Source: Microbacterium sp. AZCO (lineage in GTDB: Bacteria > Actinomycetota > Actinomycetes > Actinomycetales > Microbacteriaceae). From it: DNA of 64,000 bases. Where the stretch lies: NCBI RefSeq assembly GCF_039614715.1, contig NZ_CP154857.1, forward strand, positions 2,232,001-2,296,000, read 5' to 3'. The notes beneath the pieces were generated by a model. It was not told the origin of the DNA. It searched no databases and was given only the letters and a program-made list of their open reading frames with translations. Each line of letters opens with the position of its first letter. The first letter of the stretch is position 1. Both the position numbers and the translations under genes were made by a program. Shown here piece by piece: positions 1 to 64,000 of this stretch.

Positions 1-481
1 CCGTGGCGGGGGCGGTGAACGTGCCGGCGATCTGCGTGAAGAGGAGCGTGTCGGTCGTGCTCCCCTTGACGACGGGCGCCTGCGCGAGGGTCACCGTGTG
101 GCCGGCGCCGTCGCGCAGCGTGAGGGCGAAGGTGACGGTGGAGTCGCCTGCGTCACGGAAGTGGACCCAGGCCGAAGTCGAGTACGACTCCCCCGCGATG
201 AGTCGGGTCATCGGCTGATTGGCGCCGTCGCTGTTCGCCGTGCGCGCGTTGACCTTGAGCGACATCGCGCCCGCGTGGCGCGTCGAGTATCCCAGCGAGA
301 GATTCGCTGTCGTTCCCTGCGCGATCCACGGCGCTGTTCCGCCCTCGATGTTCCCGTTCGTCACGAGTTCGACCGGGTCATCCGCTGCCACCGCCGCGCC
401 CGGCGCGCCCGTGAGCGCCACGCCGGCGATGAGCACCGCGATCAGCGACGTGAGCAACGCCCGTGATCTCTGCTTCTGCAT
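1..481 (-). CDS. Secreted carbohydrate-binding protein (CBM4/9-like), 3' end outside window
   Basis: Only the first 160 codons lie in the window. The start at 481 is set by an AAGGAG ribosome binding site just upstream. The protein opens with a signal peptide (MQKQRSRALL, then a hydrophobic core ending near AVAA), followed by a module with the CBM4/9 pattern: VTNGNIEGGTAPWIAQGT at its start, SLKVNARTA in the middle and ESYSTSAWVHFRDAG further on. This family forms a beta-sandwich binding xylan or beta-glucan, usually attached to a GH10 xylanase or similar glycosidase. The catalytic part, if any, lies beyond base 1, so enzyme type cannot be stated. It is probably exported. Confidence 0.7.
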   Translation of the reverse strand, partial: MQKQRSRALLTSLIAVLIAGVALTGAPGAAVAADDPVELVTNGNIEGGTAPWIAQGTTANLSLGYSTRHAGAMSLKVNARTANSDGANQPMTRLIAGESYSTSAWVHFRDAGDSTVTFALTLRDGAGHTVTLAQAPVVKGSTTDTLLFTQIAGTFTAPAT

Positions 482-715
482 CCCTGCTCCTTGCTGTGCC
501 GCAGCCGTCTTCGGCCGCGCGCACGTCATGTCGATACAACGTTGGAACCGCGCAGCGAACGGCTGGACTGCAGCCGGAGACTGAGGAGCAGACTGCAGCT
601 CCGACAATCGACTTCGTTGGCGGTGCCTCGGATGTTAGCGGTCACAGTAAACGATGTGCAAGCAATGCGTGCAGTGCAGATCCAGACGGTCGCGACGACG
701 GGATCCCGCGGCGAG

Positions 716-1465
716 CTAACGCAGGGGCGTCGGCTTCGTCCGGACCGGTCCCATCCAGGTCACGATGAGCACCGAGGTGATCGAACCCGCCGCCATGATC
801 GCGGCGAGCACGACGATCTGGAACCGACCCGCCTCGATCGGCGAGATTCCGCCGAAGATGGCGCCGACGAATGCGCCGGGCAGCACGACGAGTCCCGTCG
901 TCCGGGTCTGGTCGATCGCCGGCACGAGGGCGTCGCGCACGGCGCGACGCGCCAGCAGCAGAGTGGACGCCCGCGGCGTCGCGCCGATCGCGAGCCATCC
1001 CTCGACCTCATCCCAGTGGTCGACGATCGCCGTTGTGAACATGCGGCCGGTGAGCGTGGCGATGCTCATGGCGTTGCCGATGACGATGGCGCCGATGGCC
1101 AACGCGTACCGCGTCGTCAGCTCCAGGGCACCCGTGGCGAAGACGGTCGTCGTTGCGGCAAGGACGCCGGCCGCGATCGACGTGGACATCATGAGCACCG
1201 CGCGCAGAGACCAGCGGACACGGCCGGTCGCCACCGCTGTCGCGACGGCGAACATGACGACGAGAGCGACGGCGATCCACCAGCGGCTCGTGATGACGCC
1301 GGTGAGGATGACGCTGACGACCGCGAGCTGCACCGCCCCGCGGAGGATGGCCACGACCGGCGCCCACGGAGTCGGGATGCGGGATGCCGCGAGCACGACG
1401 GTCGTGATGACCGCGAGGACCACGACGCCGACGATGGTCGGGCCGAGGTCGGCTGGCAGATCCAC
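716..1465 (-). CDS. UPF0014/FetB-family ABC transporter permease
   Basis: 249-residue polytopic membrane protein with about seven hydrophobic segments. Family features visible are the AILRGAVQLAVV segment after the second helix, AIGAIVIGNAMSIATLTG in the centre, and TTGLVVLPGAFVGAIFGGISP near the C terminus. FetB in E. coli works with the ATPase FetA in iron export; other members act in metal or metabolite tolerance. No ATPase partner is adjacent here, so the substrate is open. The start is GTG at 1465. It lies 34 bases downstream of the hydrolase gene on the same strand and may be cotranscribed with it. Confidence 0.8.
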   Translation of the reverse strand: MDLPADLGPTIVGVVVLAVITTVVLAASRIPTPWAPVVAILRGAVQLAVVSVILTGVITSRWWIAVALVVMFAVATAVATGRVRWSLRAVLMMSTSIAAGVLAATTTVFATGALELTTRYALAIGAIVIGNAMSIATLTGRMFTTAIVDHWDEVEGWLAIGATPRASTLLLARRAVRDALVPAIDQTRTTGLVVLPGAFVGAIFGGISPIEAGRFQIVVLAAIMAAGSITSVLIVTWMGPVRTKPTPLR

Positions 1466-1499
1466 GGTCGGAGCCTACCCAGCGGATCGGACCCGGGAG

Positions 1500-2417
1500 C
1501 TACGACCGTCCGAGGCGCTCCCCGAGCCAGCTTCGCGCAGCCGCGAAGAGCTCGTGCGCCATCGGATTGTCGGACGCCCACGCCTCGAAACCGTGCGGCG
1601 CCCCGTTCACGACCTCGAGGGTGACGTCGGCGCCGGCCGCGCGCAGCCGGTCCGCGTACTCGACGTCCTCATCGTGGAACAGCTCGATGTCGGAGGTGTA
1701 GATCCACGTGGGCGGCATCGCCTCCAACGACTCACGGCGCGCCGGCGCCGCATACGGAGGAAGCGAGTCCGCACCGACGGCCGTCCCGAGATACGACGAC
1801 CAGCCCACCAGATTCGAGCGGTTGCTCCAGATGAAGTGGTCCGTGGCATCGTGTGCACGGTTCGCCGCCGTGCGGTCGTCGAGCATGGGGCAGAACAGCC
1901 ACTGCGCCGCGACAGGATGTCCGGCATCGAGCGCGCGCTGGACCAGGCTCGCTGCGAGGCCTCCGCCCGCGCTCTGCCCGCCGATCGCGAGACGCTCGGA
2001 GTCGAGACCGAGTTCGCGGGCGTGCGCGCGCAGCCACTGCCACCCGGCGAAGCAATCGTCGATCGCTGCGGGAAAGGGATGCTTCGGCGCCAGCCGGTAG
2101 TCGACCGAGACGATCGTCACCCCGGTGTCGCGTGCCGTCTCACCGCAGTGCACGTCATCCATCGCCGCCGATCCCAGCACCAGCCCGCCGCCGTGGATCC
2201 ACAGCAGGCCGGCCCCCGACGGCTGCACGGGCGTGTAGACGCGCAGCTTCACACCGTCGTGGCGGAGCGTGCGACGCTCGACCCCGTCCACACGCTTGCC
2301 GGGCATGAGCGCCGACGCGGTCGCCGCGAACCAGCGGACCGCGCGGTTCTCGATGTTCACCGCCGGTGCCTTCTCGGTCGCGGTGCGCAGTGCCGGGTTC
2401 ACCGCCGAGATGTCCAT
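1500..2417 (-). CDS. Alpha/beta hydrolase, HSL (GDXG) esterase family
   Basis: 305-residue cytoplasmic esterase/lipase of the hormone-sensitive lipase family. The oxyanion-hole motif HGGG is in LLWIHGGGLVLGS, the nucleophile elbow is GGQSAGG, the acid is probably the Asp in the HDEDVEYADRL stretch, and the catalytic His is in APHGFEAW. YRLAPKHPFPAAIDD is also characteristic of the family. No signal peptide. Natural substrate unknown; these enzymes hydrolyse short-chain esters. The start ATG at 2417 follows a gap that separates it from the divergent acyltransferase gene. Confidence 0.85.
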   Translation of the reverse strand: MDISAVNPALRTATEKAPAVNIENRAVRWFAATASALMPGKRVDGVERRTLRHDGVKLRVYTPVQPSGAGLLWIHGGGLVLGSAAMDDVHCGETARDTGVTIVSVDYRLAPKHPFPAAIDDCFAGWQWLRAHARELGLDSERLAIGGQSAGGGLAASLVQRALDAGHPVAAQWLFCPMLDDRTAANRAHDATDHFIWSNRSNLVGWSSYLGTAVGADSLPPYAAPARRESLEAMPPTWIYTSDIELFHDEDVEYADRLRAAGADVTLEVVNGAPHGFEAWASDNPMAHELFAAARSWLGERLGRS

Positions 2418-2528
2418 GCCTACTCCGTTCTCACGCGTCGTCGTCGACCCGCCGCTTCATCGTAGAGGCACACCGGACAGCGCTGTCCCGTGGGGATCGG
2501 ATCCGGCGGCGACGGATAGGGTGGCGAG

Positions 2529-3239
2529 GTGACAGCGCCCCCTTCGCCGACTCCCGGCCCTGCGCCGCGGCCGGGCGCGATCTACTTCCTCGGACGGGTG
2601 GTCCTGCGGCCGCTCTTCTGGCTGCTGTACCGTCCCCGCGTCGTCGGTCGACACAACGTGCCCGAGCGCGGGCCCGTCCTGCTGGCGAGCAACCATCTCG
2701 CATCGCTCGACACGCTCATCATCCCCACGTCGGCGGCCCGCCCCGTGCAGTTCCTCATCAAGTCGTCGTACTTCACGGGATCCGGCGCACTCGGCCGCGT
2801 GATGCGCTGGTTCTTCACCTCCATCGGCGGAGTCCCGGTCTACCGTGCGACCGGCCGCGACGCACGCGCCGCGCTCGACGCGGGCAGCAGCATCCTGCGG
2901 GCCGGCAGCGTGTTCGCGGTGTTCCCGGAAGGCAGCCGCTCACGCGACGGAAAGCTCCACGAGGGTCACGGCGGCGCGGCGTGGATGGCGCGTGACACGG
3001 GCGCCGCCCTTGTGCCCGTCGGGCTGATCGGGACCGGCACCGCCAAGCCGCTGAGCCACCTCCTGCCCGGGAGGCCGCGCCTCGAGGTGCGCTTCGGCGA
3101 ACCGCTCGATCTCGGCGACCTCGAGGGCGTGCCGGACGGCAGGGCTCGCCGCGAGATCACCGAGCGCATGATGGCCGCCATCGCCCGCCTGAGCGGGCAG
3201 GACCGCTCGGGCAGTGTGAACGCGACGTCACGCGACTGA
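2529..3239 (+). CDS. plsC: 1-acyl-sn-glycerol-3-phosphate acyltransferase (PlsC family)
   Basis: 236 residues. It carries the acyltransferase catalytic motif NHxxxxD in LASNHLASLDTLIIP and the phosphate-binding motif FPEGSRSRDGKL, plus FFTSIGGVPVYRATGRD between them. The family transfers an acyl chain to lysophosphatidic acid at the inner membrane face during phospholipid synthesis; several paralogues per genome are normal in actinobacteria, so the exact acceptor is uncertain. GTG start at 2529. It is the last normal chromosomal gene before the 47-bp tRNA-derived repeat. Confidence 0.85.
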   Translation: MTAPPSPTPGPAPRPGAIYFLGRVVLRPLFWLLYRPRVVGRHNVPERGPVLLASNHLASLDTLIIPTSAARPVQFLIKSSYFTGSGALGRVMRWFFTSIGGVPVYRATGRDARAALDAGSSILRAGSVFAVFPEGSRSRDGKLHEGHGGAAWMARDTGAALVPVGLIGTGTAKPLSHLLPGRPRLEVRFGEPLDLGDLEGVPDGRARREITERMMAAIARLSGQDRSGSVNATSRD

Positions 3240-3323
3240 TCCAGGAAAAGCGCCGGATAGACGCCGACTACATGTGAATCTGAGCCCGTCGTGAGGGGCT
3301 CATATGCCGGTCGGATGGAGGAG

Positions 3324-3370
3324 TGTGGAGCCACCTAAGGGAATCGAACCCTTGACCTATTCATTACGAG
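3324..3370 (-). repeat. Left attachment-site copy: displaced 3' fragment of tRNA-Thr
   Basis: 47 bases identical to 22718-22764, same orientation. The copy contains the 3' part of tRNA-Thr(CGU), from the anticodon loop through the T arm, acceptor strand and CCA, but the D arm and 5' acceptor strand are missing, so it cannot make a tRNA. Identity stops sharply on both sides. This is the arrangement left when an element integrates into a tRNA 3' end and carries its own replacement 3' end. Confidence 0.85.
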
Positions 3371-3732
3371 CAAGTCGTCCAGCTGGTTCTGACGCGGCGG
3401 CCACATCGAGGCTGTTGTCTCGGCTCACCTGGGCTCATCTGGGCTTTTCTGATTCCTGATGAACTTCGTGTGGGTCCGATCGTATCGGACGTCTCGAGTC
3501 GCCTCGTGCTGTTTCGGCTCATAAGTGTCCAATAAGTGTCCAACGAGCGAGTTCGACTACGGGTGGCCTGTGGCGGCAGGAGTCAAGCCGCCCGATTGTC
3601 GGGCGGCCGTCGGGCGTACGACCGTGCCGGTCAAACAAACAGGAGCGGCTCCGGCCGCGCCACCTGGATCCTTCCTGCCGATGCCCGCACGGATCGGGAC
3701 CGGCTTACGAGTCGTCCTTGAGCCTTCGGTTG
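3371..3732. other. Non-coding island end with short tandem repeats
   Basis: No convincing gene. Two perfect tandem 11-mers TAAGTGTCCAA lie at 3522-3532 and 3533-3543, and a ~10-bp iteration of GGCTCACCT / GGGCTCATCT / GGGCTTTTCT lies at about 3421-3450. Short direct repeats beside a tRNA attachment site resemble arm-type binding sites of a tyrosine integrase, but no integrase gene is present, so this is inference. Confidence 0.4.
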
Positions 3733-4491
3733 CTAAGTCTGAGGGATCGAGGGCTCGATGGGGAACCTTCGTCGCAGGATCAGCCTTTGGGCGAGTGTCC
3801 ACGCGACTGTGACGAGGAGGTAGAGCCCGGCGGCCAGCGGAACGAACACGGCTGCGACCGCCGTACCAAACTGCAGCACGCCCACCAAACGGAGGATCCC
3901 CTCGCTACCTGGGGTAGACCCTGACGCGGTAGGTTCCGGCCGAAAGAGCCGACGGGTGATCTCGGCGACTGCCACGATCAAGAGGATCACGACACCGAAG
4001 ACAACGATGACCGGCAACGACAAGGATCCACCTCCCAGCGAACCGATGAGGCTGGCTCCGAGCGGTACACCGAAGACCCGTTCGGTGAGCAGGTCGTTGG
4101 GGTGGCCGGCGATGGCGGTGTGCAGGAAGAGCGCGTAGATGACGCCGACGACCGGCGCTTGAATGAGCACGGGCGCGCATCCAGCGAATGGGGACGCTTT
4201 CTCGTCGGCGTAAAGCTTCATCGTCTCGCGTTGCAGACACTCGCGGTCGTTCTTGTGTCTACGTTGCAGTACCTGCAGCTTCGGTGCCATACGTGCTCGA
4301 GTCTGATCAGCCTTGGCCTGCGCGACCCCGGTGGGGATCAAGACTGTCCGCACGAGAAGGGTGAGGATCACGACGGCGACTGCCGCGGATGCGCCGCCCG
4401 TGATTGGTTGCAGCAATGCCGCCAACCCCATCAACACTGCGTAGGCCGAGTCGAGGGTGGTTGAGAGGGGTGGGAATGAGAAGAGGTCCAT
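3733..4491 (-). CDS. YidC/Oxa1-family membrane protein insertase, second copy type
   Basis: 252 residues with about five membrane segments. The conserved YidC core is visible: VVILTLLVRTVLIPTGVAQ with its buried Arg in the first core helix, a cytoplasmic charged hairpin (KADQTRARMAPKLQVLQRRH), GCAPVLIQAPVVGVIYALF, and LPVIVVFGVVILLIV. Short YidC proteins insert and fold small membrane proteins. Lacking the usual chromosomal context (rpmH-rnpA-yidC), this is an accessory paralogue. Start ATG at 4491 (MDLFSFPPLSTT) chosen because upstream codons look non-coding. The neighbour at 4593-4871 is on the same strand and probably functions with it. Confidence 0.85.
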   Translation of the reverse strand: MDLFSFPPLSTTLDSAYAVLMGLAALLQPITGGASAAVAVVILTLLVRTVLIPTGVAQAKADQTRARMAPKLQVLQRRHKNDRECLQRETMKLYADEKASPFAGCAPVLIQAPVVGVIYALFLHTAIAGHPNDLLTERVFGVPLGASLIGSLGGGSLSLPVIVVFGVVILLIVAVAEITRRLFRPEPTASGSTPGSEGILRLVGVLQFGTAVAAVFVPLAAGLYLLVTVAWTLAQRLILRRRFPIEPSIPQT

Positions 4492-4592
4492 GATGCCCGT
4501 CCGTTGATGTGAGAGGTGGTCGCAGAACGGCCACGCCAGACATCGACGAACACAGACATCACCCCTAGTCAGGGTGGAGGAGCGTCGACGCG

Positions 4593-4871
4593 CTACGCAG
4601 CCGGAGCCGCGATACCGGGTGCGCGTGAACGCGGATGCCCCGCAGCGTCCGGATCGCTCTGCGCAACTGCCACCGACACATCGATGGCTCTGTCCGGACG
4701 AACCAGGGAGGCCGGCGCCCAAAGCGGGGAACCTACGGCCTGTAGCAGACCGATGACAACAGCGGCCGCCAGCACAACAGCCCAGATCGATGCCGAGCTA
4801 GCCTCAGCGACGCCGATCACGGTCGAAGAGGACAGAAGGATCTGCACGAAGGAAGTCAGAGCGTTGCTCAT
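4593..4871 (-). CDS. Small membrane protein, DUF6412-like
   Basis: 92 residues: a short N terminus (MSNALTSFVQILLSS), one long hydrophobic segment (ASIWAVVLAAAVVIGLLQAVG), then a polar tail ending in Ala/Pro-rich sequence. It resembles the small proteins annotated as DUF6412 that accompany accessory YidC genes in actinobacteria; that assignment is from memory. It sits 101 bases upstream of the yidC-like gene on the same strand, suggesting one transcription unit. Function unknown; a substrate or helper of the insertase is a guess. Confidence 0.6.
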   Translation of the reverse strand: MSNALTSFVQILLSSSTVIGVAEASSASIWAVVLAAAVVIGLLQAVGSPLWAPASLVRPDRAIDVSVAVAQSDPDAAGHPRSRAPGIAAPAA

Positions 4872-5059
4872 CGCGTCTCTCCCCTCTCCGCTGGAATGCG
4901 CCCACCGTAGCACCCACCGATGACCGGACACCTAGGCGAGTCGATCGTCAACCATCCTGCAACGGGCCCGGTTAAGGACCCGTCTTCGGACGCACCAACG
5001 GCGCGTGCTGACGCGGACATTGGTCCCATCCGCCCACCCCGACCGCGACGTGCCAACAT

Positions 5060-5311
5060 GTGCTGGTGGATCGGGCAACATTCGAGCAGGCCGTGAAGAG
5101 CGAACGACTAGAGCGATGGGTGTATCTCGGGGCTCCTACAGGGACGACGGCAAACAAGCTGTGTCTATGGCAAGCCGGTGATTGGATGACTGTCGCGACG
5201 GACGAGCGCGCTGGTCGAATCGAATCCACCTTTCGTCGCTTCGAGGATGAATCCACCGCGCTCGACAGTGCGCTCGCCGAGGTCAGGTTCTTGAGGGGGT
5301 TCTTGGGCTAG
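5060..5311 (+). CDS. Small hypothetical protein
   Basis: 83 residues (MLVDRATFEQAVKSERLERW and onward, ending ALAEVRFLRGFLG). No recognised domain; acidic and soluble, with a mixed alpha/beta pattern. The GTG start at 5060 has no strong ribosome binding site, so the true start may differ. It precedes a DUF6924 gene on the same strand. Confidence 0.45.
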   Translation: MLVDRATFEQAVKSERLERWVYLGAPTGTTANKLCLWQAGDWMTVATDERAGRIESTFRRFEDESTALDSALAEVRFLRGFLG

Positions 5312-5389
5312 GCCGGCCCGCGATCAAGCCGTCATTGGAGGACCCGCATCCGTCCGTCGACCCCAAACTCCTTGCGGCATGCTGTGGGG

Positions 5390-5812
5390 GTGACTTTGCT
5401 GACTACCTCACCGCGCTCATTGCTGGTCAGAACCGCTGCCGACCACGACGCCGCATGGCGCTGGCTGGTCACGTCATTGGTCGAGGAGAACGAAAACGGC
5501 TTTCGTGCCTACGTCGACTTCGTCGACGACCCAATCTGGGCAGGCGCCTCACCCGACCTCCTGCGAAACTCAATACCCGAGCACGCGAGAGAGGCGGCCG
5601 TGCTGTTCGTCGCGGACGACGAGACACTCTCAGCACCGGACTTTCCCATCGTTGTCGTGGATCTCGTGGAGCAGCGGGCTGAGTTTCGTTGCATCGCAGC
5701 GGAGCTCTGGGCCGTGGACAACAACCTGAACATCGCGAACATGGACTGGGAGGAGTTCGCAGGTGCCACTGGTCAGGACGGCGTCTATCGCGGCATCCTC
5801 GACGAACGCTGA
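5390..5812 (+). CDS. DUF6924-family protein
   Basis: 140 residues from the GTG at 5390. The features recalled for DUF6924 are present: RSLLVRTAADHDAAW near the N terminus, GFRAYVDFVDDP, FPIVVVDLVEQ, and the C-terminal LNIANMDWEEFAGA followed by GVYRGI. The biochemical role is unknown; family members are small cytoplasmic proteins common in actinobacteria, often in variable regions. A TTG 18 bases earlier would extend it by six residues. Confidence 0.7.
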   Translation: MTLLTTSPRSLLVRTAADHDAAWRWLVTSLVEENENGFRAYVDFVDDPIWAGASPDLLRNSIPEHAREAAVLFVADDETLSAPDFPIVVVDLVEQRAEFRCIAAELWAVDNNLNIANMDWEEFAGATGQDGVYRGILDER

Positions 5813-5971
5813 GCGACCGCCTACCGTCACACCCTTGGATCATCGGGGATTTGGTTCAAGCGATGGCTCGGTTGCGGTCGTCCGTTTGCACAGGGGCCGC
5901 CCTTGCGCCCTCAGGATGGTCCGGGGAGCAAAGACCAGCCTCCACGAGTCTCAGACTGCCGGGGAGTTCCT

Positions 5972-6439
5972 TCACGCGCGACGGATGAAGACCCTTTTGG
6001 CTGGTATCAGATCATCCACGACGGATGCGACCAGGCCGAATACCGCGCCTCCCAGTGCACAGGAGATGGCGACCGCCACCGGATTAGCGGCGATCGCCGG
6101 GATCTCCCACCAGCCCGAGAACGGCACTGATGCGCTCCAGATCGCGAATGCTGCCGCGGCCAATAGCCCTGCCGCCAAGGCTTTCCACGTGAAAGGTTTT
6201 CTTGCAGCGAGTACTCCGAGCCAGGAGATGATCGGCGTTGCGATCAGAAACACGATTAACCAACCAAAGCTGGGGTTGCTCTTCGAGCCCTGCAAAGCAG
6301 TGACCGCAGCCGCATAAAGGGCTACTACGTCGGCTGGAATCCACTCGACGACCCGGTTTACGAATCCGCCCAGCTTGTTCGGGTCATCAGAAAGAGGCCT
6401 CACCTCGCCAGAGCGATACCCCACACCCCATGCGCTCAA
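5972..6439 (-). CDS. Hypothetical membrane protein
   Basis: 155 residues with about four membrane segments (WIPADVVALYAAAVTAL, GWLIVFLIATPIISWLGVLA, ALAAGLLAAAAFAIW, AVAISCALGGAVFGLVAS). A TTG start at 6439 is favoured by a GGGGGA five bases upstream. No family recognised. It faces the 6503-7573 pair divergently, which leaves a short shared intergenic region with potential promoters for both. Codon use is less GC-biased than in the flanking chromosome. Confidence 0.6.
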   Translation of the reverse strand: MSAWGVGYRSGEVRPLSDDPNKLGGFVNRVVEWIPADVVALYAAAVTALQGSKSNPSFGWLIVFLIATPIISWLGVLAARKPFTWKALAAGLLAAAAFAIWSASVPFSGWWEIPAIAANPVAVAISCALGGAVFGLVASVVDDLIPAKRVFIRRA

Positions 6440-6502
6440 CTGTCCCCCAGGTTATTGATCTGCGTCTCGGATACGCGAGATCATAGGTGCAGGGGGGATT
6501 AC

Positions 6503-6970
6503 ATGCCAGAGGATTCCGCGAACAACTCTTCCGCCTTCTGGCCACCAAGCGACGAGAGCCGAATCTTCCTCTCGGTGAGCCGCTGGGCCGCTCGACGCCC
6601 TCCGGTGGAACCGCTCCTGGCGTTTCTCGATGGATCGGTTGTAACGGCAGGGGAAGTCGCGCGCGCAACAGCGCCACTCGTGAGCGCGACGTTCTGGCTC
6701 CCGTCTTTGGCAGCCTGGAGAAACAGACCCATTGGGCGAGGTGCCTTACGGTTCCCTGCCATTGCGGTCTCGATACCGTTTCCCCGTGGGCTGCGGTGGT
6801 GGCCGCGCCTGCTGCCCAGTTTCGCTCGCCGGAGAAGAGAGCTCGTCCGGAGCCACATCCTCGAACTATTTAGGGCGGAGTTGGCGGATCGCGAGGGGCT
6901 CACCCTTGAGAAGCTCCTCAGTCGTTTCAGTCCAGGGTTCTGGGATCAGGATGAACGCGGGGCGAACTAG
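6503..6970 (+). CDS. Hypothetical protein paired with the CHAT-like gene
   Basis: 155 residues starting MPEDSANNSSAFWPPSDES. The ATG at 6503 follows a G-rich ribosome binding site. The middle is hydrophobic and aromatic (LPSLAAWRNRPIGRGALRFP, FPRGLRWWPRLLPSFARRR) and the end is a charged helix-rich region (ELFRAELADREGLTLEKLL). No domain recognised. It ends 15 bases before the next ATG, so it is probably translated together with the CHAT-like protein; a substrate, partner or inhibitor role is possible but not shown. Confidence 0.55.
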   Translation: MPEDSANNSSAFWPPSDESRIFLSVSRWAARRPPVEPLLAFLDGSVVTAGEVARATAPLVSATFWLPSLAAWRNRPIGRGALRFPAIAVSIPFPRGLRWWPRLLPSFARRRRELVRSHILELFRAELADREGLTLEKLLSRFSPGFWDQDERGAN

Positions 6971-6985
6971 TCACGGAAGGTGCCG

Positions 6986-7573
6986 ATGATCGTAATAACA
7001 CCTGCAGACGACGGAGTCGCGCGAGAGGTGGCACGCTGGGGGGCTACTGCTGCGCTCCTGTTGGAAGCGGTCATCGAGCGCACGACCGATCGCGCCCAAG
7101 TCGACACCGTGCTAAGAGGTAGGGGTGACGTCTTCTACTTCGGCCATGGTACTGGCGATGCGCTGGTTGCCAAGACTGGGCTGTTCCGACGCCGACGCAG
7201 ACTGTGTGATAGCGAGAATTTGCGCGGTAGTGACCGAGTGATATTTGCGGTCGCATGTCTTTCTGCTCGCGAACTTGGTCCAGAGTTGATAAGCCGGGGG
7301 CTAGTCAACACATATGTCGGCTGGGATCAGCGGATGAGCTTCCCGCTTGAGATGCCGGAACCAATCCGGGACGCGATCATCTCTTTCGTCCACGAGTTTG
7401 CGGCTCACCGGTCTGTGGACCTGGCTGTTGCGTCCCTTGAACGAATGCTCGACGAGGCTCACGACGCTTACCTTCAGCACGTCTCAGGTAACGTATTCGC
7501 GCCAATGCAAGCCACGTACTGGAAGACGCGGCTGCGAGTAATTGTTGCAGACGCTGATTCTTCGCCGCGATGA
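6986..7573 (+). CDS. Compact CHAT/caspase-like protein
   Basis: 195 residues. The core looks like a caspase-fold peptidase: a strand ending in DVFYFGHGTGDALV provides His54, and VIFAVACLSARELG provides Cys91, the spacing and context expected of the His-Cys dyad of CHAT proteases. NTYVGWDQRMSF follows, as in CHAT proteins where an artificial-looking G-W/Y segment comes after the Cys loop. The ATG at 6986 has GGAAGG five bases upstream, better than the GTG at 6980. It stands alone rather than fused to sensors, and its only close partner is the gene just upstream. Proteolytic activity is inferred, not demonstrated. Confidence 0.65.
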   Translation: MIVITPADDGVAREVARWGATAALLLEAVIERTTDRAQVDTVLRGRGDVFYFGHGTGDALVAKTGLFRRRRRLCDSENLRGSDRVIFAVACLSARELGPELISRGLVNTYVGWDQRMSFPLEMPEPIRDAIISFVHEFAAHRSVDLAVASLERMLDEAHDAYLQHVSGNVFAPMQATYWKTRLRVIVADADSSPR

Positions 7574-7633
7574 CGATCGTTAGGCGCGCAGCCTCGCAAT
7601 GAAATCAGCGACGGTGACGCGCAAGGGGACCGA

Positions 7634-7843
7634 CTATCGAGCTCTTCGACCGCGGCGGGTCCTACTGGCCAGCCACCGGAGCGCGATAAGGCCCGCCATC
7701 ATGAGACCGATGAGATTCCACGGGTCCGGGTTCTGCTGATAGATGGCGACGAACTGTGCAGGCAGGCCGAGCATCGCGTTGATGATCATGCCGAGAAGGT
7801 CGACGGGTCCCATGCCGGAGACCGTAATGGCATCCTCCGACAT
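7634..7843 (-). CDS. Small single-span membrane protein
   Basis: 69 residues (MSEDAITVSGMGPVDLLGMI at the start) with amphipathic N-terminal segments, one clear membrane helix (LIGLMMAGLIALRWLA) and a strongly basic end (SRTRRGRRAR). No family recognised. Convergent with the CHAT-like gene. Real gene status rests on its amino-acid pattern only. Confidence 0.45.
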   Translation of the reverse strand: MSEDAITVSGMGPVDLLGMIINAMLGLPAQFVAIYQQNPDPWNLIGLMMAGLIALRWLASRTRRGRRAR

Positions 7844-7867
7844 CCCGTGACGTGCGTAGGCGGACCC

Positions 7868-8110
7868 TCAATCGCCCGGCGCTGGCGCTGCGGGTAGCCG
7901 GAACAGATGCTTATGCATCGACTGGGTAACTCGCTGACGGTGAACAACCACTCCGTTTTGGAAGGCGGAGTAGCTCACAACGCCTGCGACACCCTGTGCG
8001 GCGGGGCCGACGCGAGCGCCGCTGCGAACTCGGGCACCGTACTTCTCCCAAAAGTCGACGACCCTATTGACGTACTTTTCAATGGCGTCCAAGTCCTCGA
8101 CTATGGAGTC
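7868..8110 (-). pseudogene. Truncated hypothetical gene abutting an IS remnant
   Basis: About 80 codons (DSIVEDLDAIEKYVNRVVDF through HKHLFRLPAAPAPGD) that look coding, but the reading frame runs straight into transposase sequence at about 8101-8110 in another frame. The original 5' end was probably removed by the IS insertion. No family recognised. Confidence 0.4.
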
Positions 8111-8343
8111 TCCTGCTCCAGCAGCCGGTTCCGCTTGCGCAGCTCCCGGATCTCGGCCGCCTCGGATCGGGTCTGGCCGGCTTGCCGCCCTCGTCGATGT
8201 CCGCACGGCGGAGCCACTTCTGCAACGTCATCGGGTGAACACCGAAGTCTTTCGCGATCTGCTCGATCGTCACTCCGGGCTCACCGGTTGCGCGCGACGC
8301 GCACGACGTCGTCACGGAACTCGCTCGGGTACGGCTTGGGCAC
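8101..8343 (-). pseudogene. IS3-family transposase OrfA remnant, frameshifted
   Basis: Reading from the GTG at 8343, the peptide begins MPKPYPSEFRDDVVRVARNR and then hits a stop; the next frame gives EPGVTIEQIAKDFGVHPMT and LQKWLRRADIDEGGKP, and a further frame gives RSEAAEIRELRKRNRLLEQE. Together these are the helix-turn-helix and leucine-zipper parts of IS3 OrfA, broken by two small indels. OrfB is absent. A dead fragment of a mobile element inside the island. Confidence 0.8.
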
Positions 8344-8615
8344 AGCAACATCCTTCCAGGCCCACCCCACGGGCAAGCCAGATCAGATGTCACCTACTCG
8401 TGCAGCAGTCCCGCCGGGGGCGGCTAGGGCTCGGGATGAAGCCGAACTTCTTGCAGGTCGGTGAGCCTAGTCGCGACGTTCACCTGCGGGTGCGTAGGTC
8501 TTCGCACAGTCAAGCGCCCGGTGATCATCGCCGGCATGGCGGTGTCGACCTTAAAGCGAGATACATTCTTGATCGAGCCCAGGATCTAATCGTCCAACGA
8601 AAACGGAGAGGGCAA

Positions 8616-11600
8616 GTGACGGTAGGACTTCCAGGCGATGACGCCGCCGCGAAGATTGTTGGAATCACGAAGGCCGCGCTCCGGCTCATTGGCGGAAGCG
8701 ATTTGGCGGACGCTATCGCGGACTTGATCGGTATTGAGAGGGTCCGGGTTGAGGCGTTCGTGGCTCAGGCAGAACGGGAACTGGCTTCTCATCGTGCCGC
8801 AGAGTTTCGCGACGTTTCAGCACCAGACCGAGAATGGGCGCATGAGATCTTGACACGCGCGTACCGGAAGTTGGCATCCCAGCCTGACGATCGTCTGGTT
8901 CGGGAGAGCCTCGTCGGACCGGGCGCAATCTCCGCCCTAATCATTGACGGCCTGGATAACAAGGACCGTGCTGATCTTCAAGAGATGCCACGTGATGGAA
9001 CGAGCTATTTCAACGGACTATCACAGTCGATTGCACATCTTGTTGCCTCCTGGTTTCGATCGAATCCAGTCGCGAATCGCGTCGCCGTCTCCTTCGCACT
9101 CGGCGAAACTCTATCGACCCTGCGGTCAGTTCTCCTTACGGTGGACGCGCTTGAGTCACGCCTCGCGCCGTCGTCCAGGCCCCATTGGTCAGTTTTGTGG
9201 GGGTCCGTGCGGGCCGCCGCCGCTGCGGAGATTGCCCGCCCACCCGAGTACTTTCCTCCCGGGTTCGACAATCAGGAGCTTGGCGAAGGGTTGAACGTTG
9301 TCTCACTTGATGAGGTGCGGTTCGCCAGATTCTCGGGCCGCGGACTGTACTGGGACGAGACTCTGTCTGGCGAGCGTATCTCCGTGAGCGCGAGCGATTT
9401 CGCGGCCGGCGAGCTTTCGATCCTGCTAGGCAACCCCGGCTCTGGCAAATCGACGCTCGCGCGCGCGCTCGTACTTGACCGCCTGAGGTCGGACAAGATG
9501 GCACTCTATTGTCGGCTCGAAGACCTCGCCCAGCTGGCGAGAACGCACGCAGATGCTAGTGCGGCAACTCTGGCGATCATGGCTTTCGCGCGAGCCGCTC
9601 GTCAGGTGTCCACTTGGTCGGACTGTGAATCGATTGCGAGCGGGATTCAAGCTGACGCGTCGCGGCCCCTCGTGGTCTTGGACGGTCTGGACGAGCTCGT
9701 CTCGGCGCCCGAATTCGCCGATGCTCGCCGACTGGCGGAGACGCTGGCAGCCGACGGCTACGCAGTCGTAGTTACATCGCGCATCTCCGGCTACACCCAA
9801 CCCTGGGAGGCCGCAAGGAAGCATCTGGCCATCGTTCCCCTCGATGCAGCAGCTCAGGAAAGATTCGTGACCAAGTGGTTCGCCGAGCCCGACCACGATG
9901 GTGCGCACGCCCGTTTCCGCCTGGCCCAACGCCAGGGCACTCTGGACGGGGCGTTCCAAAGCCCGCTGACGTTGGGCTTCGCATGTCTGTTGGCAGGCCT
10001 GGGCGAAGTCCCGATGAATCGTGGAGACCTCTTCGACCGATTCATCGATCACTTCTTGCGGGCACCTTGGCGGCATCCGGAGCAGCAAGAGCTGGATGTC
10101 GCGAGAGTCGGGGAGCTCAAGCGCGCCGCGAGGACCGTGGCATGGGCGATGGCGAGCACCCGAACCCAGGATGACGTGACATGGGCAGACGCGGCCGCCC
10201 TTTCCGAGCTCGCCGACGAGCTCGAGTCGGCTGCCGGATACTCAATCTTCGCCGCCGGCTTGCTAATCCCGCATGGACCAGTAGAACCCATCGGTGCGAC
10301 CCAACAAACCGTTCGATGGCTGCATAGGGCTGTGCAGGAGAATCTGGTCGCGCAGCGGCTGCGCACCCAGATAAGGCAGGGCACAGCGGGGTGGCGGGAC
10401 ACAATTCTACGCGCAGCTCTCCTGCCAACCTGGGCCGGTACGCTCGATCAACTCTTGGCGCTCATCGACGACGGCCCGGAGCTTCACGAGCTGATGGGAA
10501 CCTTTACAAACGTTCTCCGCACAGGCGATACTCCGGACGCCGCGATCTCCTCAATCCTTGCTCAGGCCACGGGCAAGGCGTGCACCTGCCCGACCCGCAG
10601 ACGAGAGGTCGCGAACGCGCTTGCGGAACGGGGTGAGTGGCGACTTGCTTATCGTGCCGACCCTGTCACCGCGATTGAACAGTTACGCGACGATGTTGAG
10701 TCTCGTCGAGCAGTGACGATTGGCTACGACTGGTTGACTGTTTATGGATCGAGCGAGGCGAGCGCGGGCGAATTGATCGATTTCGCATGGCAGTCTGGAC
10801 TCCAAGATCCTTACCTCTGCGCCGTCGCGACGTGGCGCTCGCTTGCGCGCAACCCGGATGCAGATCTCGACCTTCATCTGAACCCTCTGATCGCAGAACG
10901 GCTGGGCTGGCATAGCCTCGTTCCGCTCCCTGAGGATCAGCGATGGCGCGTCGCAGGCTGGGTCAATCGACGCCTCTTCGATGAATCACAAGCAACGCGA
11001 CTCGATGGTTCTGTCGAACACCTCTCCTGGGGAGACGCCTACCTGTTGGTAGAGACCGCGTTCGGACAAGCGGACATGCCGAGTGCGGAAGCATTCAGCG
11101 GTCACCTTCGGCTGGCGGCGGAGTTCGCAGCAACGAATCGGAACCGTACTCATGATTTCGTTGCACTTCGGCCCTACATTGACGGTCGCACGTTCTCTGG
11201 TTTTGAGGCAGGGATCATCGGCGCGCATCTAGAGCTAAGTGGCGCTTGGGCCGCCGATTTCGACGAGGGAGCCAAAGGGATGGGCCGGCTAGACCTGCGC
11301 TATTGCTGCGACCCAGAGGGATGGAACGAGTCCTTCCACCTCACAGCTCTATCGCAACAACTCGCGATAGAAATTGTCAGGTTGCATGCAGATGGAAACC
11401 TGCCTGGAACACTCAGCCAGATCGAGTCGGCCCAGTGGGCGCTCTTGGTCCTCGAGCGGCAGCCGAGTGTCGAAGTTTGTCGACCCATGTATCAGATGCG
11501 ACGGCGTATAACCGAATCACGAGGCCTCGCGCACATGTACATGGATCCCAGTCTCGCAACGCGAGCGTTGAACGCCCAGCCGTGGTTCGAGGCTGGACTT

Positions 11601-11972
11601 GAAGTGCTGGGAAGTCCCAGCGCCGACCGAACGTGGGACGGTCTCTGCCTAATATGGGCGGCCGTCATGAAGGCCGAAAGCGCCATTGATCCAGACTCTG
11701 TCGACGACGAGGCGGTGCGCGAACTTTTCGAGGCCGGTGTCGATCGATTCTTCTCCCCCGAGACGACACCATCCGACATGTGGGACTTCGAACTTCCCGA
11801 CAGAGTTCCGACCCGACTGCTCAAACACCTGGCGACCGTCGCGATCGAACGGACTAGTCAGCTCGGTCCAGAAGCTACCTGGCACGCCCTGCGAACCGTG
11901 GAGCGCGCGGTCCTGCCCGCAGGGCTACTACCAAACTTCTTCAACCGGTTGGCGGTACGTCCGAGTCTCTGA
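8616..11972 (+). CDS. Large NACHT-type STAND NTPase
   Basis: 1,118 residues from a GTG at 8616 preceded by GGAGAGGG. An N-terminal helical region of about 260 residues lacks an obvious effector signature. The NTPase core has Walker A LLGNPGSGKSTLA (Lys278), Walker B PLVVLDGLDELVS (Asp356) and a sensor-like VVVTSRISGY, the pattern of NACHT/AAA STAND proteins. The last ~600 residues are helical repeats-like sequence without recognised motifs and may sense a ligand. STAND NTPases of this shape (Avs, bNACHT) often defend against phage; that role here is inference from architecture and island location. Codon use is less GC-rich than in host genes. Confidence 0.85.
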   Translation: MTVGLPGDDAAAKIVGITKAALRLIGGSDLADAIADLIGIERVRVEAFVAQAERELASHRAAEFRDVSAPDREWAHEILTRAYRKLASQPDDRLVRESLVGPGAISALIIDGLDNKDRADLQEMPRDGTSYFNGLSQSIAHLVASWFRSNPVANRVAVSFALGETLSTLRSVLLTVDALESRLAPSSRPHWSVLWGSVRAAAAAEIARPPEYFPPGFDNQELGEGLNVVSLDEVRFARFSGRGLYWDETLSGERISVSASDFAAGELSILLGNPGSGKSTLARALVLDRLRSDKMALYCRLEDLAQLARTHADASAATLAIMAFARAARQVSTWSDCESIASGIQADASRPLVVLDGLDELVSAPEFADARRLAETLAADGYAVVVTSRISGYTQPWEAARKHLAIVPLDAAAQERFVTKWFAEPDHDGAHARFRLAQRQGTLDGAFQSPLTLGFACLLAGLGEVPMNRGDLFDRFIDHFLRAPWRHPEQQELDVARVGELKRAARTVAWAMASTRTQDDVTWADAAALSELADELESAAGYSIFAAGLLIPHGPVEPIGATQQTVRWLHRAVQENLVAQRLRTQIRQGTAGWRDTILRAALLPTWAGTLDQLLALIDDGPELHELMGTFTNVLRTGDTPDAAISSILAQATGKACTCPTRRREVANALAERGEWRLAYRADPVTAIEQLRDDVESRRAVTIGYDWLTVYGSSEASAGELIDFAWQSGLQDPYLCAVATWRSLARNPDADLDLHLNPLIAERLGWHSLVPLPEDQRWRVAGWVNRRLFDESQATRLDGSVEHLSWGDAYLLVETAFGQADMPSAEAFSGHLRLAAEFAATNRNRTHDFVALRPYIDGRTFSGFEAGIIGAHLELSGAWAADFDEGAKGMGRLDLRYCCDPEGWNESFHLTALSQQLAIEIVRLHADGNLPGTLSQIESAQWALLVLERQPSVEVCRPMYQMRRRITESRGLAHMYMDPSLATRALNAQPWFEAGLEVLGSPSADRTWDGLCLIWAAVMKAESAIDPDSVDDEAVRELFEAGVDRFFSPETTPSDMWDFELPDRVPTRLLKHLATVAIERTSQLGPEATWHALRTVERAVLPAGLLPNFFNRLAVRPSL

Positions 11973-12045
11973 GGGCTGGGTCGAGAAGTCGCGCCGCACT
12001 CCATGAGGCAGGGGCACGATTCGCGGGAGGGGCTCACACTACGAC

Positions 12046-12237
12046 GAAGCTGCCCGCACCGACGTGGTCGGCACCTTCCCCAACCCGGCCGCGCTGCTGC
12101 GCCTGGCCGGGCGCGTCCTGTTCGAGCAGCACGATGAATGGGACGGCGCCGACCGCCGCTACTTCAGCGAGCACTCCATGAAGCGCCTGCTCGCCGAACC
12201 CGAGGAGGGGAGCATCCCCGAACTCACCGCGGCATAA
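12046..12237 (+). pseudogene. IS256-family transposase C-terminal remnant
   Basis: 64 codons with the IS256-type C terminus: [40 protein letters not shown], and a natural TAA. The catalytic DDE part is missing and no terminal inverted repeats were seen. Much more GC-rich than the adjacent NACHT gene, in keeping with separate arrival. Confidence 0.75.
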
Positions 12238-12278
12238 TCAGAACAACTGACCCGCACGGTGTCGAGAAACTCCACCAT

Positions 12279-12530
12279 TCAACGGGACGTCACCCCTCCC
12301 GACTCAATGGAGCCACTTCGGAGGTATATGCCGAGAACGAAGCGAGCGAGACGAATCCACGCTCGCCGACCCGCGAGCACGACAAGCGCAATCATGAGCG
12401 GGCCGACCCACCAGTGCTGCCCAGCCGCGGTGATACCGGCGTTCCAAAGGATCAGGAGCGCATCCCAACGGCCCTCGATTATCCATCCGCGCACGTCGAT
12501 GGGATCGAAGTCGATGCCGGGCGGGACCAT
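12279..12530 (-). CDS. Small membrane protein
   Basis: 83 residues (MVPPGIDFDPIDVRGWIIEG at the start) with one or two membrane segments (WDALLILWNAGITAAG; WWVGPLMIALVVLAG) and a basic C-terminal part. No family recognised. It lies between the IS256 fragment and the amt terminator. Confidence 0.45.
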   Translation of the reverse strand: MVPPGIDFDPIDVRGWIIEGRWDALLILWNAGITAAGQHWWVGPLMIALVVLAGRRAWIRLARFVLGIYLRSGSIESGGVTSR

Positions 12531-12788
12531 ATCGCTGTTGTATCAGGCACCGACGACACAAGGCGGAAGCCGTTGCTATTGATTCGATGTCAGTCGGCAG
12601 CTGCCCGAGTGGGTCAGTGCGGCGGGACTCGAGATCGACAGCGCACGTAGCGGTCCCTTCAGCGGTCAATGCCCGAATCAGGATCCTCACTGCCTCCTCG
12701 GCAGCGCGCGATTCGGTCTTGCCTCCTCCGCATGGCCAGAGCAACACCGGTGCCCCAAGGCCGAAGTTGTTGCATCGGTCTGGGGGCA
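12531..12788 (-). other. Gene-poor stretch with a P-loop-like coding fragment
   Basis: No complete gene. On the minus strand one frame reads FGLGAPVLLWPCGGGKTES and later ALCRRCLIQQRYGP. The GGGKTE resembles a helicase Walker A motif and the CRRC a zinc knuckle, so this may be a decayed ATPase fragment. The evidence is thin and no family is claimed. Confidence 0.25.
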
Positions 12789-12828
12789 AAGAGCGGGGCG
12801 GATCCGAGCGCGAATCCGCCCCGCTCTT
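12789..12828 (-). terminator. Rho-independent-type terminator of amt
   Basis: A perfect 15-bp stem (12789-12803 with 12814-12828, arm AAGAGCGGGGCGGAT) around a 10-base loop, nine bases past the amt stop codon. Confidence 0.8.
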
Positions 12829-12836
12829 CGGAGGTG

Positions 12837-14105
12837 TCAGACGAGCTTCTCCTCCAGCACGTAGCCTTCCTCGCCGTGCTCGGCGAGGTCGACGCCGGCG
12901 ATCTCGTCCTCGCTCTTCACACGGAATCCGATCGTCTTGTCGATCGCGAGGCCGATGATGAAGGTGAGGATGAGCGAGTAGCCAAGGACAGCGAAGGCGG
13001 CGATCGCCTGGACGAGCAGCTGTGTCCCGTCGCCGCCCATGAACAGGCCCGTGCCGTTGGCGAAGAAGCCGAGGTACAGGGTTCCGATCAGACCGCCGAC
13101 GAGGTGGATCCCGACGACGTCGAGCGAGTCGTCGAAGCCCCACTTGTACTTCACCTCGATCGCGAGGGCGCAGGCCGCACCGGCGACGATGCCGAGCAGG
13201 ATCGCCCAGACGGGATCCAGCGCGGCGCACGCGGGCGTGATCGCGACGAGGCCGGCGACGGCTCCTGACGCGGCGCCGACGGACGTCGGCTTGCCGTCTT
13301 TGATCTTCTCGACAACGAGCCATGCGAGCAGGGCAGCCGCGGTTGCCGCGATGGTGTTGACGTAGACGAGCGCCGCGGTGCCGTCGGCGGCGAGCTCGGA
13401 GCCGCCGTTGAAGCCGAACCAGCCGAACCACAGGAGGCCGGCGCCCAGGAGGACGTACGGGGGGTTGTGCGGCACGTGCGCGCCCTTGCGGAAGCCGACG
13501 CGGCGGCCGAGCACGAGAGCGAGCGCGAGCGCGGCGGCGCCGGCGTTGATGTGGACGGCCGTGCCGCCGGCGAAGTCGATGACTCCGACGCCGAAGATCT
13601 CCTGGAGCCCGTAGGTGATCCAGCCGCCGTAAGAGAAGCTGCCGTCGTCGGCCAGTCCGAAGTTGAAGACCCAGCTCGCGACGGGGAAGTACACGATCGT
13701 CGCCCACACGCCGGCGAACAGCATCCACGATCCGAACTTCGCGCGGTCGGCGATCGCCCCCGAGATGAGCGCGACCGTGATGATCGCGAAGGTGGCCTGG
13801 AAGGCGACGAAGGCGAGCGGTGGGTAGGCCGCGCCCTCCGGCGTCTCGAGCAGGCTCCCGAGCCCGATGGCCGACCAGTCGATAGACCAGGGCGGCACAA
13901 GGCCGTCCGATCCGGGGAACGCGATCGCATAGCCGTAGAGCACCCACAGCACGCCGATGAGGCCCGCAGCGCCGAACGTCATCATCATCATGCTGATGAC
14001 GCTCTTCGCCTTGACGAGCCCTCCGTAGAAGAAGGCCAGACCGGGTGCCATCAGCAGCACGAGCGCAGCGGACAGCAGGATGAATGTGGTGTTTCCCTGA
14101 TCCAT
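12837..14105 (-). CDS. amt: Ammonium transporter, Amt family
   Basis: 422 residues, about eleven membrane helices with an outside N terminus (MDQGNTTFILLSAALVLLMA). Conserved pore signatures are visible: the twin-His positions in GTAVHINAGAAAL and VVGIHLVGGLIG, and WLLFAG-like GSWMLFAGVWATIVYFP. The family imports ammonium/methylammonium across the inner membrane. Start ATG at 14105. It is divergent from the glnT-glx run, and pairing ammonium or methylamine uptake with a ligase and a glutamate-synthase-like enzyme suggests a shared nitrogen-scavenging role. No glnK is adjacent. Confidence 0.92.
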   Translation of the reverse strand: MDQGNTTFILLSAALVLLMAPGLAFFYGGLVKAKSVISMMMMTFGAAGLIGVLWVLYGYAIAFPGSDGLVPPWSIDWSAIGLGSLLETPEGAAYPPLAFVAFQATFAIITVALISGAIADRAKFGSWMLFAGVWATIVYFPVASWVFNFGLADDGSFSYGGWITYGLQEIFGVGVIDFAGGTAVHINAGAAALALALVLGRRVGFRKGAHVPHNPPYVLLGAGLLWFGWFGFNGGSELAADGTAALVYVNTIAATAAALLAWLVVEKIKDGKPTSVGAASGAVAGLVAITPACAALDPVWAILLGIVAGAACALAIEVKYKWGFDDSLDVVGIHLVGGLIGTLYLGFFANGTGLFMGGDGTQLLVQAIAAFAVLGYSLILTFIIGLAIDKTIGFRVKSEDEIAGVDLAEHGEEGYVLEEKLV

Positions 14106-14369
14106 GAGGGGAGCCTCTCTGCAGGCTTCTGCGAGGCACCGCCGGGTTGCGATGCGCCTTCGAGCCGCGCCTGCCGGCAGGTGACTGCCGTGCAACCCAT
14201 TTTCTTGACGCGAAACCCTGCGACCGTTTCTGCGGCGTAAACCTTACGTGACGCGATCCGCCGAGGGTTTTACCCGCCCGAAACATCGGGGATACCGGAT
14301 CGACGTCGATCTCTTGTTACTGTCACTCAACATTCTTCACCAACAGTAAACCTCACGAGGAGATCCGAC
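14106..14369. promoter_or_regulatory. Divergent promoter region between amt and the glnT-glx run
   Basis: 264 bases between two divergent starts, holding the promoters of both units and probably operators for the XRE-cupin protein encoded at the end of the run and for a general nitrogen regulator. The glnT ribosome binding site is GAGGAGA just before 14370. No specific operator could be assigned by eye. Confidence 0.4.
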
Positions 14370-15734
14370 ATGACCCTTCCCGCATTCGCCGGGAGTGACG
14401 TCGTCACACTCCCCACCGCCCCGCGGTCGCTGCGAGAGCGCGCACTGGCCGACGACGTGCGCTTCATCCTCGCGGTGTTCGTCGATCTCAACGGCAAACC
14501 CTGCGCGAAGCTCGTGCCGGTGTCGGCCGCCGACGAACTGGAGGCGGGTGAGCTCGGCTTCGCGGGCTTCGCCGCGGGGCTCATCGGACAGCACCCGCAC
14601 GACGCCGACCTCATCGCCGTTCCCGATCTCGACTCCTATGCGCCGATCCCCTTCGTGCGCGAGGGGCTCGCGATCGTCCACTGCGATCCCTACGTCGAAG
14701 GCGAGCCGTGGCCGTTCGCGCCGCGCGTCATCCTCAAGCGCGCGCTCTCACGGCTCGCCGAGCGCGGGCTGTCTGCGAAGGTCGGCGCCGAAGTGGAGTA
14801 CTTCCTCGTCGACCGCGACGAGAACGGCCGGCTCACCGCGGCCGACGCGAAGGACGAGGGCCTGCGCTCGTGCTACGACGCGCGCGGCGTGACGCGCATG
14901 TACGATCACCTGGCGGCGGTCAGCGACGCCATGAACGCGCTCGGCTGGGGCAATTACGCCAACGACCACGAAGACGCTCCCGGACAGTTCGAGCAGAACT
15001 TCGCGTACGACGAGGCGCTCGTCACCGCCGATCGGGTGATCACGCTGCGCTATCTCATCGGGATGCTGGCCGAGCAGCGGGGCATGACCGCGACCTTCAT
15101 GCCGAAGCCGTTCAGCGACCGCGCGGGCAGCGGCCTGCACTTCCACCTGTCGCTGTGGGAGGACGACGCCCCGGTCTTCCCCGGCTCCGCCGACGAGCGA
15201 GGCCTCGGCCTCTCCGACCTCGCCTACTCGTTCGTCGCCGGCATGCTCGACCATGCGCCGGGGCTGCAGCTGTTCCTCGCGCCGAGCGTCAACTCGTACA
15301 AGCGCCGCGGCGCCACGACGAGCGCGTCCGGTGCCACGTGGTCGCCGAAGCACGCGACGTACGGCGGCAACGACCGCACGCACTTCATCCGCGTCCCGGA
15401 CGGCAACCGCATCGAGCTGCGCGCGGCGGACGGATCGGCCAACCCGTACCTCGCCCTCGCCGCGGTCGTGCACGCGGGTCTCGACGGCATCGAGCGCGAC
15501 GCCGACCCGGGCGACCCGTGCGGCCCCGGCGAGTTCCGCGAGAGCTCTGCTGTCCTCCCCCGCACGCTGCTCCACGCCGTGCAGTCGCTCCGCGACGACG
15601 CCGTCCTCCGCGAAGCGCTCGACGGCGGGCGCGGCGTCGCCGACTACTTCGCCGACGCCAAGGAGGACGAGTTCCTCGGCTGGCACAACACCGTCACGGA
15701 GTGGGAGCTCGACCGCTACCTCACGGCGTACTGA
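14370..15734 (+). CDS. glnT: Type III glutamine synthetase-like ligase (GlnT / gamma-glutamylmethylamide synthetase type)
   Basis: 454 residues. Glutamine-synthetase fold signatures: metal-binding VGAEVEYFLVDRD, the GSGLHFHLSLWEDD nucleotide/glutamate motif, and NPYLALAAVVHAG. Family members join glutamate to ammonia or, as GmaS, to methylamine with ATP. In methylotrophs GmaS sits beside N-methylglutamate synthase, whose three subunits are the GlxBCD type encoded just downstream here, so an alkylamine acceptor is as likely as ammonia. Sequence alone does not separate the two. First gene of an eight-gene run with short gaps and overlaps. Confidence 0.9.
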   Translation: MTLPAFAGSDVVTLPTAPRSLRERALADDVRFILAVFVDLNGKPCAKLVPVSAADELEAGELGFAGFAAGLIGQHPHDADLIAVPDLDSYAPIPFVREGLAIVHCDPYVEGEPWPFAPRVILKRALSRLAERGLSAKVGAEVEYFLVDRDENGRLTAADAKDEGLRSCYDARGVTRMYDHLAAVSDAMNALGWGNYANDHEDAPGQFEQNFAYDEALVTADRVITLRYLIGMLAEQRGMTATFMPKPFSDRAGSGLHFHLSLWEDDAPVFPGSADERGLGLSDLAYSFVAGMLDHAPGLQLFLAPSVNSYKRRGATTSASGATWSPKHATYGGNDRTHFIRVPDGNRIELRAADGSANPYLALAAVVHAGLDGIERDADPGDPCGPGEFRESSAVLPRTLLHAVQSLRDDAVLREALDGGRGVADYFADAKEDEFLGWHNTVTEWELDRYLTAY

Positions 15735-15771
15735 GCGCCGCGGCATCCCGTAACAACGAAAGGAACCACCC

Positions 15772-16698
15772 ATGTGCGGAATCGCTGCACTGCAGATTCG
15801 CAACCCCGCGCTGCGCGGAAGCCTCGGCGACCTGATGCACGGCATGCTGTGCGAGATCGTCGAGCGCGGGCCGGACTCGGCCGGCCTCGCCCTTTACGGA
15901 TCGGAGCGCCTCACGCCGCACGGCGCCTCGGCGATCACCGTCATCTCGGACGCCGACCCGGCCGCGCTCACCGAGAGCCTGCGGGCGCTCCTCCCCGCCG
16001 GAAGCGAGCCCGTCGTCACTGCGTACGCGGAATCGGTGCTCGTCAACGCGGGGGTGCCGGCGTCCGTCCTGGAGTCCGCGGTGCGCGCGGCGCTTCCCGG
16101 CACGAGCATCATCGGCCGCGGGTCGCACGTCGCGGTGCTGAAGGGCGTCGGACATCCCGTCGAGCTCGCCGCCGCATACGGCCTGACCGAGATCAGCGGA
16201 ACCCAGGCGCTCTCGCACACCCGCATGGCGACCGAGTCGGCCGTGACAGCCGCGGGCGCGCACCCCTTCACCGTCGCCGAGGACCTCTGCCTCGTGCACA
16301 ACGGCTCGTTCAGCAACCACGCCTCGATCCGCCGGTGGCTGCGCGCCGAGGGCGTCGAGTTCGACAGCGAGAACGACTCCGAGGTCGCCGCCCGCTTCAT
16401 CGCCTGGCGCATGAGCCACGGCGACGACCTCACCACGGCGCTCCAGGCCCTGCAGGGGGTCTTCGACGGCTTCTACACGCTCGTCGTCACGACCTCCGAC
16501 AGCATGGCGGTCGTCCGCGACCCCATCGCGTGCAAGCCGGCGATCATCGCCGAGACCGACGACTGGATCGCCATGGCGTCGGAGTACCGCGCGCTCGCCG
16601 GCCTCCCCGGCATCGAGGATGCCCGCATCTTCGAGCCCTCACCCGGCGTCGTCTACACCTGGGCCCTCGCGCCCGTCCTGGAAGGAGCAGCCCGATGA
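15772..16698 (+). CDS. glxB: Class II glutamine amidotransferase-like subunit (GlxB/MgsA)
   Basis: 308 residues beginning MCGIAALQIRN, so the catalytic Cys2 of Ntn-type amidotransferases is kept after Met removal. LSHTRMATES and CLVHNGSFSNHASIRRWL are the conserved family blocks. In glutamate-synthase-like complexes this subunit corresponds to the N-terminal amidotransferase domain of GltB, split off as a separate protein. It overlaps glxC by four bases (ATGA), implying stoichiometric translation. It probably receives the gamma-glutamyl product of the upstream ligase. Confidence 0.9.
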   Translation: MCGIAALQIRNPALRGSLGDLMHGMLCEIVERGPDSAGLALYGSERLTPHGASAITVISDADPAALTESLRALLPAGSEPVVTAYAESVLVNAGVPASVLESAVRAALPGTSIIGRGSHVAVLKGVGHPVELAAAYGLTEISGTQALSHTRMATESAVTAAGAHPFTVAEDLCLVHNGSFSNHASIRRWLRAEGVEFDSENDSEVAARFIAWRMSHGDDLTTALQALQGVFDGFYTLVVTTSDSMAVVRDPIACKPAIIAETDDWIAMASEYRALAGLPGIEDARIFEPSPGVVYTWALAPVLEGAAR

Positions 16699-17396
16699 CC
16701 CTCATCGCCCCCGCCGAACCCGCCACGACCGTCGACCTGGCCGGCTCGAGCGTACGCGAGCTCAACCAGCTCCTGCATGACGCCCCCGACGGCTCGTCCT
16801 GGGTCGTGAAGTCCCCCGTAGGAAGCCACAACATCGCCGTCGGCATCACTGCCGACATCGATGTCGCCGTCGAGGGCGATGTCGGCTACTACTTCGCGGG
16901 GATGCATCAGACCGGGAGGGCGACCGTGCGCGGCAGCGCGGGCGTCGGGCTCGCCGAGAACATCATGTCGGGCGTCGTCCATGTGACCGGGGATGCCTCG
17001 CAGTCGACCGCCGCCACCGGGCACGGCGGCCTGGTGATCGTCGACGGCAACACCGGCGCGCGCTGCGGAATCTCGATGAAGGGCGTCGACATCGTCGTCG
17101 GAGGGAGCATCGGCCACGCGTCGGCGTTCATGGCGCAAGCCGGTCGCCTCGTCGTCTGCGGCGACGCCGGCGAGGCCCTCGGCGACTCCATCTACGAGGC
17201 GCGCATCTACGTGCGCGGCGAGGTCGCCTCGCTCGGCGCCGACTGCGTCGAGAAGGAGATGCGCCCCGAGCACCTCGCCGAGCTCGCCGACCTGCTCGAC
17301 CGCGCGGGACGCCCGGAAGACCCAGCCGACTTCCGCCGCTACGGCTCGGCGCGCAACCTGTACCACTTCAAGGTCGACAACGCCGGCGCGTACTGA
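16695..17396 (+). CDS. glxC: GXGXG-domain subunit of a glutamate-synthase-like enzyme (GlxC/MgsB)
   Basis: 233 residues forming the right-handed beta-helix equivalent of the GltB C-terminal domain. The repeating Gly pattern is clear: GDVGYYFAGM, GHGGLVIVDGNTGARCG, VVGGSIGHASAF, VVCGDAGEALGDSIYEA, IYVRGEVASLGADC. It has a structural role, holding the amidotransferase and FMN subunits together. The start overlaps glxB; glxD follows after 26 bases. Confidence 0.9.
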   Translation: MTLIAPAEPATTVDLAGSSVRELNQLLHDAPDGSSWVVKSPVGSHNIAVGITADIDVAVEGDVGYYFAGMHQTGRATVRGSAGVGLAENIMSGVVHVTGDASQSTAATGHGGLVIVDGNTGARCGISMKGVDIVVGGSIGHASAFMAQAGRLVVCGDAGEALGDSIYEARIYVRGEVASLGADCVEKEMRPEHLAELADLLDRAGRPEDPADFRRYGSARNLYHFKVDNAGAY

Positions 17397-17422
17397 CCCA
17401 CTCCCACCACCAGGAGCATGAA

Positions 17423-18748
17423 ATGACCACCGACCTCGCTGCCCAGGGCCTGCGCGAATCGGCGACGTTCGACCGCGCGACCATCAACGACATCCAGCGC
17501 GCCGCCGCGACCGGCATCTACGACATCCGCGGCTGGGGCGCCAAGCGCCCCCTCCCCCACTTCGACGATCTGCTCTTCCTCGGCGCGAGCATGTCGCGGT
17601 ACCCGCTCGAGGGCTACCGCGAGAAGTGCGCGACCGACGTGATGCTCGGCGCACGCAACGCGCTCGAGCCGATCCACCTCGACATCCCCGTGACGATCGC
17701 GGGCATGAGCTTCGGCGCCCTCTCCGCGAACGCGAAGGAGGCCCTCGGCCGGGGCGCGAGCGAAGCCGGGACCTCGACGACCACCGGCGACGGCGGCATG
17801 ACACCCGAGGAGCGCGGCCAGTCCAAGACACTCGTCTACCAGTACCTCCCGTCGCGGTACGGCATGAACCCCGACGACCTGCGCAAAGCCGACGCGATCG
17901 AGATCGTACTCGGGCAGGGAGCGAAGCCGGGCGGCGGCGGCATGCTCCTGGGTCAGAAGATCACCGAGCGCGTCGCAGGCATGCGCACCCTCCCCGTCGG
18001 CATCGACCAGCGCTCGGCGAGCCGACACCCCGACTGGACCGGGCCCGACGACCTCACGATCAAGATCGCCGAGATCCGTGAGATCACCGACTGGCGCAAG
18101 CCGATCTACGTCAAGATCGGCGCATCCCGCCCCTACTACGACACCGCCCTCGCGGTGAAGGCCGGCGCCGACGTCGTCGTGCTCGACGGCATGCAGGGCG
18201 GCACCGCCGCGACGCAGCAGGTGTTCATCGAACACGTCGGCATCCCGACACTCGCCGCCATCGGCCCGGCCGTGCAGGCGCTGCAGGAGCTCGGGGTTCA
18301 CCGCACGGGCGTGCAGCTCATCGTGTCGGGCGGCATCCGCACCGGGGCCGACGTCGCCAAGGCGCTGGCCCTGGGCGCGGATGCCGTCGCCATCGGCACC
18401 GCGGCCCTCATCGCCCTCGGCGACAACGACCCGCGATACGAGGACGAGTACCGCAAGATCGGTTCCGCCGCGGGCTTCTACGACGACTTCCAGGACGGCC
18501 GTGACCCGGCCGGAATCTCGACGCAGGACCCGGAGCTCTCTGCTCGTCTCGACCCCGTCGCGGCCGGTCGTCGGCTGGCGAACTACCTGAGGGTGCTGAC
18601 GCTGGAGGCGCAGACGATCGCCCGGGCCTGCGGAAAGTCGCACGTCCGCAACCTGGAGCCCGAGGACCTCGTGGCCCTGACCGTCGAATCGGCGGCGATG
18701 GCGGGCGTGCCGCTGGCCGGCACCTCGTGGATCCCCGGACGCAGCTGA
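17423..18748 (+). CDS. glxD: FMN-binding glutamate synthase-like subunit (GlxD/MgsC)
   Basis: 441 residues with the TIM-barrel synthase domain: AGMSFGALSANAKEALGRG, TTTGDGGMTPEERGQ, GQGAKPGGGGMLLGQKI, VVVLDGMQGGTAATQ, LIVSGGIRTGADVAKALALG. The three closely spaced Cys that bind the 3Fe-4S cluster in GltB are not visible: the stretch before ISTQDPEL reads YDDFQDGRDPAG. With GlxB and GlxC it would make a three-subunit enzyme transferring an amine or methylamine group to 2-oxoglutarate (glutamate or N-methylglutamate synthase). Confidence 0.9.
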   Translation: MTTDLAAQGLRESATFDRATINDIQRAAATGIYDIRGWGAKRPLPHFDDLLFLGASMSRYPLEGYREKCATDVMLGARNALEPIHLDIPVTIAGMSFGALSANAKEALGRGASEAGTSTTTGDGGMTPEERGQSKTLVYQYLPSRYGMNPDDLRKADAIEIVLGQGAKPGGGGMLLGQKITERVAGMRTLPVGIDQRSASRHPDWTGPDDLTIKIAEIREITDWRKPIYVKIGASRPYYDTALAVKAGADVVVLDGMQGGTAATQQVFIEHVGIPTLAAIGPAVQALQELGVHRTGVQLIVSGGIRTGADVAKALALGADAVAIGTAALIALGDNDPRYEDEYRKIGSAAGFYDDFQDGRDPAGISTQDPELSARLDPVAAGRRLANYLRVLTLEAQTIARACGKSHVRNLEPEDLVALTVESAAMAGVPLAGTSWIPGRS

Positions 18749-18752
18749 CGCC

Positions 18753-19310
18753 ATGTCGCTGGACCTGGGCGCACTCGCGGACCTCGACGTCGTCACACCC
18801 GCCGACGCCGCACCCGAGTCGTGGGCGAACGGCCTCGGCGTCACGCGGGTACTCGCGAAACGACTCGCCTGGCGACTGAGCGTCGCGGAGCTGCGCGGGC
18901 GCATGCCGTTCTCCCGCTTCGACGGCATCGACCGCGTGCTCATCCCGCTGAGTGCGCCGAGCCTCGCCCTCACCCTCGATGGCACCGAGCAGCGTGTGAC
19001 GCGGGAGCGCGGCATCCGTTTCCGCGGCGAATCCCGCGCCATCGCGACAGCCGACCGCGGCGGCACATCGGTCGTCAACGTCATGGTCAAGCGGGCTCTC
19101 GCGGTGCCGACCTACCGCATCAGCGTGCACCGCGGGACGGTCGCGGTCGATCCGGCCGCGACCGTCACGGTGCTGCTCGCCGGGCGGGCGACGCTCGACG
19201 AGCTTCCGCTCCCACCCGGCAGCGCGCTGCTGCAGAGCACGAGACCCCGCCGCATCGAGTGCGAGTCGGCAGTCATCGCACGCTTCCACATCCTTGCCTC
19301 CGGCGACTAG
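18753..19310 (+). CDS. HutD/Ves-family protein
   Basis: 185 residues of bicupin type, with ESWANGLGVTRVLA matching the HutD N-terminal WxNGxGxTR block, FSRFDGIDRVLIPLS and LTLDGTEQRVTRER. HutD proteins accompany histidine-utilisation genes and are thought to bind small metabolites; no hut genes are here. It starts four bases after glxD, so it belongs to the run, perhaps as a metabolite sensor or housekeeping factor for the amine pathway. Confidence 0.75.
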   Translation: MSLDLGALADLDVVTPADAAPESWANGLGVTRVLAKRLAWRLSVAELRGRMPFSRFDGIDRVLIPLSAPSLALTLDGTEQRVTRERGIRFRGESRAIATADRGGTSVVNVMVKRALAVPTYRISVHRGTVAVDPAATVTVLLAGRATLDELPLPPGSALLQSTRPRRIECESAVIARFHILASGD

Positions 19311-19331
19311 CCGAACCCTCGAAAGGCCCTC

Positions 19332-20465
19332 ATGTCCCCTCACCCGATCGCGATCATCGGCGCCGGCCTCGCGGGAGCCGCGACGGCCTGGAGCCTTGCG
19401 CGCCGCGGCCACGACGTCGTGCTCCTCGAGCGCGACACCCCCGCCAGCCACCTCGGCAGCTCGCACGGCTCGGCGCGCATCCTGCGCTACACCTACCCCG
19501 ACCCGTTCTACACGGCGCTCATGCTCGACGCGCGACGCGGCTGGGAGGAGCTCGAGGACCTCCACGGCGAGCGCCTCATCACTCCGACCGGATCACTCGA
19601 CTACGGGGCGACGCGCGATCCCTCGGCGCTGGCCGCCGTGCTCGCGGACCACGACATCGCGCACGAGCTGCTGAGTGCGACGGATGCCTCGTCCCGCTGG
19701 CCGGGCTTCACCTTCGACGGTCCCGTGCTCTGGCATGAGAACGCCGGCGTCATCGACGCGGAGTCGTCGGTGCGTGCGATGGTCGCCCAGGCGGTCGCCG
19801 CCGGCGCGGTGGTTCACGAGAACTGGACAGCGGCGCGCGTGCTCGCGCAGGGAGACGACTACCTGATCGAGTCGGAGGAGGGAGACGCGGTCGTGGCATC
19901 GCACGTCGTCGTCGCCGCCGGCGGATGGCTCCCGGCGCTGCTCGGCGGCCTCGGGCTCGCGGACCAGACGCTCGCGGCTTTCCCGCGGCTCGAGGTGCGC
20001 CAGGAGCAGGCGCTGCACTTCCCCTACCGCGACCCCGCGACGGCCTGGCCGACGTTCATCAACAAGCGGGCCGACATCCAGGTCTACGGTCTTCCCGGCG
20101 GCCGCGACGCCGACCATCGCGGCCAGAAGGTGGCCGAGTACAACGGCGGCCGCGTCATCGGATCGGCACTCGAGCACGACGGCGTCGTCGACCCCGCCCG
20201 GCGCGACCGGCTCGTGGCGTACGTCGAGCGCGCACTCCCCGGCCTCGTGCCCGAGCCGTACGCCGAGACGACGTGCCTCTTCACGAATGCGCCGGCGGAC
20301 GACTTCATCATCGACCGCGTCGGCGGCCTCACCATCCTCTCCCCCTGCTCCGGTCACGGCGCGAAGTTCGCCCCGCTCCTCGGCGAGCTCGCGGCGCGGC
20401 TCGTGACGGACGAGGATGCCGGCGTCGCCCGCTTCCGGCCGCTCGCAGCGTCGGTGGGCGCATGA
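19332..20465 (+). CDS. FAD-dependent amine oxidoreductase, monomeric sarcosine oxidase/MTOX fold
   Basis: 377 residues. N-terminal dinucleotide-binding motif IAIIGAGLAGAATAWSLARR, SSHGSARILRYTYPD as in N-methyl amino acid oxidases, and Cys315 in TTCLFTNAPADDFII, the position that carries covalent FAD in monomeric sarcosine oxidase; SPCSGHGAKFAPLLG follows. Aligned by eye, the oxygen-activating Lys265 and His269 of MSOX fall on RVIGSALEHDG, where neither is kept. The likely substrate is an N-methyl amino acid, for example N-methylglutamate made by GlxBCD, giving glutamate plus formaldehyde. Its stop overlaps the next start. Confidence 0.85.
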   Translation: MSPHPIAIIGAGLAGAATAWSLARRGHDVVLLERDTPASHLGSSHGSARILRYTYPDPFYTALMLDARRGWEELEDLHGERLITPTGSLDYGATRDPSALAAVLADHDIAHELLSATDASSRWPGFTFDGPVLWHENAGVIDAESSVRAMVAQAVAAGAVVHENWTAARVLAQGDDYLIESEEGDAVVASHVVVAAGGWLPALLGGLGLADQTLAAFPRLEVRQEQALHFPYRDPATAWPTFINKRADIQVYGLPGGRDADHRGQKVAEYNGGRVIGSALEHDGVVDPARRDRLVAYVERALPGLVPEPYAETTCLFTNAPADDFIIDRVGGLTILSPCSGHGAKFAPLLGELAARLVTDEDAGVARFRPLAASVGA

Positions 20466-21715
20466 GCGCCTTGGCAGGGATGCTCGGCGAGATCGCGGGA
20501 GTGGGCGCGGATGCCGCGCGCGGAGGGTTCAGCCGGGCCGGGTACTCCCACGCGGACCGCGAGCTCCGCGAGTGGTTCACCGCCCACGCCGCAGTGCGCG
20601 GCCTCGACGTCGAGCGCGACGCCAACGGGACGCTCTGGGCGTGGTGGAACCCAACGGGAAGCACCGAGCCGGCGATCATCACGGGCAGCCACCTCGACTC
20701 GGTTCCGGGCGGCGGGGGCTACGACGGTCCTCTGGGCGTGGCATCCGCCCTCGTGGCCGTCGACCTCCTGCGAGCCCGGTCGTTCGCACCGCCGCGACCG
20801 ATCGGCATCGCGGTGTTCCCCGAGGAGGAGGGTTCGCGGTTCGGCGTCGCCTGCCTGGGCTCCCGTCTCATGAGCGGCGCCATCGACCCATCGCGCGCGC
20901 TCGCTCTCACCGACCGGGAGGGCGACACGTTCGCCGACATCGCCCGCCGCGACGGCCTCGAGCCCGACCGGATCGGACCCGATCCCCGGCGCCTCGACGC
21001 TGTCGCCGCCTTCGTCGAGCTGCACGTCGAGCAGGGTCGCGGACTCGTCGACCTCGACCGGCCCGTCGCGATCGCCTCGTCGATCCTCGGCCACGGGCGG
21101 TGGCGGGTGACGATCGACGGTCAGGGCAATCACGCCGGCACGACCCTCATGGACGACCGGCGCGACCCGATGGTGGCGGCCGCACGCATGATCGTCGAGA
21201 TCCGCGACCTCGCCCGTCGCACGCCCGACGCCCGCGCGACGGTCGGCCGCATAGAACCTGTGCCGGGCGGAACGAACGTCATTGCGTCGCAGGTGCGGTT
21301 CTGGATCGACATCCGTCATCCCGACGATCTCATCACCGCCGCCCTGGTGTCGGAGGCGCGGGACCTCGTGCTCGCCGCCGCGCGCGAAGAGGGCTGCCGC
21401 GCAGACGTGCGCGAGGAGTCGCTCAGCCCGACGGTCGACTTCGACCTCGGGCTGCGCGACGCCCTGCAGGCGTCGCTCGGCGACGTCCCGGAGCTCGGCA
21501 CGGGCGCCGGTCACGACGCCGGCGTGCTCGCATCGGCCGTGCCGACGGCCATGCTCTTCGTGCGCAACCCGACAGGCATCTCACACTCCCCCGAAGAGCT
21601 CGTGGAGGATACGGATGCCGAGCACGGCGCCGCCGCTCTCGCCGATGTCCTGCAGGGGCTCGCATCGGCCGGCGCCGAAGCGGCCTTCGGGCATCGACCT
21701 ATGATGGCGAGGTGA
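20462..21715 (+). CDS. M20-family N-carbamoyl amino acid hydrolase / allantoate amidohydrolase-like
   Basis: 417 residues, two-zinc amidohydrolase. Metal ligands and signatures: TGSHLDSVPGGGGYDGPLGV (His, Asp), VFPEEEGSRFGVACLGS (Glu), FVELHVEQG, GQGNHAGTTLM in the dimerisation domain, and GAGHDAGVLA. The family hydrolyses N-carbamoyl-amino acids or ureido compounds, releasing ammonia and CO2 or the free amino acid. The substrate is not determinable from sequence. Translationally coupled at both ends (ATGA with the FAD enzyme, GTGA with the regulator). Confidence 0.85.
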   Translation: MSALAGMLGEIAGVGADAARGGFSRAGYSHADRELREWFTAHAAVRGLDVERDANGTLWAWWNPTGSTEPAIITGSHLDSVPGGGGYDGPLGVASALVAVDLLRARSFAPPRPIGIAVFPEEEGSRFGVACLGSRLMSGAIDPSRALALTDREGDTFADIARRDGLEPDRIGPDPRRLDAVAAFVELHVEQGRGLVDLDRPVAIASSILGHGRWRVTIDGQGNHAGTTLMDDRRDPMVAAARMIVEIRDLARRTPDARATVGRIEPVPGGTNVIASQVRFWIDIRHPDDLITAALVSEARDLVLAAAREEGCRADVREESLSPTVDFDLGLRDALQASLGDVPELGTGAGHDAGVLASAVPTAMLFVRNPTGISHSPEELVEDTDAEHGAAALADVLQGLASAGAEAAFGHRPMMAR

Positions 21716-22308
21716 GTGCGGCGATCCCAGTGCCAGGCGACAACGCCGGAGGAGTGCTCGAGCCGATCATCGCCCAGCAGGTGCGCCGCTATCGCGCGGA
21801 GCAGGGCATCTCGGCCGCCGACCTCGCCGCGCGGACCGGCCTGTCCAAGGCCATGATCTCGAAGATCGAGTCGGCCACCACCTCGTGCTCGCTCACGACA
21901 CTGCAGCGGCTCGCGGACGGCTTCGCAATTCCGGTCACCGCCCTCTTCCGCGGCTCCGCGAGCGACCGCGAGGCCTCATTCACGAAGTCGGGCGCCGGAA
22001 GCGTCAGCGTGCGCAGCGGTACGCAGCACGGTCATCTGTACCAGATGCTCGGCGTGCTGAAAGACACCCCGAACGCGCTCGAGCCCACGCTCGTGACCCT
22101 CACCGACGCATCGAACGTCTTCCCGCTGTTCCAGCACCCCGGCACGGAGTTCCTCTACATGCTCGAGGGCCGCATGAAGTACGGGCACGGCGGCTACGAG
22201 TACGAGATGGCACCCGGCGACGCCCTGCTGCTCGACGGCGAGGCCGCTCACGGCCCGCTCGAGCTCATCGAGGTGCCCATCCGGTTCCTCGCCATCCGCT
22301 CTCGCTAG
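21712..22308 (+). CDS. XRE-cupin transcriptional regulator
   Basis: 198 residues. The N-terminal helix-turn-helix spans QQVRRYRAEQGISAADLAAR and TGLSKAMISKIESATT; the C-terminal cupin has FPLFQHPGTEFLYMLEGRM and APGDALLLDGEAAHGPLEL. Regulators of this build bind a small metabolite in the cupin and control adjacent catabolic genes. The GTG start overlaps the hydrolase stop, so it is probably the last gene of the amine run and feeds back on it, most likely at the 14.1-14.37 kb promoter region. Confidence 0.88.
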   Translation: MSAAIPVPGDNAGGVLEPIIAQQVRRYRAEQGISAADLAARTGLSKAMISKIESATTSCSLTTLQRLADGFAIPVTALFRGSASDREASFTKSGAGSVSVRSGTQHGHLYQMLGVLKDTPNALEPTLVTLTDASNVFPLFQHPGTEFLYMLEGRMKYGHGGYEYEMAPGDALLLDGEAAHGPLELIEVPIRFLAIRSR

Positions 22309-22717
22309 CCAAGCAGCGTGGATCGGGGACCAGACCAGGCTGCACCGTGCCCGCTCAGGGATACTTGCGCGCAGGTTTGGTCCCGTGCCGTCGGCATACT
22401 CGCCCCGATGGTATGCGCTGAGTCGACATGCTCCCCGGTTCCGTCGATGCCGTGCTGCTCAGCCCGAGCGGCGAGAGGAAACCACGCTACCCGCTGCACA
22501 ATTGCGGAGGGCTATCGAACGCTAGAGCGACCGTGCCTGTGAACGGCGGGCACGTTGGCCATTCTGTTCCAAGACGAACTGCTGGCACATGCCGTCGAGC
22601 GTTGGCTGAACCTGCGCGACGATTCGTCGGAGCTGCGCACTATCGAGGCCGCGGTCTCGTCCCGCTTCGATAACCTCGTCCAGAGCCGCGTACACGATGA
22701 TTCGCTCCAGCGGTGAA
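22309..22717. other. Island right end, mostly non-coding
   Basis: 409 bases between the regulator and the tRNA. No terminator, integrase or excisionase was recognised. On the minus strand a 68-codon frame (22522-22728) is described separately; otherwise nothing is visible. Confidence 0.4.
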
Positions 22718-22728
22718 TGTGGAGCCAC
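22522..22728 (-). CDS. Possible small protein starting inside the tRNA 3' end
   Basis: 68 residues if the GTG at 22728 is used (MAPHSPLERIIVYAALDEVI at the start). The sequence ALDEVIEAGRDRGLDSAQLR has a plausible helical coding pattern with GC-rich wobble bases. The start would lie in the tRNA, so a later GTG (VYAALDEV) is more likely. No family recognised; it could be an island-end gene. Confidence 0.3.
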   Translation of the reverse strand: MAPHSPLERIIVYAALDEVIEAGRDRGLDSAQLRRIVAQVQPTLDGMCQQFVLEQNGQRARRSQARSL

Positions 22729-22764
22729 CTAAGGGAATCGAACCCTTGACCTATTCATTACGAG
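22718..22764 (-). repeat. Right attachment-site copy within tRNA-Thr
   Basis: 47 bases identical to 3324-3370, direct orientation. The copy covers the tRNA 3' half plus two bases beyond CCA. With the left copy it bounds a ~19.4 kb segment. Confidence 0.85.
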
Positions 22765-22795
22765 TGAATCGCTCTGCCGACTGAGCTAAGGTGGC
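22720..22795 (-). tRNA. tRNA-Thr (anticodon CGU)
   Basis: Full cloverleaf on the minus strand, 76 bases with encoded CCA. Acceptor strands GCCACCT and AGGTGGC pair; the anticodon stem ATTCA/TGAAT encloses loop CTCGTAA, giving CGU, which reads ACG. The T arm contains GGTTCGATTCC. Its 3' half is the integration target duplicated at 3324. Confidence 0.97.
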
Positions 22796-23016
22796 GCACC
22801 TCGCTTGCGCGGGGCACGATGAACGATCTTACAGGGTCCGGAGAGTGCTCGCGAACCAGGCCGGGTGTCGACGTGTTACGACGCGATTCGACGAGCTTTC
22901 GGCGACGCCGTTAGCGTCGAGGAGGCACCGCGACGTGGCGAACGCGGTCCCGCTGATCGCGTTCGGCCTCAGACACAGCAGCTCCGCGGTGACCGTCGAA
23001 CATCAGGAGTATCGCC

Positions 23017-23913
23017 ATGCCCATCAAGAAGTCACTCGTCGCCGCATCCATCGCCCTCCCCCTCGCCCTTCTGCTCGGCGGGTGCGCCGCAGGATCGGCG
23101 GACGCCGGCGGCAGCGCCGACGCGAAAGAGACCGTGAAGATCGGCGTCGTGGGCGCAGGCGACCCGTACTGGGAGACCTACAAGGAGGCGGCGGCCGCCG
23201 AGGGGATCGACGTCGAGCTCGTCGACTTCAGCGAGTACACGCAGCCCAACCCGGCCCTCTCCGCCGGTGAGCTGGACCTCAACCAGTTCCAGCACATCAT
23301 CTACCTCGCCACCTACAACGAGAACAGCGGCGACGACCTCGTGCCCGTGGGCGCGACGGCGATCTACCCGCTCGGCCTGTACTCGGCCAAGTACGACGAC
23401 GTCGCCGACATCCCCGAGGGCTCCACCGTCGCGGTGCCGAACGACGAGTCGAACCAGGCGCGCGGCCTGCTCGTGCTGCAGTCGGCCGGTCTGATCGAGC
23501 TCGAGGACGGCGGTTCGATCTTCTCCACCGTCACCGACGTGCTCCCTTCGTCGAAGGTCGAGGTCGAGGCGCTCGACGCCGCCTTCACCGCGACGTCGCT
23601 GCCCGATGTCGCCGCCGCGATCATCAACAACGACTTCGTGGAGGACGCCGGCCTCACGCCGGAGGACGCCATCGCGCAGGACGACCCGAGCGACCCCAAC
23701 GCGCTCCCCTACGTCAACATCTTCGCGGCGCGCGCCGACGACGCCGACAACCCGACCTACAAGAAGCTCGTGGAGCTCTACCAGAACACGCAGAGCGTGC
23801 TCGACGGCGTGCAGGACGCATCGGGCGGCACGGCCGTGTTCGTGAAGACGCCGGTCAAGGACCTCCAGGCCTCGCTCGAGGACGTCCAGGACGACATCAA
23901 GGCCAATTCGTAA
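23017..23913 (+). CDS. metQ: MetQ-type substrate-binding lipoprotein
   Basis: 298 residues. Lipoprotein signal LALLLGGCAAGS with the lipid-attached Cys; mature part starts ETVKIGVVGAGDPYWETYKE. NlpA/MetQ features: ELDLNQFQHIIYLATYNE, GLYSAKYDDVADIPEGSTVA, VPNDESNQARGLLVLQSAGL. It delivers methionine (or a related substrate) to the MetNI transporter. RBS CAGGAG before the ATG. The 221 bases upstream contain no recognised SAM riboswitch, so regulation is not evident. Confidence 0.9.
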   Translation: MPIKKSLVAASIALPLALLLGGCAAGSADAGGSADAKETVKIGVVGAGDPYWETYKEAAAAEGIDVELVDFSEYTQPNPALSAGELDLNQFQHIIYLATYNENSGDDLVPVGATAIYPLGLYSAKYDDVADIPEGSTVAVPNDESNQARGLLVLQSAGLIELEDGGSIFSTVTDVLPSSKVEVEALDAAFTATSLPDVAAAIINNDFVEDAGLTPEDAIAQDDPSDPNALPYVNIFAARADDADNPTYKKLVELYQNTQSVLDGVQDASGGTAVFVKTPVKDLQASLEDVQDDIKANS

Positions 23914-23927
23914 GCAGGACACCCCGC

Positions 23928-23957
23928 GTGCGGCCCGTTCTCCGGAGCGGGCCGCAC
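23928..23957 (+). terminator. Hairpin between metQ and metN
   Basis: Perfect 10-bp stem GTGCGGCCCG/CGGGCCGCAC with a 10-base loop, 14 bases after the metQ stop. It has no U-tract. Likely a 3'-end stabiliser or partial terminator that keeps the binding protein in excess over the membrane components. Confidence 0.5.
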
Positions 23958-23984
23958 ACGCACGTTCAGACCAGAGGAGGCGCC

Positions 23985-25022
23985 ATGGCGCTCATCCGTT
24001 TGCGCGGGGTCACAAAGGAGTTCCCCGCCCCCTCGAAGGATGCCGCAGCGGTCGTGGCCGTCGACGATGTGTCGCTCGACATCGCCGAAGGCGAGATCTG
24101 CGGCATCATCGGCTATTCCGGCGCGGGCAAGAGCACGGTCCTGCGGCTCGTCAACGCGCTCGAGACCCCGACCTCCGGCACCGTGGAGATCGACGGCCGC
24201 GACATCACCCGGCTCCGCGAGCGCGAGCTGCGGGCACTGCGTGGCGACATCGGAATGATCTTCCAGCAGTTCAACCTGTTCGACTCGCGCACCGTCGCGG
24301 GCAATGTCGCATATCCGCTCGAGGTCGCGGGACGCTCGCGCGCCGAGATCGCGGCGCGCGTGGACGAGCTGCTGCGCTTCGTCGGCCTCGCCGACAAGGC
24401 GAAGAACCACCCGGAGCAGCTGTCGGGAGGCCAGAAGCAGCGGGTGGGCATCGCCCGCGCGCTGGCCACGAGTCCCCGCATCCTGCTGGCGGACGAGGCG
24501 ACGAGCGCCCTCGACCCCGACACCACCCAGGAGGTGCTGGCGCTCCTGAAGCGGGTCAACTCCGAGCTCGGCATCACGATCCTCGTCATCACGCACGAGA
24601 TGGACGTCATCCGCACGCTCGCCGACCGCGTCGTCGTGATGGAGGGCGGCCACATCATCGAGTCCGGGGACGTGTTCGACGTGCTGTCCGCGCCGCAGCA
24701 TCCGGCCACCCGGCGCTTCGTCGCGAGCATCATCGAGGACGTCCCCGTCGGCGCGCAGCTGCAGACGCTGCGGGAGCGGCATCCCGGTCGCATCGTGACC
24801 TTCACGATCCGCGACGGCGACGTGACGCAGTCCGAGGTCTTCTCGACGCTCGCTGAGCACGGCGTGCGCTTCGAGCTCATCCACGGGGGCATCAACGACA
24901 TCCGGGGGCGGGTGTTCGGGCACCTGACCCTCGCACTGGGGGGCGAGGCCGACGCGGTGCAGAGTGCGATCGATGCGGCATCCGCCTTCGCCCCGCTCAT
25001 CGAGGAGGATGCCCGTGGATAG
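23985..25022 (+). CDS. metN: MetN-type ABC transporter ATPase
   Basis: 345 residues. Walker A GYSGAGKSTVLR, signature LSGGQKQRVGIARAL, Walker B ILLADEATSALDPDT, switch His in ILVITHEMDVI. The C-terminal ~100 residues form the ACT-like NIL domain (GRIVTFTIRDGDVTQSE, GHLTLALGGE) that binds methionine and inhibits transport when substrate is plentiful. ATG at 23985 chosen because AGAGGAGG sits just upstream. It overlaps metI. Confidence 0.93.
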   Translation: MALIRLRGVTKEFPAPSKDAAAVVAVDDVSLDIAEGEICGIIGYSGAGKSTVLRLVNALETPTSGTVEIDGRDITRLRERELRALRGDIGMIFQQFNLFDSRTVAGNVAYPLEVAGRSRAEIAARVDELLRFVGLADKAKNHPEQLSGGQKQRVGIARALATSPRILLADEATSALDPDTTQEVLALLKRVNSELGITILVITHEMDVIRTLADRVVVMEGGHIIESGDVFDVLSAPQHPATRRFVASIIEDVPVGAQLQTLRERHPGRIVTFTIRDGDVTQSEVFSTLAEHGVRFELIHGGINDIRGRVFGHLTLALGGEADAVQSAIDAASAFAPLIEEDARG

Positions 25023-25674
25023 GCTCGTCGACCTGCTCCCCGAGCTCTGGGCGTCCACCGCCGAGACGCTCTACATCGTGACGCTCGCGCTCATCTTCGG
25101 CGGGCTTCTGGGCCTCCTCCTCGGCCTCGCCCTCTACGCGACCCGGTCGGGGAGCCTGTTCCCCAACCGGCCCGTGTTCGGCGCACTCAACGTCGTCGTC
25201 AACTTCTTCCGGCCGATCCCGTTCGTGATCTTCCTGGCCGCAGTCCAGCCCTTCGCACGGAGCCTCGGCATCCCCGGAATCGGGCCGGAGTTCGCGGTCT
25301 TCGCGATCTCGATCGCGTCGATGTTCGCGATCAGCCGCATCGTCGAGCAGAACCTCCTCACGGTGCGGCCCGGCGTCATCGAGGCGGCGCGCGCCGCGGG
25401 GGCGAGCCGCTCGCGGATCCTCTTCCGCCTCATCCCGCGTGAAGCCCTCGGCCCACTCGTCCTCGGCTACACGTTCATCGTCGTCGCTCTCGTCGACATG
25501 ACGGCAATCGCCGGGGCAGTCGCGGCGGGCGGTCTCGGCGAGTTCGCGATCGTCTACGGATTCAAGCAGTTCAACCCGGTCGTGACGTGGGCGGCTGTGC
25601 TCGTCATCGTGGTCATCGTGCAGGCGGTGCAGTTCATCGGCAACGCGCTCGCACGCCGGATCCTGCGTCGCTGA
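25015..25674 (+). CDS. metI: MetI-type ABC transporter permease
   Basis: 219 residues, five membrane helices. The coupling-helix EAA-type motif is VIEAARAAGASRSRILFRLIPREALGP. GTG at 25015 has GAGGAGG seven bases upstream; the ATG at 25009 is too close to that site, though in frame. Overlaps metN by eight bases. Forms the transmembrane channel of the MetNIQ importer. Confidence 0.9.
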   Translation: MDRLVDLLPELWASTAETLYIVTLALIFGGLLGLLLGLALYATRSGSLFPNRPVFGALNVVVNFFRPIPFVIFLAAVQPFARSLGIPGIGPEFAVFAISIASMFAISRIVEQNLLTVRPGVIEAARAAGASRSRILFRLIPREALGPLVLGYTFIVVALVDMTAIAGAVAAGGLGEFAIVYGFKQFNPVVTWAAVLVIVVIVQAVQFIGNALARRILRR

Positions 25675-25714
25675 GCCGAGCTGCGGCGGGCGGCGACCGG
25701 CCGTTGTCAGTTGC

Positions 25715-25738
25715 GGGATGCCGGGCGCCCGGCATCCC
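25715..25738. terminator. Perfect palindrome, bidirectional terminator
   Basis: A 24-base perfect palindrome (each arm GGGATGCCGGGC) between the convergent ends of metI and the TAP-like hydrolase, ending one base before the latter's stop codon. Confidence 0.7.
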
Positions 25739-27298
25739 TCATCCGCAGCGCAGCCCGTCCTGCGGCACGGTTCCCTTGAGCAGATACGCCTCTACAGCTG
25801 AGTCCACACACGAGTTGCCCTTGTTGTAGCCCGTGTGGCCTTCGCCGACGCGGGTGATGAGCACTCCCGACGACAGCTGGTCGGCAAGAGAGACGGCCCA
25901 CTCGTACGGCGTCGCCGGATCGTTGGTCGTGCCGATCACGACGATCGGCGCGGCGCCGTCGGCCGTGATCGCCTCGCGGACACCGGTCGGCGGGTACGGC
26001 CAGACCTCGCACGGGTCCGGGCCGAACCAGTACGGCGCCACGGTGGGAGCCTTCTGGTCGAGCTCGGCCTGCGCCGCGGCGAGGTCGGCGGCAGACGTGT
26101 CGACCGGATAGTCCATGCAGTTGTAGGCGCGGAACGCCTCGGTCGAGTTGTCGGTGTAGGTGCCGGCCTCACGGCCGTAGTAGAAGTCGGCGAGCTGGAA
26201 GGCGACGTCGGGGTTGCCCTGCAGGGCGTCGGAGAGCGCCGTCGTGAGGTATGGCCAGCTGTCCTCCGAGTACAGCGCCGCGACGATCGCGGTCATGAGC
26301 GTATCCGACCCGAGCTTGCGCCCATCCGATCCGGGCAGCGGCGAGCGGTCGACGCTGGCGAGCAGCGTGCCGAGGTCCTCCATCCCCTCGTCGACCGTGC
26401 CGCTGAAGGGGCAGTTGTCGCCCTTGAGGCAGGAGGCCATGTAGGCGCGGAGGGCGTTCTCGAACCCGATGCCCTGCGTGAGGTTGACCTGGAGGCCCGA
26501 GACGGAGGGATCGATCGCGCCGTCGAGCACGAGCCGGCCGACCCGCTCGGGATAGAGCTTCGCGTAGGTCGAGCCGAGGAACGTGCCGTAGGAGTAGCCC
26601 AGGTAGTTGAGCTTCTTGTCGCCCAGCACGGCCCGCATGAGGTCCATGTCGCGCGCCGCGTTCTCGGTGGTGATGTAAGGCAGGATGCCGTCGCTGTTCG
26701 CGTCGCACGCCTTCGCGAATCCGCTGTGCCGCTCGAGGAGCTCCTTGCTCCAGGCATCCGACCCGCGCGGGGTCTTCGGCACGTCGAAGAGGTAGGCGTC
26801 CATCTGCGACGCGTCGTAGCAGCTGACCGCTGTCGACTCGCCGACGCCGCGCGGGTCGAAGCCGATCACGTCGTAGGACTGCTGCAGTGGCTGACCGACG
26901 GCGTAGTCGAGCGAGTCGCGGATCAGCCCGATGCCGCTCGCCCCCGGGCCGCCGGGGTTCGTCAGCAGCGAGCCGATCGCCTCGCCCCCGGTTGCCCGGT
27001 GGCGGATGAGGGAGAGGTGGATCTCACCCTTGGACGGGTCGTTCCAGTCGAGCGGCGCCGTGACGGTCGTGCAGTCGAACCCCGTCTCGCACGCCTTCCA
27101 GTCGAGCGACTGCGAGTAGTACGGCAGCAGCTCGGCTGCCACGCCGTCGACGTCGGGCGCCGCGCTCGCGGTGGACACCGGCGCGCTCGTGTCGGGGATG
27201 AGCTGATAAAGGCACCCAGAGAGGAGGAGGGATGCCGTGACGAGCGCAGCGGCGACGGCTGCGACGCGTCGGCGGCGCCGCGAGGGGTTCGGGTTCAC
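25739..27298 (-). CDS. Secreted TAP-family alpha/beta hydrolase (lipoprotein)
   Basis: 519 residues. Lipobox ASLLLSGCLYQ after a basic start predicts a lipoprotein. The catalytic triad is placed by LGYSYGTFLGS (Ser), IGTTNDPATPYEWA (Asp) and VGEGHTGYNKGNSC (His), with SLLTNPGGPGASG supplying the oxyanion hole. The family includes tripeptidyl aminopeptidases and proline-type exopeptidases that trim peptides outside the membrane. Many Cys suggest disulphides. GTG start at 27298 overlaps the holB stop (GTGA), so it is the distal gene of the topA-tmk-holB chain. Confidence 0.88.
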   Translation of the reverse strand: MNPNPSRRRRRVAAVAAALVTASLLLSGCLYQLIPDTSAPVSTASAAPDVDGVAAELLPYYSQSLDWKACETGFDCTTVTAPLDWNDPSKGEIHLSLIRHRATGGEAIGSLLTNPGGPGASGIGLIRDSLDYAVGQPLQQSYDVIGFDPRGVGESTAVSCYDASQMDAYLFDVPKTPRGSDAWSKELLERHSGFAKACDANSDGILPYITTENAARDMDLMRAVLGDKKLNYLGYSYGTFLGSTYAKLYPERVGRLVLDGAIDPSVSGLQVNLTQGIGFENALRAYMASCLKGDNCPFSGTVDEGMEDLGTLLASVDRSPLPGSDGRKLGSDTLMTAIVAALYSEDSWPYLTTALSDALQGNPDVAFQLADFYYGREAGTYTDNSTEAFRAYNCMDYPVDTSAADLAAAQAELDQKAPTVAPYWFGPDPCEVWPYPPTGVREAITADGAAPIVVIGTTNDPATPYEWAVSLADQLSSGVLITRVGEGHTGYNKGNSCVDSAVEAYLLKGTVPQDGLRCG

Positions 27299-28452
27299 GG
27301 TGTCCTTCCGCTCGCGACGGTCACGAGCATGCTCTCGAGCGCGAGCGTCGGCGCGACGTTCTGCTCCAGGTTGCGGCGGGTCTCGGCGATGCGGTCGAGT
27401 ACGGTCAGGGTCCGCTCGGGAGTCCAGGCCTGAGCGACGGCCCGCAGGTCGGAATCGAGCTCGACGTTGATGAGGTCGTCGCCGCGGCCGAACTGCAGCA
27501 CGACGATGTCGCGGAACATCGACTGCAGGTCGGTGAGCACGCGGTCGATGCCGTCCCGCAGGCTGCGAGTCGCGCGTCGCTTCTGGTCGTCCTCCAGGGC
27601 CGAGAGCTGCGCGCGGACGGCCGGCGGGACGGCTGCGCCCTCGGCGATGCCGAGGGTGCGCAGCAGCGTGGATCGCTCCGCTTCGTCGCGCTCCGCCGTC
27701 AGCGCCTTGGCGTCGTCGGTCGCGACCTGCACGATGGTGCCCGCCACCTCGACCGCATCGCCCACGCCGCGGACGCGGAGCACGGCCCGAAGCGTCTCGT
27801 CGCGTCGCGCGCGGGCCGCGGCATCCGTCGCCAGCCGCTGGGCCATGCCGATGTGCCGCTGCGCGTGACGCGCGGACTGCTCAGCGATCCCCTCGTCGAC
27901 ACCCGTGCGCTGCACGATGAGGCGCGCGACGTCGGCGATCTCGGGGTCGCGCAGGCGGAGCGTGCGCACGCGCGAGCGGATCGTGGGCAGGAGGTCCGCC
28001 TCGCTCGGCGCGCACAGCACCCAGACGGTGCGCTCGGGCGGCTCTTCGAGCGCCTTGAGCAGCACATTCGAGGTGCGCTCGGCCATGCGGTCGGCATCCT
28101 CCATCACGATGACGCGGTACCGGCCCAGCGAAGGCGCGAAGTACGACCGCTCGACCAGCGACCGGGCGTCTTTGATCGAGATGATGACGCCCTCCGTACG
28201 CAGCGCGGTGAGGTCGGGATGCGTGCCGGCGAGCACCTGGCGCATCGCCGGCTCGTCGCCCGGCTCGGCGATGAGCGCCGCAGCGAAGGCGTGCGCGAGC
28301 GTCGATCGACCCGATCCGGGCGGACCCGTGATGAGCCACGCGTGAGTCAGCGAGGCGGGGTCGGATGCCGCCGCGCGCAGCGCCGCGACCGCGTCCTCCT
28401 GGCCCCACACGTCGCTCCAGGGCAGAGCGGCGACCTCCGCCGTGGCATCCAT
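27295..28452 (-). CDS. holB: DNA polymerase III subunit delta'
   Basis: 385 residues, clamp-loader AAA+ protein. WITGPPGSGRSTLAHAFAAA is a Walker A with Arg in place of the usual Lys, as is usual for delta' proteins with no ATPase activity; VIVMEDADRMAERTSNVLLK, LLKALEEPPERTVWVL and SRVRTLRLRDP (SRC-like motif region) are typical. It loads the beta clamp with delta and gamma/tau. It follows tmk on the same strand, as in many actinobacteria. Confidence 0.9.
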   Translation of the reverse strand: MDATAEVAALPWSDVWGQEDAVAALRAAASDPASLTHAWLITGPPGSGRSTLAHAFAAALIAEPGDEPAMRQVLAGTHPDLTALRTEGVIISIKDARSLVERSYFAPSLGRYRVIVMEDADRMAERTSNVLLKALEEPPERTVWVLCAPSEADLLPTIRSRVRTLRLRDPEIADVARLIVQRTGVDEGIAEQSARHAQRHIGMAQRLATDAAARARRDETLRAVLRVRGVGDAVEVAGTIVQVATDDAKALTAERDEAERSTLLRTLGIAEGAAVPPAVRAQLSALEDDQKRRATRSLRDGIDRVLTDLQSMFRDIVVLQFGRGDDLINVELDSDLRAVAQAWTPERTLTVLDRIAETRRNLEQNVAPTLALESMLVTVASGRTP

Positions 28453-28461
28453 GCGACCAGC

Positions 28462-29157
28462 CTAATCCGGTGTTCCGACGCCGCTCCCGGCGCCCCTGGG
28501 GGTCGCCAGCAGCGGCTCGAGCCGCGCACGGATGTCGGCGGCGAGCTCTTCGGCGGGGCGCGCTGCGTCGAGCACGAGGAACCGGTCGGGCTCGTCGCGC
28601 GCGATCTGGAGGAAGTGCTCGCGAACGCGCACGTGGAAGTCCTCCCGCTCCGCTTCGAGCCGGTCGAACGGCTTGTCGTCGGCGTCGAGGCGGCGCCGCG
28701 CCGCGCGCGGGTCGAGGTCGAGCAGCACCGTCAGATCGGGGAGCAGCCCGGCGGCGGCCCACAGCGACAGTTCGCGGATCTCGGCGGCGTCGAGCTGCCG
28801 CCCCTCCCCCTGGTAGGCGACCGAGGAGTCGAGGTAGCGATCCTGGATGACGACCTCGTCGCGCGCGAGCGCCGGCCGGACGACGGTCGCGATGTGGTGG
28901 GCGCGATCGGCCGCGTAGAGCAGCGCCTCGGCGCGCGGCGCGATATCGCCGCGGTGGTGCAGCACGATGTCGCGCACGAGCACGCCGACCTCCGTGCCGC
29001 CCGGCTCCCGCGTGCGCACGACCGTGCGGCCGAGTCCCGTGAGCCACTCCTCGAGGAGCGCCGCCTGCGTCGTCTTCCCGACCCCGTCGCCGCCCTCGAG
29101 CGTGACGAAGACGCCGGCGCCTTCGCGACGGCCGGTCGGGGCCGCCGGAACCGTCAC
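28462..29157 (-). CDS. tmk: Thymidylate kinase
   Basis: 231 residues. P-loop VTLEGGDGVGKTTQAALLEE, DRY-type motif IQDRYLDSSVAYQGEGRQ and LLDLDPRAARRRLD. Phosphorylates dTMP to dTDP. The GTG start at 29157 overlaps the topA stop, giving translational coupling in the topA-tmk-holB chain. Confidence 0.93.
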   Translation of the reverse strand: MTVPAAPTGRREGAGVFVTLEGGDGVGKTTQAALLEEWLTGLGRTVVRTREPGGTEVGVLVRDIVLHHRGDIAPRAEALLYAADRAHHIATVVRPALARDEVVIQDRYLDSSVAYQGEGRQLDAAEIRELSLWAAAGLLPDLTVLLDLDPRAARRRLDADDKPFDRLEAEREDFHVRVREHFLQIARDEPDRFLVLDAARPAEELAADIRARLEPLLATPRGAGSGVGTPD

Positions 29158-31877
29158 TTCTTGGCCGCGGTCTTGCTCGTCGTGCGCCGGGTCGTCGTGC
29201 GCTTGGGCGCGGGACCCTTCGCCCGCTTGTCGGCGAGCATCTGCACGGCGATCTCGAAGGTGATGTCGTCGGGCGTCTGACCTCTCGGGATCGTGACGTT
29301 GGTCACCCCGTCGGTCACGTACGCGCCGAAGCGGCCGTCCTTGATCTTGATGGGCTTCTCACTCACCGGGTCGGCGTCGAACTCCTTCAGCGCGCTCGAC
29401 GCGCCGCGAGCGCCGTACTTCGGCTGGGCGTAGACGGCGAGCGCCTCGTCGAGCGTGATGTCGAAGAGCTGCTGCTCGCTCTGCAGGGTGCGGGAGTCGG
29501 TGCCCTTCTTGAGGTACGGCCCGTAGCGTCCGTTCTGCGCCGTGATGACGTTGCCCGATTCGGGGTCGGTGCCCACGACGCGCGGGAGCGAGAGCAGCTT
29601 CAGCGCTGTCTCGAGGTCGATCGTGTCGACCGACATCGACTTGAACAGCGACGCAGTGCGGGGCTTGGGTGCTGCCTCCTTCTTGGCGGCGCGCTTCTTC
29701 GGAGCCGGCTCGGCGACCTCGCCCGTCGATTCGTCGACGGCCTCGGGATCGACCGGGTCGTTCTCCTGCACGTACGGCCCGAAGCGCCCGTCCTTCACGA
29801 CAATGAGCTTGCCGTTCTCGGGGTTCTCCCCCAGGACGCGGTCGCCCGCGACCGGGGCGTCGATGAGCTCCTGCGCCTTCTCGGCCGTGAGTTCGTCGGG
29901 CGCGAGGTCCTCCGGGATGTTCACGCGGCGCGGCTCGGCCTCGGGCTTCGCGGGGTCGACGACCTCGAGGTACGCGCCGTACTTGCCGAAGCGGAGGGTT
30001 GCGGCATCCGTGATCCGCGTCGCGTTGAGCTCGCGAGCGTCGATCTCGCCGAGGTTCTCGACGATGTTGCGCAGGCCCACCTGCCCGTCGGAGCCGAAGT
30101 AGAAGTCGTGCAGCCACGATCCGCGCTGCTGCTCGCCGCGGGCGATCGCGTCGAGGTCGTCCTCGAGCGCGGCCGTGAAGTCGTAGTCCACGAGGTCGGC
30201 GAAGTGCTGCTCGAGGAGCCGCACGACGCTGAAGGCCAACCAGCTCGGGACGAGCGCCTGGCCGCGCTTGCTGACGTAGCCGCGGTCGAGGATGACGTCG
30301 ATGATGCTCGCGAACGTCGAAGGGCGTCCGATGCCCTTCTCCTCGAGCGCCTTGACGAGGCTGGCCTCGGTGTAGCGGGGCTTCGGGCTCGTCGAGTGTC
30401 CCTTGGGCTCGACGTCCTTCAGGCGCAGCACGTCGCCGATCGCCATGACGGGCAGCGACTGGTCGTCGGCCTTGTCGGCGTCGCCGCGCTTCTCGTCGTG
30501 TCCTTCCTCATAGGCCTCGAGGAAGCCCTTGAAGGTGTACACCGTTCCGGATGCCGTGAACTCGGCGCGCTTGCCGTCCGCCGTCACCTCGAGGGTCACG
30601 GTCGTCGTCTCGTACTTCGCGTCGCTCATCTGGCTCGCGACCGTACGCTTCCAGATCAGGTCGTACATGCGCAGCTCGTCGCGGTCGAGCTCGGCGGAGA
30701 TCGACGACGGCGTGCGGAAGTCCTCGCCCGACGGACGGATGGCCTCGTGGGCCTCCTGGGCGTTCTTGGCGTTGTTGCGGTACACCCGCGCGTTGAGGGG
30801 GACGGCCTTCTCGCCGTACAGCGACACCGCCTGCGCTCGCGCCGCTTCGACCGCCTGCTTCGAGAGCGCGGTCGAGTCGGTGCGCATATAAGTGATGTAC
30901 CCCTTCTCGTAGAGACGCTGCGCCACGCTCATCGCGTGCTTCGCGCTCATCGAGAGCTTGCGGCCCGCCTCCTGCTGGAGGGTCGAGGTCGTGAAGGGCG
31001 CGCGCGGGCTGCGGGTGCCCGGCTTGGATTCGAGATTGGTGACGGATGCCTCACCCGCCGCCTCGATCGCCTCGGCGAGGGCGCGCGCGGCGGCCTCGTC
31101 GAGCACGAGGACGGCCTTCTTGAGCGAACCTGTGTCATCGAAGTCGGTGCCGCGCGCAAGCGCCGCACCGTCCACACGGGCGAGTCGCGTCGTGAAGGAC
31201 GCGGCGTCCGATCCCTGCGCCTGTCGAAGGGCCGCGACCGCCTCGACATCCCAGTACGAGGCCGAGACGAACGCCATGCGCTCCCGCTCGCGGTCGACGA
31301 CGAGCCGCGTCGCGGCGGACTGCACGCGGCCCGCACTCAGTGCCGCACCTTCTCGGCCGCTGCCGACCTTGCGCCAGAGCACCGGCGAGACATCCCACCC
31401 GTAGAGGCGGTCGAGCACCCGGCGCGTCTCCTGGGCGTCGACGAGGGCGAGGTCGAGTTCGCGCGTGTTCTCGGCGGCCGCCTTGATGGCGTCCTTCGTG
31501 ATCTCGTGGAAGACCATGCGCTTGACGGGGACCTTGGGCTGGAGGACCTCGAGGAGGTGCCACGCGATGGCTTCGCCTTCGCGGTCTTCATCGGTGGCGA
31601 GCAGGACTTCGTCGGCGCTCTTCAGCGCACGCTTGAGGTCGGCGACCGTCTTGGTCTTGCGATCGTTGACGACGTAATAGGGGTCGAAGTCGTTCTCGAC
31701 GTCGATCGAGTACTTGCCGTACGCCTTCTTCTTGTCGTCCGGGATCTCCTTCTTGCTCGCAAGATCGCGGATATGCCCGACCGAGCTGAGCACCTCGTAA
31801 TCATCGCCGAGGTACCCCTGGATCGACTTCATCTTCGTGGGGGACTCGACGATCACGAGCTTCTTGCCTTGTGCCAA
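29154..31877 (-). CDS. topA: DNA topoisomerase I
   Basis: 907 residues from a TTG start at 31877 (AAGGA about ten bases upstream; LAQGKKLVIVESPTKMKSI follows). Toprim acidic residues in VIVESPTK and ATDEDREGEAIAWHLL; active-site Tyr330 in KGYITYMRTDSTALS. Instead of zinc fingers, the C terminus carries repeated FGPY/GKYG-type topo-I repeats (RFGPYVQEND, RYGPYLKKGTD, RFGAYVTDG) and a basic Lys/Thr/Ala tail, the actinobacterial form. Relaxes negative supercoils. Confidence 0.95.
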   Translation of the reverse strand: MAQGKKLVIVESPTKMKSIQGYLGDDYEVLSSVGHIRDLASKKEIPDDKKKAYGKYSIDVENDFDPYYVVNDRKTKTVADLKRALKSADEVLLATDEDREGEAIAWHLLEVLQPKVPVKRMVFHEITKDAIKAAAENTRELDLALVDAQETRRVLDRLYGWDVSPVLWRKVGSGREGAALSAGRVQSAATRLVVDRERERMAFVSASYWDVEAVAALRQAQGSDAASFTTRLARVDGAALARGTDFDDTGSLKKAVLVLDEAAARALAEAIEAAGEASVTNLESKPGTRSPRAPFTTSTLQQEAGRKLSMSAKHAMSVAQRLYEKGYITYMRTDSTALSKQAVEAARAQAVSLYGEKAVPLNARVYRNNAKNAQEAHEAIRPSGEDFRTPSSISAELDRDELRMYDLIWKRTVASQMSDAKYETTTVTLEVTADGKRAEFTASGTVYTFKGFLEAYEEGHDEKRGDADKADDQSLPVMAIGDVLRLKDVEPKGHSTSPKPRYTEASLVKALEEKGIGRPSTFASIIDVILDRGYVSKRGQALVPSWLAFSVVRLLEQHFADLVDYDFTAALEDDLDAIARGEQQRGSWLHDFYFGSDGQVGLRNIVENLGEIDARELNATRITDAATLRFGKYGAYLEVVDPAKPEAEPRRVNIPEDLAPDELTAEKAQELIDAPVAGDRVLGENPENGKLIVVKDGRFGPYVQENDPVDPEAVDESTGEVAEPAPKKRAAKKEAAPKPRTASLFKSMSVDTIDLETALKLLSLPRVVGTDPESGNVITAQNGRYGPYLKKGTDSRTLQSEQQLFDITLDEALAVYAQPKYGARGASSALKEFDADPVSEKPIKIKDGRFGAYVTDGVTNVTIPRGQTPDDITFEIAVQMLADKRAKGPAPKRTTTRRTTSKTAAKK

Positions 31878-31981
31878 CGCAGGTCGTCCTTTCTTCGAAG
31901 CACACCATACACACCGCAACCACAGGTGGTCGCTGTGAGGATGCCCAGGCGGAACGGTCCGCGAGGGCTCCGGTATTCCCG

Positions 31982-32299
31982 TCAGGGCGGTGGACCGGCC
32001 CGAGCCGTAGCCGCGGCCACGAGCCGCCCGAAGCCCGTCGACACGCTCACCGTCGCGATGAGCTCGTCGACCTCGCAGGCGACGACGCGGGCTCCCGAGG
32101 CCGCAGCGACCTCGGACGCGCGCTCGCACGGAACCCCCTGGACGGCTCCGGATGCGGCGTCCGCGGCGGCGAGCGCGGCGGCGTCCGCGGCCCCGGCGAG
32201 ACGTTGGCTCGCAACGGCCGCACCCGTCGCGGCGCCGCACGCGACGACGAGCGCGGCGGCGCACGCCACGATGCCGGCAGCGAGGGCAGAGCCCGGCAT
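31982..32299 (-). CDS. Rv3654c-like TadE-related secreted/pseudopilin protein
   Basis: 105 residues: one N-terminal membrane helix (LAAGIVACAAALVVACGAAT) followed by Ala-rich sequence with two Cys (GVPCERA, VVACEVDEL). This matches the small Rv3654c-type proteins that end actinobacterial Tad loci next to topA. Probably a minor pilin or assembly factor at the membrane. Its ATG overlaps the stop of a 21-codon frame that links it to tadE. Confidence 0.7.
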   Translation of the reverse strand: MPGSALAAGIVACAAALVVACGAATGAAVASQRLAGAADAAALAAADAASGAVQGVPCERASEVAAASGARVVACEVDELIATVSVSTGFGRLVAAATARAGPPP

Positions 32300-32364
32300 C
32301 AGGGTTCTCGCCCCAGGCGGTGGTCCGGCATCAGAGTCGTCCCCCTCAGAACGGAGCCGGTCAT
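32299..32364 (-). CDS. 21-codon coupling mini-ORF between tadE-like genes
   Basis: Begins with ATG overlapping the tadE stop (TGATG) and ends with TGA overlapping the next gene's ATG. Encodes MTGSVLRGTTLMPDHRLGRE plus one residue. Three similar contexts, CTCTGATGACCGG, CTCTGATGCCGG and CCCTGATGCCGG, occur in this stretch. Likely serves re-initiation rather than making a functional peptide. Confidence 0.3.
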   Translation of the reverse strand: MTGSVLRGTTLMPDHRLGREP

Positions 32365-32702
32365 CAGAGTCCTCCCGCGAGCGCGCACGATCGCGCTGTG
32401 AGCGTGATCGCGACGACGCCGGCCGGGGCCGAGGCGGTCACGCAGACCAGCTCGCCCGTACGATCCACGGCGGCGGATGCCCCCGCCACGGCGCGGGCCA
32501 CCACGGCGGCGGCCGCGGACTCGGGTTCGTCGCGCGCGATGAGGCGCGCCGCGTCGGCTGCGGCATCCTGCAACCGCACGTGCCGCGCCCCCGCGGCGAG
32601 CGCTCCCCCGCCCAGGAGCAGGACGAGCGCGACGGCGGGGAGCGCGACCGCGAACTCGGCGACGACCGACCCGCGATCGTCGCCGAGCCGCAGCCGGCTC
32701 AT
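32364..32702 (-). CDS. TadE-like minor pilin protein
   Basis: 112 residues. GDDRGSVVAEFAVALPAVAL is the TadE N-terminal motif (a short basic leader, acidic residue, then a long hydrophobic helix), followed by a predicted periplasmic/extracellular part with conserved VRLQDAAADAARLIARDE and two Cys. It normally helps assemble Flp-type pili. Its ATG overlaps the DUF4244 stop (ATGA). The same codons are also the in-frame C-terminal tail of the integrase reading frame from the inserted element. Confidence 0.75.
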   Translation of the reverse strand: MSRLRLGDDRGSVVAEFAVALPAVALVLLLGGGALAAGARHVRLQDAAADAARLIARDEPESAAAAVVARAVAGASAAVDRTGELVCVTASAPAGVVAITLTARSCALAGGL

Positions 32703-34583
32703 GCCACCGTGAGGGCGCGGCGCACGAGGTCGGTCAGGATGCCGCGCACCTCGTCCGAGCGCATGATGACGACGAGCAGTCCGGCGAATGCGACGGCCGC
32801 CATGGGCCGACTTTGCGGAGTTACTCGCCGCAGGACGTGCCACGAGGTGCCGTCCGGAGGAGCCGCCAGGAGTGCGACCGTCCGACTCCGGGTTGTCCGG
32901 ACCGGAACCGCCACCGGAACCGCCGCCCGCCGTGCCGCCGTCCTCACCGAACGACAGCCGCGGGTCGATGGAGCCGGACACGACGAGGCGCTCCGGGCGT
33001 GCCACACGGTCCCTGCCGGACACGATCTCGCCGCCCATCGTCACGCGGATGTCGAGGATCTCGCACACCTCGCGTCGCGCCTCTGGCGGCATCGTCGCGA
33101 GCCTGCCGCGCGCCCGCTCCGCCAGCGCGGCGAGGTCACTGATCTGCTGGGCCTTCGCGGTCGCCTGCGCCCGGAACGCGTCATAAGCGGCCCGTCGCTC
33201 GCGCAGGGTGGCGAGCTCCCGGCCGATGTCGGCCAGCGCCGCACGGAGCAGGTCCGGCGTGTCCGACAGGAGCAGCTCGCGCGCCGCGTTCGCCTGTCCG
33301 CGCTCCAACTCCTTGATGCGCTTGTCGATCCCGGCGACCACCTCAGCGCCGCCGTCGCCGTCCTCGTCCGGAAGCTCCAGCCACGCCCGCGCCGCCGCCT
33401 CCAGTCGCTTCGAGTCCGACAGGAACGACGACACCACCGACCAGACGCGCTCGTCCAGATCCTGCACCTGCACCTGCTTGCAGCCGCACTTGTCGCCGCC
33501 GTGGCGGTTGCCCGTGCACCGGTACGTGTCGAACGGCTTGTCCTTGAGCGAGACACCGTAGTACGCCTTGCCGCACGCGCCGACGATCCGCATGGTTAGC
33601 ATCTGGGAGCGCGCCGCCGCCGGGTTGAACTGCTCCCGGCGGGCGAGGGCCCGGCGCACCGCCTGATACTGCGCCTTCGACAGCGGAGGCTCAGGCAGGG
33701 CCAGCTCGATCGGCTCGCCGTAGACGGGCTTGCCCTCCCAGTCCAGCTTCGTCTTGTGCGAGCGGGCGTACTTGCCTGACTGGTTCGGCGCGCCCCACGT
33801 GACCTTGCCGGACCACATCACGTCGTTGCCCAGTATCTGTCGGATGACCTCCTTGCTCCACGGCGTCGCCGCAGGTTCCGGCTCACCCAGGCGCTCCGCG
33901 CGCTTGCGGTCGCGGATCGTGCTGCGGGTCGGCACCGCCAGCGCGTTGAGGTGGTCGGCGATCTTGCCGGGGTTCCAGCGCTTGCGCACCAGCAGGTCGA
34001 CCATCAGGTCGAAGGTCTCACGCTCGGCTTCGTCGGCGACCACCCGCGCGGGCTTGTGCCCTTCGAGACGCCACGTGTACGGCGGCGTGCCGCCAGGCCA
34101 GTGCCCCTGGTGGCCACGCGCGCGCTGACCGCGCACCGTACGCTCGCGGATCTTCCGGCGCTCCTCCTGGGCCCACAGCATCCGCAGGCCGGTGAGGAAC
34201 TCCTCGTCCTCCGCGGCGGCGTTGGTCGCGGGGTTCTTCGCGTCGTGCAGGGCAATCCCAAGGGCTCGCAGGTCACGGGTCGCGCCGATCCCGAGCAGGA
34301 TGTCGCGGGTGAACCGGTCGAGGTCGAACACGAACACGGCGTCGAACTGCCGGTCCCTGGCGGCACGGAGCAGGCGCACCCACTCGGGGCGGGCGGCATC
34401 CGCGCCGGATTCGCCGCGCTCGATGAACTCGCCGACGTTCTCCCAGCCGCGGCGTTCGATCTCGGCGAGGCACCATGCCTTCTGGGTCTCAAGCGAGGTG
34501 CCGTCTTCGACCTGGCCCGCCGTGCTGACGCGCAGGTAATAGACCGCCCGGGTGGCGGTGGCTGGCTTGCGTGGTGCGCTCAT
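32364..34583 (-). CDS. Large serine recombinase (integrase), open into tadE
   Basis: Starts ATG 34583. Resolvase domain with catalytic Ser20 in VYYLRVSTAGQVEDGTSLET, then DLDRFTRDILLG, the recombinase domain (TPYTWRLEGH, PWSKEVIRQILGNDVMWSGK) and a zinc ribbon (GACGKAYYG, DKCGCKQ) with a coiled-coil region (RIKELERGQANAARELLL). Element-derived codons end at the attachment core (about residue 594); no stop lies there and the frame continues in frame through host DNA to the tadE stop, 739 residues in all. In the excised circle the frame would instead end after 28 further codons at TAA (46195-46197). Mediates site-specific integration. Confidence 0.9.
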   Translation of the reverse strand: MSAPRKPATATRAVYYLRVSTAGQVEDGTSLETQKAWCLAEIERRGWENVGEFIERGESGADAARPEWVRLLRAARDRQFDAVFVFDLDRFTRDILLGIGATRDLRALGIALHDAKNPATNAAAEDEEFLTGLRMLWAQEERRKIRERTVRGQRARGHQGHWPGGTPPYTWRLEGHKPARVVADEAERETFDLMVDLLVRKRWNPGKIADHLNALAVPTRSTIRDRKRAERLGEPEPAATPWSKEVIRQILGNDVMWSGKVTWGAPNQSGKYARSHKTKLDWEGKPVYGEPIELALPEPPLSKAQYQAVRRALARREQFNPAAARSQMLTMRIVGACGKAYYGVSLKDKPFDTYRCTGNRHGGDKCGCKQVQVQDLDERVWSVVSSFLSDSKRLEAAARAWLELPDEDGDGGAEVVAGIDKRIKELERGQANAARELLLSDTPDLLRAALADIGRELATLRERRAAYDAFRAQATAKAQQISDLAALAERARGRLATMPPEARREVCEILDIRVTMGGEIVSGRDRVARPERLVVSGSIDPRLSFGEDGGTAGGGSGGGSGPDNPESDGRTPGGSSGRHLVARPAASNSAKSAHGGRRIRRTARRHHALGRGARHPDRPRAPRPHGGMSRLRLGDDRGSVVAEFAVALPAVALVLLLGGGALAAGARHVRLQDAAADAARLIARDEPESAAAAVVARAVAGASAAVDRTGELVCVTASAPAGVVAITLTARSCALAGGL
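32699..32803 (-). pseudogene. DUF4244 pilin-like gene, 3' piece (split by element)
   Basis: 35 codons including stop, reading MAAVAFAGLLVVIMRSDEVR and onward to LTVA. Joined to 46281-46373 at the shared ATG it restores a 64-residue DUF4244 protein with a leader, conserved TAEYAIATM and a hydrophobic helix. In the present arrangement it is cut from its start codon. Confidence 0.8.
32801..32803. other. attL core (serine integrase crossover, element left end)
   Basis: The CAT trinucleotide (ATG on the gene strand) is the only sequence shared by the two host-element junctions; the matching copy is at 46281-46283. Joining 32803 to 46284 rebuilds the DUF4244 reading frame exactly. Confidence 0.75.
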
Positions 34584-34747
34584 CGTGTCCCTCCGTTCCG
34601 CAGGGCGTACGCCTCGCGGCGGTACGTGTTGAGGCAGCCACGGCAATACGCCTGCCGGGCGGTGCCGCCCCTCTCGCGGAGGGCGAAGTCTTCGACGGGC
34701 TTGTGCTGTTCGCAGTGAGGGCAGAACTTCGTCTGGGTGTCGGTCAT
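34580..34747 (-). CDS. Small zinc-finger protein
   Basis: 55 residues (MTDTQTKFCPHCEQHKPVED at the start). Two pairs of Cys, CPHC and CRGC, about 19 residues apart, make a zinc ribbon; the rest is basic (LNTYRREAYALRNGG). Its stop overlaps the integrase start (ATGA), so it is translated with the integrase and may act in recombination or its control. Such HNH-like mini-fingers are frequent in actinophages. Confidence 0.6.
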   Translation of the reverse strand: MTDTQTKFCPHCEQHKPVEDFALRERGGTARQAYCRGCLNTYRREAYALRNGGTR

Positions 34748-34749
34748 GG

Positions 34750-35058
34750 TCACGGGGTCACCTCCGACATCGGGGCGTCGTACCAGCGCGGGTGAACCTG
34801 ACGCCACTGGTCCTCGCCGGGGATCAACCCGAGGGTCGAGCCGTCGTCCCAGGCGACGTGGACGGTCCCGGCGTCGTCCACGGACTCGATGACGCCCGTG
34901 GCGTTCAGCCCGAGGTGGGTGTGGGGGTCCGAGGTCGACACGAGCGCGATGTGTGCGCCGACGTCGGTCGGGTTGAGATCAGCCGCCGCCTGCTTGGCGA
35001 GGATGCGCTGGCCGATCTCGGCCGCGATCTCGGCGGAACGTGCCTGGTCGTCAGTCAC
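34750..35058 (-). CDS. DUF4314-like small phage protein
   Basis: 102 residues from GTG 35058. The C-terminal part HIALVSTSDPHTHLGLNATG, VIESVDDAGTVHVAWDDGST and LGLIPGEDQW is the DUF4314 pattern (an SH3-like small barrel). Function unknown. Coupled by GTGA overlap to the gene upstream and two bases from the zinc-finger gene. Confidence 0.6.
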   Translation of the reverse strand: MTDDQARSAEIAAEIGQRILAKQAAADLNPTDVGAHIALVSTSDPHTHLGLNATGVIESVDDAGTVHVAWDDGSTLGLIPGEDQWRQVHPRWYDAPMSEVTP

Positions 35059-35345
35059 TTCTCGCCGCCCTTCGTCGTGGCGGTCGCCGCGATGCGCTCG
35101 GCGGCACGCGTGAACTTCGCCCGGAGCGGGTCGGACGGGAGAGCCTTCGCGATGCTGGCGATCTCCCGCTTCGTGATGGGCTTGCCGTCCGCGATGTCGT
35201 TGTGCAGGTAGCCCAGCAGCGTGGACACGTGGCGCGCGTCGTGGCCGGGCTTGTACATCGCCTTCGAGGTGATGGGGAGGCCGCACTCGCAGGCGCAGCC
35301 GTGCGCGGTCGGGTTGTCGGTGGGGGGTGCCTTCTTCGTGGTCAT
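35055..35345 (-). CDS. Phage-type hypothetical protein with Cys-rich start
   Basis: 96 residues. GCACECGLPITSKAMYKPGH with DARHVSTLLGYL is a short Cys/His segment found in small actinophage proteins and may bind zinc. The rest is helical and basic. ATG at 35345 is the first gene of the leftmost transcription unit; the 171 bases upstream include an AT-rich patch (about 35399-35425, two ATATCG steps ten bases apart) that could hold its promoter. Confidence 0.6.
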   Translation of the reverse strand: MTTKKAPPTDNPTAHGCACECGLPITSKAMYKPGHDARHVSTLLGYLHNDIADGKPITKREIASIAKALPSDPLRAKFTRAAERIAATATTKGGEK

Positions 35346-35516
35346 GGCGGGGTATCCAATCCGTGTCTGATCTGGGCTTTCTGCCCTTGATTTCCATGAA
35401 AACATATCGAGATATATCGCGTCTATTCCGGCCTCGGCGTGGTGTGAGCGAAGCCCGGTGCCGGCGCGCGGAGATGTCCGGGCGGGACGCAGCGACGGCA
35501 CCGGGCGGTCCATGGG

Positions 35517-35765
35517 CTACTGCGCGTCCTCACGGATCGCGCGGAACCGCGCAACGCGCACGCGGGCGTCGAGGTACGCCAGCCACGCCTCAACCACGGC
35601 GTCGCGCCGCTGGCGGCACTGTGCCTCCCAGGCGTCTCGGCTACCGTCCGGGGACTGGTCCGGCCCCGGGTGTGCCGCGAGGTCCTCGTAGGCGTCCAGG
35701 GCTCTCTTGTAGTCGTGGCGTGCGCGGCGGAGGCCCCGCCGCGCCTGCTGCTCGATCTCGTTCAT
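35517..35765 (-). CDS. Hypothetical helical protein
   Basis: 82 residues (MNEIEQQARRGLRRARHDYK at the start), strongly charged and alpha-helical throughout, likely coiled coil. It opens with the same MNEI start as the neighbour at 35777-36028. No family recognised. Confidence 0.6.
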   Translation of the reverse strand: MNEIEQQARRGLRRARHDYKRALDAYEDLAAHPGPDQSPDGSRDAWEAQCRQRRDAVVEAWLAYLDARVRVARFRAIREDAQ

Positions 35766-35776
35766 CGTGCGCCTCC

Positions 35777-36028
35777 TCAGTGGCGTTCTCGGTTGGATCT
35801 GATGTCCGCCCCGCATCCCGGGCAGAGGAGCAGCTCGACGCACACGACGCACATCTCGGCGTCGGCGTACTCCTCGGGCCGCAGGTAGCGCTCGCGGCTG
35901 ATGTCCGCACCGCAGTAGGCCGTGTTCGGGTCGCCGCAGACGCAACGCTCGCGCGTGAAATGCGTCAGGCTCTCCTCCGGCGGCGGCTCCGTCACGTGCT
36001 CGGCCGGCTGGTCCTTGATCTCATTCAT
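35777..36028 (-). CDS. Hypothetical Cys-rich protein
   Basis: 83 residues with four Cys pairs: RCVCGDP, TAYCGAD, CVVCVELLLCPGCGAD. They could coordinate two zinc ions. Overlaps the upstream gene by eight bases. Function unknown; small zinc-binding proteins are common in actinophage early regions. Confidence 0.6.
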   Translation of the reverse strand: MNEIKDQPAEHVTEPPPEESLTHFTRERCVCGDPNTAYCGADISRERYLRPEEYADAEMCVVCVELLLCPGCGADIRSNRERH

Positions 36029-36464
36029 GGTTCGCCTCCTCAGGCGTCGTGGTGGGTGTTGCGCGGTCGGATGCTGGGACGAGCCGCAGCTGCTCTGCCG
36101 GGAGCTGGCGGAAGCGTCGGCGAGCGGCCACCGCGTGCGCGTGGCACAGGCCGTTCCTGACCGCCGAACGGCCACAGGCCGCAACCCAGCAGCCGGGGGC
36201 GGACGAGTGCACCCGCGAAGCGCCGTGCACCTCGTCCTCGTTCTCGGCGACCCACGCGGCCAGCGACATCCCTCGCCGGCGAGCGCGACCCCGCAGGGTG
36301 TCGTAGTGCTCGCGGCAGAGTCCGAGGCTGAACGCCGAGTGATCGCAGACGGCCACGACGCACGGCCGGTCGGCACCTCGGACGGCGGGCCACGCCCGCA
36401 CCTCAGCCACATGGACCTGCAACCAGCCGGGGATCGTGAACTGAGGAATCTTGGTGTGGTTCAT
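36021..36464 (-). CDS. Hypothetical protein with duplicated Cys/His motif
   Basis: 147 residues from ATG 36464 (MNHTKIPQFTIPGWLQVHVA). Two related segments, CVVAVCDHSAFSLGLCREHY and CWVAACGRSAVRNGLCHAHA, repeat the pattern C-x4-C-x(2)-S-x3-x-G-L-C-x2-H, a zinc-binding module used by phage DNA-associated proteins (HNH-like remnants). The internal duplication is clear; catalytic residues are not evident. Confidence 0.6.
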   Translation of the reverse strand: MNHTKIPQFTIPGWLQVHVAEVRAWPAVRGADRPCVVAVCDHSAFSLGLCREHYDTLRGRARRRGMSLAAWVAENEDEVHGASRVHSSAPGCWVAACGRSAVRNGLCHAHAVAARRRFRQLPAEQLRLVPASDRATPTTTPEEANHE

Positions 36465-36759
36465 GCCGATGCCTCCTTCGAGGTCAGGTCTCGCGGGCGC
36501 GCGAGGTCGAGCCGAAACGTGCCGTGTTTGCCGTGGGGGCGGCTCGGAGCCTCCTCGACCTGCTGCCCCCGATGGGGGGACTGGGGGGACGCGTGTCCCC
36601 CCATGGGGTCGCACTCGGCAGATTGACTAGTTGTCAAGGCGATCTCTCTCCCGCGTCGTGACGGTGTTGTGTTGTGTCGAAGTTGCTTTTCAGGTACCCC
36701 TATAGGGCTGTGTGAGTGTGTAGATGGGGGGACGTGTCCCCCCTGTCCCCCTGTCGCGT
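36465..36759. other. Non-coding stretch with two GC-only hairpins
   Basis: 295 bases between the Cys/His protein and the prim-pol stop. Hairpins GGGGGGAC-N4-GTCCCCCC at 36583-36602 and GGGGGGAC-N2-GTCCCCCC at 36726-36743, with further GGGGGGAC and TGTCCCCC partial copies beside them. The second lies 17 bases past the prim-pol stop and may terminate it; the iteration could alternatively be replication-origin or operator sequence. Confidence 0.5.
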
Positions 36760-38946
36760 TCACTTCGCACCTCCGAGGCGGTAGCGGGTGCCGCCGTGCG
36801 CGGCCTCCTCGGGGACCACGCGACCGAGCCGCACGAGCAGATCGAGAACCCCGTCGAAGAACGGCTTGTCGCGGCTGGCGAGCTTCCGCTTGAGGACGCC
36901 CTGCGCCAGCGGTCCGGCGGCGAGGTGCTTCTCGACCAGACCGGAGATTCGGTGCGTGCGAGCCCGTTCGGCCTCGGCCTGTGCGGCGTCGTCCTGCGCG
37001 GCTCGCAGCTGGCCCCGCTTCGCCGCCTCGGCACGCTGCGACTTCTCCACCTCGGACTGCATCCAGTCGCGGGTTCGATCAGACACCTGCATCACGACCC
37101 CCGCGAGCAGCCAGTCCTCATCGTTCATCTCGGCGCGGCCGTCGATCAGCGCCAGCCCGTAGGCGAACTTGAGGCGGGCGAGTAGCGCGTGGCCGTCCAG
37201 CGACGTGGCCCCGCTGCCGACCATCTCGATGCGGGTCTGGATGATCAGGTCGCGCGCTACATCCGGCACGGTCAGCTCGACCTTCGGTTCGAGGTACTCG
37301 TCCTCGAAGCGCCACGGCAGACCGATCTCGATCTCGCCCGGCCACGGAGGGATGTCCTGCGCGTTGCTCACGTCCAGTCCGCCGAAGCCGGGGATCCAGA
37401 TGAACCGCTGAGGCGTCCCGCCGTCCGCGTCGCCGAACAGCGACGCCGCGCGGCCCGGCTGCGCCAACACCACCAGGCACATCCGGTACGAATGCGGCTC
37501 GAGGATGACCTTCTTCGTCGGGTCGCCGTAGCCGAACCCGAGCCGGCCACCGGTCCAGCCCGCCCGCAGCGACCCCATCAGCGTGGAGCCCTGTCTGCTG
37601 CTCAGCGCGGTGAGGTTGTCGATCTCCGAGACCGTGAACAGGACGTTGGTGTAATCCATCACCAGGTTGCCGTTGCGGTCGCGGTGCGCGTACGCCCTCG
37701 TGAGGCCCTCTCCTGAACCGAGCGCATCCTCCTGCACCTGCGTATCCGCCTGGATCACCAGAAGGTCACGGGCGACGTCTCCGGAGGCGTCCTTGCCGCC
37801 ACCGGACGGCGCGACGACGCACGTGAAGGTGTTCAGCGACGCTCGACCGCCGATGATCGGCGGCAGGTACACGTACGGCGGCACGGCGGCAAGCGCCCGG
37901 ACCACCGAGCCGACCAGCACAGCCCACGGCGAGACGAGACGTGCGCGTGCCGCCTGGCGGATGTGGCCCAGGACCGGCCGCGCCGCCCAGAACTGCTCCG
38001 TGCCGGCGAGGATGTCGCGCACGTTCGTGGCCGGATCCAGGGTCGACTCATCCAGCGTGGCCGGGGGCACGTCGTCCCACGAGTGCAGCGGACCCTCACC
38101 GGGGTGGTTCGTCCGGTCGGTCTTCCACACCGAGTCGGTCACCTTCGCGATGTCCTCGTAGTCGGGATCCACGAGAGCAGCCGCGCGCTTGACCTCCGAG
38201 GCGTATGTCTCGAAGTCGCCACGGTGACGCGCGGCCAAGTGACCCGCGACGGCCGTGAGCCAGTCGTTCGTCAGCTCCTGCCCGCGCACAGGCGGTGCCG
38301 CGAGCAGCTCGGACAGCGACGGCTTCGCCGGGCGAGCTCCGCCACCGTGCGCGACCGGTGGCGTCGTGAGGAACCGGACGAGCCAGTCCGGCATGTCGGC
38401 TGCGGGCATGTCCTCGTCTTCGGCTTCGTACACAACCCCGGTCGCGTGCACCGACCCAGCGGCGACCACGTATCCGCCAGCGCCGCGCACGTCGATGTCG
38501 TAGCCCGCGGCCTTGAACGGGTTGTAGTTGGTGATCCGCACGCCGTCCGGGACTGCGAAGTAGTAGTGGTGCCCTCGGCCGGTGCGGACTCGGTACGTCT
38601 CGGGCATCTCGACGCCGTTGTCCCGGCAGAACCGTTCGACCTCGCCGGGCATGTCTTCGTCGAGGACGCCGACCCCGGAGGGCCCGCAGGCCACCGCGAG
38701 GTTGTAGCCGCGCTTGCGCCAGCTGCTCACCTTGGCCGCGCTGTCGGTGGCGTCGGTCTGCCATGCGCCGATCGGGTGCTTACCGCGCTCGATCTTGCCG
38801 TGGGCGTTGGGCCGGTCGCAGAGCGCCCGGTCGTAGTCCTTCGGGTGCGCGCCGAGGCACTCTGGCGCTGCTGGGTTGTCCAGCGGCACCAGGTGGAAGC
38901 GCTCCGGCGGAAGCGGGGGCGCGGCCTTCTGTCCGACCTTCGGCAT
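36760..38946 (-). CDS. Prim-pol/ATPase replication protein
   Basis: 728 residues. The first ~200 match bifunctional DNA primase/polymerase (prim-pol): GYNLAVACGPSGVGVLDEDM with the acidic catalytic pair, and RVRTGRGHHYYFAVPDG with the metal-binding His region. The second half has an ATPase core, TCVVAPSGGGKDASGDVARD (Walker A) and VLFTVSEIDNLTALSS (Walker B), like DUF3987/helicase modules. The C-terminal ~120 residues are a coiled segment and a winged-helix-like region. Such fused proteins start replication of satellites, plasmids and small phages. Its ATG overlaps the stop of a 38-residue gene. Confidence 0.85.
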   Translation of the reverse strand: MPKVGQKAAPPLPPERFHLVPLDNPAAPECLGAHPKDYDRALCDRPNAHGKIERGKHPIGAWQTDATDSAAKVSSWRKRGYNLAVACGPSGVGVLDEDMPGEVERFCRDNGVEMPETYRVRTGRGHHYYFAVPDGVRITNYNPFKAAGYDIDVRGAGGYVVAAGSVHATGVVYEAEDEDMPAADMPDWLVRFLTTPPVAHGGGARPAKPSLSELLAAPPVRGQELTNDWLTAVAGHLAARHRGDFETYASEVKRAAALVDPDYEDIAKVTDSVWKTDRTNHPGEGPLHSWDDVPPATLDESTLDPATNVRDILAGTEQFWAARPVLGHIRQAARARLVSPWAVLVGSVVRALAAVPPYVYLPPIIGGRASLNTFTCVVAPSGGGKDASGDVARDLLVIQADTQVQEDALGSGEGLTRAYAHRDRNGNLVMDYTNVLFTVSEIDNLTALSSRQGSTLMGSLRAGWTGGRLGFGYGDPTKKVILEPHSYRMCLVVLAQPGRAASLFGDADGGTPQRFIWIPGFGGLDVSNAQDIPPWPGEIEIGLPWRFEDEYLEPKVELTVPDVARDLIIQTRIEMVGSGATSLDGHALLARLKFAYGLALIDGRAEMNDEDWLLAGVVMQVSDRTRDWMQSEVEKSQRAEAAKRGQLRAAQDDAAQAEAERARTHRISGLVEKHLAAGPLAQGVLKRKLASRDKPFFDGVLDLLVRLGRVVPEEAAHGGTRYRLGGAK

Positions 38947-39062
38947 CAGGCGTCACCGCCGACCGCGGGCGCGTCCGACCCGAAGAGGAGAGCGAGCAGG
39001 CGCTCGAACTGATCGTCCGGTAGCGGTGAGGTGGTGAAGTGAACGTGACTTGCGGCACGCAT
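38946..39062 (-). CDS. 38-residue protein coupled to prim-pol
   Basis: MRAASHVHFTTSPLPDDQFE, then RLLALLFGSDAPAVGGDA. Stop and prim-pol start share TGATG, so the two are translationally coupled. The C-terminal LxxLFGSDAPA resembles the VFNALFGSADLAP of the microprotein at 42494-42619. First gene of the leftward replication unit. Confidence 0.5.
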   Translation of the reverse strand: MRAASHVHFTTSPLPDDQFERLLALLFGSDAPAVGGDA

Positions 39063-39600
39063 GGTGGACTCCGTGTCCACCGGTGCCTATTTGTCGTCAG
39101 GACCGCCCGAAGGTCTTACGTCCCTAAGCCACGCTTCGCGCTACTCGGTGATTCCCATGAGGCCCAGGTGTCGGCTCGTCAGCGGTCCGTTCCCGTCACC
39201 TCCGTTTCAGGTGACTCAGGTTCGCGTGCGGCTCGTTGTTGCCCGCACTTCCAGGTTCGGTGCGTCGTCCGACTATGGCGTCGGTCCTCGGTGTTCAGTT
39301 TCGATCTACCAAGAATCCAAGCACAATGCAGTATTTGGGCGCAAGGCGACACGCCAACCTTGACTCGCAGTCACGCTCGCTGAGCAGATTGCTCAACGCG
39401 GCCATTCCGTGCTCCGCGACCCCGCTGGTAGAATCGAGGCGCGGTGGTTCGCCCCGTTCAGTCGATCTCGACTCGGCCCCTGCTCCGGCGGGGGCCTTGT
39501 CGTGTCGCCCGTCGCGTGCTCGGTCGGACGCCCGCACGGCCGGGGAACCGGGTAGGGTCGAAGGTCCGCCGTAGCCTCGGCGAGTCTCCCGGAGAGCCGC
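39063..39600. promoter_or_regulatory. Divergent control region between replication and methyltransferase units
   Basis: 538 bases without a supported gene. Possible rightward promoter TTCCGT-N18-TAGAAT (39405-39434). A GC hairpin GGCCCC (39475-39480) / GGGGCC (39491-39496) followed by TTGTCGT looks like an attenuator or terminator upstream of the methyltransferase. No repressor gene is adjacent. Confidence 0.4.
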
Positions 39601-40677
39601 GTGTCGGTGGCTCAAACTAAAGTCCAGAGCCGTGTCCAAGGAAGTGGTGAACTCGTGACCGTGAAGGCCGATTCGGTGGCACCCGTTGCCCCCCTCGGGG
39701 CAGAGGACTCGGGCGAGAAGCTGCGTGTCGCGAGCTTCTTCGCCGGCATCGGGGGCTTCGATCTCGGGTTTGAGAACGCTGGCATGGAGACCGTCTGGCA
39801 GTGCGAGAAGAAGGACTTCTGCCTCGACATCCTGGCCAAGCATTGGCCGAACGTTCCGCGCATGGAAGACATTACGGAGGTAAAGCCGGATGACATCCCG
39901 GAAGCCGACATCTGGGTCGGAGGATTCCCCTGCCAAGACGTCAGCCTCGCTCGAATGGGTCCCCGGAGTGGGCTCCGAGGCAAGCAGTCAGGACTCTTCT
40001 ACGACTTTGCCAAGCTCATTGAAGCGCGTCGCCCCGAAGTTGTCGTCCTCGAAAACGTTGCGGCACTCCTCTCTTCCCACGATGGACGAGATTTCGCAAT
40101 CATCCTTCGGACGCTGGCCGACATCGGGTATGGCGTCGCATGGCGAGTTCTTGACAGTCGATACTTCGGCGTCCCCCAAAGCCGAACTCGAGTCTTCATT
40201 GTCGGATCTCTTAGAGGAGCAGACGCCGCCGGATCGATACTTTTTGAGTCCGAACGCGGCGACCGGGATTCTGAGAAGAGCCGATCGAATGGGGCGAAAC
40301 CTGTTTCCCCCTTTGCGATCAGCGTTGGAGATCCTCAGCGGGGGTTCGTCAAGAAGCTCGCACACTGCCTCTACGCCGAGTCAGCCCGACACACCGGAAC
40401 CGACTGGTCGCGAAACTACGTCTCCTACCCGGACGGACGAGTCCGCCGCCTGACGCCGCTGGAGACCGAGCGACTCCAGGGCTTCCCCGACGACTGGACC
40501 ATGCCGGTCAAGGAGATTGCCAACGTCAACACCCTGGATTCTGCGCGCTACCACGCGTGCGGCAATGCGGTGTCCGTGCCTGTGGTCGAGTGGATCGGTC
40601 AGCGGATCGTCGAGCAGCTGGGCGAGCAGCTCATCGAGGCGCGTTACGCCGCGAACTCAATGGCCAAGTCGGCGTAG
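39601..40677 (+). CDS. DNA (cytosine-5) methyltransferase
   Basis: 358 residues with the C5-methyltransferase motifs in order: I ASFFAGIGGFDLGFENAG, IV GGFPCQDVSLARMG with nucleophile Cys111, VI EVVVLENVAALL, VIII SRYFGVPQSRTRVFIVG, IX RRLTPLETERLQGFPDDW, X ARYHACGNAVSVPVVEW. GTG start at 39601, shortly after a purine-rich site. Converges with the HNH nuclease gene (34-base overlap of 3' ends) and is followed by vsr, which makes a complete restriction-modification-repair cassette. Target sequence unknown. Confidence 0.93.
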   Translation: MSVAQTKVQSRVQGSGELVTVKADSVAPVAPLGAEDSGEKLRVASFFAGIGGFDLGFENAGMETVWQCEKKDFCLDILAKHWPNVPRMEDITEVKPDDIPEADIWVGGFPCQDVSLARMGPRSGLRGKQSGLFYDFAKLIEARRPEVVVLENVAALLSSHDGRDFAIILRTLADIGYGVAWRVLDSRYFGVPQSRTRVFIVGSLRGADAAGSILFESERGDRDSEKSRSNGAKPVSPFAISVGDPQRGFVKKLAHCLYAESARHTGTDWSRNYVSYPDGRVRRLTPLETERLQGFPDDWTMPVKEIANVNTLDSARYHACGNAVSVPVVEWIGQRIVEQLGEQLIEARYAANSMAKSA

Positions 40678-41825
40678 AGCCGGTCCAGGTAGGTCCGGCT
40701 CGGCCACAGCGCCGGGTCGCTCGGGAACCACTCGGGGCGAAGTGTCTGTTTATGCATCCCGAGCTTCGCAAGTGTGTCAGCCGAGAAGTTGTCTACGGCG
40801 AGCTGGGTAAAGCGCAACGTCGGAATGTCACGCCGGCTTCCCTCGTAGTACGGGAGCAGGAGCGCCGCGTCGAACGCCCAGTGGTGAAGCTTGCAGAGGC
40901 TGATCCCATTCGGCACCACGTCAAGGTCGTACTTGCTCCACGCCAAAATGTGCGCGGCATCAACCCCTGAGCGCACCGAGGCCACACCGCCGTAAACAGC
41001 TCCGCAGAACGCACACCGGTTGCCATAGGCGGCGCGAATCTCGGTGCTGAACTTGCGGCCGGACGCCCCGCGAATCTTCGCCAAGCGGTATTCATGGGCG
41101 GACCGCGCGCTCACGACCGGCTCTTCCTCGCCGATCTCGTCGGGCGGTGGAAGTGACGGACCAGGAAGCGGCACGATCCCCAATAGCGCCTCTAGCCCGG
41201 GGAGAGGGTCCGTGTCTGCTACCCAGCCGGCGATAGCCCCGGCGAGTGCTCTTTCGAGGTTCCGAACGATGGAGCCGAGGCGGGCGTCGACAGGATCGCC
41301 GCTCGCCATGAACGTCCGGTGCTGAACTACGAGCGAGCGCACGTTGGTGGGCAAGAGGTCAAGGCTCGCGTAGACGGCTTCGATACGTGCCCAGCGGTGC
41401 CGAATGCCGACCGTTTCCTTATCCGTCTGGTTATCGAGGTCTACGAACACGGGGTCGATCGTGACAACATCGTTGATCCCGGTGAACTCGGTGTCGGGGC
41501 CGAACCCCAGCCGCGTGAGGACGTAGCCCTTGTGGCGCGCGACGGGTAAGCCGCTGAGTGTGCCGTCGTAGTTCCGTCGCGGCTCCGGGAGCATCAGCAT
41601 CGACGCAGCTTGACGGCCGATCTGGAACGCTTGCGACCGGAGTGAGCGGAGACGCGGCTTGCCGCTGTCACCGGGATCGAGCCACAGGTCGGTCTCACGA
41701 ACGATGCCGTCTGGCCACCGCAGCTGGAAGGTCCAGCTTTCGAGGTCCATCGCCGACAGACCGGTGTGGCTCCCGACCACCTCATACTCTCCGCGACCGC
41801 CGGAGCGCCGAAAGCCGATGTGCAC
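40644..41825 (-). CDS. HNH endonuclease, probable type II restriction enzyme
   Basis: 393 residues. C-terminal HNH domain: CAFCGAVYGG (zinc Cys pair), VDAAHILAWSKYDLDVVPNG (H, N) and ISLCKLHHWAFDAALLL (H). The N-terminal ~270 residues have no recognised motif and probably read the target. Placement tail-to-tail with the cytosine methyltransferase argues for a restriction partner rather than a homing enzyme. The 3' ends overlap by 34 bases. Confidence 0.85.
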   Translation of the reverse strand: MHIGFRRSGGRGEYEVVGSHTGLSAMDLESWTFQLRWPDGIVRETDLWLDPGDSGKPRLRSLRSQAFQIGRQAASMLMLPEPRRNYDGTLSGLPVARHKGYVLTRLGFGPDTEFTGINDVVTIDPVFVDLDNQTDKETVGIRHRWARIEAVYASLDLLPTNVRSLVVQHRTFMASGDPVDARLGSIVRNLERALAGAIAGWVADTDPLPGLEALLGIVPLPGPSLPPPDEIGEEEPVVSARSAHEYRLAKIRGASGRKFSTEIRAAYGNRCAFCGAVYGGVASVRSGVDAAHILAWSKYDLDVVPNGISLCKLHHWAFDAALLLPYYEGSRRDIPTLRFTQLAVDNFSADTLAKLGMHKQTLRPEWFPSDPALWPSRTYLDRLYADLAIEFAA

Positions 41826-41913
41826 GAATGCTCCTCATGACTGCCTGCTACTTCGATGAGCATATGGGCATCGCAGATACTCGCCTCTCAACGCGCCGAT
41901 CTACGATCGAACG

Positions 41914-42345
41914 GTGGCGGAGTCCTGGGCTTCAACCCCTCACACTCGTCGGTCGATGCAAGGCAATCGGTCGAAGAACACCGGGCCGGAACTGGCGGTG
42001 CGGTCGCTGCTTCACGCCCGTGGCCTGCGGTACCGCACACATTTACGGCCGGAGCCGGCCCTCAGGCGGACAGCCGACGTTGTGTTCACTCGGCGCAAGG
42101 TCGCCGTGTTCATCGACGGGTGTTATTGGCACGGGTGCCCTGAGCACTTCGTCATGCCGAAGTCCAACCTGGAATACTGGCCAGCGAAGATCGAGCGTAA
42201 CCGGGAGCGGGACCGCGACACCGATGCGGCGCTACGCGCGGCGGGTTGGACGGTTCTCCGCTACTGGGAGCACGAGCCACCCGCCGTCGTCGCAGACGAC
42301 ATCGAGAAGGTCGTGCACGGCGGGCAACCGTTCAGGGTGCGTTGA
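41914..42345 (+). CDS. vsr: Very short patch repair (Vsr) endonuclease
   Basis: 143 residues. TRRSMQGNRSKNTGPELAVR, HARGLRYRTHLRPE, TADVVFTRRKVAVFIDGCYW, HGCPEHFVMPKSNLEYW and the C-terminal VLRYWEHE match the Vsr fold; the Asp of ADVVF and the Cys/His of the zinc site are kept. It nicks T:G mismatches produced when 5-methylcytosine deaminates, thereby protecting sites methylated by the neighbouring enzyme. GTG start at 41914 retains the conserved RSMQGNRSKNT; ATG 41956 would lose it. Confidence 0.88.
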   Translation: MAESWASTPHTRRSMQGNRSKNTGPELAVRSLLHARGLRYRTHLRPEPALRRTADVVFTRRKVAVFIDGCYWHGCPEHFVMPKSNLEYWPAKIERNRERDRDTDAALRAAGWTVLRYWEHEPPAVVADDIEKVVHGGQPFRVR

Positions 42346-42365
42346 CTCGACTGCGAAACCCGGCG

Positions 42366-42497
42366 TCAGCCGCGCTTGTGCTGCGGTGGGTCCTGGTTCT
42401 CGCGCAGTTCGAGGAACACCGCCTCGACGTCCGGGCGAGACGGTGCCGGCGGCGGGGGCGGGGGCGTCGCGGGGGTGTTGCTGTCGTTAGAACTCAC
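42366..42497 (-). CDS. Microprotein of the PxRPDVExVF family (third in run)
   Basis: 43 residues: MSSNDSNTPATPPPPPP, then APSRPDVEAVFLELREN and a short basic end. Pro-rich and disordered except for the motif helix. Its GTG overlaps the stop of the previous microprotein (GTGA). Function unknown. Confidence 0.55.
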   Translation of the reverse strand: MSSNDSNTPATPPPPPPAPSRPDVEAVFLELRENQDPPQHKRG

Positions 42498-42619
42498 TGG
42501 TTCTCCTTCGGTGCGAGGTCGGCCGAACCGAACAGCGCATTGAATACCATCTCAACGTCGGGCCGCGCCGGGGCAGACGGTGCCGACTGGGCGGGCGGTG
42601 GCGTGTTGGCGTCACTCAT
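42494..42619 (-). CDS. Microprotein of the PxRPDVExVF family (second in run)
   Basis: 41 residues: MSDANTPPPAQSAPSAP, then ARPDVEMVFNALFGSADLAP and KENQ. Same motif as its two neighbours. Start and stop overlap both of them (ATGA, GTGA), so all three are translationally coupled. Confidence 0.55.
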   Translation of the reverse strand: MSDANTPPPAQSAPSAPARPDVEMVFNALFGSADLAPKENQ

Positions 42620-42729
42620 CCCTTGTCCCTCGGCTTGCCGTGTTCGGTCGCCATGACCTCCTTGAACACCACCTCAACGTCGGGTCGGGACGGTGCCGGC
42701 TCTGGTGCCGGGTTCTCGCTGTCTGCCAC
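42616..42729 (-). CDS. Microprotein of the PxRPDVExVF family (first in run)
   Basis: 37 residues: MADSENPAPEPAPSRPDVEV, then VFKEVMATEHGKPRDKG. The second of two adjacent GTG codons (42729) is favoured by AGGAGG five bases upstream. This strong ribosome binding site serves the three-gene run. It follows the membrane-protein gene by nine bases. Confidence 0.55.
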   Translation of the reverse strand: MADSENPAPEPAPSRPDVEVVFKEVMATEHGKPRDKG

Positions 42730-42738
42730 CACTACCTC

Positions 42739-43242
42739 CTACGGTGCTACTACTGCGCTGATAACGACAACGAAGAGGGCGCTCGTCATGGCAGCGATGA
42801 GCAGCACAAAGCCCCAGCTCGTCAAACCGGCCTTCCGCTCGTTCTGCGTGTTCCGGTTCTCGACCTCTTTGGACTTCACCTCAAGGATGTGGTCTTCGAG
42901 ATCTTCCGGCGACATGTCGGCATCCACCCACATCTTCACCATGTCTGGCCCGGAGGGCACGCGCAGGCGGCGTGGCCACAGAACCACCGCCGCGACCACC
43001 ACGGTCGCGAGTGTTAGAACCAGCGGGATAACGCCCATGAACCACGTGTCGTCGCTGACGAGCTCGGAGCCGGTCACGCCCGCCAGGAAACCGGCGGCGA
43101 CGACGAGAAATGAAGCCTTGGTGTCGGTGGTGCGCGTCCGCTCGACCGCTGCGCTCCGCGACTCGTCGAGCTCCGCGCTCAATAGGCGGACTCGCTCGAC
43201 CCGGCCGCTGACGCGCGCCGAATCCGCAAGTGCCTCTGTCAC
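42739..43242 (-). CDS. Membrane protein with PycTM/SLATT-like layout
   Basis: 167 residues from GTG 43242. An N-terminal charged helix (VERVRLLSAELDESRSAAVE) leads into DTKASFLVVAAGFLAGVTGS, a second pair-like segment WFMGVIPLVLTLATVVVAAVVLWP, a cytoplasmic part (DMVKMWVDADMSPEDLEDHI) and a last helix GFVLLIAAMTSALFVVVISA. The D-x-KA-SxL start of the first helix resembles membrane effectors of cyclic-nucleotide defence (PycTM/DUF5706), but no cyclase is nearby, so the assignment is structural analogy only. Confidence 0.6.
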   Translation of the reverse strand: MTEALADSARVSGRVERVRLLSAELDESRSAAVERTRTTDTKASFLVVAAGFLAGVTGSELVSDDTWFMGVIPLVLTLATVVVAAVVLWPRRLRVPSGPDMVKMWVDADMSPEDLEDHILEVKSKEVENRNTQNERKAGLTSWGFVLLIAAMTSALFVVVISAVVAP

Positions 43243-43246
43243 GCGA

Positions 43247-43399
43247 TCAGGATAGACCGCACTTCGGACATACCCACTTGGCCTCGCCCGGGGGCGTCTG
43301 CATTGCCTGCATGCGGTGGAGGCAGCGCGGGCAGTTCGGGGTGTCGAGAATGCGCTCGCGGTCGCGTCGGCGCTCCCGCTGCTGCTCCAAGTCATCCAC
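43247..43399 (-). CDS. Zinc-ribbon protein
   Basis: 50 residues from GTG 43399: a charged helix MDDLEQQRERRRDRERILDT, then CPRCLHRM and WVCPKCGLS. Two CxxC knuckles form a zinc ribbon. Four bases upstream of the membrane-protein start, same strand. Typical of small phage DNA-associated proteins. Confidence 0.6.
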   Translation of the reverse strand: MDDLEQQRERRRDRERILDTPNCPRCLHRMQAMQTPPGEAKWVCPKCGLS

Positions 43400-43446
43400 G
43401 CTGGGACTCTACGCCCGGGAACACGCGTCCTCGGCCCTCCGTGACG

Positions 43447-43513
43447 TCTCCCGCGACCTCGGAGACGCCCCGGCCCCCGTCGTAGGGGTGATGGGGGCCG
43501 AGGTCGCGGGAGA
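43447..43513 (-). terminator. Long hairpin after terL
   Basis: Perfect 16-bp stem (43447-43462 with 43498-43513, arm TCTCCCGCGACCTCGG), inside which GGCCCCC and GGGGGCC can extend pairing. It starts 12 bases past the terL stop. Terminator or packaging/replication structure. Confidence 0.6.
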
Positions 43514-43524
43514 GGCAGGAAGCG

Positions 43525-44892
43525 TCAGGCGGCATCCGCGAACTCGTCGTCGTCACGAACGCCCGGCGCGTGGTCGAACGCCGGAGCCACACTCACCTGG
43601 TGCCGCCAGAATCGCCGGGTCGAGTACACGGCATATCGCCAGGCGTCGAGCTCGTCGTCGTCCTCCTTGATCGGCTCATCGACGCCGCGAGCAGCCGCCT
43701 TCGGGTCCCAGAGGTAGCCCGGCACATGCTCGATGAGCGCCGGGCAGGCATCGGAGACCGCGATCCGATCCACCGCCATGAGCGCATTCAAGGTCTGGAT
43801 GCCGCCGTCCTTCGCGTTATGAGCGGCCCAGGTTGTCAGGCCGTCCTCGAACAGCTGACTCCGGAAGTGCTTAGCCGCCGGATCCACGAACACCCACTCG
43901 GGCTTGCCGAACTCGCGCTCGACCTGCGCCAGCCATGAGCGGAAGCGTGCCGACTGGCGAGCCGGCGACATGTCCTGCTCGGGGGCGAACTCGGCCACTG
44001 TGTACAGCACCCGAGGGATGTCGGCTGCGTCTAGGTCAGGGGTCGGCTTGATGCGCCAATCCGGGCCCATCCCGACCGCATAGGCGCGTGTCGGGTGCTG
44101 GGTGCCGAAGTCCACCGCTACGCCGATTACGCAGTCGAGCGGGGGCACGTCTTCCGCCTTCACGACGTGGCGCGCCTCGTCCCACTCCTCGAAGACCGCC
44201 CCTTCGGCCTGCACCCATTCGCCGTTGAGGAACCTCCGACGCCAAAGTCCCGTGTACTCGCGATCCAGCTGCGCGACATACGTCGGATTCGACTTCATCA
44301 GCCACTCGTTGTCCGGGAGCATGAAGTGGAACCTCTTGTAACCCAGTTCCGCGACGCGCTTGATGATCATCCGGTGCGCCCAGTGGTGCGGCCCGTCCGG
44401 GTTCGTGGTGGCGAGGATGCGCGCCCCGGGGGGCGACATGCGGCCGAGCAGCTGCGTCCAGAATGTCTCGCTGATCAGCGTCAACTCATCCACGTAGGCG
44501 AGAGCGACCGTCAGGCCACGGAGCACCATCTCCGAGCGCACATCCGACGCCCCGAGGATGTGCACCGTCCGGCCGAAGACACGAGCAGTCGACGCGCCCG
44601 GTGTGTACTGGACGGACGCCGCGAACTCCCCGAAGATCGACGGGTCCATCAAGACGTCGAATACGTTGCGCGCGATGCTGTCGCGCGTCCGACCCACCAC
44701 GACGACCGCGCCGCCGGGTGGCGGATCCGCCGCCGCCATGAGGAACGCGAACAGCGACGCGATGGTCTTGCCCGAACGGATCGCGCCGTCCCAGATACAT
44801 ACCTTCGCGGTCTCGCCGTGCGAGTTCGGCGTGAACGCACGGCCGATGGACTCGCGCTGTGCCGGCGACAGGTCGAGGGGTGCACCGGTCAT
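43525..44892 (-). CDS. Phage terminase large subunit
   Basis: 455 residues. ATPase: WDGAIRSGKTIASLFAF (Walker A, Lys42), ALAYVDELTLISE (Walker B), ARILATTNPDGPHHW (coupling motif). Nuclease: VIGVAVDFGTQHPTRAYAVG, WVFVDPAAKHFRSQLFEDGL and DDDELDAWRYAVYSTRRFW supply the acidic metal ligands. PBSX/phage-type length and order, apparently intact. It drives DNA into a prohead, yet no portal or capsid gene is found in this element. Its ATG overlaps the small-subunit stop. Confidence 0.9.
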   Translation of the reverse strand: MTGAPLDLSPAQRESIGRAFTPNSHGETAKVCIWDGAIRSGKTIASLFAFLMAAADPPPGGAVVVVGRTRDSIARNVFDVLMDPSIFGEFAASVQYTPGASTARVFGRTVHILGASDVRSEMVLRGLTVALAYVDELTLISETFWTQLLGRMSPPGARILATTNPDGPHHWAHRMIIKRVAELGYKRFHFMLPDNEWLMKSNPTYVAQLDREYTGLWRRRFLNGEWVQAEGAVFEEWDEARHVVKAEDVPPLDCVIGVAVDFGTQHPTRAYAVGMGPDWRIKPTPDLDAADIPRVLYTVAEFAPEQDMSPARQSARFRSWLAQVEREFGKPEWVFVDPAAKHFRSQLFEDGLTTWAAHNAKDGGIQTLNALMAVDRIAVSDACPALIEHVPGYLWDPKAAARGVDEPIKEDDDELDAWRYAVYSTRRFWRHQVSVAPAFDHAPGVRDDDEFADAA

Positions 44893-45395
44893 TCCGTCAC
44901 CAGCCCCTCGCGTGCGCCGTTCTCGCCCACGGCGCCGGTCAGGGCCACGATCAGGTTCCCCATGACCGACTTGGCGCGCTCCGCGCCGCCGTCGCCCGTC
45001 TGATCGGTCTTGGTCACCTTGTCGTAAGCGCGAATGGCGGCATCGCCGCCCTGCATGTAGTACGCGAAGTCACGCGCACTTTCGGCGACGGCGGCACGCT
45101 CCGCGGCACGCTCGGCTTGGTCGAGCAGCTTCTCGGCGATCGCGTCGCGGCGGTTCTTTGCGTACTGCGAGCGATAGCCGCGTGCACGAGCTGCGGACTC
45201 GGGAGTGCCGGACGAACCCTGGTTGACCCGCCCCCACTCCACGCCGGGGGTGTCGCTGACGATTCGCCGAACTGTGTTGGTGTGTAGTCCCGTGGCCTCG
45301 GCGGTCTCGCGGATCGACTTGCCCTGGCGGGCAAGCGCGACCACGCGTTCCTCCACCTCGGCGGGGGTCCGGTTGTGACTACGCTTGCCCGCCAC
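44889..45395 (-). CDS. Probable terminase small subunit
   Basis: 168 residues. N-terminal helix-turn-helix (PAEVEERVVALARQGKSIRE, TAEATGLHTNTVRRIVSD) for DNA recognition, a central helical oligomerisation region (KNRRDAIAEKLLDQAERAAE), and a C-terminal part. Position directly upstream of terL with ATGA-type overlap supports the assignment; the HTH alone would also fit a regulator. Confidence 0.75.
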   Translation of the reverse strand: MAGKRSHNRTPAEVEERVVALARQGKSIRETAEATGLHTNTVRRIVSDTPGVEWGRVNQGSSGTPESAARARGYRSQYAKNRRDAIAEKLLDQAERAAERAAVAESARDFAYYMQGGDAAIRAYDKVTKTDQTGDGGAERAKSVMGNLIVALTGAVGENGAREGLVTE

Positions 45396-45398
45396 GAC

Positions 45399-46124
45399 TC
45401 ACCGTCCGTTCGTCCGTGCGAGGCGGTCCAGGCGGACCACCTCCTGGTCGACCTTGTAGCTGTCGATGAACTCGTCCGACTGGGTGATCGACGCGGCACC
45501 GGTCGGGTCGACCCGGTACAGCTCGCTCATCGCCGGGATCGACACCGCGCCCTCGAGTGCCTCCGAGAGCACCCGACGCCACGCAAGTGCCAGCTGGTCG
45601 CCCTCCTCGGCGCGGATGACGCCCGCGGCTCCGGCGTGCCCGAGCTCCGCCAGGCGTCCGATCGCGAGATCCTGGATCTCCCGGATGAACGCGTCCGGGT
45701 TGATCGACTGGATCGCCTCGGGGAGCAGCTCGACGTTTGCCACGATCGCGATGAGGCGCTGCTCCGACGCCGACAGGATCACCTGCTCGATGGAGCGGCC
45801 CCCTGCGATCAGCTGACGCGCGACGTCCCACTCGCGACCCTGCACGGCCACCTCGTCGGCGTTGGTCGGCTGGAACGACGCGGCCAGGCGCTGGCGCGCG
45901 TTCGGCGTCGCCTCGGCCACCTGCCCGGTGCCGGGGATCGACACCGCCGGGGGGAGCTTCGCGAGCAGCGCCTTGCGGGCCTCCTCGATCAGCTCGATGC
46001 GCCGGTTGGTGGTCGCCGTGTTCGTGAACCGCGGGTCCGCGAACTTGAGCGCCTCCGCGAGCGAGCGACGGTAGGTGTCGTACGCCTCGACGTACAGCCC
46101 CGTGCTGTTCTGGGTGATTGACAT
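45399..46124 (-). CDS. Phage/satellite protein of unknown function
   Basis: 241 residues from ATG 46124 (MSITQNSTGLYVEAYDTYRR). Mainly helical; blocks such as QLIAGGRSIEQVILSASEQR and LALAWRRVLSEALEGAVSIP. No motif recognised; it does not look like a portal or major capsid protein. It sits immediately upstream of terS. Upstream codons are open and continue in frame into the DUF4244 start at 46373, so in the integrated state it can also be made as a 324-residue fusion with a pilin leader. Confidence 0.7.
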   Translation of the reverse strand: MSITQNSTGLYVEAYDTYRRSLAEALKFADPRFTNTATTNRRIELIEEARKALLAKLPPAVSIPGTGQVAEATPNARQRLAASFQPTNADEVAVQGREWDVARQLIAGGRSIEQVILSASEQRLIAIVANVELLPEAIQSINPDAFIREIQDLAIGRLAELGHAGAAGVIRAEEGDQLALAWRRVLSEALEGAVSIPAMSELYRVDPTGAASITQSDEFIDSYKVDQEVVRLDRLARTNGR

Positions 46125-46280
46125 TGGATTCTCCAATCTGGGCGGGGCTCTCGGCCCCTGGGTGACCCGGCGACCCTTCGCCGCCGGGGGTCTGTTAGGC
46201 GGCGAGAGGGTCGGCCTCGCGGGCCTCGTGAACCTCGAACGCGAACGCGGGCAGGGCCGGGAAACTTGGCATAGTCGGGG

Positions 46281-46283
46281 CAT
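46281..46283. other. attR core (serine integrase crossover, element right end)
   Basis: CAT copy matching 32801-32803. Flanking sequences differ on the element side and match the two halves of the host gene on the host side. Confidence 0.75.
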
Positions 46284-46373
46284 CGTCGCGATGGCGTACT
46301 CGGCGGTCGCGGCGCCGGTCTCGTCGGCGAAGAGCCGCGAGGCGCGGCGGCGGGTGAGGCGTGGGATCGACAT
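46281..46373 (-). pseudogene. DUF4244 pilin-like gene, 5' piece (split by element)
   Basis: 31 codons: MSIPRLTRRRASRLFADETG followed by AATAEYAIATM, with AAGGAG upstream of the ATG at 46373. Basic leader, then ETGAATAEYA, the prepilin-type cleavage/helix start of DUF4244 proteins. The remaining 33 codons are at 32699-32800. Confidence 0.8.
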
Positions 46374-46420
46374 GATGTCTCCTTGTCTTCGTGGTTTCTC
46401 GGCGGTGGGCACGGTCGGGG

Positions 46421-47305
46421 TCAGAGGGAGAGCGACATCGTCGACATCACGCTCAGGAGCATCGGCGCGACGCCGAGCAGCAGGAAGGCGGGCAACGTGC
46501 AGACGCCGAGCGGAAGAAGCAGCCGGGAGGCGAGCTTCGCGGCACGCAGGCGTCCCTCCACGCGCGCCCGGTTGCGGGCGAGCGAAGCGGAGGCCCGGAG
46601 CAGCTCCACGGCGGGCACGCCCGCGCGGCGAGACAGCTCGAGCACGCGCTCCACCTCCTCGTCGGGCGCGGCGCCCGATGCCCGGACGACGACGTCGCGC
46701 GCACGGTCGAGCGAGACGCCGCCCGACAGCGCGATCGCGAGGAGCTCCGCGGACAGGCCCGGGATGCCCGGAGCGGGCTGCGCCCGCCGGACCAGTGCAG
46801 CCGTCCAGCGGTGGGCGCCGACGATGAGCGCGGCACCTGCGACGAGGCAGGCGATGCCGAGCGGATTGAGGACGAGCGTCGTCAGGGTGTCGAAGCCGAG
46901 CGCCGCCCCCAGCGCGACGGCGACGAGCGGGAGCCACGCCATGAGCCGCGCGGTGCCGGCCGGCTCGGCGAGCGCGACGCGCACATCGTCGGCGGCTTCC
47001 TGCGCGTCGCGCAGAGCTGCCGAGACGCCGCGAAGGGTGTCGGCCAGCGGCGCCCCGACCGTGGCCGCGATCGACCACGCCGACGCGACCTCTCGCCAAG
47101 GCCCGCCCTGCGCGGAGATCGCCGTGGTCAGGTCGGCGCCGCCGTCGACCTCGGCACCGACGCGCGCCGCCACCGGGTCTCCGCTGTCGGCGGCGAGCGC
47201 CCACGCGCGCATCGGCGCGAGGCCCGCCTGAAGCAGCACGGCGAGCCGCAGAACGCCGGCCGCGGCATCCTCGTCCGGGACGGTCCGGCGGCGACGGAGC
47301 GTCAT
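46421..47305 (-). CDS. Type II/IV secretion F-domain protein (TadB/TadC-like)
   Basis: 294 residues with membrane segments near the middle and end (LMAWLPLVAVALGAALGF, IACLVAGAALIVGAHRW, LPAFLLLGVAPMLLSVMS). The T2SF domain shows twice-repeated helical pattern: LRLAVLLQAGLAPMRAWALA and ELLAIALSGGVSLDRARDVV. Inner-membrane platform of the Tad pilus. Only one F protein is present, as in many Microbacteriaceae. Its start overlaps the tadA stop. Confidence 0.85.
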   Translation of the reverse strand: MTLRRRRTVPDEDAAAGVLRLAVLLQAGLAPMRAWALAADSGDPVAARVGAEVDGGADLTTAISAQGGPWREVASAWSIAATVGAPLADTLRGVSAALRDAQEAADDVRVALAEPAGTARLMAWLPLVAVALGAALGFDTLTTLVLNPLGIACLVAGAALIVGAHRWTAALVRRAQPAPGIPGLSAELLAIALSGGVSLDRARDVVVRASGAAPDEEVERVLELSRRAGVPAVELLRASASLARNRARVEGRLRAAKLASRLLLPLGVCTLPAFLLLGVAPMLLSVMSTMSLSL

Positions 47306-48525
47306 GGCGCCTCCTCGATCCTCAGGCGGCCGTCGTCATCGAGGGCCGGACGGCCGAGGGCCATCAGGCGACGCGCCCCATCGCGGTCGCGCGAGACGTG
47401 CAGCACCAGGCCGATCGCGCTGACCACCTGTCGGGCGAGGGCGCGATCGTCGAGGCCGGCAAGCGCCCCCAGGGCTTCCAGCCGAGCGGCGACCTCGTGC
47501 AGTCCGTTGGCGTGCAGAGTGCCCGCGCCTCCGTCGTGGCCGGTGTTGAGGGCGGCGAGCAGCTCGCGCACTTCCGCGCCGCGACACTCCCCCACGACGA
47601 GTCGATCGGGTCGCATGCGGAGCGCCTCGCGGACGAGCCGCGCGAGGTCGATACCGCCGACCCCCTCGAGATTGGGCTGCCGTGCTTCGAGCCGCACGTG
47701 GTGGGGGTGAGCGATGCGGAGCTCGGCGACATCCTCGATCGTCACGATCCTGTCGGCCGGGTCCGACCGCCCCAGGAGCGCCGCGAGGAGCGTCGTCTTG
47801 CCCGCGCCGGCGGCACCCGTGACGAGCAGGTTCTCGCGTCGGGCGACCGCGTCGTCGAGCCGCACGCGGGTTGCGGCGTCGAACATCCCCTGCGACTGCA
47901 GCTCGTCGAGCGTCGGGACGCCGAACCTCGGCACCCGTATCGAGATGACCGTCCCCTCCGGTGAGACGGGCGGAAGGACCGCGTGCACGCGAATGCCGCC
48001 GTCGAGTCGCACGTCGACCGCCGGCGAGGCGTCGTCGAGGTGCCGGTCGCCCAGCCCGATGAGCGCGACCGCGAGCTCCCGCACGTCATCCTCCGTCGCC
48101 CGCCAGCCTGTGACGGGCTGCGCGCCGGTTCCCCGATCGACGAACAGTCCCCGCGCTCCGTTGACGAAGAGGTCGGTCACGTCGGGATCGTCGAGGAACG
48201 GAGCGAGCGGCTCGAGCACGGCGTGCCGCGGCGTCGGGGCGGCCGGCGGCTCCTGAACGGGATGCCGCCGCCCGGGATCGACGCGCTGCTCGCCCTTCTC
48301 CGCGCCGTCGACGACGGAAGCGGCGAGCGGCTCCGGGCTCGGCACCCAGGCCAGGGCCCGTCCCGATATCGTCGGCGCACCCGCTTCGGTCACCGGCTCG
48401 GTGAGAGGCGAGCTGCGCGGACGGACGTCCGCACCCTCGTCACGAGTTCCACCGGGTTCTCTCGCTCCCCGCGCACCCCCGTGTCCGCCCGCATCACGCG
48501 GCTGGACGACGAACGCATCGGGCAT
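47302..48525 (-). CDS. Tad secretion ATPase (TadA/CpaF)
   Basis: 407 residues. After a ~100-residue Pro/Gly-rich N terminus come LEPLAPFLDDPDVTDLFVNG, Walker A LVTGAAGAGKTTLLAALLG, the Asp box VTIEDVAELRIAHPHHVRLE, Walker B RLVVGECRGAEVRELLAALN and the His box GGAGTLHANGLHEV. This hexameric ATPase powers Flp-type pilus assembly. First visible gene of the locus; the usual tadZ-like gene is not upstream. Confidence 0.9.
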   Translation of the reverse strand: MPDAFVVQPRDAGGHGGARGAREPGGTRDEGADVRPRSSPLTEPVTEAGAPTISGRALAWVPSPEPLAASVVDGAEKGEQRVDPGRRHPVQEPPAAPTPRHAVLEPLAPFLDDPDVTDLFVNGARGLFVDRGTGAQPVTGWRATEDDVRELAVALIGLGDRHLDDASPAVDVRLDGGIRVHAVLPPVSPEGTVISIRVPRFGVPTLDELQSQGMFDAATRVRLDDAVARRENLLVTGAAGAGKTTLLAALLGRSDPADRIVTIEDVAELRIAHPHHVRLEARQPNLEGVGGIDLARLVREALRMRPDRLVVGECRGAEVRELLAALNTGHDGGAGTLHANGLHEVAARLEALGALAGLDDRALARQVVSAIGLVLHVSRDRDGARRLMALGRPALDDDGRLRIEEAP

Positions 48526-48949
48526 GCCACGACGCTAGAAGCGACCGCGCTCGGCGGGCGAAGCATCCACTCTGCCCGTGCACAACTCCCGGATCGCCCA
48601 GCTTGTGGAGGAGGGAGTGCCATGGGATCGCTCCCGCGGAAGGGCAGGAGGAGGGAAAGACAGAGGCGGCATCCCATGGGGGGAATGGGATGCCGCCACG
48701 CGCGACACCGCAGTTCGGGGGGTGCGTCGGGTGCCGCAATGCCAGAATCGATGTTCGGCCGCGACTGAGCATACGCAAACCCGCGCTACCTTCCAAACAA
48801 AACCCGATCACGGGTCGAGTGATATATCGATGAGAGTTCTCACATCTTTCGACCACCCACTATCGGAGGTAGTGAGTGTCAGCGGCCGTGGGTAGATTGC
48901 TTGCGGCATCCGACCCTCACCGTCACCAGCCCGCAAAGGAGCGCGCCGC
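48526..48949. promoter_or_regulatory. Divergent region between the Tad locus and acs
   Basis: 424 bases, no supported gene. Contains a 13-bp perfect stem with seven-base loop at 48665-48697 (arm GGCGGCATCCCAT), AT-richer sequence from 48780 that could hold the acs promoter, and a TGAGA-GT-TCTCA inverted repeat at 48831-48842. A hairpin between divergent genes has no obvious gene to terminate. Confidence 0.4.
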
Positions 48950-50920
48950 ATGAGCAGCCAGATCGACCACCTCCTCGACGAGACCCGGCGGTTCGCGCCC
49001 TCGGACGATTTCGCCGCGAATGCCGTCGGCACGGCGGAGCTCTACGAGCGCGCCGCCGACGATCGGGAGGGCTTCTGGGCCGATCAGGCGCGTGACCTCG
49101 TGCACTGGCACACGCCGTTCACACAGGTGCTCGACTGGTCGAACCCGCCGTTCGCCAAGTGGTTCGCCGATGGCAAGCTCAATGTGGCCTACAACTGCCT
49201 CGACCGCCACGTCGACGCCGGAAACGGCGACCGCGTCGCGCTGTTGTGGGAGGGTGAGCCCGGCGACGAGCGGCGGGTCACGTACGCGGAGCTCACCGAC
49301 GAGGTGAAGCGTCTCGCGAACGTGCTCGAGGGGCTGGGCGTCGGCGAGGGCGATCGCGTGGCCATCTATATGCCGATGGTCCCCGAGGCCATCGCCGCGA
49401 TGCTCGCGGTCGTGCGGATCGGCGCCATCCACTCCGTCGTGTTCGGCGGCTTCTCAGCCGACAGCCTGCGCTCGCGCATCGACGATGCGGGCGCGAAGGT
49501 CGTCATCACCGCCGACGGCGGCTACCGCAAGGGGAAGGTCTCGCCGCTGAAGCCCGCGGTCGACCTCGCTCTCGCCGGTCGGAACGGCTCCAACGAGCAG
49601 GAGACCGTCGAGAAGGTCATCGTCGTCAAGCGCGGCGGCAACGACGTCGAGTGGGTGGAAGGTCGCGATCTGTGGTGGCACGACGTCGTGCCGCAGGCGT
49701 CGAACGAGCATGAGGCACGGGCCTTCCCCGCCGAGAACCCCCTCTTCATCCTGTACACCTCCGGCACGACCGGGAAGCCGAAGGGGATCCTGCACACCTC
49801 CGGCGGCTATCTCACGCAGTCGGCGTTCACGAACAAGGTCGTGCACGACATCCACCCCGAGACCGACGTGTACTGGTGCACAGCCGACATCGGCTGGATC
49901 ACGGGTCACACCTACGTGGCATACGGGCCGCTCGCCAACGGTGCGACGCAGGTGCTCTACGAGGGGACGCCCGACACCCCGCACCCCGGTCGGTGGTGGG
50001 AGGTCGTGCAGAAGTACGGCGTGACGATCCTCTACACGGCGCCGACCGCGATCCGGTCCTTCATGAAGATCGGCCGTGCCGTGCCGAAGCAGTTCGACCT
50101 GTCGTCGCTGCGGCTGCTCGGCTCGGTGGGCGAGCCCATCAACCCCGAGGCATGGATGTGGTATCGCACGATCATCGGCGGAAAGACCGCGCCGATCGTC
50201 GACACGTGGTGGCAGACCGAGACCGGCTCGATCATGGTCTCGGCCCTGCCCGGCGTGACCGAGACGAAGCCCGGCAGTGCGCAGGTTCCGCTCCCCGGCA
50301 TCTCGATCGACGTCGTCGACGAAGACGGCAAGCACGTCGGCAACGGCAACGGCGGTCTGCTCGTCGTCACGAAGCCGTGGCCGAGCATGCTCCGCGGCAT
50401 CTGGGGCGACCCCGAGCGCTTCAAGGAGACCTACTGGGAGAAGTTCGCGGCGCAGGGCTTCTACTTCGCCGGCGACGGCGCGCGCCTCGACGCCGACGGT
50501 GACGTGTGGCTGCTCGGGCGCGTCGACGACGTCATGAATGTCTCCGGGCACCGCCTCTCGACCACCGAGATCGAGTCGGCGCTCGTCGGCAACGAGGCCG
50601 TCGCCGAGGCGGCCGTCGTGGGCGCGTCCGACGAGACGACAGGCCAGGCGGTCGTCGCCTTCGTCATCATCAAGGAGAGCTACCTCAAGCAGCACTCCGC
50701 CGAAGGCCTCGCGCAGGGACTGCGCGCGTGGGTCGGCGAGCAGATCGGACCGATCGCCCGCCCCCGCGACGTCTACATCGTGGGCGAGCTGCCCAAGACG
50801 CGCTCCGGGAAGATCATGCGCCGGCTGCTGCGCGACGTCGCCGAGGGTCGCGAGGTCGGCGACACGACGACGCTCGCCGACACGGCGGTCATGTCGGTCA
50901 TCAGCGCCCAGGTGAAATAG
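48950..50920 (+). CDS. acs: Acetyl-CoA synthetase
   Basis: 656 residues, the usual length. ANL-family motifs: [78 protein letters not shown], and the C-terminal [19 protein letters not shown] whose Lys is the classic acetylation switch. Makes acetyl-CoA from acetate, ATP and CoA. AAAGGAG precedes the ATG. Confidence 0.95.
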
Positions 50921-50922
50921 AA

Positions 50923-50962
50923 GAGTGGATGCCGCGACACGGCCGTGTCGCGGCATCCACTC
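50923..50962. terminator. Perfect 40-base palindrome after acs
   Basis: Each 20-base arm is exact (core CGACACGGCCGTGTCG), starting two bases past the acs stop and ending six bases before the convergent RidA stop; a bidirectional terminator. Confidence 0.8.
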
Positions 50963-50968
50963 GTCTGA

Positions 50969-51436
50969 TCACTCGAAGCTGAAGACGACCTCGACCTCGA
51001 CGGGGCTGTCGAGAGGCAGCACGGGAACGCCGACGGCGGAGCGGGCGTGGCGTCCGGCGTCGCCGAAGATGTCGCCCAGCACTTCGCTCGCGCCGTTGAT
51101 GACGCCCGGCTGTCCCGTGAACTCGGGGACGGATGCCACGAACCCGACGACCTTCACGACACCGGTGAGTCGATCGACCCCGCCGACAGCGGCCGCGGCG
51201 GCGGCGATGGCGTTGAGCGCCGACTGACGCGCGTACGACTTCGCGTCGTCCGCCGGAACGAGCCCGTGGCCGTCGCCGACCTTTCCGGTCGCGGGCAGAG
51301 CGCCCGAGACCATGGGCAGTTGACCGGCCGTGTAGACGAGGTCGCCGTGCGCCTTGGCGGGCACGTAGGCCGCGACGGGAGGGACGACCTGAGGAAGGTC
51401 GATGCCGAGCTCGGCGAGGCGTGCGGAGATGGTCAT
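50969..51436 (-). CDS. RidA-family protein
   Basis: 155 residues (MTISARLAELGIDLPQVVPP). The longer RidA subfamily with VVPPVAAYVPAKAHGDLVYT, AGQLPMVSGALPATGKVG and ending RSAVGVPVLPLDSPVEVEVV. The catalytic Arg of RidA (normally in the penultimate motif R-x-A-V/C) is present as ARSAVGVP. These proteins remove reactive enamine/imine intermediates. Five bases separate it from the DUF4177 gene upstream on the same strand. Confidence 0.88.
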   Translation of the reverse strand: MTISARLAELGIDLPQVVPPVAAYVPAKAHGDLVYTAGQLPMVSGALPATGKVGDGHGLVPADDAKSYARQSALNAIAAAAAAVGGVDRLTGVVKVVGFVASVPEFTGQPGVINGASEVLGDIFGDAGRHARSAVGVPVLPLDSPVEVEVVFSFE

Positions 51437-51440
51437 GTGC

Positions 51441-51656
51441 TCAAGCCCCCTCGAACTGCTGCGCGGCGGTGGCCGCGGCATCCAGTCCCGCGTTCGCGGC
51501 TCCGCCGCCCGTCGGACGCTTGAAGTAGGCGACCAGACCGCCCTCGGGACCCTGCACGACCTGCACGAGCTCCCAGCCCTGCTTCCCCCAGTTGTTGAGG
51601 ATGGCGGCGGTGTTGTGGATGAGGAGGGGCGTGGTGAGATATTCCCACGTGGTCAT
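51441..51656 (-). CDS. DUF4177-like small protein
   Basis: 71 residues (MTTWEYLTTPLLIHNTAAIL at the start). Contains LNNWGKQGWELVQVVQGPEG and GLVAYFKRP, the DUF4177 core, with an Ala-rich tail. It is co-directional with ridA (four-base gap), a frequent pairing in Microbacteriaceae. Function unknown. Confidence 0.65.
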   Translation of the reverse strand: MTTWEYLTTPLLIHNTAAILNNWGKQGWELVQVVQGPEGGLVAYFKRPTGGGAANAGLDAAATAAQQFEGA

Positions 51657-51778
51657 CTGCGGCTCCGAGCGGGGTCGAGGTGGGCGGAGAAGGAAATCCC
51701 TGATCATGGGCAGAACAGACGTCGGCGCACGGCACGCCGTCAAGGGATCTGCCAGGGTTCTCCCTTACGATCAAGCCT

Positions 51779-54403
51779 ATGCCTGATAAGAATCGGACGG
51801 CTAGCGGTGTGCTCGGCGGTCTCGCCGGCCTCGTGGGCCTGAGCGCTGTCGCCGGTGTTCTCGTCGCCGCCACGGTCACCCCGGCCATCGCCCTGTCCGG
51901 TGCCGCGGCATCCAGCGCCATCACGATGTTCGACAACCTCCCGAGCGTGCTCGAGATCGAGAAGCTCATGCTTCCGTCGACGCTGTACTACACCGATCCC
52001 GGCACAGGCCAGCCGGTGGAGTGGACGCAGTTCTACGACCAGAACCGCTCCCCCGTCGAGTTCGACCAGATCGCGCCCGTGATGTACGACGCGATCCTGT
52101 CGAGCGAGGACAAGAACTTCTACAAGCACGGCGGCATCGACCTCGTCGGCACCGTGAGCGCCGTCGTCGACAACGTGCGCGGCCGCGACACCCGTGGTGG
52201 ATCGTCGATCAGCCAGCAGTACGTCAAGAACATCCTCGTGCAGCGCTGCGAGGCCAACGCGAAAGACCAGGACGCGTTGCGGAAGTGCTACACGGATGCC
52301 ACGACCTCGGTCGGCGACGAGGGCCTGCAGCGCAAACTGCAGGAGATGCGGTACGCCATCGCGCTCGAGCAGAAGTACTCGAAGAACGAGATCCTGCTCG
52401 GGTACCTGAACATCGCCGCCTTCGGGGGCAACGACTACGGCATCGATGCGGCCGCACGCCACTACTTCGGCGTCGCGGCGAAGGACCTGTCACTCGGCCA
52501 GGCCGCTGCGCTCGCGGGCATGGTGCAGAATCCCAACACCTACCGACTCGATCTGCCCAACGGCACCACGACCGACAAGGACGGCAACGGCGTCAACAGC
52601 GCCGCGGACGGCTACAAGCTCACGAAGGCGCGCCAGGTCTACGTGCTCGACCGCATGCTCGCGGACGGCAAGATCACGCAGGAGCAGCACGACGCCGCGG
52701 TGGCGGAGCCGATCACGCCGAACATCACGAAGCCGACGCGGGGCTGCGAGGCGACGGGCGCCGGCGCCTACTTCTGCCAGTACGTCGTCTCCATCGTGAA
52801 GACCGACCCCGCCTTCGGTGCCACGCAGGACGACCGCATCCGCGCACTCCGCCAGGGCGGTCTCAAGATCTACACGACGATGGACCCGCGTGTGCAGCAG
52901 GCCAACGAGGCTGCCATCAGTGAGCACACTCCCTCCTCGATCGCCGGGATGAACTTCGGGTCGACGTCGGTGAGCCTCGAGGCATCCACCGGCCGCGTCC
53001 TCGGCATCGCGCAGAACACGAAGTTCAGCGAAGACCAGAGCACGGCGGCGGACCCCAACTTCTCCTCCCTCGTCTACGCGGGCGATCCGGCCAACGGCGG
53101 ATCCATCGGCTTCCCCGCCGGATCGACGTTCAAGCTCTTCACGCTCATCGACTGGCTCGAGAAGGGCAAGTCGCTCAACGAGACGCTCAACGGCGTCAAC
53201 CGCGTCTTCACCAAGATGACCAACTCCTGCTACGGGAACTGGGTCAACACGGGGAAGGTCAAGATCGGCAACTACAACAACGTCGGCGGCTACGTCGGCA
53301 CGCCGATGCGCTTCACGAAGGACTCGCTGAACTCAGGGTTCCTCGCGATGGGCGAGAAGCTCGACCTCTGCGACATCTCGAAGGTCGTCGCGAAGATGGG
53401 CGTCACCACCTTCCACATCAACACCGGTGAGGGCGACGACGTCGCGACAGGCACGCCCGAGACGATCAAGATGGTGAACGCGCCCGAGATCATCGGGTCG
53501 AACAACGTGTCTCCTCTCGCGATGGCGTCGGCGTACGCGACGGTCGCCAACAACGGCATCCGCTGCGAGCCGCGCGCGATCGACAAGGTCGTGGACCCCG
53601 ACGGCCGCGAATTCGCGCCGCAGAAGTCCTGCACGCAGGTGCTCGACCCGACCATCGCCGCCACCGCGGCGTACGCCCTGCAGGGCGTCATGGCCAACGG
53701 CGGCACGGGTGCCGACGGCAACCCGAGGGACGGCACACCGCTCATCGGCAAGACCGGTACCCACGAGGCCTGGCAGACGTGGCTCATCGAGTCGAGCACG
53801 AAGGTCACGACCGCCGTCTGGGTCGGCAACACGCAGGGCTCGGTCCCGCTCGCCAAGCAGCGCTACGACGGCACGACCCTCAACTTCCTGCGCTACCGCA
53901 TCAACAAGCAGATCATGAGCACCGTCGACGACATCTACGGCGGAGACGCCTTCCCGCAGCCGAAGCAGGATCTGCTGCGTCAGGTGCTCACCGACCTGCC
54001 CAACGTCGTGGGCCAGCCGGTCGACCAGGCGAAGGCGACGCTCGAGGGAGCCGGCTTCGATGTCGCGGTGGGCGACCCGATCGACTCCGACCAGCCGGCA
54101 GGCGTCGTCGCGGCGCAGAACCCGGCGGCAGGAAAGGTCGCGGGCGGCACCACCGTCACGCTGTCGCCGAGCAACGGAAACGGCGTGACCGTCCCGTCCG
54201 ACGTCGCCGGAAAGTCGGTCAGCGAGGCGATCAGCTACCTCCGCTCGCTCGGCTTCGGCAACGTGCAGCCGGGCACGTGCACGGAGGACAAGGACGCCAA
54301 GGGCAACGGGACCGCCACCGGCACCAACCCGCCGGGCGGCACGACCGTCAACCGCAACTCCCAGATCAACGTCGACTACAAGAGTCAGCACTGCGGCCAG
54401 TGA
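51779..54403 (+). CDS. Bifunctional penicillin-binding protein with PASTA domains
   Basis: 874 residues. N-terminal membrane anchor (residues ~10-40), GT51 glycosyltransferase with catalytic Glu110 in SSEDKNFYKHGG and GGSSISQQYVKN, transpeptidase with nucleophile Ser449 in PAGSTFKLF and KTGT at 658-661, then two PASTA domains (LPNVVGQPVDQAKATLEGAG; VPSDVAGKSVSEAISYLRSL). Class A PBP similar to actinobacterial PonA2-type enzymes; polymerises and cross-links peptidoglycan outside the membrane. The PASTA part may bind muropeptides. Its stop overlaps the next gene (GTGA). Confidence 0.93.
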   Translation: MPDKNRTASGVLGGLAGLVGLSAVAGVLVAATVTPAIALSGAAASSAITMFDNLPSVLEIEKLMLPSTLYYTDPGTGQPVEWTQFYDQNRSPVEFDQIAPVMYDAILSSEDKNFYKHGGIDLVGTVSAVVDNVRGRDTRGGSSISQQYVKNILVQRCEANAKDQDALRKCYTDATTSVGDEGLQRKLQEMRYAIALEQKYSKNEILLGYLNIAAFGGNDYGIDAAARHYFGVAAKDLSLGQAAALAGMVQNPNTYRLDLPNGTTTDKDGNGVNSAADGYKLTKARQVYVLDRMLADGKITQEQHDAAVAEPITPNITKPTRGCEATGAGAYFCQYVVSIVKTDPAFGATQDDRIRALRQGGLKIYTTMDPRVQQANEAAISEHTPSSIAGMNFGSTSVSLEASTGRVLGIAQNTKFSEDQSTAADPNFSSLVYAGDPANGGSIGFPAGSTFKLFTLIDWLEKGKSLNETLNGVNRVFTKMTNSCYGNWVNTGKVKIGNYNNVGGYVGTPMRFTKDSLNSGFLAMGEKLDLCDISKVVAKMGVTTFHINTGEGDDVATGTPETIKMVNAPEIIGSNNVSPLAMASAYATVANNGIRCEPRAIDKVVDPDGREFAPQKSCTQVLDPTIAATAAYALQGVMANGGTGADGNPRDGTPLIGKTGTHEAWQTWLIESSTKVTTAVWVGNTQGSVPLAKQRYDGTTLNFLRYRINKQIMSTVDDIYGGDAFPQPKQDLLRQVLTDLPNVVGQPVDQAKATLEGAGFDVAVGDPIDSDQPAGVVAAQNPAAGKVAGGTTVTLSPSNGNGVTVPSDVAGKSVSEAISYLRSLGFGNVQPGTCTEDKDAKGNGTATGTNPPGGTTVNRNSQINVDYKSQHCGQ

Positions 54404-55332
54404 CGACGTCTTCGACACGGACCGCCCTCACCGCGCTCGGCGCGGTGGGGGCGGTGGCCGTCGGCTCGGCGGTGTGGGGCATCGGCATCGAGCGCTACCT
54501 GTTCACGCTCCGCCGCCATGAGCTGCGGCTCCTTCCGCGCGGCGCGGCACCGCTCACCGTGCTGCACCTCTCGGACGCCCACATGGCGCCGTGGCAGCAC
54601 CGCAAGCAGCGGTGGATCGAGGCGCTCGCCGAACTGGAGCCCGACCTCGTCATCAACACGGGCGACAATCTCGGCCACGAGGACGGACTGCGCGGCCTCC
54701 GGCACGCCTTCGACCCGCTGCGCGGCATCCCGGGCGTATATGTGCACGGGTCGAACGACCACACCGCTCCCTCCCCGCGCAATCCGCTCCGGTACTTCAT
54801 GGGTCCGTCGAAGAACAACCCGACGGCCGAGCCGCTCGACACCCAGGCGCTCGACGCGTACCTGACGGATGACCTGGGCTGGGCGCCGCTCAACAACGTC
54901 GCGACGGTCATCGAGGCGGGCGGGCTGCGCATCGACGCGTTCGGAGTGAGCGATGCCCACCGCCGCTGGGATCGCGTCGAGGCGCTGCCCGACCAGCTCG
55001 AGGAGGTGCGCGACGCGGGCGACGCCGATCTCACCATCGGCGTCACACACGCGCCCTACCGCCGCGTGCTCGATCCGTTCGTCGACTTCGGCGCCGACAT
55101 GATCTTCGCGGGCCACACGCACGGGGGTCAGGTGCGGGTGCCCGGCTTCGGCGCGCTCGTCGCGAACTGCGACATCCCGTTGCGCCAGGCTCGGGGGCTC
55201 AGCACGTGGAAGCGCGGCGACCGCTCGGTCCCGCTGAACGTCAGCGCGGGCCTCGGCCACTCGATCTACGCCCCTGTGCGGTTCGCGTGCCGGCCCGAGG
55301 CATCCCTCATCACACTCCTCCCCCGCGAATGA
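54400..55332 (+). CDS. Metallophosphoesterase, membrane-anchored
   Basis: 310 residues from GTG 54400. An N-terminal hydrophobic anchor (TALGAVGAVAVGSAVWGIGI), then the two-metal phosphoesterase motifs: LTVLHLSDAHMAPWQH, LVINTGDNLGHEDGL, VHGSNDHTAP, IGVTHAPYRRVLD and MIFAGHTHGGQVRVPGFG. Similar to YkuE/YaeI-type enzymes beside class A PBP genes in actinobacteria. Substrate unknown, possibly a lipid or cell-wall phosphoester. Translationally coupled to the PBP. Confidence 0.85.
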   Translation: MTTSSTRTALTALGAVGAVAVGSAVWGIGIERYLFTLRRHELRLLPRGAAPLTVLHLSDAHMAPWQHRKQRWIEALAELEPDLVINTGDNLGHEDGLRGLRHAFDPLRGIPGVYVHGSNDHTAPSPRNPLRYFMGPSKNNPTAEPLDTQALDAYLTDDLGWAPLNNVATVIEAGGLRIDAFGVSDAHRRWDRVEALPDQLEEVRDAGDADLTIGVTHAPYRRVLDPFVDFGADMIFAGHTHGGQVRVPGFGALVANCDIPLRQARGLSTWKRGDRSVPLNVSAGLGHSIYAPVRFACRPEASLITLLPRE

Positions 55333-55392
55333 CGCGCGACCGTCGTCGATTCGGAGCCTGCCCGCGAATCAGGTAGGCTTGGAGGGTTGCCA

Positions 55393-55466
55393 CGGGGTGT
55401 GGCGCAGCTTGGTAGCGCGCGTCGTTCGGGACGACGAGGCCGCAGGTTCAAATCCTGTCACCCCGA
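55393..55466 (+). tRNA. tRNA-Pro (anticodon CGG)
   Basis: 74 bases, CCA not encoded. Acceptor CGGGGTG/CACCCCG, D arm GCGCAGCTTGGTAGCGC, anticodon stem CGTCG/CGACG with loop TTCGGGA (anticodon CGG, reads CCG), T loop GGTTCAAATCC. Confidence 0.97.
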
Positions 55467-55472
55467 CAGCAG

Positions 55473-55502
55473 AGAGGCTCCACCAGCATTGGTGGAGCCT
55501 CT
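55473..55502 (+). terminator. Terminator after tRNA-Pro
   Basis: 13-bp perfect stem (arm AGAGGCTCCACCA) with loop GCAT, starting seven bases after the tRNA and followed by TTGCCGT. Confidence 0.8.
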
Positions 55503-55540
55503 TGCCGTACCAGGGCCGCACACGAGAACAGGAGCATTGG

Positions 55541-56320
55541 ATGCCGGAACCCCGCCTCGTCGCGTTCGACCTCGACGACACCCTCGCCCCCTCCAAGAGC
55601 GCCATCGACCCGCGCATCGGCGACCTCCTCATCGCCCTCGCCGAACGGGTCGAGGTCGCGATCATCTCGGGCGGACAGCTCGCCCAGTTCACGGCGCAGG
55701 TCGTCGATCTGCTTCCGGATGCCTCGCCGGAGACTCTCGCGCGGCTGCACCTCCTGCCCACGTGCGGCACGCAGTACTACCGCATCACGCCCGACGGAGT
55801 CGAGACGGTCTACGCTCGCTCGCTCACGGAGGACCAGAAGACGCGCGCCCTCGCCGCGGTCGAGAGCCAGGCCCGCCGCCTCGGGCTCTGGGAATCCGAG
55901 ACCTGGGGCGAGATCCTCGAAGACCGTGGCTCGCAGATCACCTTCTCCGCGCTCGGGCAGAAGGCCCCCGTCGCGGCGAAGACCGCGTGGGATCCCACCG
56001 GCGAGAAGAAGAACGCGCTCCGCTCGGCCGTCGCCGACCTGCTCCCCGACCTCGAGGTGCGCTCCGGCGGATCGACGAGCGTCGACATCACCGAGCGCGG
56101 CATCGACAAGGCGTACGGCATGCGTCAGCTCTCGGAGCAGACCGGCATCCCGCTCGACGACATGCTCTTCGTCGGCGACCGCCTCGACCCCGACGGCAAC
56201 GACTACCCGGTCCTCGCGATGGGTGTGGCGTGCCAGGCCGTCGAGGGCTGGGAGGACACCGCCGAGTTCCTGGAGGGCCTCATCCCGACGCTTCCCGAGC
56301 CGGCCTCGGAAGCCGCCTGA
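55541..56320 (+). CDS. HAD-superfamily hydrolase (IIB, Cof/phosphomannomutase-like)
   Basis: 259 residues. Motif I LVAFDLDDTLAPSKSAI (nucleophile Asp in DxDxT), motif II VAIISGGQLAQF, a C2-type cap with QITFSALGQKAP and SGGSTSVDITERGIDKAYGM supplying the motif III Lys, motif IV LFVGDRLDPDGNDYPV. A sugar-phosphate phosphatase or phosphomannomutase-type enzyme; substrate not determined. ATG 55541 chosen with AACAGGAG upstream. Confidence 0.8.
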   Translation: MPEPRLVAFDLDDTLAPSKSAIDPRIGDLLIALAERVEVAIISGGQLAQFTAQVVDLLPDASPETLARLHLLPTCGTQYYRITPDGVETVYARSLTEDQKTRALAAVESQARRLGLWESETWGEILEDRGSQITFSALGQKAPVAAKTAWDPTGEKKNALRSAVADLLPDLEVRSGGSTSVDITERGIDKAYGMRQLSEQTGIPLDDMLFVGDRLDPDGNDYPVLAMGVACQAVEGWEDTAEFLEGLIPTLPEPASEAA

Positions 56321-56334
56321 CCTGTCGCGGACAC

Positions 56335-56417
56335 GCCGAACTCCGGCAGGCTGCAACGGGTGAGTTCCGGCGACGGGGTGTCGCCCGGCGTGTCGTCACA
56401 GGCCGCCGGAGTTCGGC
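56335..56417. terminator. Inverted repeat between convergent HAD and lldD genes
   Basis: 13-bp perfect inverted repeat GCCGAACTCCGGC (56335-56347) / GCCGGAGTTCGGC (56405-56417) with a partial internal copy. Possible bidirectional terminator or a dispersed intergenic repeat. Confidence 0.45.
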
Positions 56418-56444
56418 ACGACTTGTGCGGTGAGACCTCCCGCG

Positions 56445-57725
56445 TCAGGCCCGCACGCGCGGGGCGCCGCCCGCCGTGGCCTCGGCGGGAGCGCCGGCCA
56501 GGGGCAGCAGGCGCGTGAGCTGAGTCACGTGCTGGGGGCCGAGCTCCTCGAGCGACGAGACGCCGAGCAGTTGCATCGTGCGCTCGATCTCGCTGCGCAG
56601 GATCGCGATCGTCCGGTCCACGCCCTCGCGCCCGCCGGCCATGAGGCCGTAGAGGTAGGCGCGGCCGATGAGCGTGAACTTCGCGCCGAGAGCGATGGAT
56701 GCCACAATGTCAGCGCCGTTCATGATGCCCGTGTCGACCATGATCGTCGCGTCCTTGCCCACCTCGCGCACGACGTTGGGCAGCAGGTGGAACGGGATCG
56801 GTGCGCGGTCGAGCTGACGCCCGCCGTGGTTCGACAGCACGATCCCGTCGACGCCGAGGTCGACGAGGCGCTTCGAGTCCTCGACGTTCTGCACGCCCTT
56901 GATGACGATCTTGCCGGGCCAGATCTCGCGGATGACCGCCAGGTCGTCGTAGCTGATCGTGGGATCCATCGCGGCGTTGAGCAGCTCTCCCACCGTCCCG
57001 CCCGTCGTCGACAGCGACGCGAACTCGAGCTTGGGAGTCGTCAGGAAGTCGATCCACCACCACGGCCGGGGGATCGCGTTGATGATCGTGCCGATGGTGA
57101 GCTGCGGCGGGATCGAGAAGCCGTTGCGCTTGTCGCGCAGCCGCGCACCGGCGACCGGCGTGTCGACCGTGAACATGAGCGTGTCGAAGCCCGCCGCGGC
57201 CGCGCGGCGCGCGAGGCCGTAGGAGATCTCGCGGTCGCGCATGACGTAGAGCTGGAACCAGTTGCGGCCGTGCGGATTGGCCGCTTTCACGTCCTCGATC
57301 GATGTCGTGCCGAGGGTCGAGAGGGTGAACGGGATGCCGGCCGCGCCGGCCGCCGATGCACCGGCGATCTCGCCCTCCGTCTGCATGAGGCGGGTGAAGC
57401 CAGTCGGCGCGATGCCGAACGGCAGGGCCGAGGGCCCGCCGAGGATCGTCGTCGACAGATCGACGCTCTCGGCGGGGCGGAGGATCGACGGGTGGAACTC
57501 CACGTCCTCGAAGGCCTGGCGTGCGCGGGCCAGCGAGAGCTCGCCCTCGGCCGCGCCGTCGGTGTAGTCGAACGCCGCCTTCGGCGTGCGGCGCTTCGCG
57601 ATCGTGCGCAGGTCGGCGATCGTGAGTGCGCTCGACAGGCGTCGGCGCTTGCCGTTGAGGTCGGGTGCCTTGAACTTCATGAGCTCGAAGAGCTCGGACG
57701 GGACGGGCAGCTGGCGCTGAACCAT
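56445..57725 (-). CDS. lldD: FMN-dependent L-lactate dehydrogenase / alpha-hydroxy acid oxidoreductase
   Basis: 426 residues. The FMN-binding barrel motifs: [80 protein letters not shown] (active-site His and Arg), [20 protein letters not shown] and [20 protein letters not shown]. Oxidises L-lactate or a related hydroxy acid. It follows the GntR gene by 19 bases on the same strand, so the pair forms an lldR-lldD-type unit, likely induced by its substrate. Confidence 0.88.
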
Positions 57726-57744
57726 GAGTGGATCCTGTTCTCGG

Positions 57745-58458
57745 TCAGCCGCGGGTCAGGCCCGCGGTGGCGTAGTAGCCGGTGATGTGATCGTGGACGA
57801 GCGAGCGGGCGAGATCGGCCTCCCCCGCGTCGATCGCCTGGAGGATGTCGCGGTGCTCGGCGCGCAGACGCGAGGCCGCGGCATCCCAGTCCTCGATGCG
57901 CTTCGCGCCCGCCTGCACGTACGACTCGATGGCGGTGCGGAGGCCCGCCATCGAGGCACCGACGACAGCGTTGCCCGAGGCGTCGGCGAGCCCCAGGTGG
58001 AACTGCGCGTCGAGGGCGAGGAACTCGTCAGCCGTGAGCGTGCGGTCCTCCATCGCCCGCAGCACCGCCCGCACGTCGGCGAGATCGTGCGTCGATTCGG
58101 TGGCGAGGTGCGCGACGACCCACTCCTCGAGGAGCAGGCGCGTCGCGACGACGTCGGCGAGGGGGAAGCCCTGCGCAGCGACCTGCAGCCGCAGGAGCGC
58201 CGCGAGGCCGCCGCGCGGGGTGGCGATGATGATCGCGCCTGACGTCGGGCCGGAGCCCGTCGCCGTGCGGATGAGGCCCATCACCTCGAGCACGCGGAGC
58301 GCTTCGCGGACGCTCGATCGGCCGACTCCGAGCGTCGAGGCGAGCTCGCGCTCGGGAGGGAGGCGATCGCCGGGCGCGAGCCGGCCCTCCAGCAGGTCGC
58401 TCTCGATCTTCTCGAGCACGACGCGCCAGGCCCGGGCGGGGGCGGTGTCGGCAGCCAC
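57745..58458 (-). CDS. FadR-family GntR regulator (LldR-like)
   Basis: 237 residues. Winged-helix DNA-binding domain with [20 protein letters not shown] and [21 protein letters not shown]-terminal FCD ligand domain with [40 protein letters not shown] and [10 protein letters not shown] giving the Asp/His metal site. Next to lldD, so it probably senses lactate. Two operator palindromes lie just upstream of its own start (58475-58510), consistent with autorepression. Confidence 0.88.
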
Positions 58459-58474
58459 GGTGCTCCTCCTCGCA

Positions 58475-58510
58475 GTGGTCCGACCACACTACACGCAGTG
58501 GTCAGACCAC
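58475..58510. promoter_or_regulatory. Twin FadR/LldR-type operators
   Basis: Two 13-mers GTGGTCCGACCAC (58475-58487) and GTGGTCAGACCAC (58498-58510), each a near-perfect palindrome with the TGGTCnGACCA core of FadR-type sites, centres 23 bases apart (about two helical turns). They lie between the divergent gntR and DUF1295 genes and may control both. Confidence 0.75.
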
Positions 58511-58540
58511 GCAACGCGGGCGAAATCCGGTCGTACTCTG

Positions 58541-59446
58541 ATGCTCATGGATCCCCTCGTCCTCGTCCTCCTCGTCGCGGCGGTCAGCTGCGCGTTCTGC
58601 TGGATCGCCTCGCTCATCACGAAGGACACCTCGTGGGTCGACCGGATCTGGTCGATCGTCCCCGTCGTCTACGTGTGGATCTTCGCCATCTCCGGCATCG
58701 TCGCGAGCGGCTCGGGCGGTGAGGTGTTGGCGGGCACCGCACCCGGTGACTGGTACGTCGACGGCGGCGATCCGACCCGCCTCATCGTCATGGCGATCCT
58801 CGTCACGGCGTGGGGCGCACGCCTGACGTTCAACTTCGCACGCAAGGGCGGCTACACGGGAATGGAGGACTACCGCTGGGCGATCCTCCGCGCGCGGATG
58901 ACGCCGTGGCAGTTCCAGCTCTTCAACGTCTTCTTCATCGTGCTCTACCAGAACGCACTGCTCGTGCTGATCACGCTTCCGGCATACGTGGCGTGGCAGT
59001 ATCCCGTGCCCTTCACCGGATGGGATGCCGTCTTCGCGGCGCTCTTCGCCGCGTTCCTCGTCGGCGAGTTCGTGGCGGACCAGCAGCAGTGGGACTTCCA
59101 CCGGGCCAAGAAGGCGGCAGGCGGAACGCTCGACCCCGGCTTCGTCACGACGGGCCTGTTCCGCTTCAGCCGCCACCCGAACTTCTTCTTCGAGCAGGCC
59201 CAGTGGTGGGCGTTCTACGCGCTCGGGGCGACAGCGGCCGTCGCATCGGGTCTGGGCGTCTTGGGCGGCGCGATCAACGGGACGATCGTCGGCGCGGCCC
59301 TGCTCACCCTGCTGTTCATCGGGTCGACGATCTTCACGGAGTCGATCACCGCGTCCAAGTACCCCGCGTACGCGGACTACAAGCGCACGACGTCGATGCT
59401 CGTGCCCCTCCCTCCGCGGCGGCGGGCGACCAAGGCGACCGCGTGA
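58541..59446 (+). CDS. DUF1295-family membrane protein
   Basis: 301 residues with six to seven membrane helices. Conserved C-terminal segment of steroid-5-alpha-reductase-like DUF1295 proteins: GLFRFSRHPNFFFEQAQWWA and the preceding QQWDFHRAKKAAGG; end SKYPAYADYKRTTSMLVPLP. Function unknown; probably NADPH-dependent reduction of a lipid-like substrate at the membrane. ATG 58541 used; ATG 58547 is also possible. Confidence 0.8.
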   Translation: MLMDPLVLVLLVAAVSCAFCWIASLITKDTSWVDRIWSIVPVVYVWIFAISGIVASGSGGEVLAGTAPGDWYVDGGDPTRLIVMAILVTAWGARLTFNFARKGGYTGMEDYRWAILRARMTPWQFQLFNVFFIVLYQNALLVLITLPAYVAWQYPVPFTGWDAVFAALFAAFLVGEFVADQQQWDFHRAKKAAGGTLDPGFVTTGLFRFSRHPNFFFEQAQWWAFYALGATAAVASGLGVLGGAINGTIVGAALLTLLFIGSTIFTESITASKYPAYADYKRTTSMLVPLPPRRRATKATA

Positions 59447-59459
59447 CGCGACGGACCGT

Positions 59460-59543
59460 GCACGAACTCAGCAAAAATCGCCGGGGCGCCGTCCGACACG
59501 CCGCCTCCGGCCGCGCGATGCGAGAAATTTGAGGAGTTCGTGC
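59460..59543. terminator. Inverted repeat between convergent DUF1295 and tdk genes
   Basis: GCACGAACTC (59460-59469) / GAGTTCGTGC (59534-59543), 10-bp perfect arms with A/T-rich bases inside each. Shares the GAACTC core with the repeat at 56335-56417. Confidence 0.45.
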
Positions 59544-59549
59544 CCGGGT

Positions 59550-60197
59550 TCAGCCGAGCCGTCCGCCGGATTCGGCCAGATAGTCCTCGGCGCAGAGCGC
59601 CTCGTACGTGACGCGCTCGGACGTCAGCTCGTCGATGGCTACCTGATCGCCCTCGAACACGAAGCGTCCGCCGACGAGCCGCGCATTGAAGAGCGCCTTG
59701 CGACCGCAGCGGCAGATCGTCTTGAGCTCCTCGAGGCTGTGCGCGAGTTCCATGAGCCGGCGCGAGCCGGGGAACGCGCGTGTCTGGAAGTCGGTGCGGA
59801 TGCCGTATGCCAGCACCGGAATGCCGTCGAGCACGACGATCCGGAGCAGATCGTCCACCTGATCGCGGGTGAGGAACTGCGCCTCGTCGAGGAGGAGACA
59901 CGCGACGTCGACGGGATGCTCATCGGCCTCGGGGACGAGAGACGCCGTCGCCTCACGCCGGACTCGGGCGCGGTGCTCCGCGAACACGGCACGCAGATCG
60001 TCGTCGGGCCAGACGAGGAAGTCGACAGCGCGCGTGACCCCGAGCCGGCTGGAGATCTCGTCGGCGCCCTTAGTGTCGATCGCGGGCTTGGCGAGGAGCA
60101 CGTGGTGTCCGCGCTCCTCGTAGTTGTGGGCGGCCTGCAGGAGCGACGTCGACTTGCCGGAGTTCATCGCCCCGTAGCGGAAGTAGAGCTTGGCCAC
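59550..60197 (-). CDS. tdk: Thymidine kinase
   Basis: 215 residues, type II fold. P-loop LYFRYGAMNSGKSTSLLQAA, Walker-B-like VACLLLDEAQFL, lasso region DFQTRAFPGSRRLME and CRCGRKALFNARLVGGRFVF providing part of the zinc site. Phosphorylates thymidine in salvage. Ends near 59550; the upstream neighbour on the same strand is the glycosylase gene after a 35-base gap. Confidence 0.93.
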   Translation of the reverse strand: MAKLYFRYGAMNSGKSTSLLQAAHNYEERGHHVLLAKPAIDTKGADEISSRLGVTRAVDFLVWPDDDLRAVFAEHRARVRREATASLVPEADEHPVDVACLLLDEAQFLTRDQVDDLLRIVVLDGIPVLAYGIRTDFQTRAFPGSRRLMELAHSLEELKTICRCGRKALFNARLVGGRFVFEGDQVAIDELTSERVTYEALCAEDYLAESGGRLG

Positions 60198-60232
60198 TTG
60201 CCGAGTTTAGAGGAGCGGCTTCCCGCGCCCCG

Positions 60233-60658
60233 TCAGGGCCTCTCCCACGCCTCGATGCCGCCGTCGACGACGGTGAACGTCGGCGCAGCGAGAGCCACCT
60301 CGGGGAGCCGCGGGAGCCACGCGGGGTCGCGCTCCGCGACCTTCGCGCGGAGGTGACCGAGCTCGTAGGCGAGCTGACCGTGGGTGACAGGGATCGCGGG
60401 GGGCGCAGCATCCACTCTCCTGATGCGCGTGCCGTCGAAGCGGTACCCCCGCGCCGTCGCCTCGAGGCGCAGCTCGCCGAGGAAGTGGCCGATCGCGTCG
60501 AGCGGGTCGTCCGCCGCGCGGAACCGCTCGAGCTGCGGGTGGCGGGTGTATCCCTTCGTGCCGCCCGCGAGCACCTTCTGCGCGAGGAGGCCCTCACGCC
60601 AGCACGCGACGAGCGCCGCCCTGTCGAGGATCGAGGGATGCAGCGACCAGAGCCTCAT
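60233..60658 (-). CDS. Pyrimidine dimer DNA glycosylase-like protein
   Basis: 141 residues ([20 protein letters not shown] at the start). [40 protein letters not shown] and [17 protein letters not shown] match the T4 DenV-related family (PF03013), in which the N-terminal amine or a nearby residue attacks the damaged base. Predicted to act in repair of UV damage. Its start overlaps the stop of the DUF2207 gene (ATGA). Confidence 0.75.
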
Positions 60659-62709
60659 CGGCCGCCGAAGCCTCCGCCGCCTCCGCCGCCGCCCGAGAAG
60701 CCGCCGCCGCTCGAACCGCCGGACGACGACCAGCTGCTCGAGAAGGATGACGAGCTGGACGAGCTCGACGATCCGCCGCTCGACACCGGCGTCGCCGCGA
60801 GGTGGCCGATGGAGCGGGAGGCGTCGGAGAGCGAATCGGTGCGGATCGAATCGAAGAGGGCGAGGCGCGACGCCGTCGCCTCGAGCGGGGAGGCCGAGCG
60901 GATGACCTCGATCCAGTGCCGCTCCATGCCGAACAGCACGGCGTACGGCAGCAGCCTCTCGTAGAGGTTCACGACGTCGACGCCCGCTCGGTTGGGCGCG
61001 TCGCCGAAGGGGCGCCGTCCGCCCGAGACGAGATCGGCTGTCTGCGGCGACTGGGCGGCGCGCAGGCGGTCCTCCTCGGCCAGCCGCAGGTACTCGCGGA
61101 TACCGTCCAGGTACGTCCGGTGCATGCCGCCGGCGCGGGTGAGCGTCGTCTTCGGCAGCGAGAAGAACGGCAGGACGATGAACGCCCCGAAGGCGCTCAC
61201 GATCGACAGCAGGTTGATCCAGCCGCCGAGCGCGCCGAGGTCGGTGAGCACCGAGGGCACGCTGTCGACGAAGAACAGCATCACGACGGCGACGATCAGC
61301 CCGCCGAACGTCAGCGCGCCGCGGACGACACCGACCCACCCGGGGGTCTTGGCGCGATAGCCGCGGTCGACGGTCGCGTCGTCGATGCGACGGACGTACG
61401 TCACGGCGCGGACGGGCGGGTTGGAGGCGAACTCGCCCAGGTCGACGCGGTCGCCCGGCTCGGCATCCTTTCCGTACAGGGTCGTGACGATCCGGCGGTC
61501 GTCGTGCTCGAGGCCCGAGGTGTCGCGCAGCACGACGCTGAAGTCGTCGGGCTCGTCCCGGTCGCCCTTCGCCGTGATCTCGACCTTGTCGCGCACCGCG
61601 AGGTCGACGACGTGCGCTGCGAGGGCGCGCGCCGGCACGCCGAGCACACCCGCGGAGAGCGTCGGCGACTCGTCCACGGGCGGGGTGTACTGGACGATGA
61701 CGGGCGCGTCGTCGGGGTTGCGCCGCAGGAACGCCTTCATGACGAGGATGAAGACGAGCCCGCCGAAGCCGGCGAGCAGGCCGAGCACCGGCAGGATCCA
61801 CTCCCACCACGGGTACGGCGGAGGCGGGGGCGGCGTCGGCGCGGCGAAGGTGCGCTGCGCGAAGCCGATCGCGACGGTCATCCCCTCGTCGGCGGCGAAG
61901 CCCGTGTCGGTCGCAGTGAAGAGCACAGCGCCGGCCGCGGCATCCCTCCCGCTGTTGGAGAACGCCCACGCGCTGACCTCGTCGGGCCACACGCCGTCGG
62001 GCTCGGGGCCGCTGATCTCGCAACGGTCGGTCGAGCCGACCGGTCCGCGGTAGCAGTAGTCGCGGCCCGCCATGAGGCCGTCGGCGGCATCGCCGGCGAC
62101 GTGCACGCGCGCCGTGACGGTGCCGAAGGGCTGGGCGTGATCGGTGCTGAGCGCATCCCAGTAGAACTCGTCGGCCCCCGTATCGGCGTAGCGGAGCACG
62201 ACGTCGTGCATCGTGTACGAGATGACGTACGTCTGCTCGCCGTGGACGTACGAGTCGTCGCCGGTGAGGACGTAGACGTTCTCGTCGTCCTGCTCGGTCC
62301 ACCAGACGATCGGCTGGCCGCCGGCTCCCGTGACGTTGACGACGGTCGTGCCGAGGTCGATGCCCGACTCCGTGAGCGGCAGACGCCGGACGATGCCCTT
62401 GTTCTGGTCGGAATCGGGGAACTGGGCGACGAGCGTCTCGGTCGTGTAGAGCAGAGAACTCGAGTCCGCCGAGCGGACGAGCCAGTAGTCCGCGGTCAGC
62501 GAGTCGTACGTGAAGTCGTCGACTCCCGCTCGGACGACGGTGGTGATGGATGCCGCGGCCGGCGCCTCAACCGGGGCCGCGACCGCCGCCTCAGCCGGGA
62601 CCGCCGCCTCAGCCGGGACCGCCGCCTCAGCCGAGGTCGCCGTCAGCGCGAGCGCGCCAGCGACAAGGATCGCCGCGACCGCCCTGCGCGCGACAGTGCT
62701 CAGCCCCAT
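60655..62709 (-). CDS. DUF2207-family membrane protein
   Basis: 684 residues. Signal peptide ([18 protein letters not shown]), an extracytoplasmic region with [20 protein letters not shown], transmembrane segments near 330 ([20 protein letters not shown]) and 480-530, and a C-terminal Ser/Gly-rich tail ending in [13 protein letters not shown] linker of AVPAEA repeats follows the signal sequence. DUF2207 proteins are widespread, function unknown; the glycine tail may be surface exposed. ATG 62709. Confidence 0.8.
62581..62634. repeat. Tandem 18-bp repeat in the DUF2207 gene
   Basis: Three copies of GACCGCCGCCTCAGCCGG (the third with one mismatch) encode the AVPAEA linker after the signal peptide. 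Copy number could vary by slippage. Confidence 0.7.
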
Positions 62710-62760
62710 CGGGCCAGCGTAGTGGCGGGCGTGGTCACGCGGTGAGGGTGACGCGGGCCG

Positions 62761-64000
62761 TCACGCCGTGAGGGCGAGCGCCTCCGCGGTCTCGGTGAGC
62801 GTCTCCTGCGCCACAGCCGGGCGCGGGTTGAGCGTCTCGCCGTAGCTCGGGATGAGCTCCTTCAGCGTCGGCTGCCAGGCGTCGATGCGGTCGGGGAAGC
62901 ACGTCTTGAGCAGGCCGAGCATGATCGAGACGGCCGTCGATGCGCCCGGCGAGGCGCCGAGCAGGCCGGCGATCGAGCCGTCCTTGGCGGTCACGACCTC
63001 GGTGCCGAACTGCAGCACGCCACCCTTCTTCGGGTCCTTCTTCATGACCTGTGCGCGCTGTCCGGCCTGCAGCAGCTCCCAGTCCTCGTCCTTCGCGCTC
63101 GGCATGAACACGCGCAGGCTGTCGACCTTCTTCGCGTGGTTCTTGAGGAGCTCGCCGACGAGGTACCGGATCAGACTCGGGTTGTCCCACGCGACCTTCA
63201 GCATGGGTCCGAGGTTGCCGGGGCGCACCTGCGTCACGATGTCGAGCATCGAGCCGTTCTTGAGGAACTTGGGGCTGAACGTCGCGAAGGGTCCGAAGAG
63301 GAGGGATGCCTCGCCGTCGACGACACGCGTGTCGAGGTGCGGAACCGACATGGGCGGCGCGCCGACCGACGCCTGCGAATAGACCTTCGCCTTGTGCTGC
63401 GACACGAGGGCGGGGTTGGTCGTCTTGAGCCACTGGCCGCCGATCGGGAAGACGCCGTAACCGGAGATCTCGGGGATGCCCGAGCGCTGCAGCAGCTTGA
63501 GGGCCCAGCCTCCCGCGCCCACGAAGACGAACTTGGCGTTCAGGGTCCCGGGCGTACGGCCGATCGTGTCGCGCCACTTGACCTGCCAGGTGCCGTCGGC
63601 GAGCTTCTTGAGCCTGCGCACCTCGCGGTTGGTGATGACCTCGGCGCCGTGGTCCTTGAGACCGTCGAAGAGCTGGCGGGTCAGCGCGCCGAAGTCGACG
63701 TCGGTGCCGGCCGGAACCCGCGTCGCGGCGAACGGCTCGCCCTTGCGTCGCTTCTTCATGAGCAGCGGCGCCCACTTGTTGATGACCCGGGAGTCCTCGC
63801 TGTACTCGATGCCGGCGAAGAGGGGCTCCTTCTTGAGCACCTCGTAGCGCTTGCGGAGGTACGCGACATCCTTCTCGCCGCGGACGAACGTCATGTGCGG
63901 CGCGGAGTTGATGAACGTCGTGGGCGCGTCGAGCACGCCCCGCTCGACGAGCGACGACCAGAACTGTCGGCTCTGCTGGAACTGCTCGTTGATCGAGATC
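62761..64000 (-). CDS. mqo: Malate:quinone oxidoreductase (5' end outside window)
   Basis: Last ~412 codons of an FAD-dependent membrane-associated malate dehydrogenase. DAPTTFINSAPHMTFVRGEK, KKEPLFAGIEYSEDSRVI, VGAGGWALKLLQRSGIPEIS, GYGVFPIGGQWLKTTNPALV, LLFGPFATFSPKFLKNGSML and LLGASPGASTAVSIMLGLLK are hallmark Mqo segments. Oxidises malate to oxaloacetate and passes electrons to quinone in the TCA cycle. The start lies beyond base 64000. Confidence 0.92.
   Translation of the reverse strand, partial: ISINEQFQQSRQFWSSLVERGVLDAPTTFINSAPHMTFVRGEKDVAYLRKRYEVLKKEPLFAGIEYSEDSRVINKWAPLLMKKRRKGEPFAATRVPAGTDVDFGALTRQLFDGLKDHGAEVITNREVRRLKKLADGTWQVKWRDTIGRTPGTLNAKFVFVGAGGWALKLLQRSGIPEISGYGVFPIGGQWLKTTNPALVSQHKAKVYSQASVGAPPMSVPHLDTRVVDGEASLLFGPFATFSPKFLKNGSMLDIVTQVRPGNLGPMLKVAWDNPSLIRYLVGELLKNHAKKVDSLRVFMPSAKDEDWELLQAGQRAQVMKKDPKKGGVLQFGTEVVTAKDGSIAGLLGASPGASTAVSIMLGLLKTCFPDRIDAWQPTLKELIPSYGETLNPRPAVAQETLTETAEALALTA

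Follow-up and report, generated by a model that had tools for sequence, protein, structure and literature searches.

The prophage A118, which resides in comK, is an example of active lysogeny. A further mobile element placed in a host gene is the Bordetella phage PHB09, which is described as inserted in a pilin gene (PMC7010805). Two other groups of elements carry the recombination site within a coding sequence of their own. In mycobacteriophage BPs and its relatives, integration is described as stripping a C-terminal ssrA-like tag from the repressor (PMC4557955). In the archaeal 'suicidal' tyrosine integrases of SSV1, pTN3 and pT26-2, the recombination site is reported to lie inside the integrase gene, and the 2021 review covering them treats self-disrupting recombinases as exclusively archaeal (PMC8371274).

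Here, we describe a 13.5-kb element located in a 64,000-nucleotide stretch of the Microbacterium sp. AZCO genome (contig NZ_CP154857.1), from now on referred to as the window. With A118 and PHB09 it shares the interruption of a functional host gene with precise restoration possible, the gene being a pilin gene in PHB09 as well; here, however, two or more integrase families have used one and the same site in many species, and excision is a candidate event. Shared with BPs-type immunity, as presented in that source, are an attP within a coding sequence of the element and the removal on integration of a C-terminal segment, whose end is an ssrA-like tag in BPs and a candidate for one here. The gene containing attP and cut in BPs encodes the repressor, whereas here it encodes the integrase itself, which is of the serine type and belongs to a satellite-like element. 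As in the archaeal systems outlined in the review, the integrase gene is split by its own integration, but the host is bacterial (Actinobacteria), the recombinase is of the serine type, and the exchange affects only a short C-terminal tail, leaving the catalytic domains intact. We infer that this self-trimming integrase may represent the serine-integrase counterpart of both BPs-type immunity and the archaeal 'suicidal' integrases.

Insertion into the pilin gene DUF4244

The element (32804-46280) interrupts the Flp-type pilin gene DUF4244 at the ATG codon of TAEYAIATM/AAV. The insertion site and its surroundings are organized as follows.

47302-48525, minus strand: tadA (T2SSE ATPase)
46421-47305, minus strand: tad T2SSF membrane protein
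46281-46373, minus strand: 5' half of DUF4244 (Flp-type pilin, GAATAEYAIATM), from the sequence and the joined flanks
46282-46283, minus strand: attL crossover dinucleotide AT, placed at the symmetric centre of the attP arms
32802-32803, minus strand: attR crossover dinucleotide AT, placed in the same way
32699-32803, minus strand: 3' half of DUF4244 (MAAVAFAGLL...), from the sequence, PF14029 and the joined flanks
32364-32702, minus strand: TadE-like gene downstream of the split pilin, below-cut-off Pfam TadE match and position

Read on the minus strand, the edge of the 5' half is ...GCGACGATG/CCCCGACTATGCC (46281) and that of the 3' half is ...AAAGTCGGCCC/ATGGCGGCC (32803). A PF14029 search of the host genome at the default E-value reported the 3' half alone, and a scripted join of the two flanks yielded a 64-residue protein, MSIPRL...TAEYAIATMAAVAFAGLLVVIMRSDEVRGILTDLVRRALTVA, followed by a stop. 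Both edges and the joined product bear out the split at ATG that an earlier note on this DNA had described, and the DUF4244 reading frame is regained in silico, as expected from its proposal that excision would restore the gene. Its shared ATG can be refined: the gene is indeed split there, but arm symmetry places the exchange centre at the dinucleotide AT within ATG. The attP arms beside the core form an imperfect inverted repeat about AT with 19 of 28 symmetric matches, whereas 2000 random positions averaged 11.5 matches, with 16 marking their 99% level and 18 their highest score. Of the gene order tadA-tadC-DUF4244-tadE, tadA (T2SSE) and a single T2SSF gene are found upstream, while the name TadE comes from a Pfam match below cut-off (E 0.0058) and otherwise from position. 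An integrase with a recombinase domain abuts attR, and neither end of the element has a tRNA, which excludes a tRNA-type attachment site. Sequence and comparison together show the element to be inserted into DUF4244 at a 2-bp AT core by a large serine integrase.

The DUF4244 site was matched in 362 of 366 Microbacterium genomes. It gave a full-scoring PF14029 match (best E 1e-17 or lower) in 328 and was split or partial in 34, with both parts of a split on the same contig in 26. Integration is precise and site-specific and the gene is uninterrupted in most relatives, in line with the view that a conserved pilus gene serves as attachment site, and other elements sought at the same codon were found in sister species. 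Specifically, 24 of the 26 same-contig splits cut here, either at AT of the ATG or at GC three bases further, and have at one end a large serine integrase from one of two families. A chance ATG match was rejected because the gene is interrupted at this very position in relatives too, next to integrases. Both cores, AT and GC, are palindromic, and insertions were found in both orientations. In all five DUF4244 elements tested the attP arms are symmetric about AT, with scores of 14 to 19 of 28, the lowest of which (14/28) reaches only the 95% level of random positions. A second tad gene (tadC-like) is repeatedly targeted by sister integrases, and the symmetric centre of attP in these tadC-type elements is CT in 6/6. 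Some inserts span 30-80 kb and are likely whole prophages. Judged by the split loci, two integrase families share the DUF4244 site as a hotspot throughout the genus.

Gene content of the element

Besides the integrase, the following genes were annotated between the two att sites.

45399-46124, minus strand: ORF1, 241 aa; a similar-looking gene comes first in related elements
44889-45395, minus strand: TerS-like HTH protein, weak match
43525-44892, minus strand: terminase large subunit (TerL), about 75% nucleotide identity to Microbacterium phages
42739-43242, minus strand: PycTM-like (Pycsar effector-like) protein
42106-42345, plus strand: Vsr-like nicking endonuclease, 79 aa
40644-41825, minus strand: HNH_2 protein
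39601-40677, plus strand: C5-cytosine DNA methyltransferase
36760-38946, minus strand: primase-polymerase (Prim-Pol)
34750-35058, minus strand: DUF4314 protein

ORF1 had no Pfam or PHROG match and no match among phage records. No head, portal or tail gene was recognised in the scanned ORFs of the window element, some small ORFs lying outside the scan, and a full prophage was rejected for this element on that basis. It combines an integrase, a replication gene and a packaging gene without a full structural set, and carries defence genes as cargo, as do the 3 sister elements looked at. In gene content it resembles a phage-satellite-like island and is a candidate PICI-like element. Integrase, primase-polymerase and terminase genes, defence cargo, a size of about 13-16 kb and the lack of a recognised head gene are shared with phage satellites and PICI-like islands; the window element differs in having its own TerL and an integrase gene that contains attP. 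A further difference is the short tape-measure protein of the sister elements G149 and G177.

An integrase gene containing its own attP

The integrase is encoded in two parts at opposite ends of the integrated element.

32804-34583, minus strand: large serine integrase body, 593 aa, domain matches
46195-46283, minus strand: integrase C-terminal tail of the circular form (HAPTMPSFPALPAFAFEVHEAREADPLAA, followed by a stop), from the joined ends and the natural uninterrupted relative P0019

The integrase matches PF00239, PF07508 and PF13408 (resolvase, recombinase and zinc ribbon) above cut-offs. An RVST motif, which we take to have a catalytic role, is invariant in 9/9 integrases compared. The window attP sits within the 3' coding end of the gene, and integration parts the tail from the body, leaving it at the far end of the element. 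The body has no stop before attR; its open frame extends as far as 32364 and there coincides with the frame of the TadE-like gene, and the integrated C-terminus is alternate-frame host sequence. All three domains remain intact after integration, the loss being confined to roughly the final 21-33 residues. Members of this integrase family were found in 11/366 Microbacterium genomes. Close phage relatives were not found: all 470 phage records matching the integrase are below 60% identity, the top-ranked at 26.8% (best 40 of 470), and viral contigs scanned for it gave no close relative and one distant match at 29%.

Both ends could be read in 13 related elements, and 12 of them have the self-cutting layout, with int interrupted by its own attP. 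Translated in the integrase frame at the far end, the tails are conserved across three targets (DUF4244, tadC-like and HIRAN) and show a PxFx[FW]-like motif with AA as last residues. The circular-form tails end in -AA in 12/12 elements and the integrated C-termini in 0/12, compared with 4/123 predicted genes as background; it should be noted that the 12 elements are related and are therefore not 12 independent events. All 12 tails were re-read by script, the six tadC-type ones at every candidate position found, each ending AA. G342 was left out of this count because its left end is absent from the contig, and G046 has an internal stop in its integrase and element ends on two contigs. When 43 integrase C-termini were classified automatically against 26 intact host loci, GC-rich antisense frames made the outcome noisy, so only matches starting at the expected core position were used. 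Two uninterrupted natural integrases, P0019 (78% identical; ...GHGPTMPGYSFPAFAFAVPEEAA) and P0012 (...EDRPREQSYSLPPFEWSIEADRPAA), fit the predicted junction. Among the six tadC-type tails, pairwise differences by codon position are 72/58/103, highest at the third position though in modest excess, and the stop is retained as TAG, TGA or TAA. The window tail ends ...DPLAA and the host tmRNA (ssrA) tag is AEQKQSAFALAA (...ALAA); other tails end EAA, VAA, RAA, KAA or YAA, so that the residue before AA (L, E, K, R, V or Y) varies and some tails are perhaps poor ClpX signals. The -AA ending was found only where attP is inside int. A related C-terminal motif is present in distant homologues with uncut ends, and 0/13 of these (P0028-P0040) end AA. 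In a Leucobacter element the tail is retained with a GG end and the att site lies about 0.5 kb past the integrase stop, thus the arrangement is not universal.

Possible roles of the tail and of pilin loss

We hypothesize that integration removes a degron-bearing tail. The tail would act as an ssrA-like degron and might double as a functional C-terminus. The free circle would yield short-lived Int, limiting integration and preventing re-integration after excision, while Int of the integrated element, lacking the tail, would be stable and ready for excision once a directionality factor or a helper phage appears. In the circle, ORF1 and the terminase genes would also come to lie immediately downstream of int. 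As attP sits inside int, a single recombination event would insert the element, remove the degron tail and disconnect the packaging genes. Pilin inactivation would be a consequence of target choice, reversible in principle, and either tolerated or favoured. As a whole, satellite insertion with the tail as degron and pilin loss as a consequence is the best explanation, which we hold to be about evenly balanced between right and wrong. Slightly below that we place the proposal that this bacterial family of serine integrases edits its own C-terminus by integrating, making integration state readable as integrase stability.

The motif shared with uncut homologues suggests an older structural role of the tail, so losing the tail could disable Int instead of stabilising it. 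Integration would then turn Int off and lock the element in place until another element supplied a related, intact Int, a reading we consider unlikely. An ancestral functional C-terminus, the precedent set by the archaeal integrases as reviewed (PMC8371274) and the spread of the family, which makes help from another element conceivable, speak for it; the three intact domains and the restriction of -AA to elements with attP inside int speak against it. Improbable, in our estimate, is that the overlap of attP and int reflects mere compactness, with tail and -AA having no regulatory role. Overlapping features are frequent in small genomes and the Leucobacter relative lives without the overlap, but across the three targets the protein sequence of the tail is conserved and its end is fixed, and -AA is far commoner there than in the background.

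Other readings concern the pilus. Regulated excision could restore the pilin, selection holding the element in place for phase control, as the in-frame restoration, the 26 same-contig splits and the repeated targeting of a second tad gene would allow; however, a conserved coding site matched in 362/366 genomes makes a good landing site even if insertion there regulates nothing, and some inserts, the 30-80 kb ones, are likely whole prophages, leaving such a switch with a low probability. Alternatively, integration may be beneficial by removing a Tad-pilus phage receptor and excluding competing phages, which is doubtful: we know of no Tad-pilus phage for these hosts, and none was among the literature matches listed. 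In its favour, two tad genes are repeatedly hit, one of them by two integrase families, all four elements looked at carry defence cargo, and Caulobacter Tad pili are described as phage receptors (PMC11067988).

If removal of a degron by integration is correct, these elements would contain a minimal genetic switch in bacteria, in which the product of recombination controls the recombinase, and the switch would involve the class of enzymes that genome engineering relies on most. The elements supply ready-made att/int pairs, and natural evidence that palindromic cores (AT and GC) accompany insertion in both orientations. For Microbacterium, they show mobile elements landing repeatedly in pilus genes across the genus.

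Interruption of DUF4244 in the window and across Microbacterium

As the earlier note had claimed, the minus-strand pilin gene DUF4244 (PF14029) of the window is split in two, and joining the flanks in silico yields a 64-residue protein.

46373 to 46281, minus strand: DUF4244 from its start to the break after ...GCGACGATG
32803, minus strand: resumption of DUF4244, second piece, with ATGGCGGCC...
32804-46280: inserted element, 13.5 kb
46282..46283 and 32802..32803: crossover dinucleotide AT at attL (pilin 5' half) and at attR (3' half)

The Flp prepilin signature consists of a glutamate at position 5 and a tyrosine at position 6 after the cleavage site, and the motif G/AATAEY of the joined product matches it. 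A DUF4244 protein is labelled 'pre-pilin Tad' in a table of PMC11418510. Upstream of the split gene lie tadA (T2SSE) and a T2SSF gene; the downstream gene is TadE-like, its identity being a Pfam match below the cut-off. The pilin disruption is real and would in principle be reversible; a pilus switch, as the earlier note proposed, is a possibility. There is precedent in a Bordetella phage that integrates into a pilin gene (PMC7010805) and in the Tad pili of Caulobacter, which serve as phage receptors (PMC11067988). The words pilus and pilin do not occur in the main text, as consulted in part, of the LSR survey PMC10083194. Neither DUF4244 as an attachment site nor a serine integrase with attP, the site on the excised circle, inside its own gene was found described in literature searched at listing level.

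A PF14029 profile search over 366 Microbacterium genomes (initial sample 198) gave a match in 362 and none in 4. Relatives do carry uninterrupted DUF4244, which the earlier note had advised looking for, with a best E of ≤1e-17 in 328 genomes; in 34 the best match is weaker, being split or partial. Genomes whose match was weak, double or absent were followed up (18 + 19): the two halves share a contig, separated by 8-81 kb, in 26 genomes including that of the window, they lie on two contigs in 2 genomes, and a single half is present in 6. Other elements at this place were likewise to be looked for, and 24 of the 26 same-contig splits, the window included, are cut there, either at the AT of the ATG codon or at GC three bases on, each with a serine integrase at one end. 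These integrases belong to the window's family (n=3; window, G149, G315) or to a second family (n=21). The remaining two genomes, G092 and G348, are cut elsewhere, and an integrase search of them gave no match. The cut follows LLVVI[MI]R in G092 (L074/L075) and also in G124 (L078), in elements without an identified integrase; that of G348 (L118/L119) also lies away from the hotspot position.

Gene content of the elements

Between the pilin halves the window element encodes a large serine integrase (PF00239, PF07508, PF13408), DUF4314, small ORFs, a primase-polymerase, a C5 methyltransferase with Vsr and HNH proteins, a PycTM-like protein, the large terminase subunit TerL, a TerS-like protein and ORF1 (241 aa; 45399..46124, minus strand). 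No head, portal or tail genes were found among its scanned ORFs, and the predicted anatomy is that of a phage satellite. TerL DNA is ~75% identical to Microbacterium phages (11 records), and the integrase matches 470 phage records, all at <60% identity and the top-ranked at 26.8%, i.e. distant relatives only. The pilin 5' half stays open in frame through the left end of the element into ORF1, forming an open fusion (45399-46373, minus strand).

Defence-type genes occur in all three sister elements whose cargo was examined: PDC-S32 in G149 and G347, and a methyltransferase with a restriction enzyme in G177. A short tape-measure (tail) protein of 616-619 aa (PF20155) is encoded in G149 (L061, oriented 11901-13751) and G177 (L097:5096-6955, minus strand), with no further structural genes recognised beside it; it could perhaps reflect satellite control of tail length. 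Elsewhere in the window, G+C is 0.60-0.65 at 3000-13000, relative to about 0.70, possibly marking a second mobile region.

Targets and crossover cores

Both ends were read for 13 related elements, G342 being excluded because its left end is missing.

Targets of the related elements
DUF4244: window, G149, G046, G315, G423, G571
tadC-like gene: G037, G257, G259, G177, G337, G347
HIRAN-domain gene: G598

The tadC-like target belongs to another tad locus. It is a T2SSF gene preceded by another T2SSF gene and tadA (Pfam check in G347), and the sister integrases are found close to its 3' end. In G598, from another genus, the same integrase type with the same tail arrangement lies within a HIRAN-domain gene (L140), identified by PF08797 on the upstream piece. 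Downstream of the tadC-like 3' end in G037 and G257 (L094 and L095), a pilin-like gene of the second locus is broken at ..TLMTAG / ..LITLV, as if by a further element at the equivalent codon.

Both the AT and the GC core are palindromic. AT is the symmetry centre in 5/5 elements of the window family. For the second family, 8 of 11 elements were scored (3 were not caught by the pattern): GC is the centre of greatest arm symmetry in five, ties with another centre in two (L062, L065) and scores slightly below another centre in one (L106). In 15 of 22 elements (21 same-contig elements plus G355, on two contigs) the second-family integrase faces inward from attL, and in 7 it faces the opposite way. 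Inverted insertions are also evident among further relatives from the C-termini of P0005, P0006 and P0009, whose match to the reverse strand starts at the core position, and the Leucobacter element is likewise inverted. The tadC-like-targeting integrases have the non-palindromic core CT in 6/6, with a single orientation in the 7 genomes found.

Integrase genes containing attP

No stop codon closes the integrase gene of the window before attR; its reading frame, which is also that of the TadE-like gene, extends to 32364. When read through the junction of the in-silico circle, the integrase instead ends ...KSAHAPTMPSFPALPAFAFEVHEAREADPLAA*, with the stop shortly before ORF1. Twelve of the 13 elements with both ends read have attP inside the integrase gene, the exception being Leucobacter salsicius (L131/L142, G571), whose uncut tail ends GG and whose att site lies ~0.5 kb downstream. 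On script re-reading, all 12 circular-form tails (e.g. ...LPPFEWRIEAA, ...LPPFRFSTNAERKAA, ...LPKFPFEVSLREAA, ...FPAFEFQLDAPYAA, ...LPPFAWQIEADRRAA) end AA, as do none of the 12 integrated C-termini; in the window and G149 the end falls within the TadE-like product, elsewhere soon past the core in an alternate frame. As background, 123 genes of ≥100 aa were predicted in the seven regions examined, and 4 of them end AA.

A check of the junction independent of the in-silico circle used 43 homologous proteins. Two protein sequences are natural integrases of this type that are uninterrupted: P0019 (78% identical), whose end ...GHGPTMPGYSFPAFAFAVPEEAA matches the junction predicted for the window, and P0012, whose end ...EDRPREQSYSLPPFEWSIEADRPAA matches that predicted for G149. 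The integrated form is represented by several others, which end in DUF4244 sequence read in an alternate frame. Ends are uncut in thirteen distant homologues (P0028-P0040); 11 of these carry the motif P-x-x-x-F (e.g. FPSFEFEI, LPQIEFTIP) and none ends AA, which suggests that the tail predates the attP-in-integrase arrangement and that the AA ending accompanies it.

The host tmRNA tag is AEQKQSAFALAA. Loss of the tail may inactivate the integrase, as in the archaeal suicidal integrases described in PMC8371274. We instead hypothesize that integrase made from the circle would be unstable and that from the integrated form stable. A stable integrated-form integrase would keep excision primed in the chromosome, and an unstable circle-made one would limit re-integration after excision.
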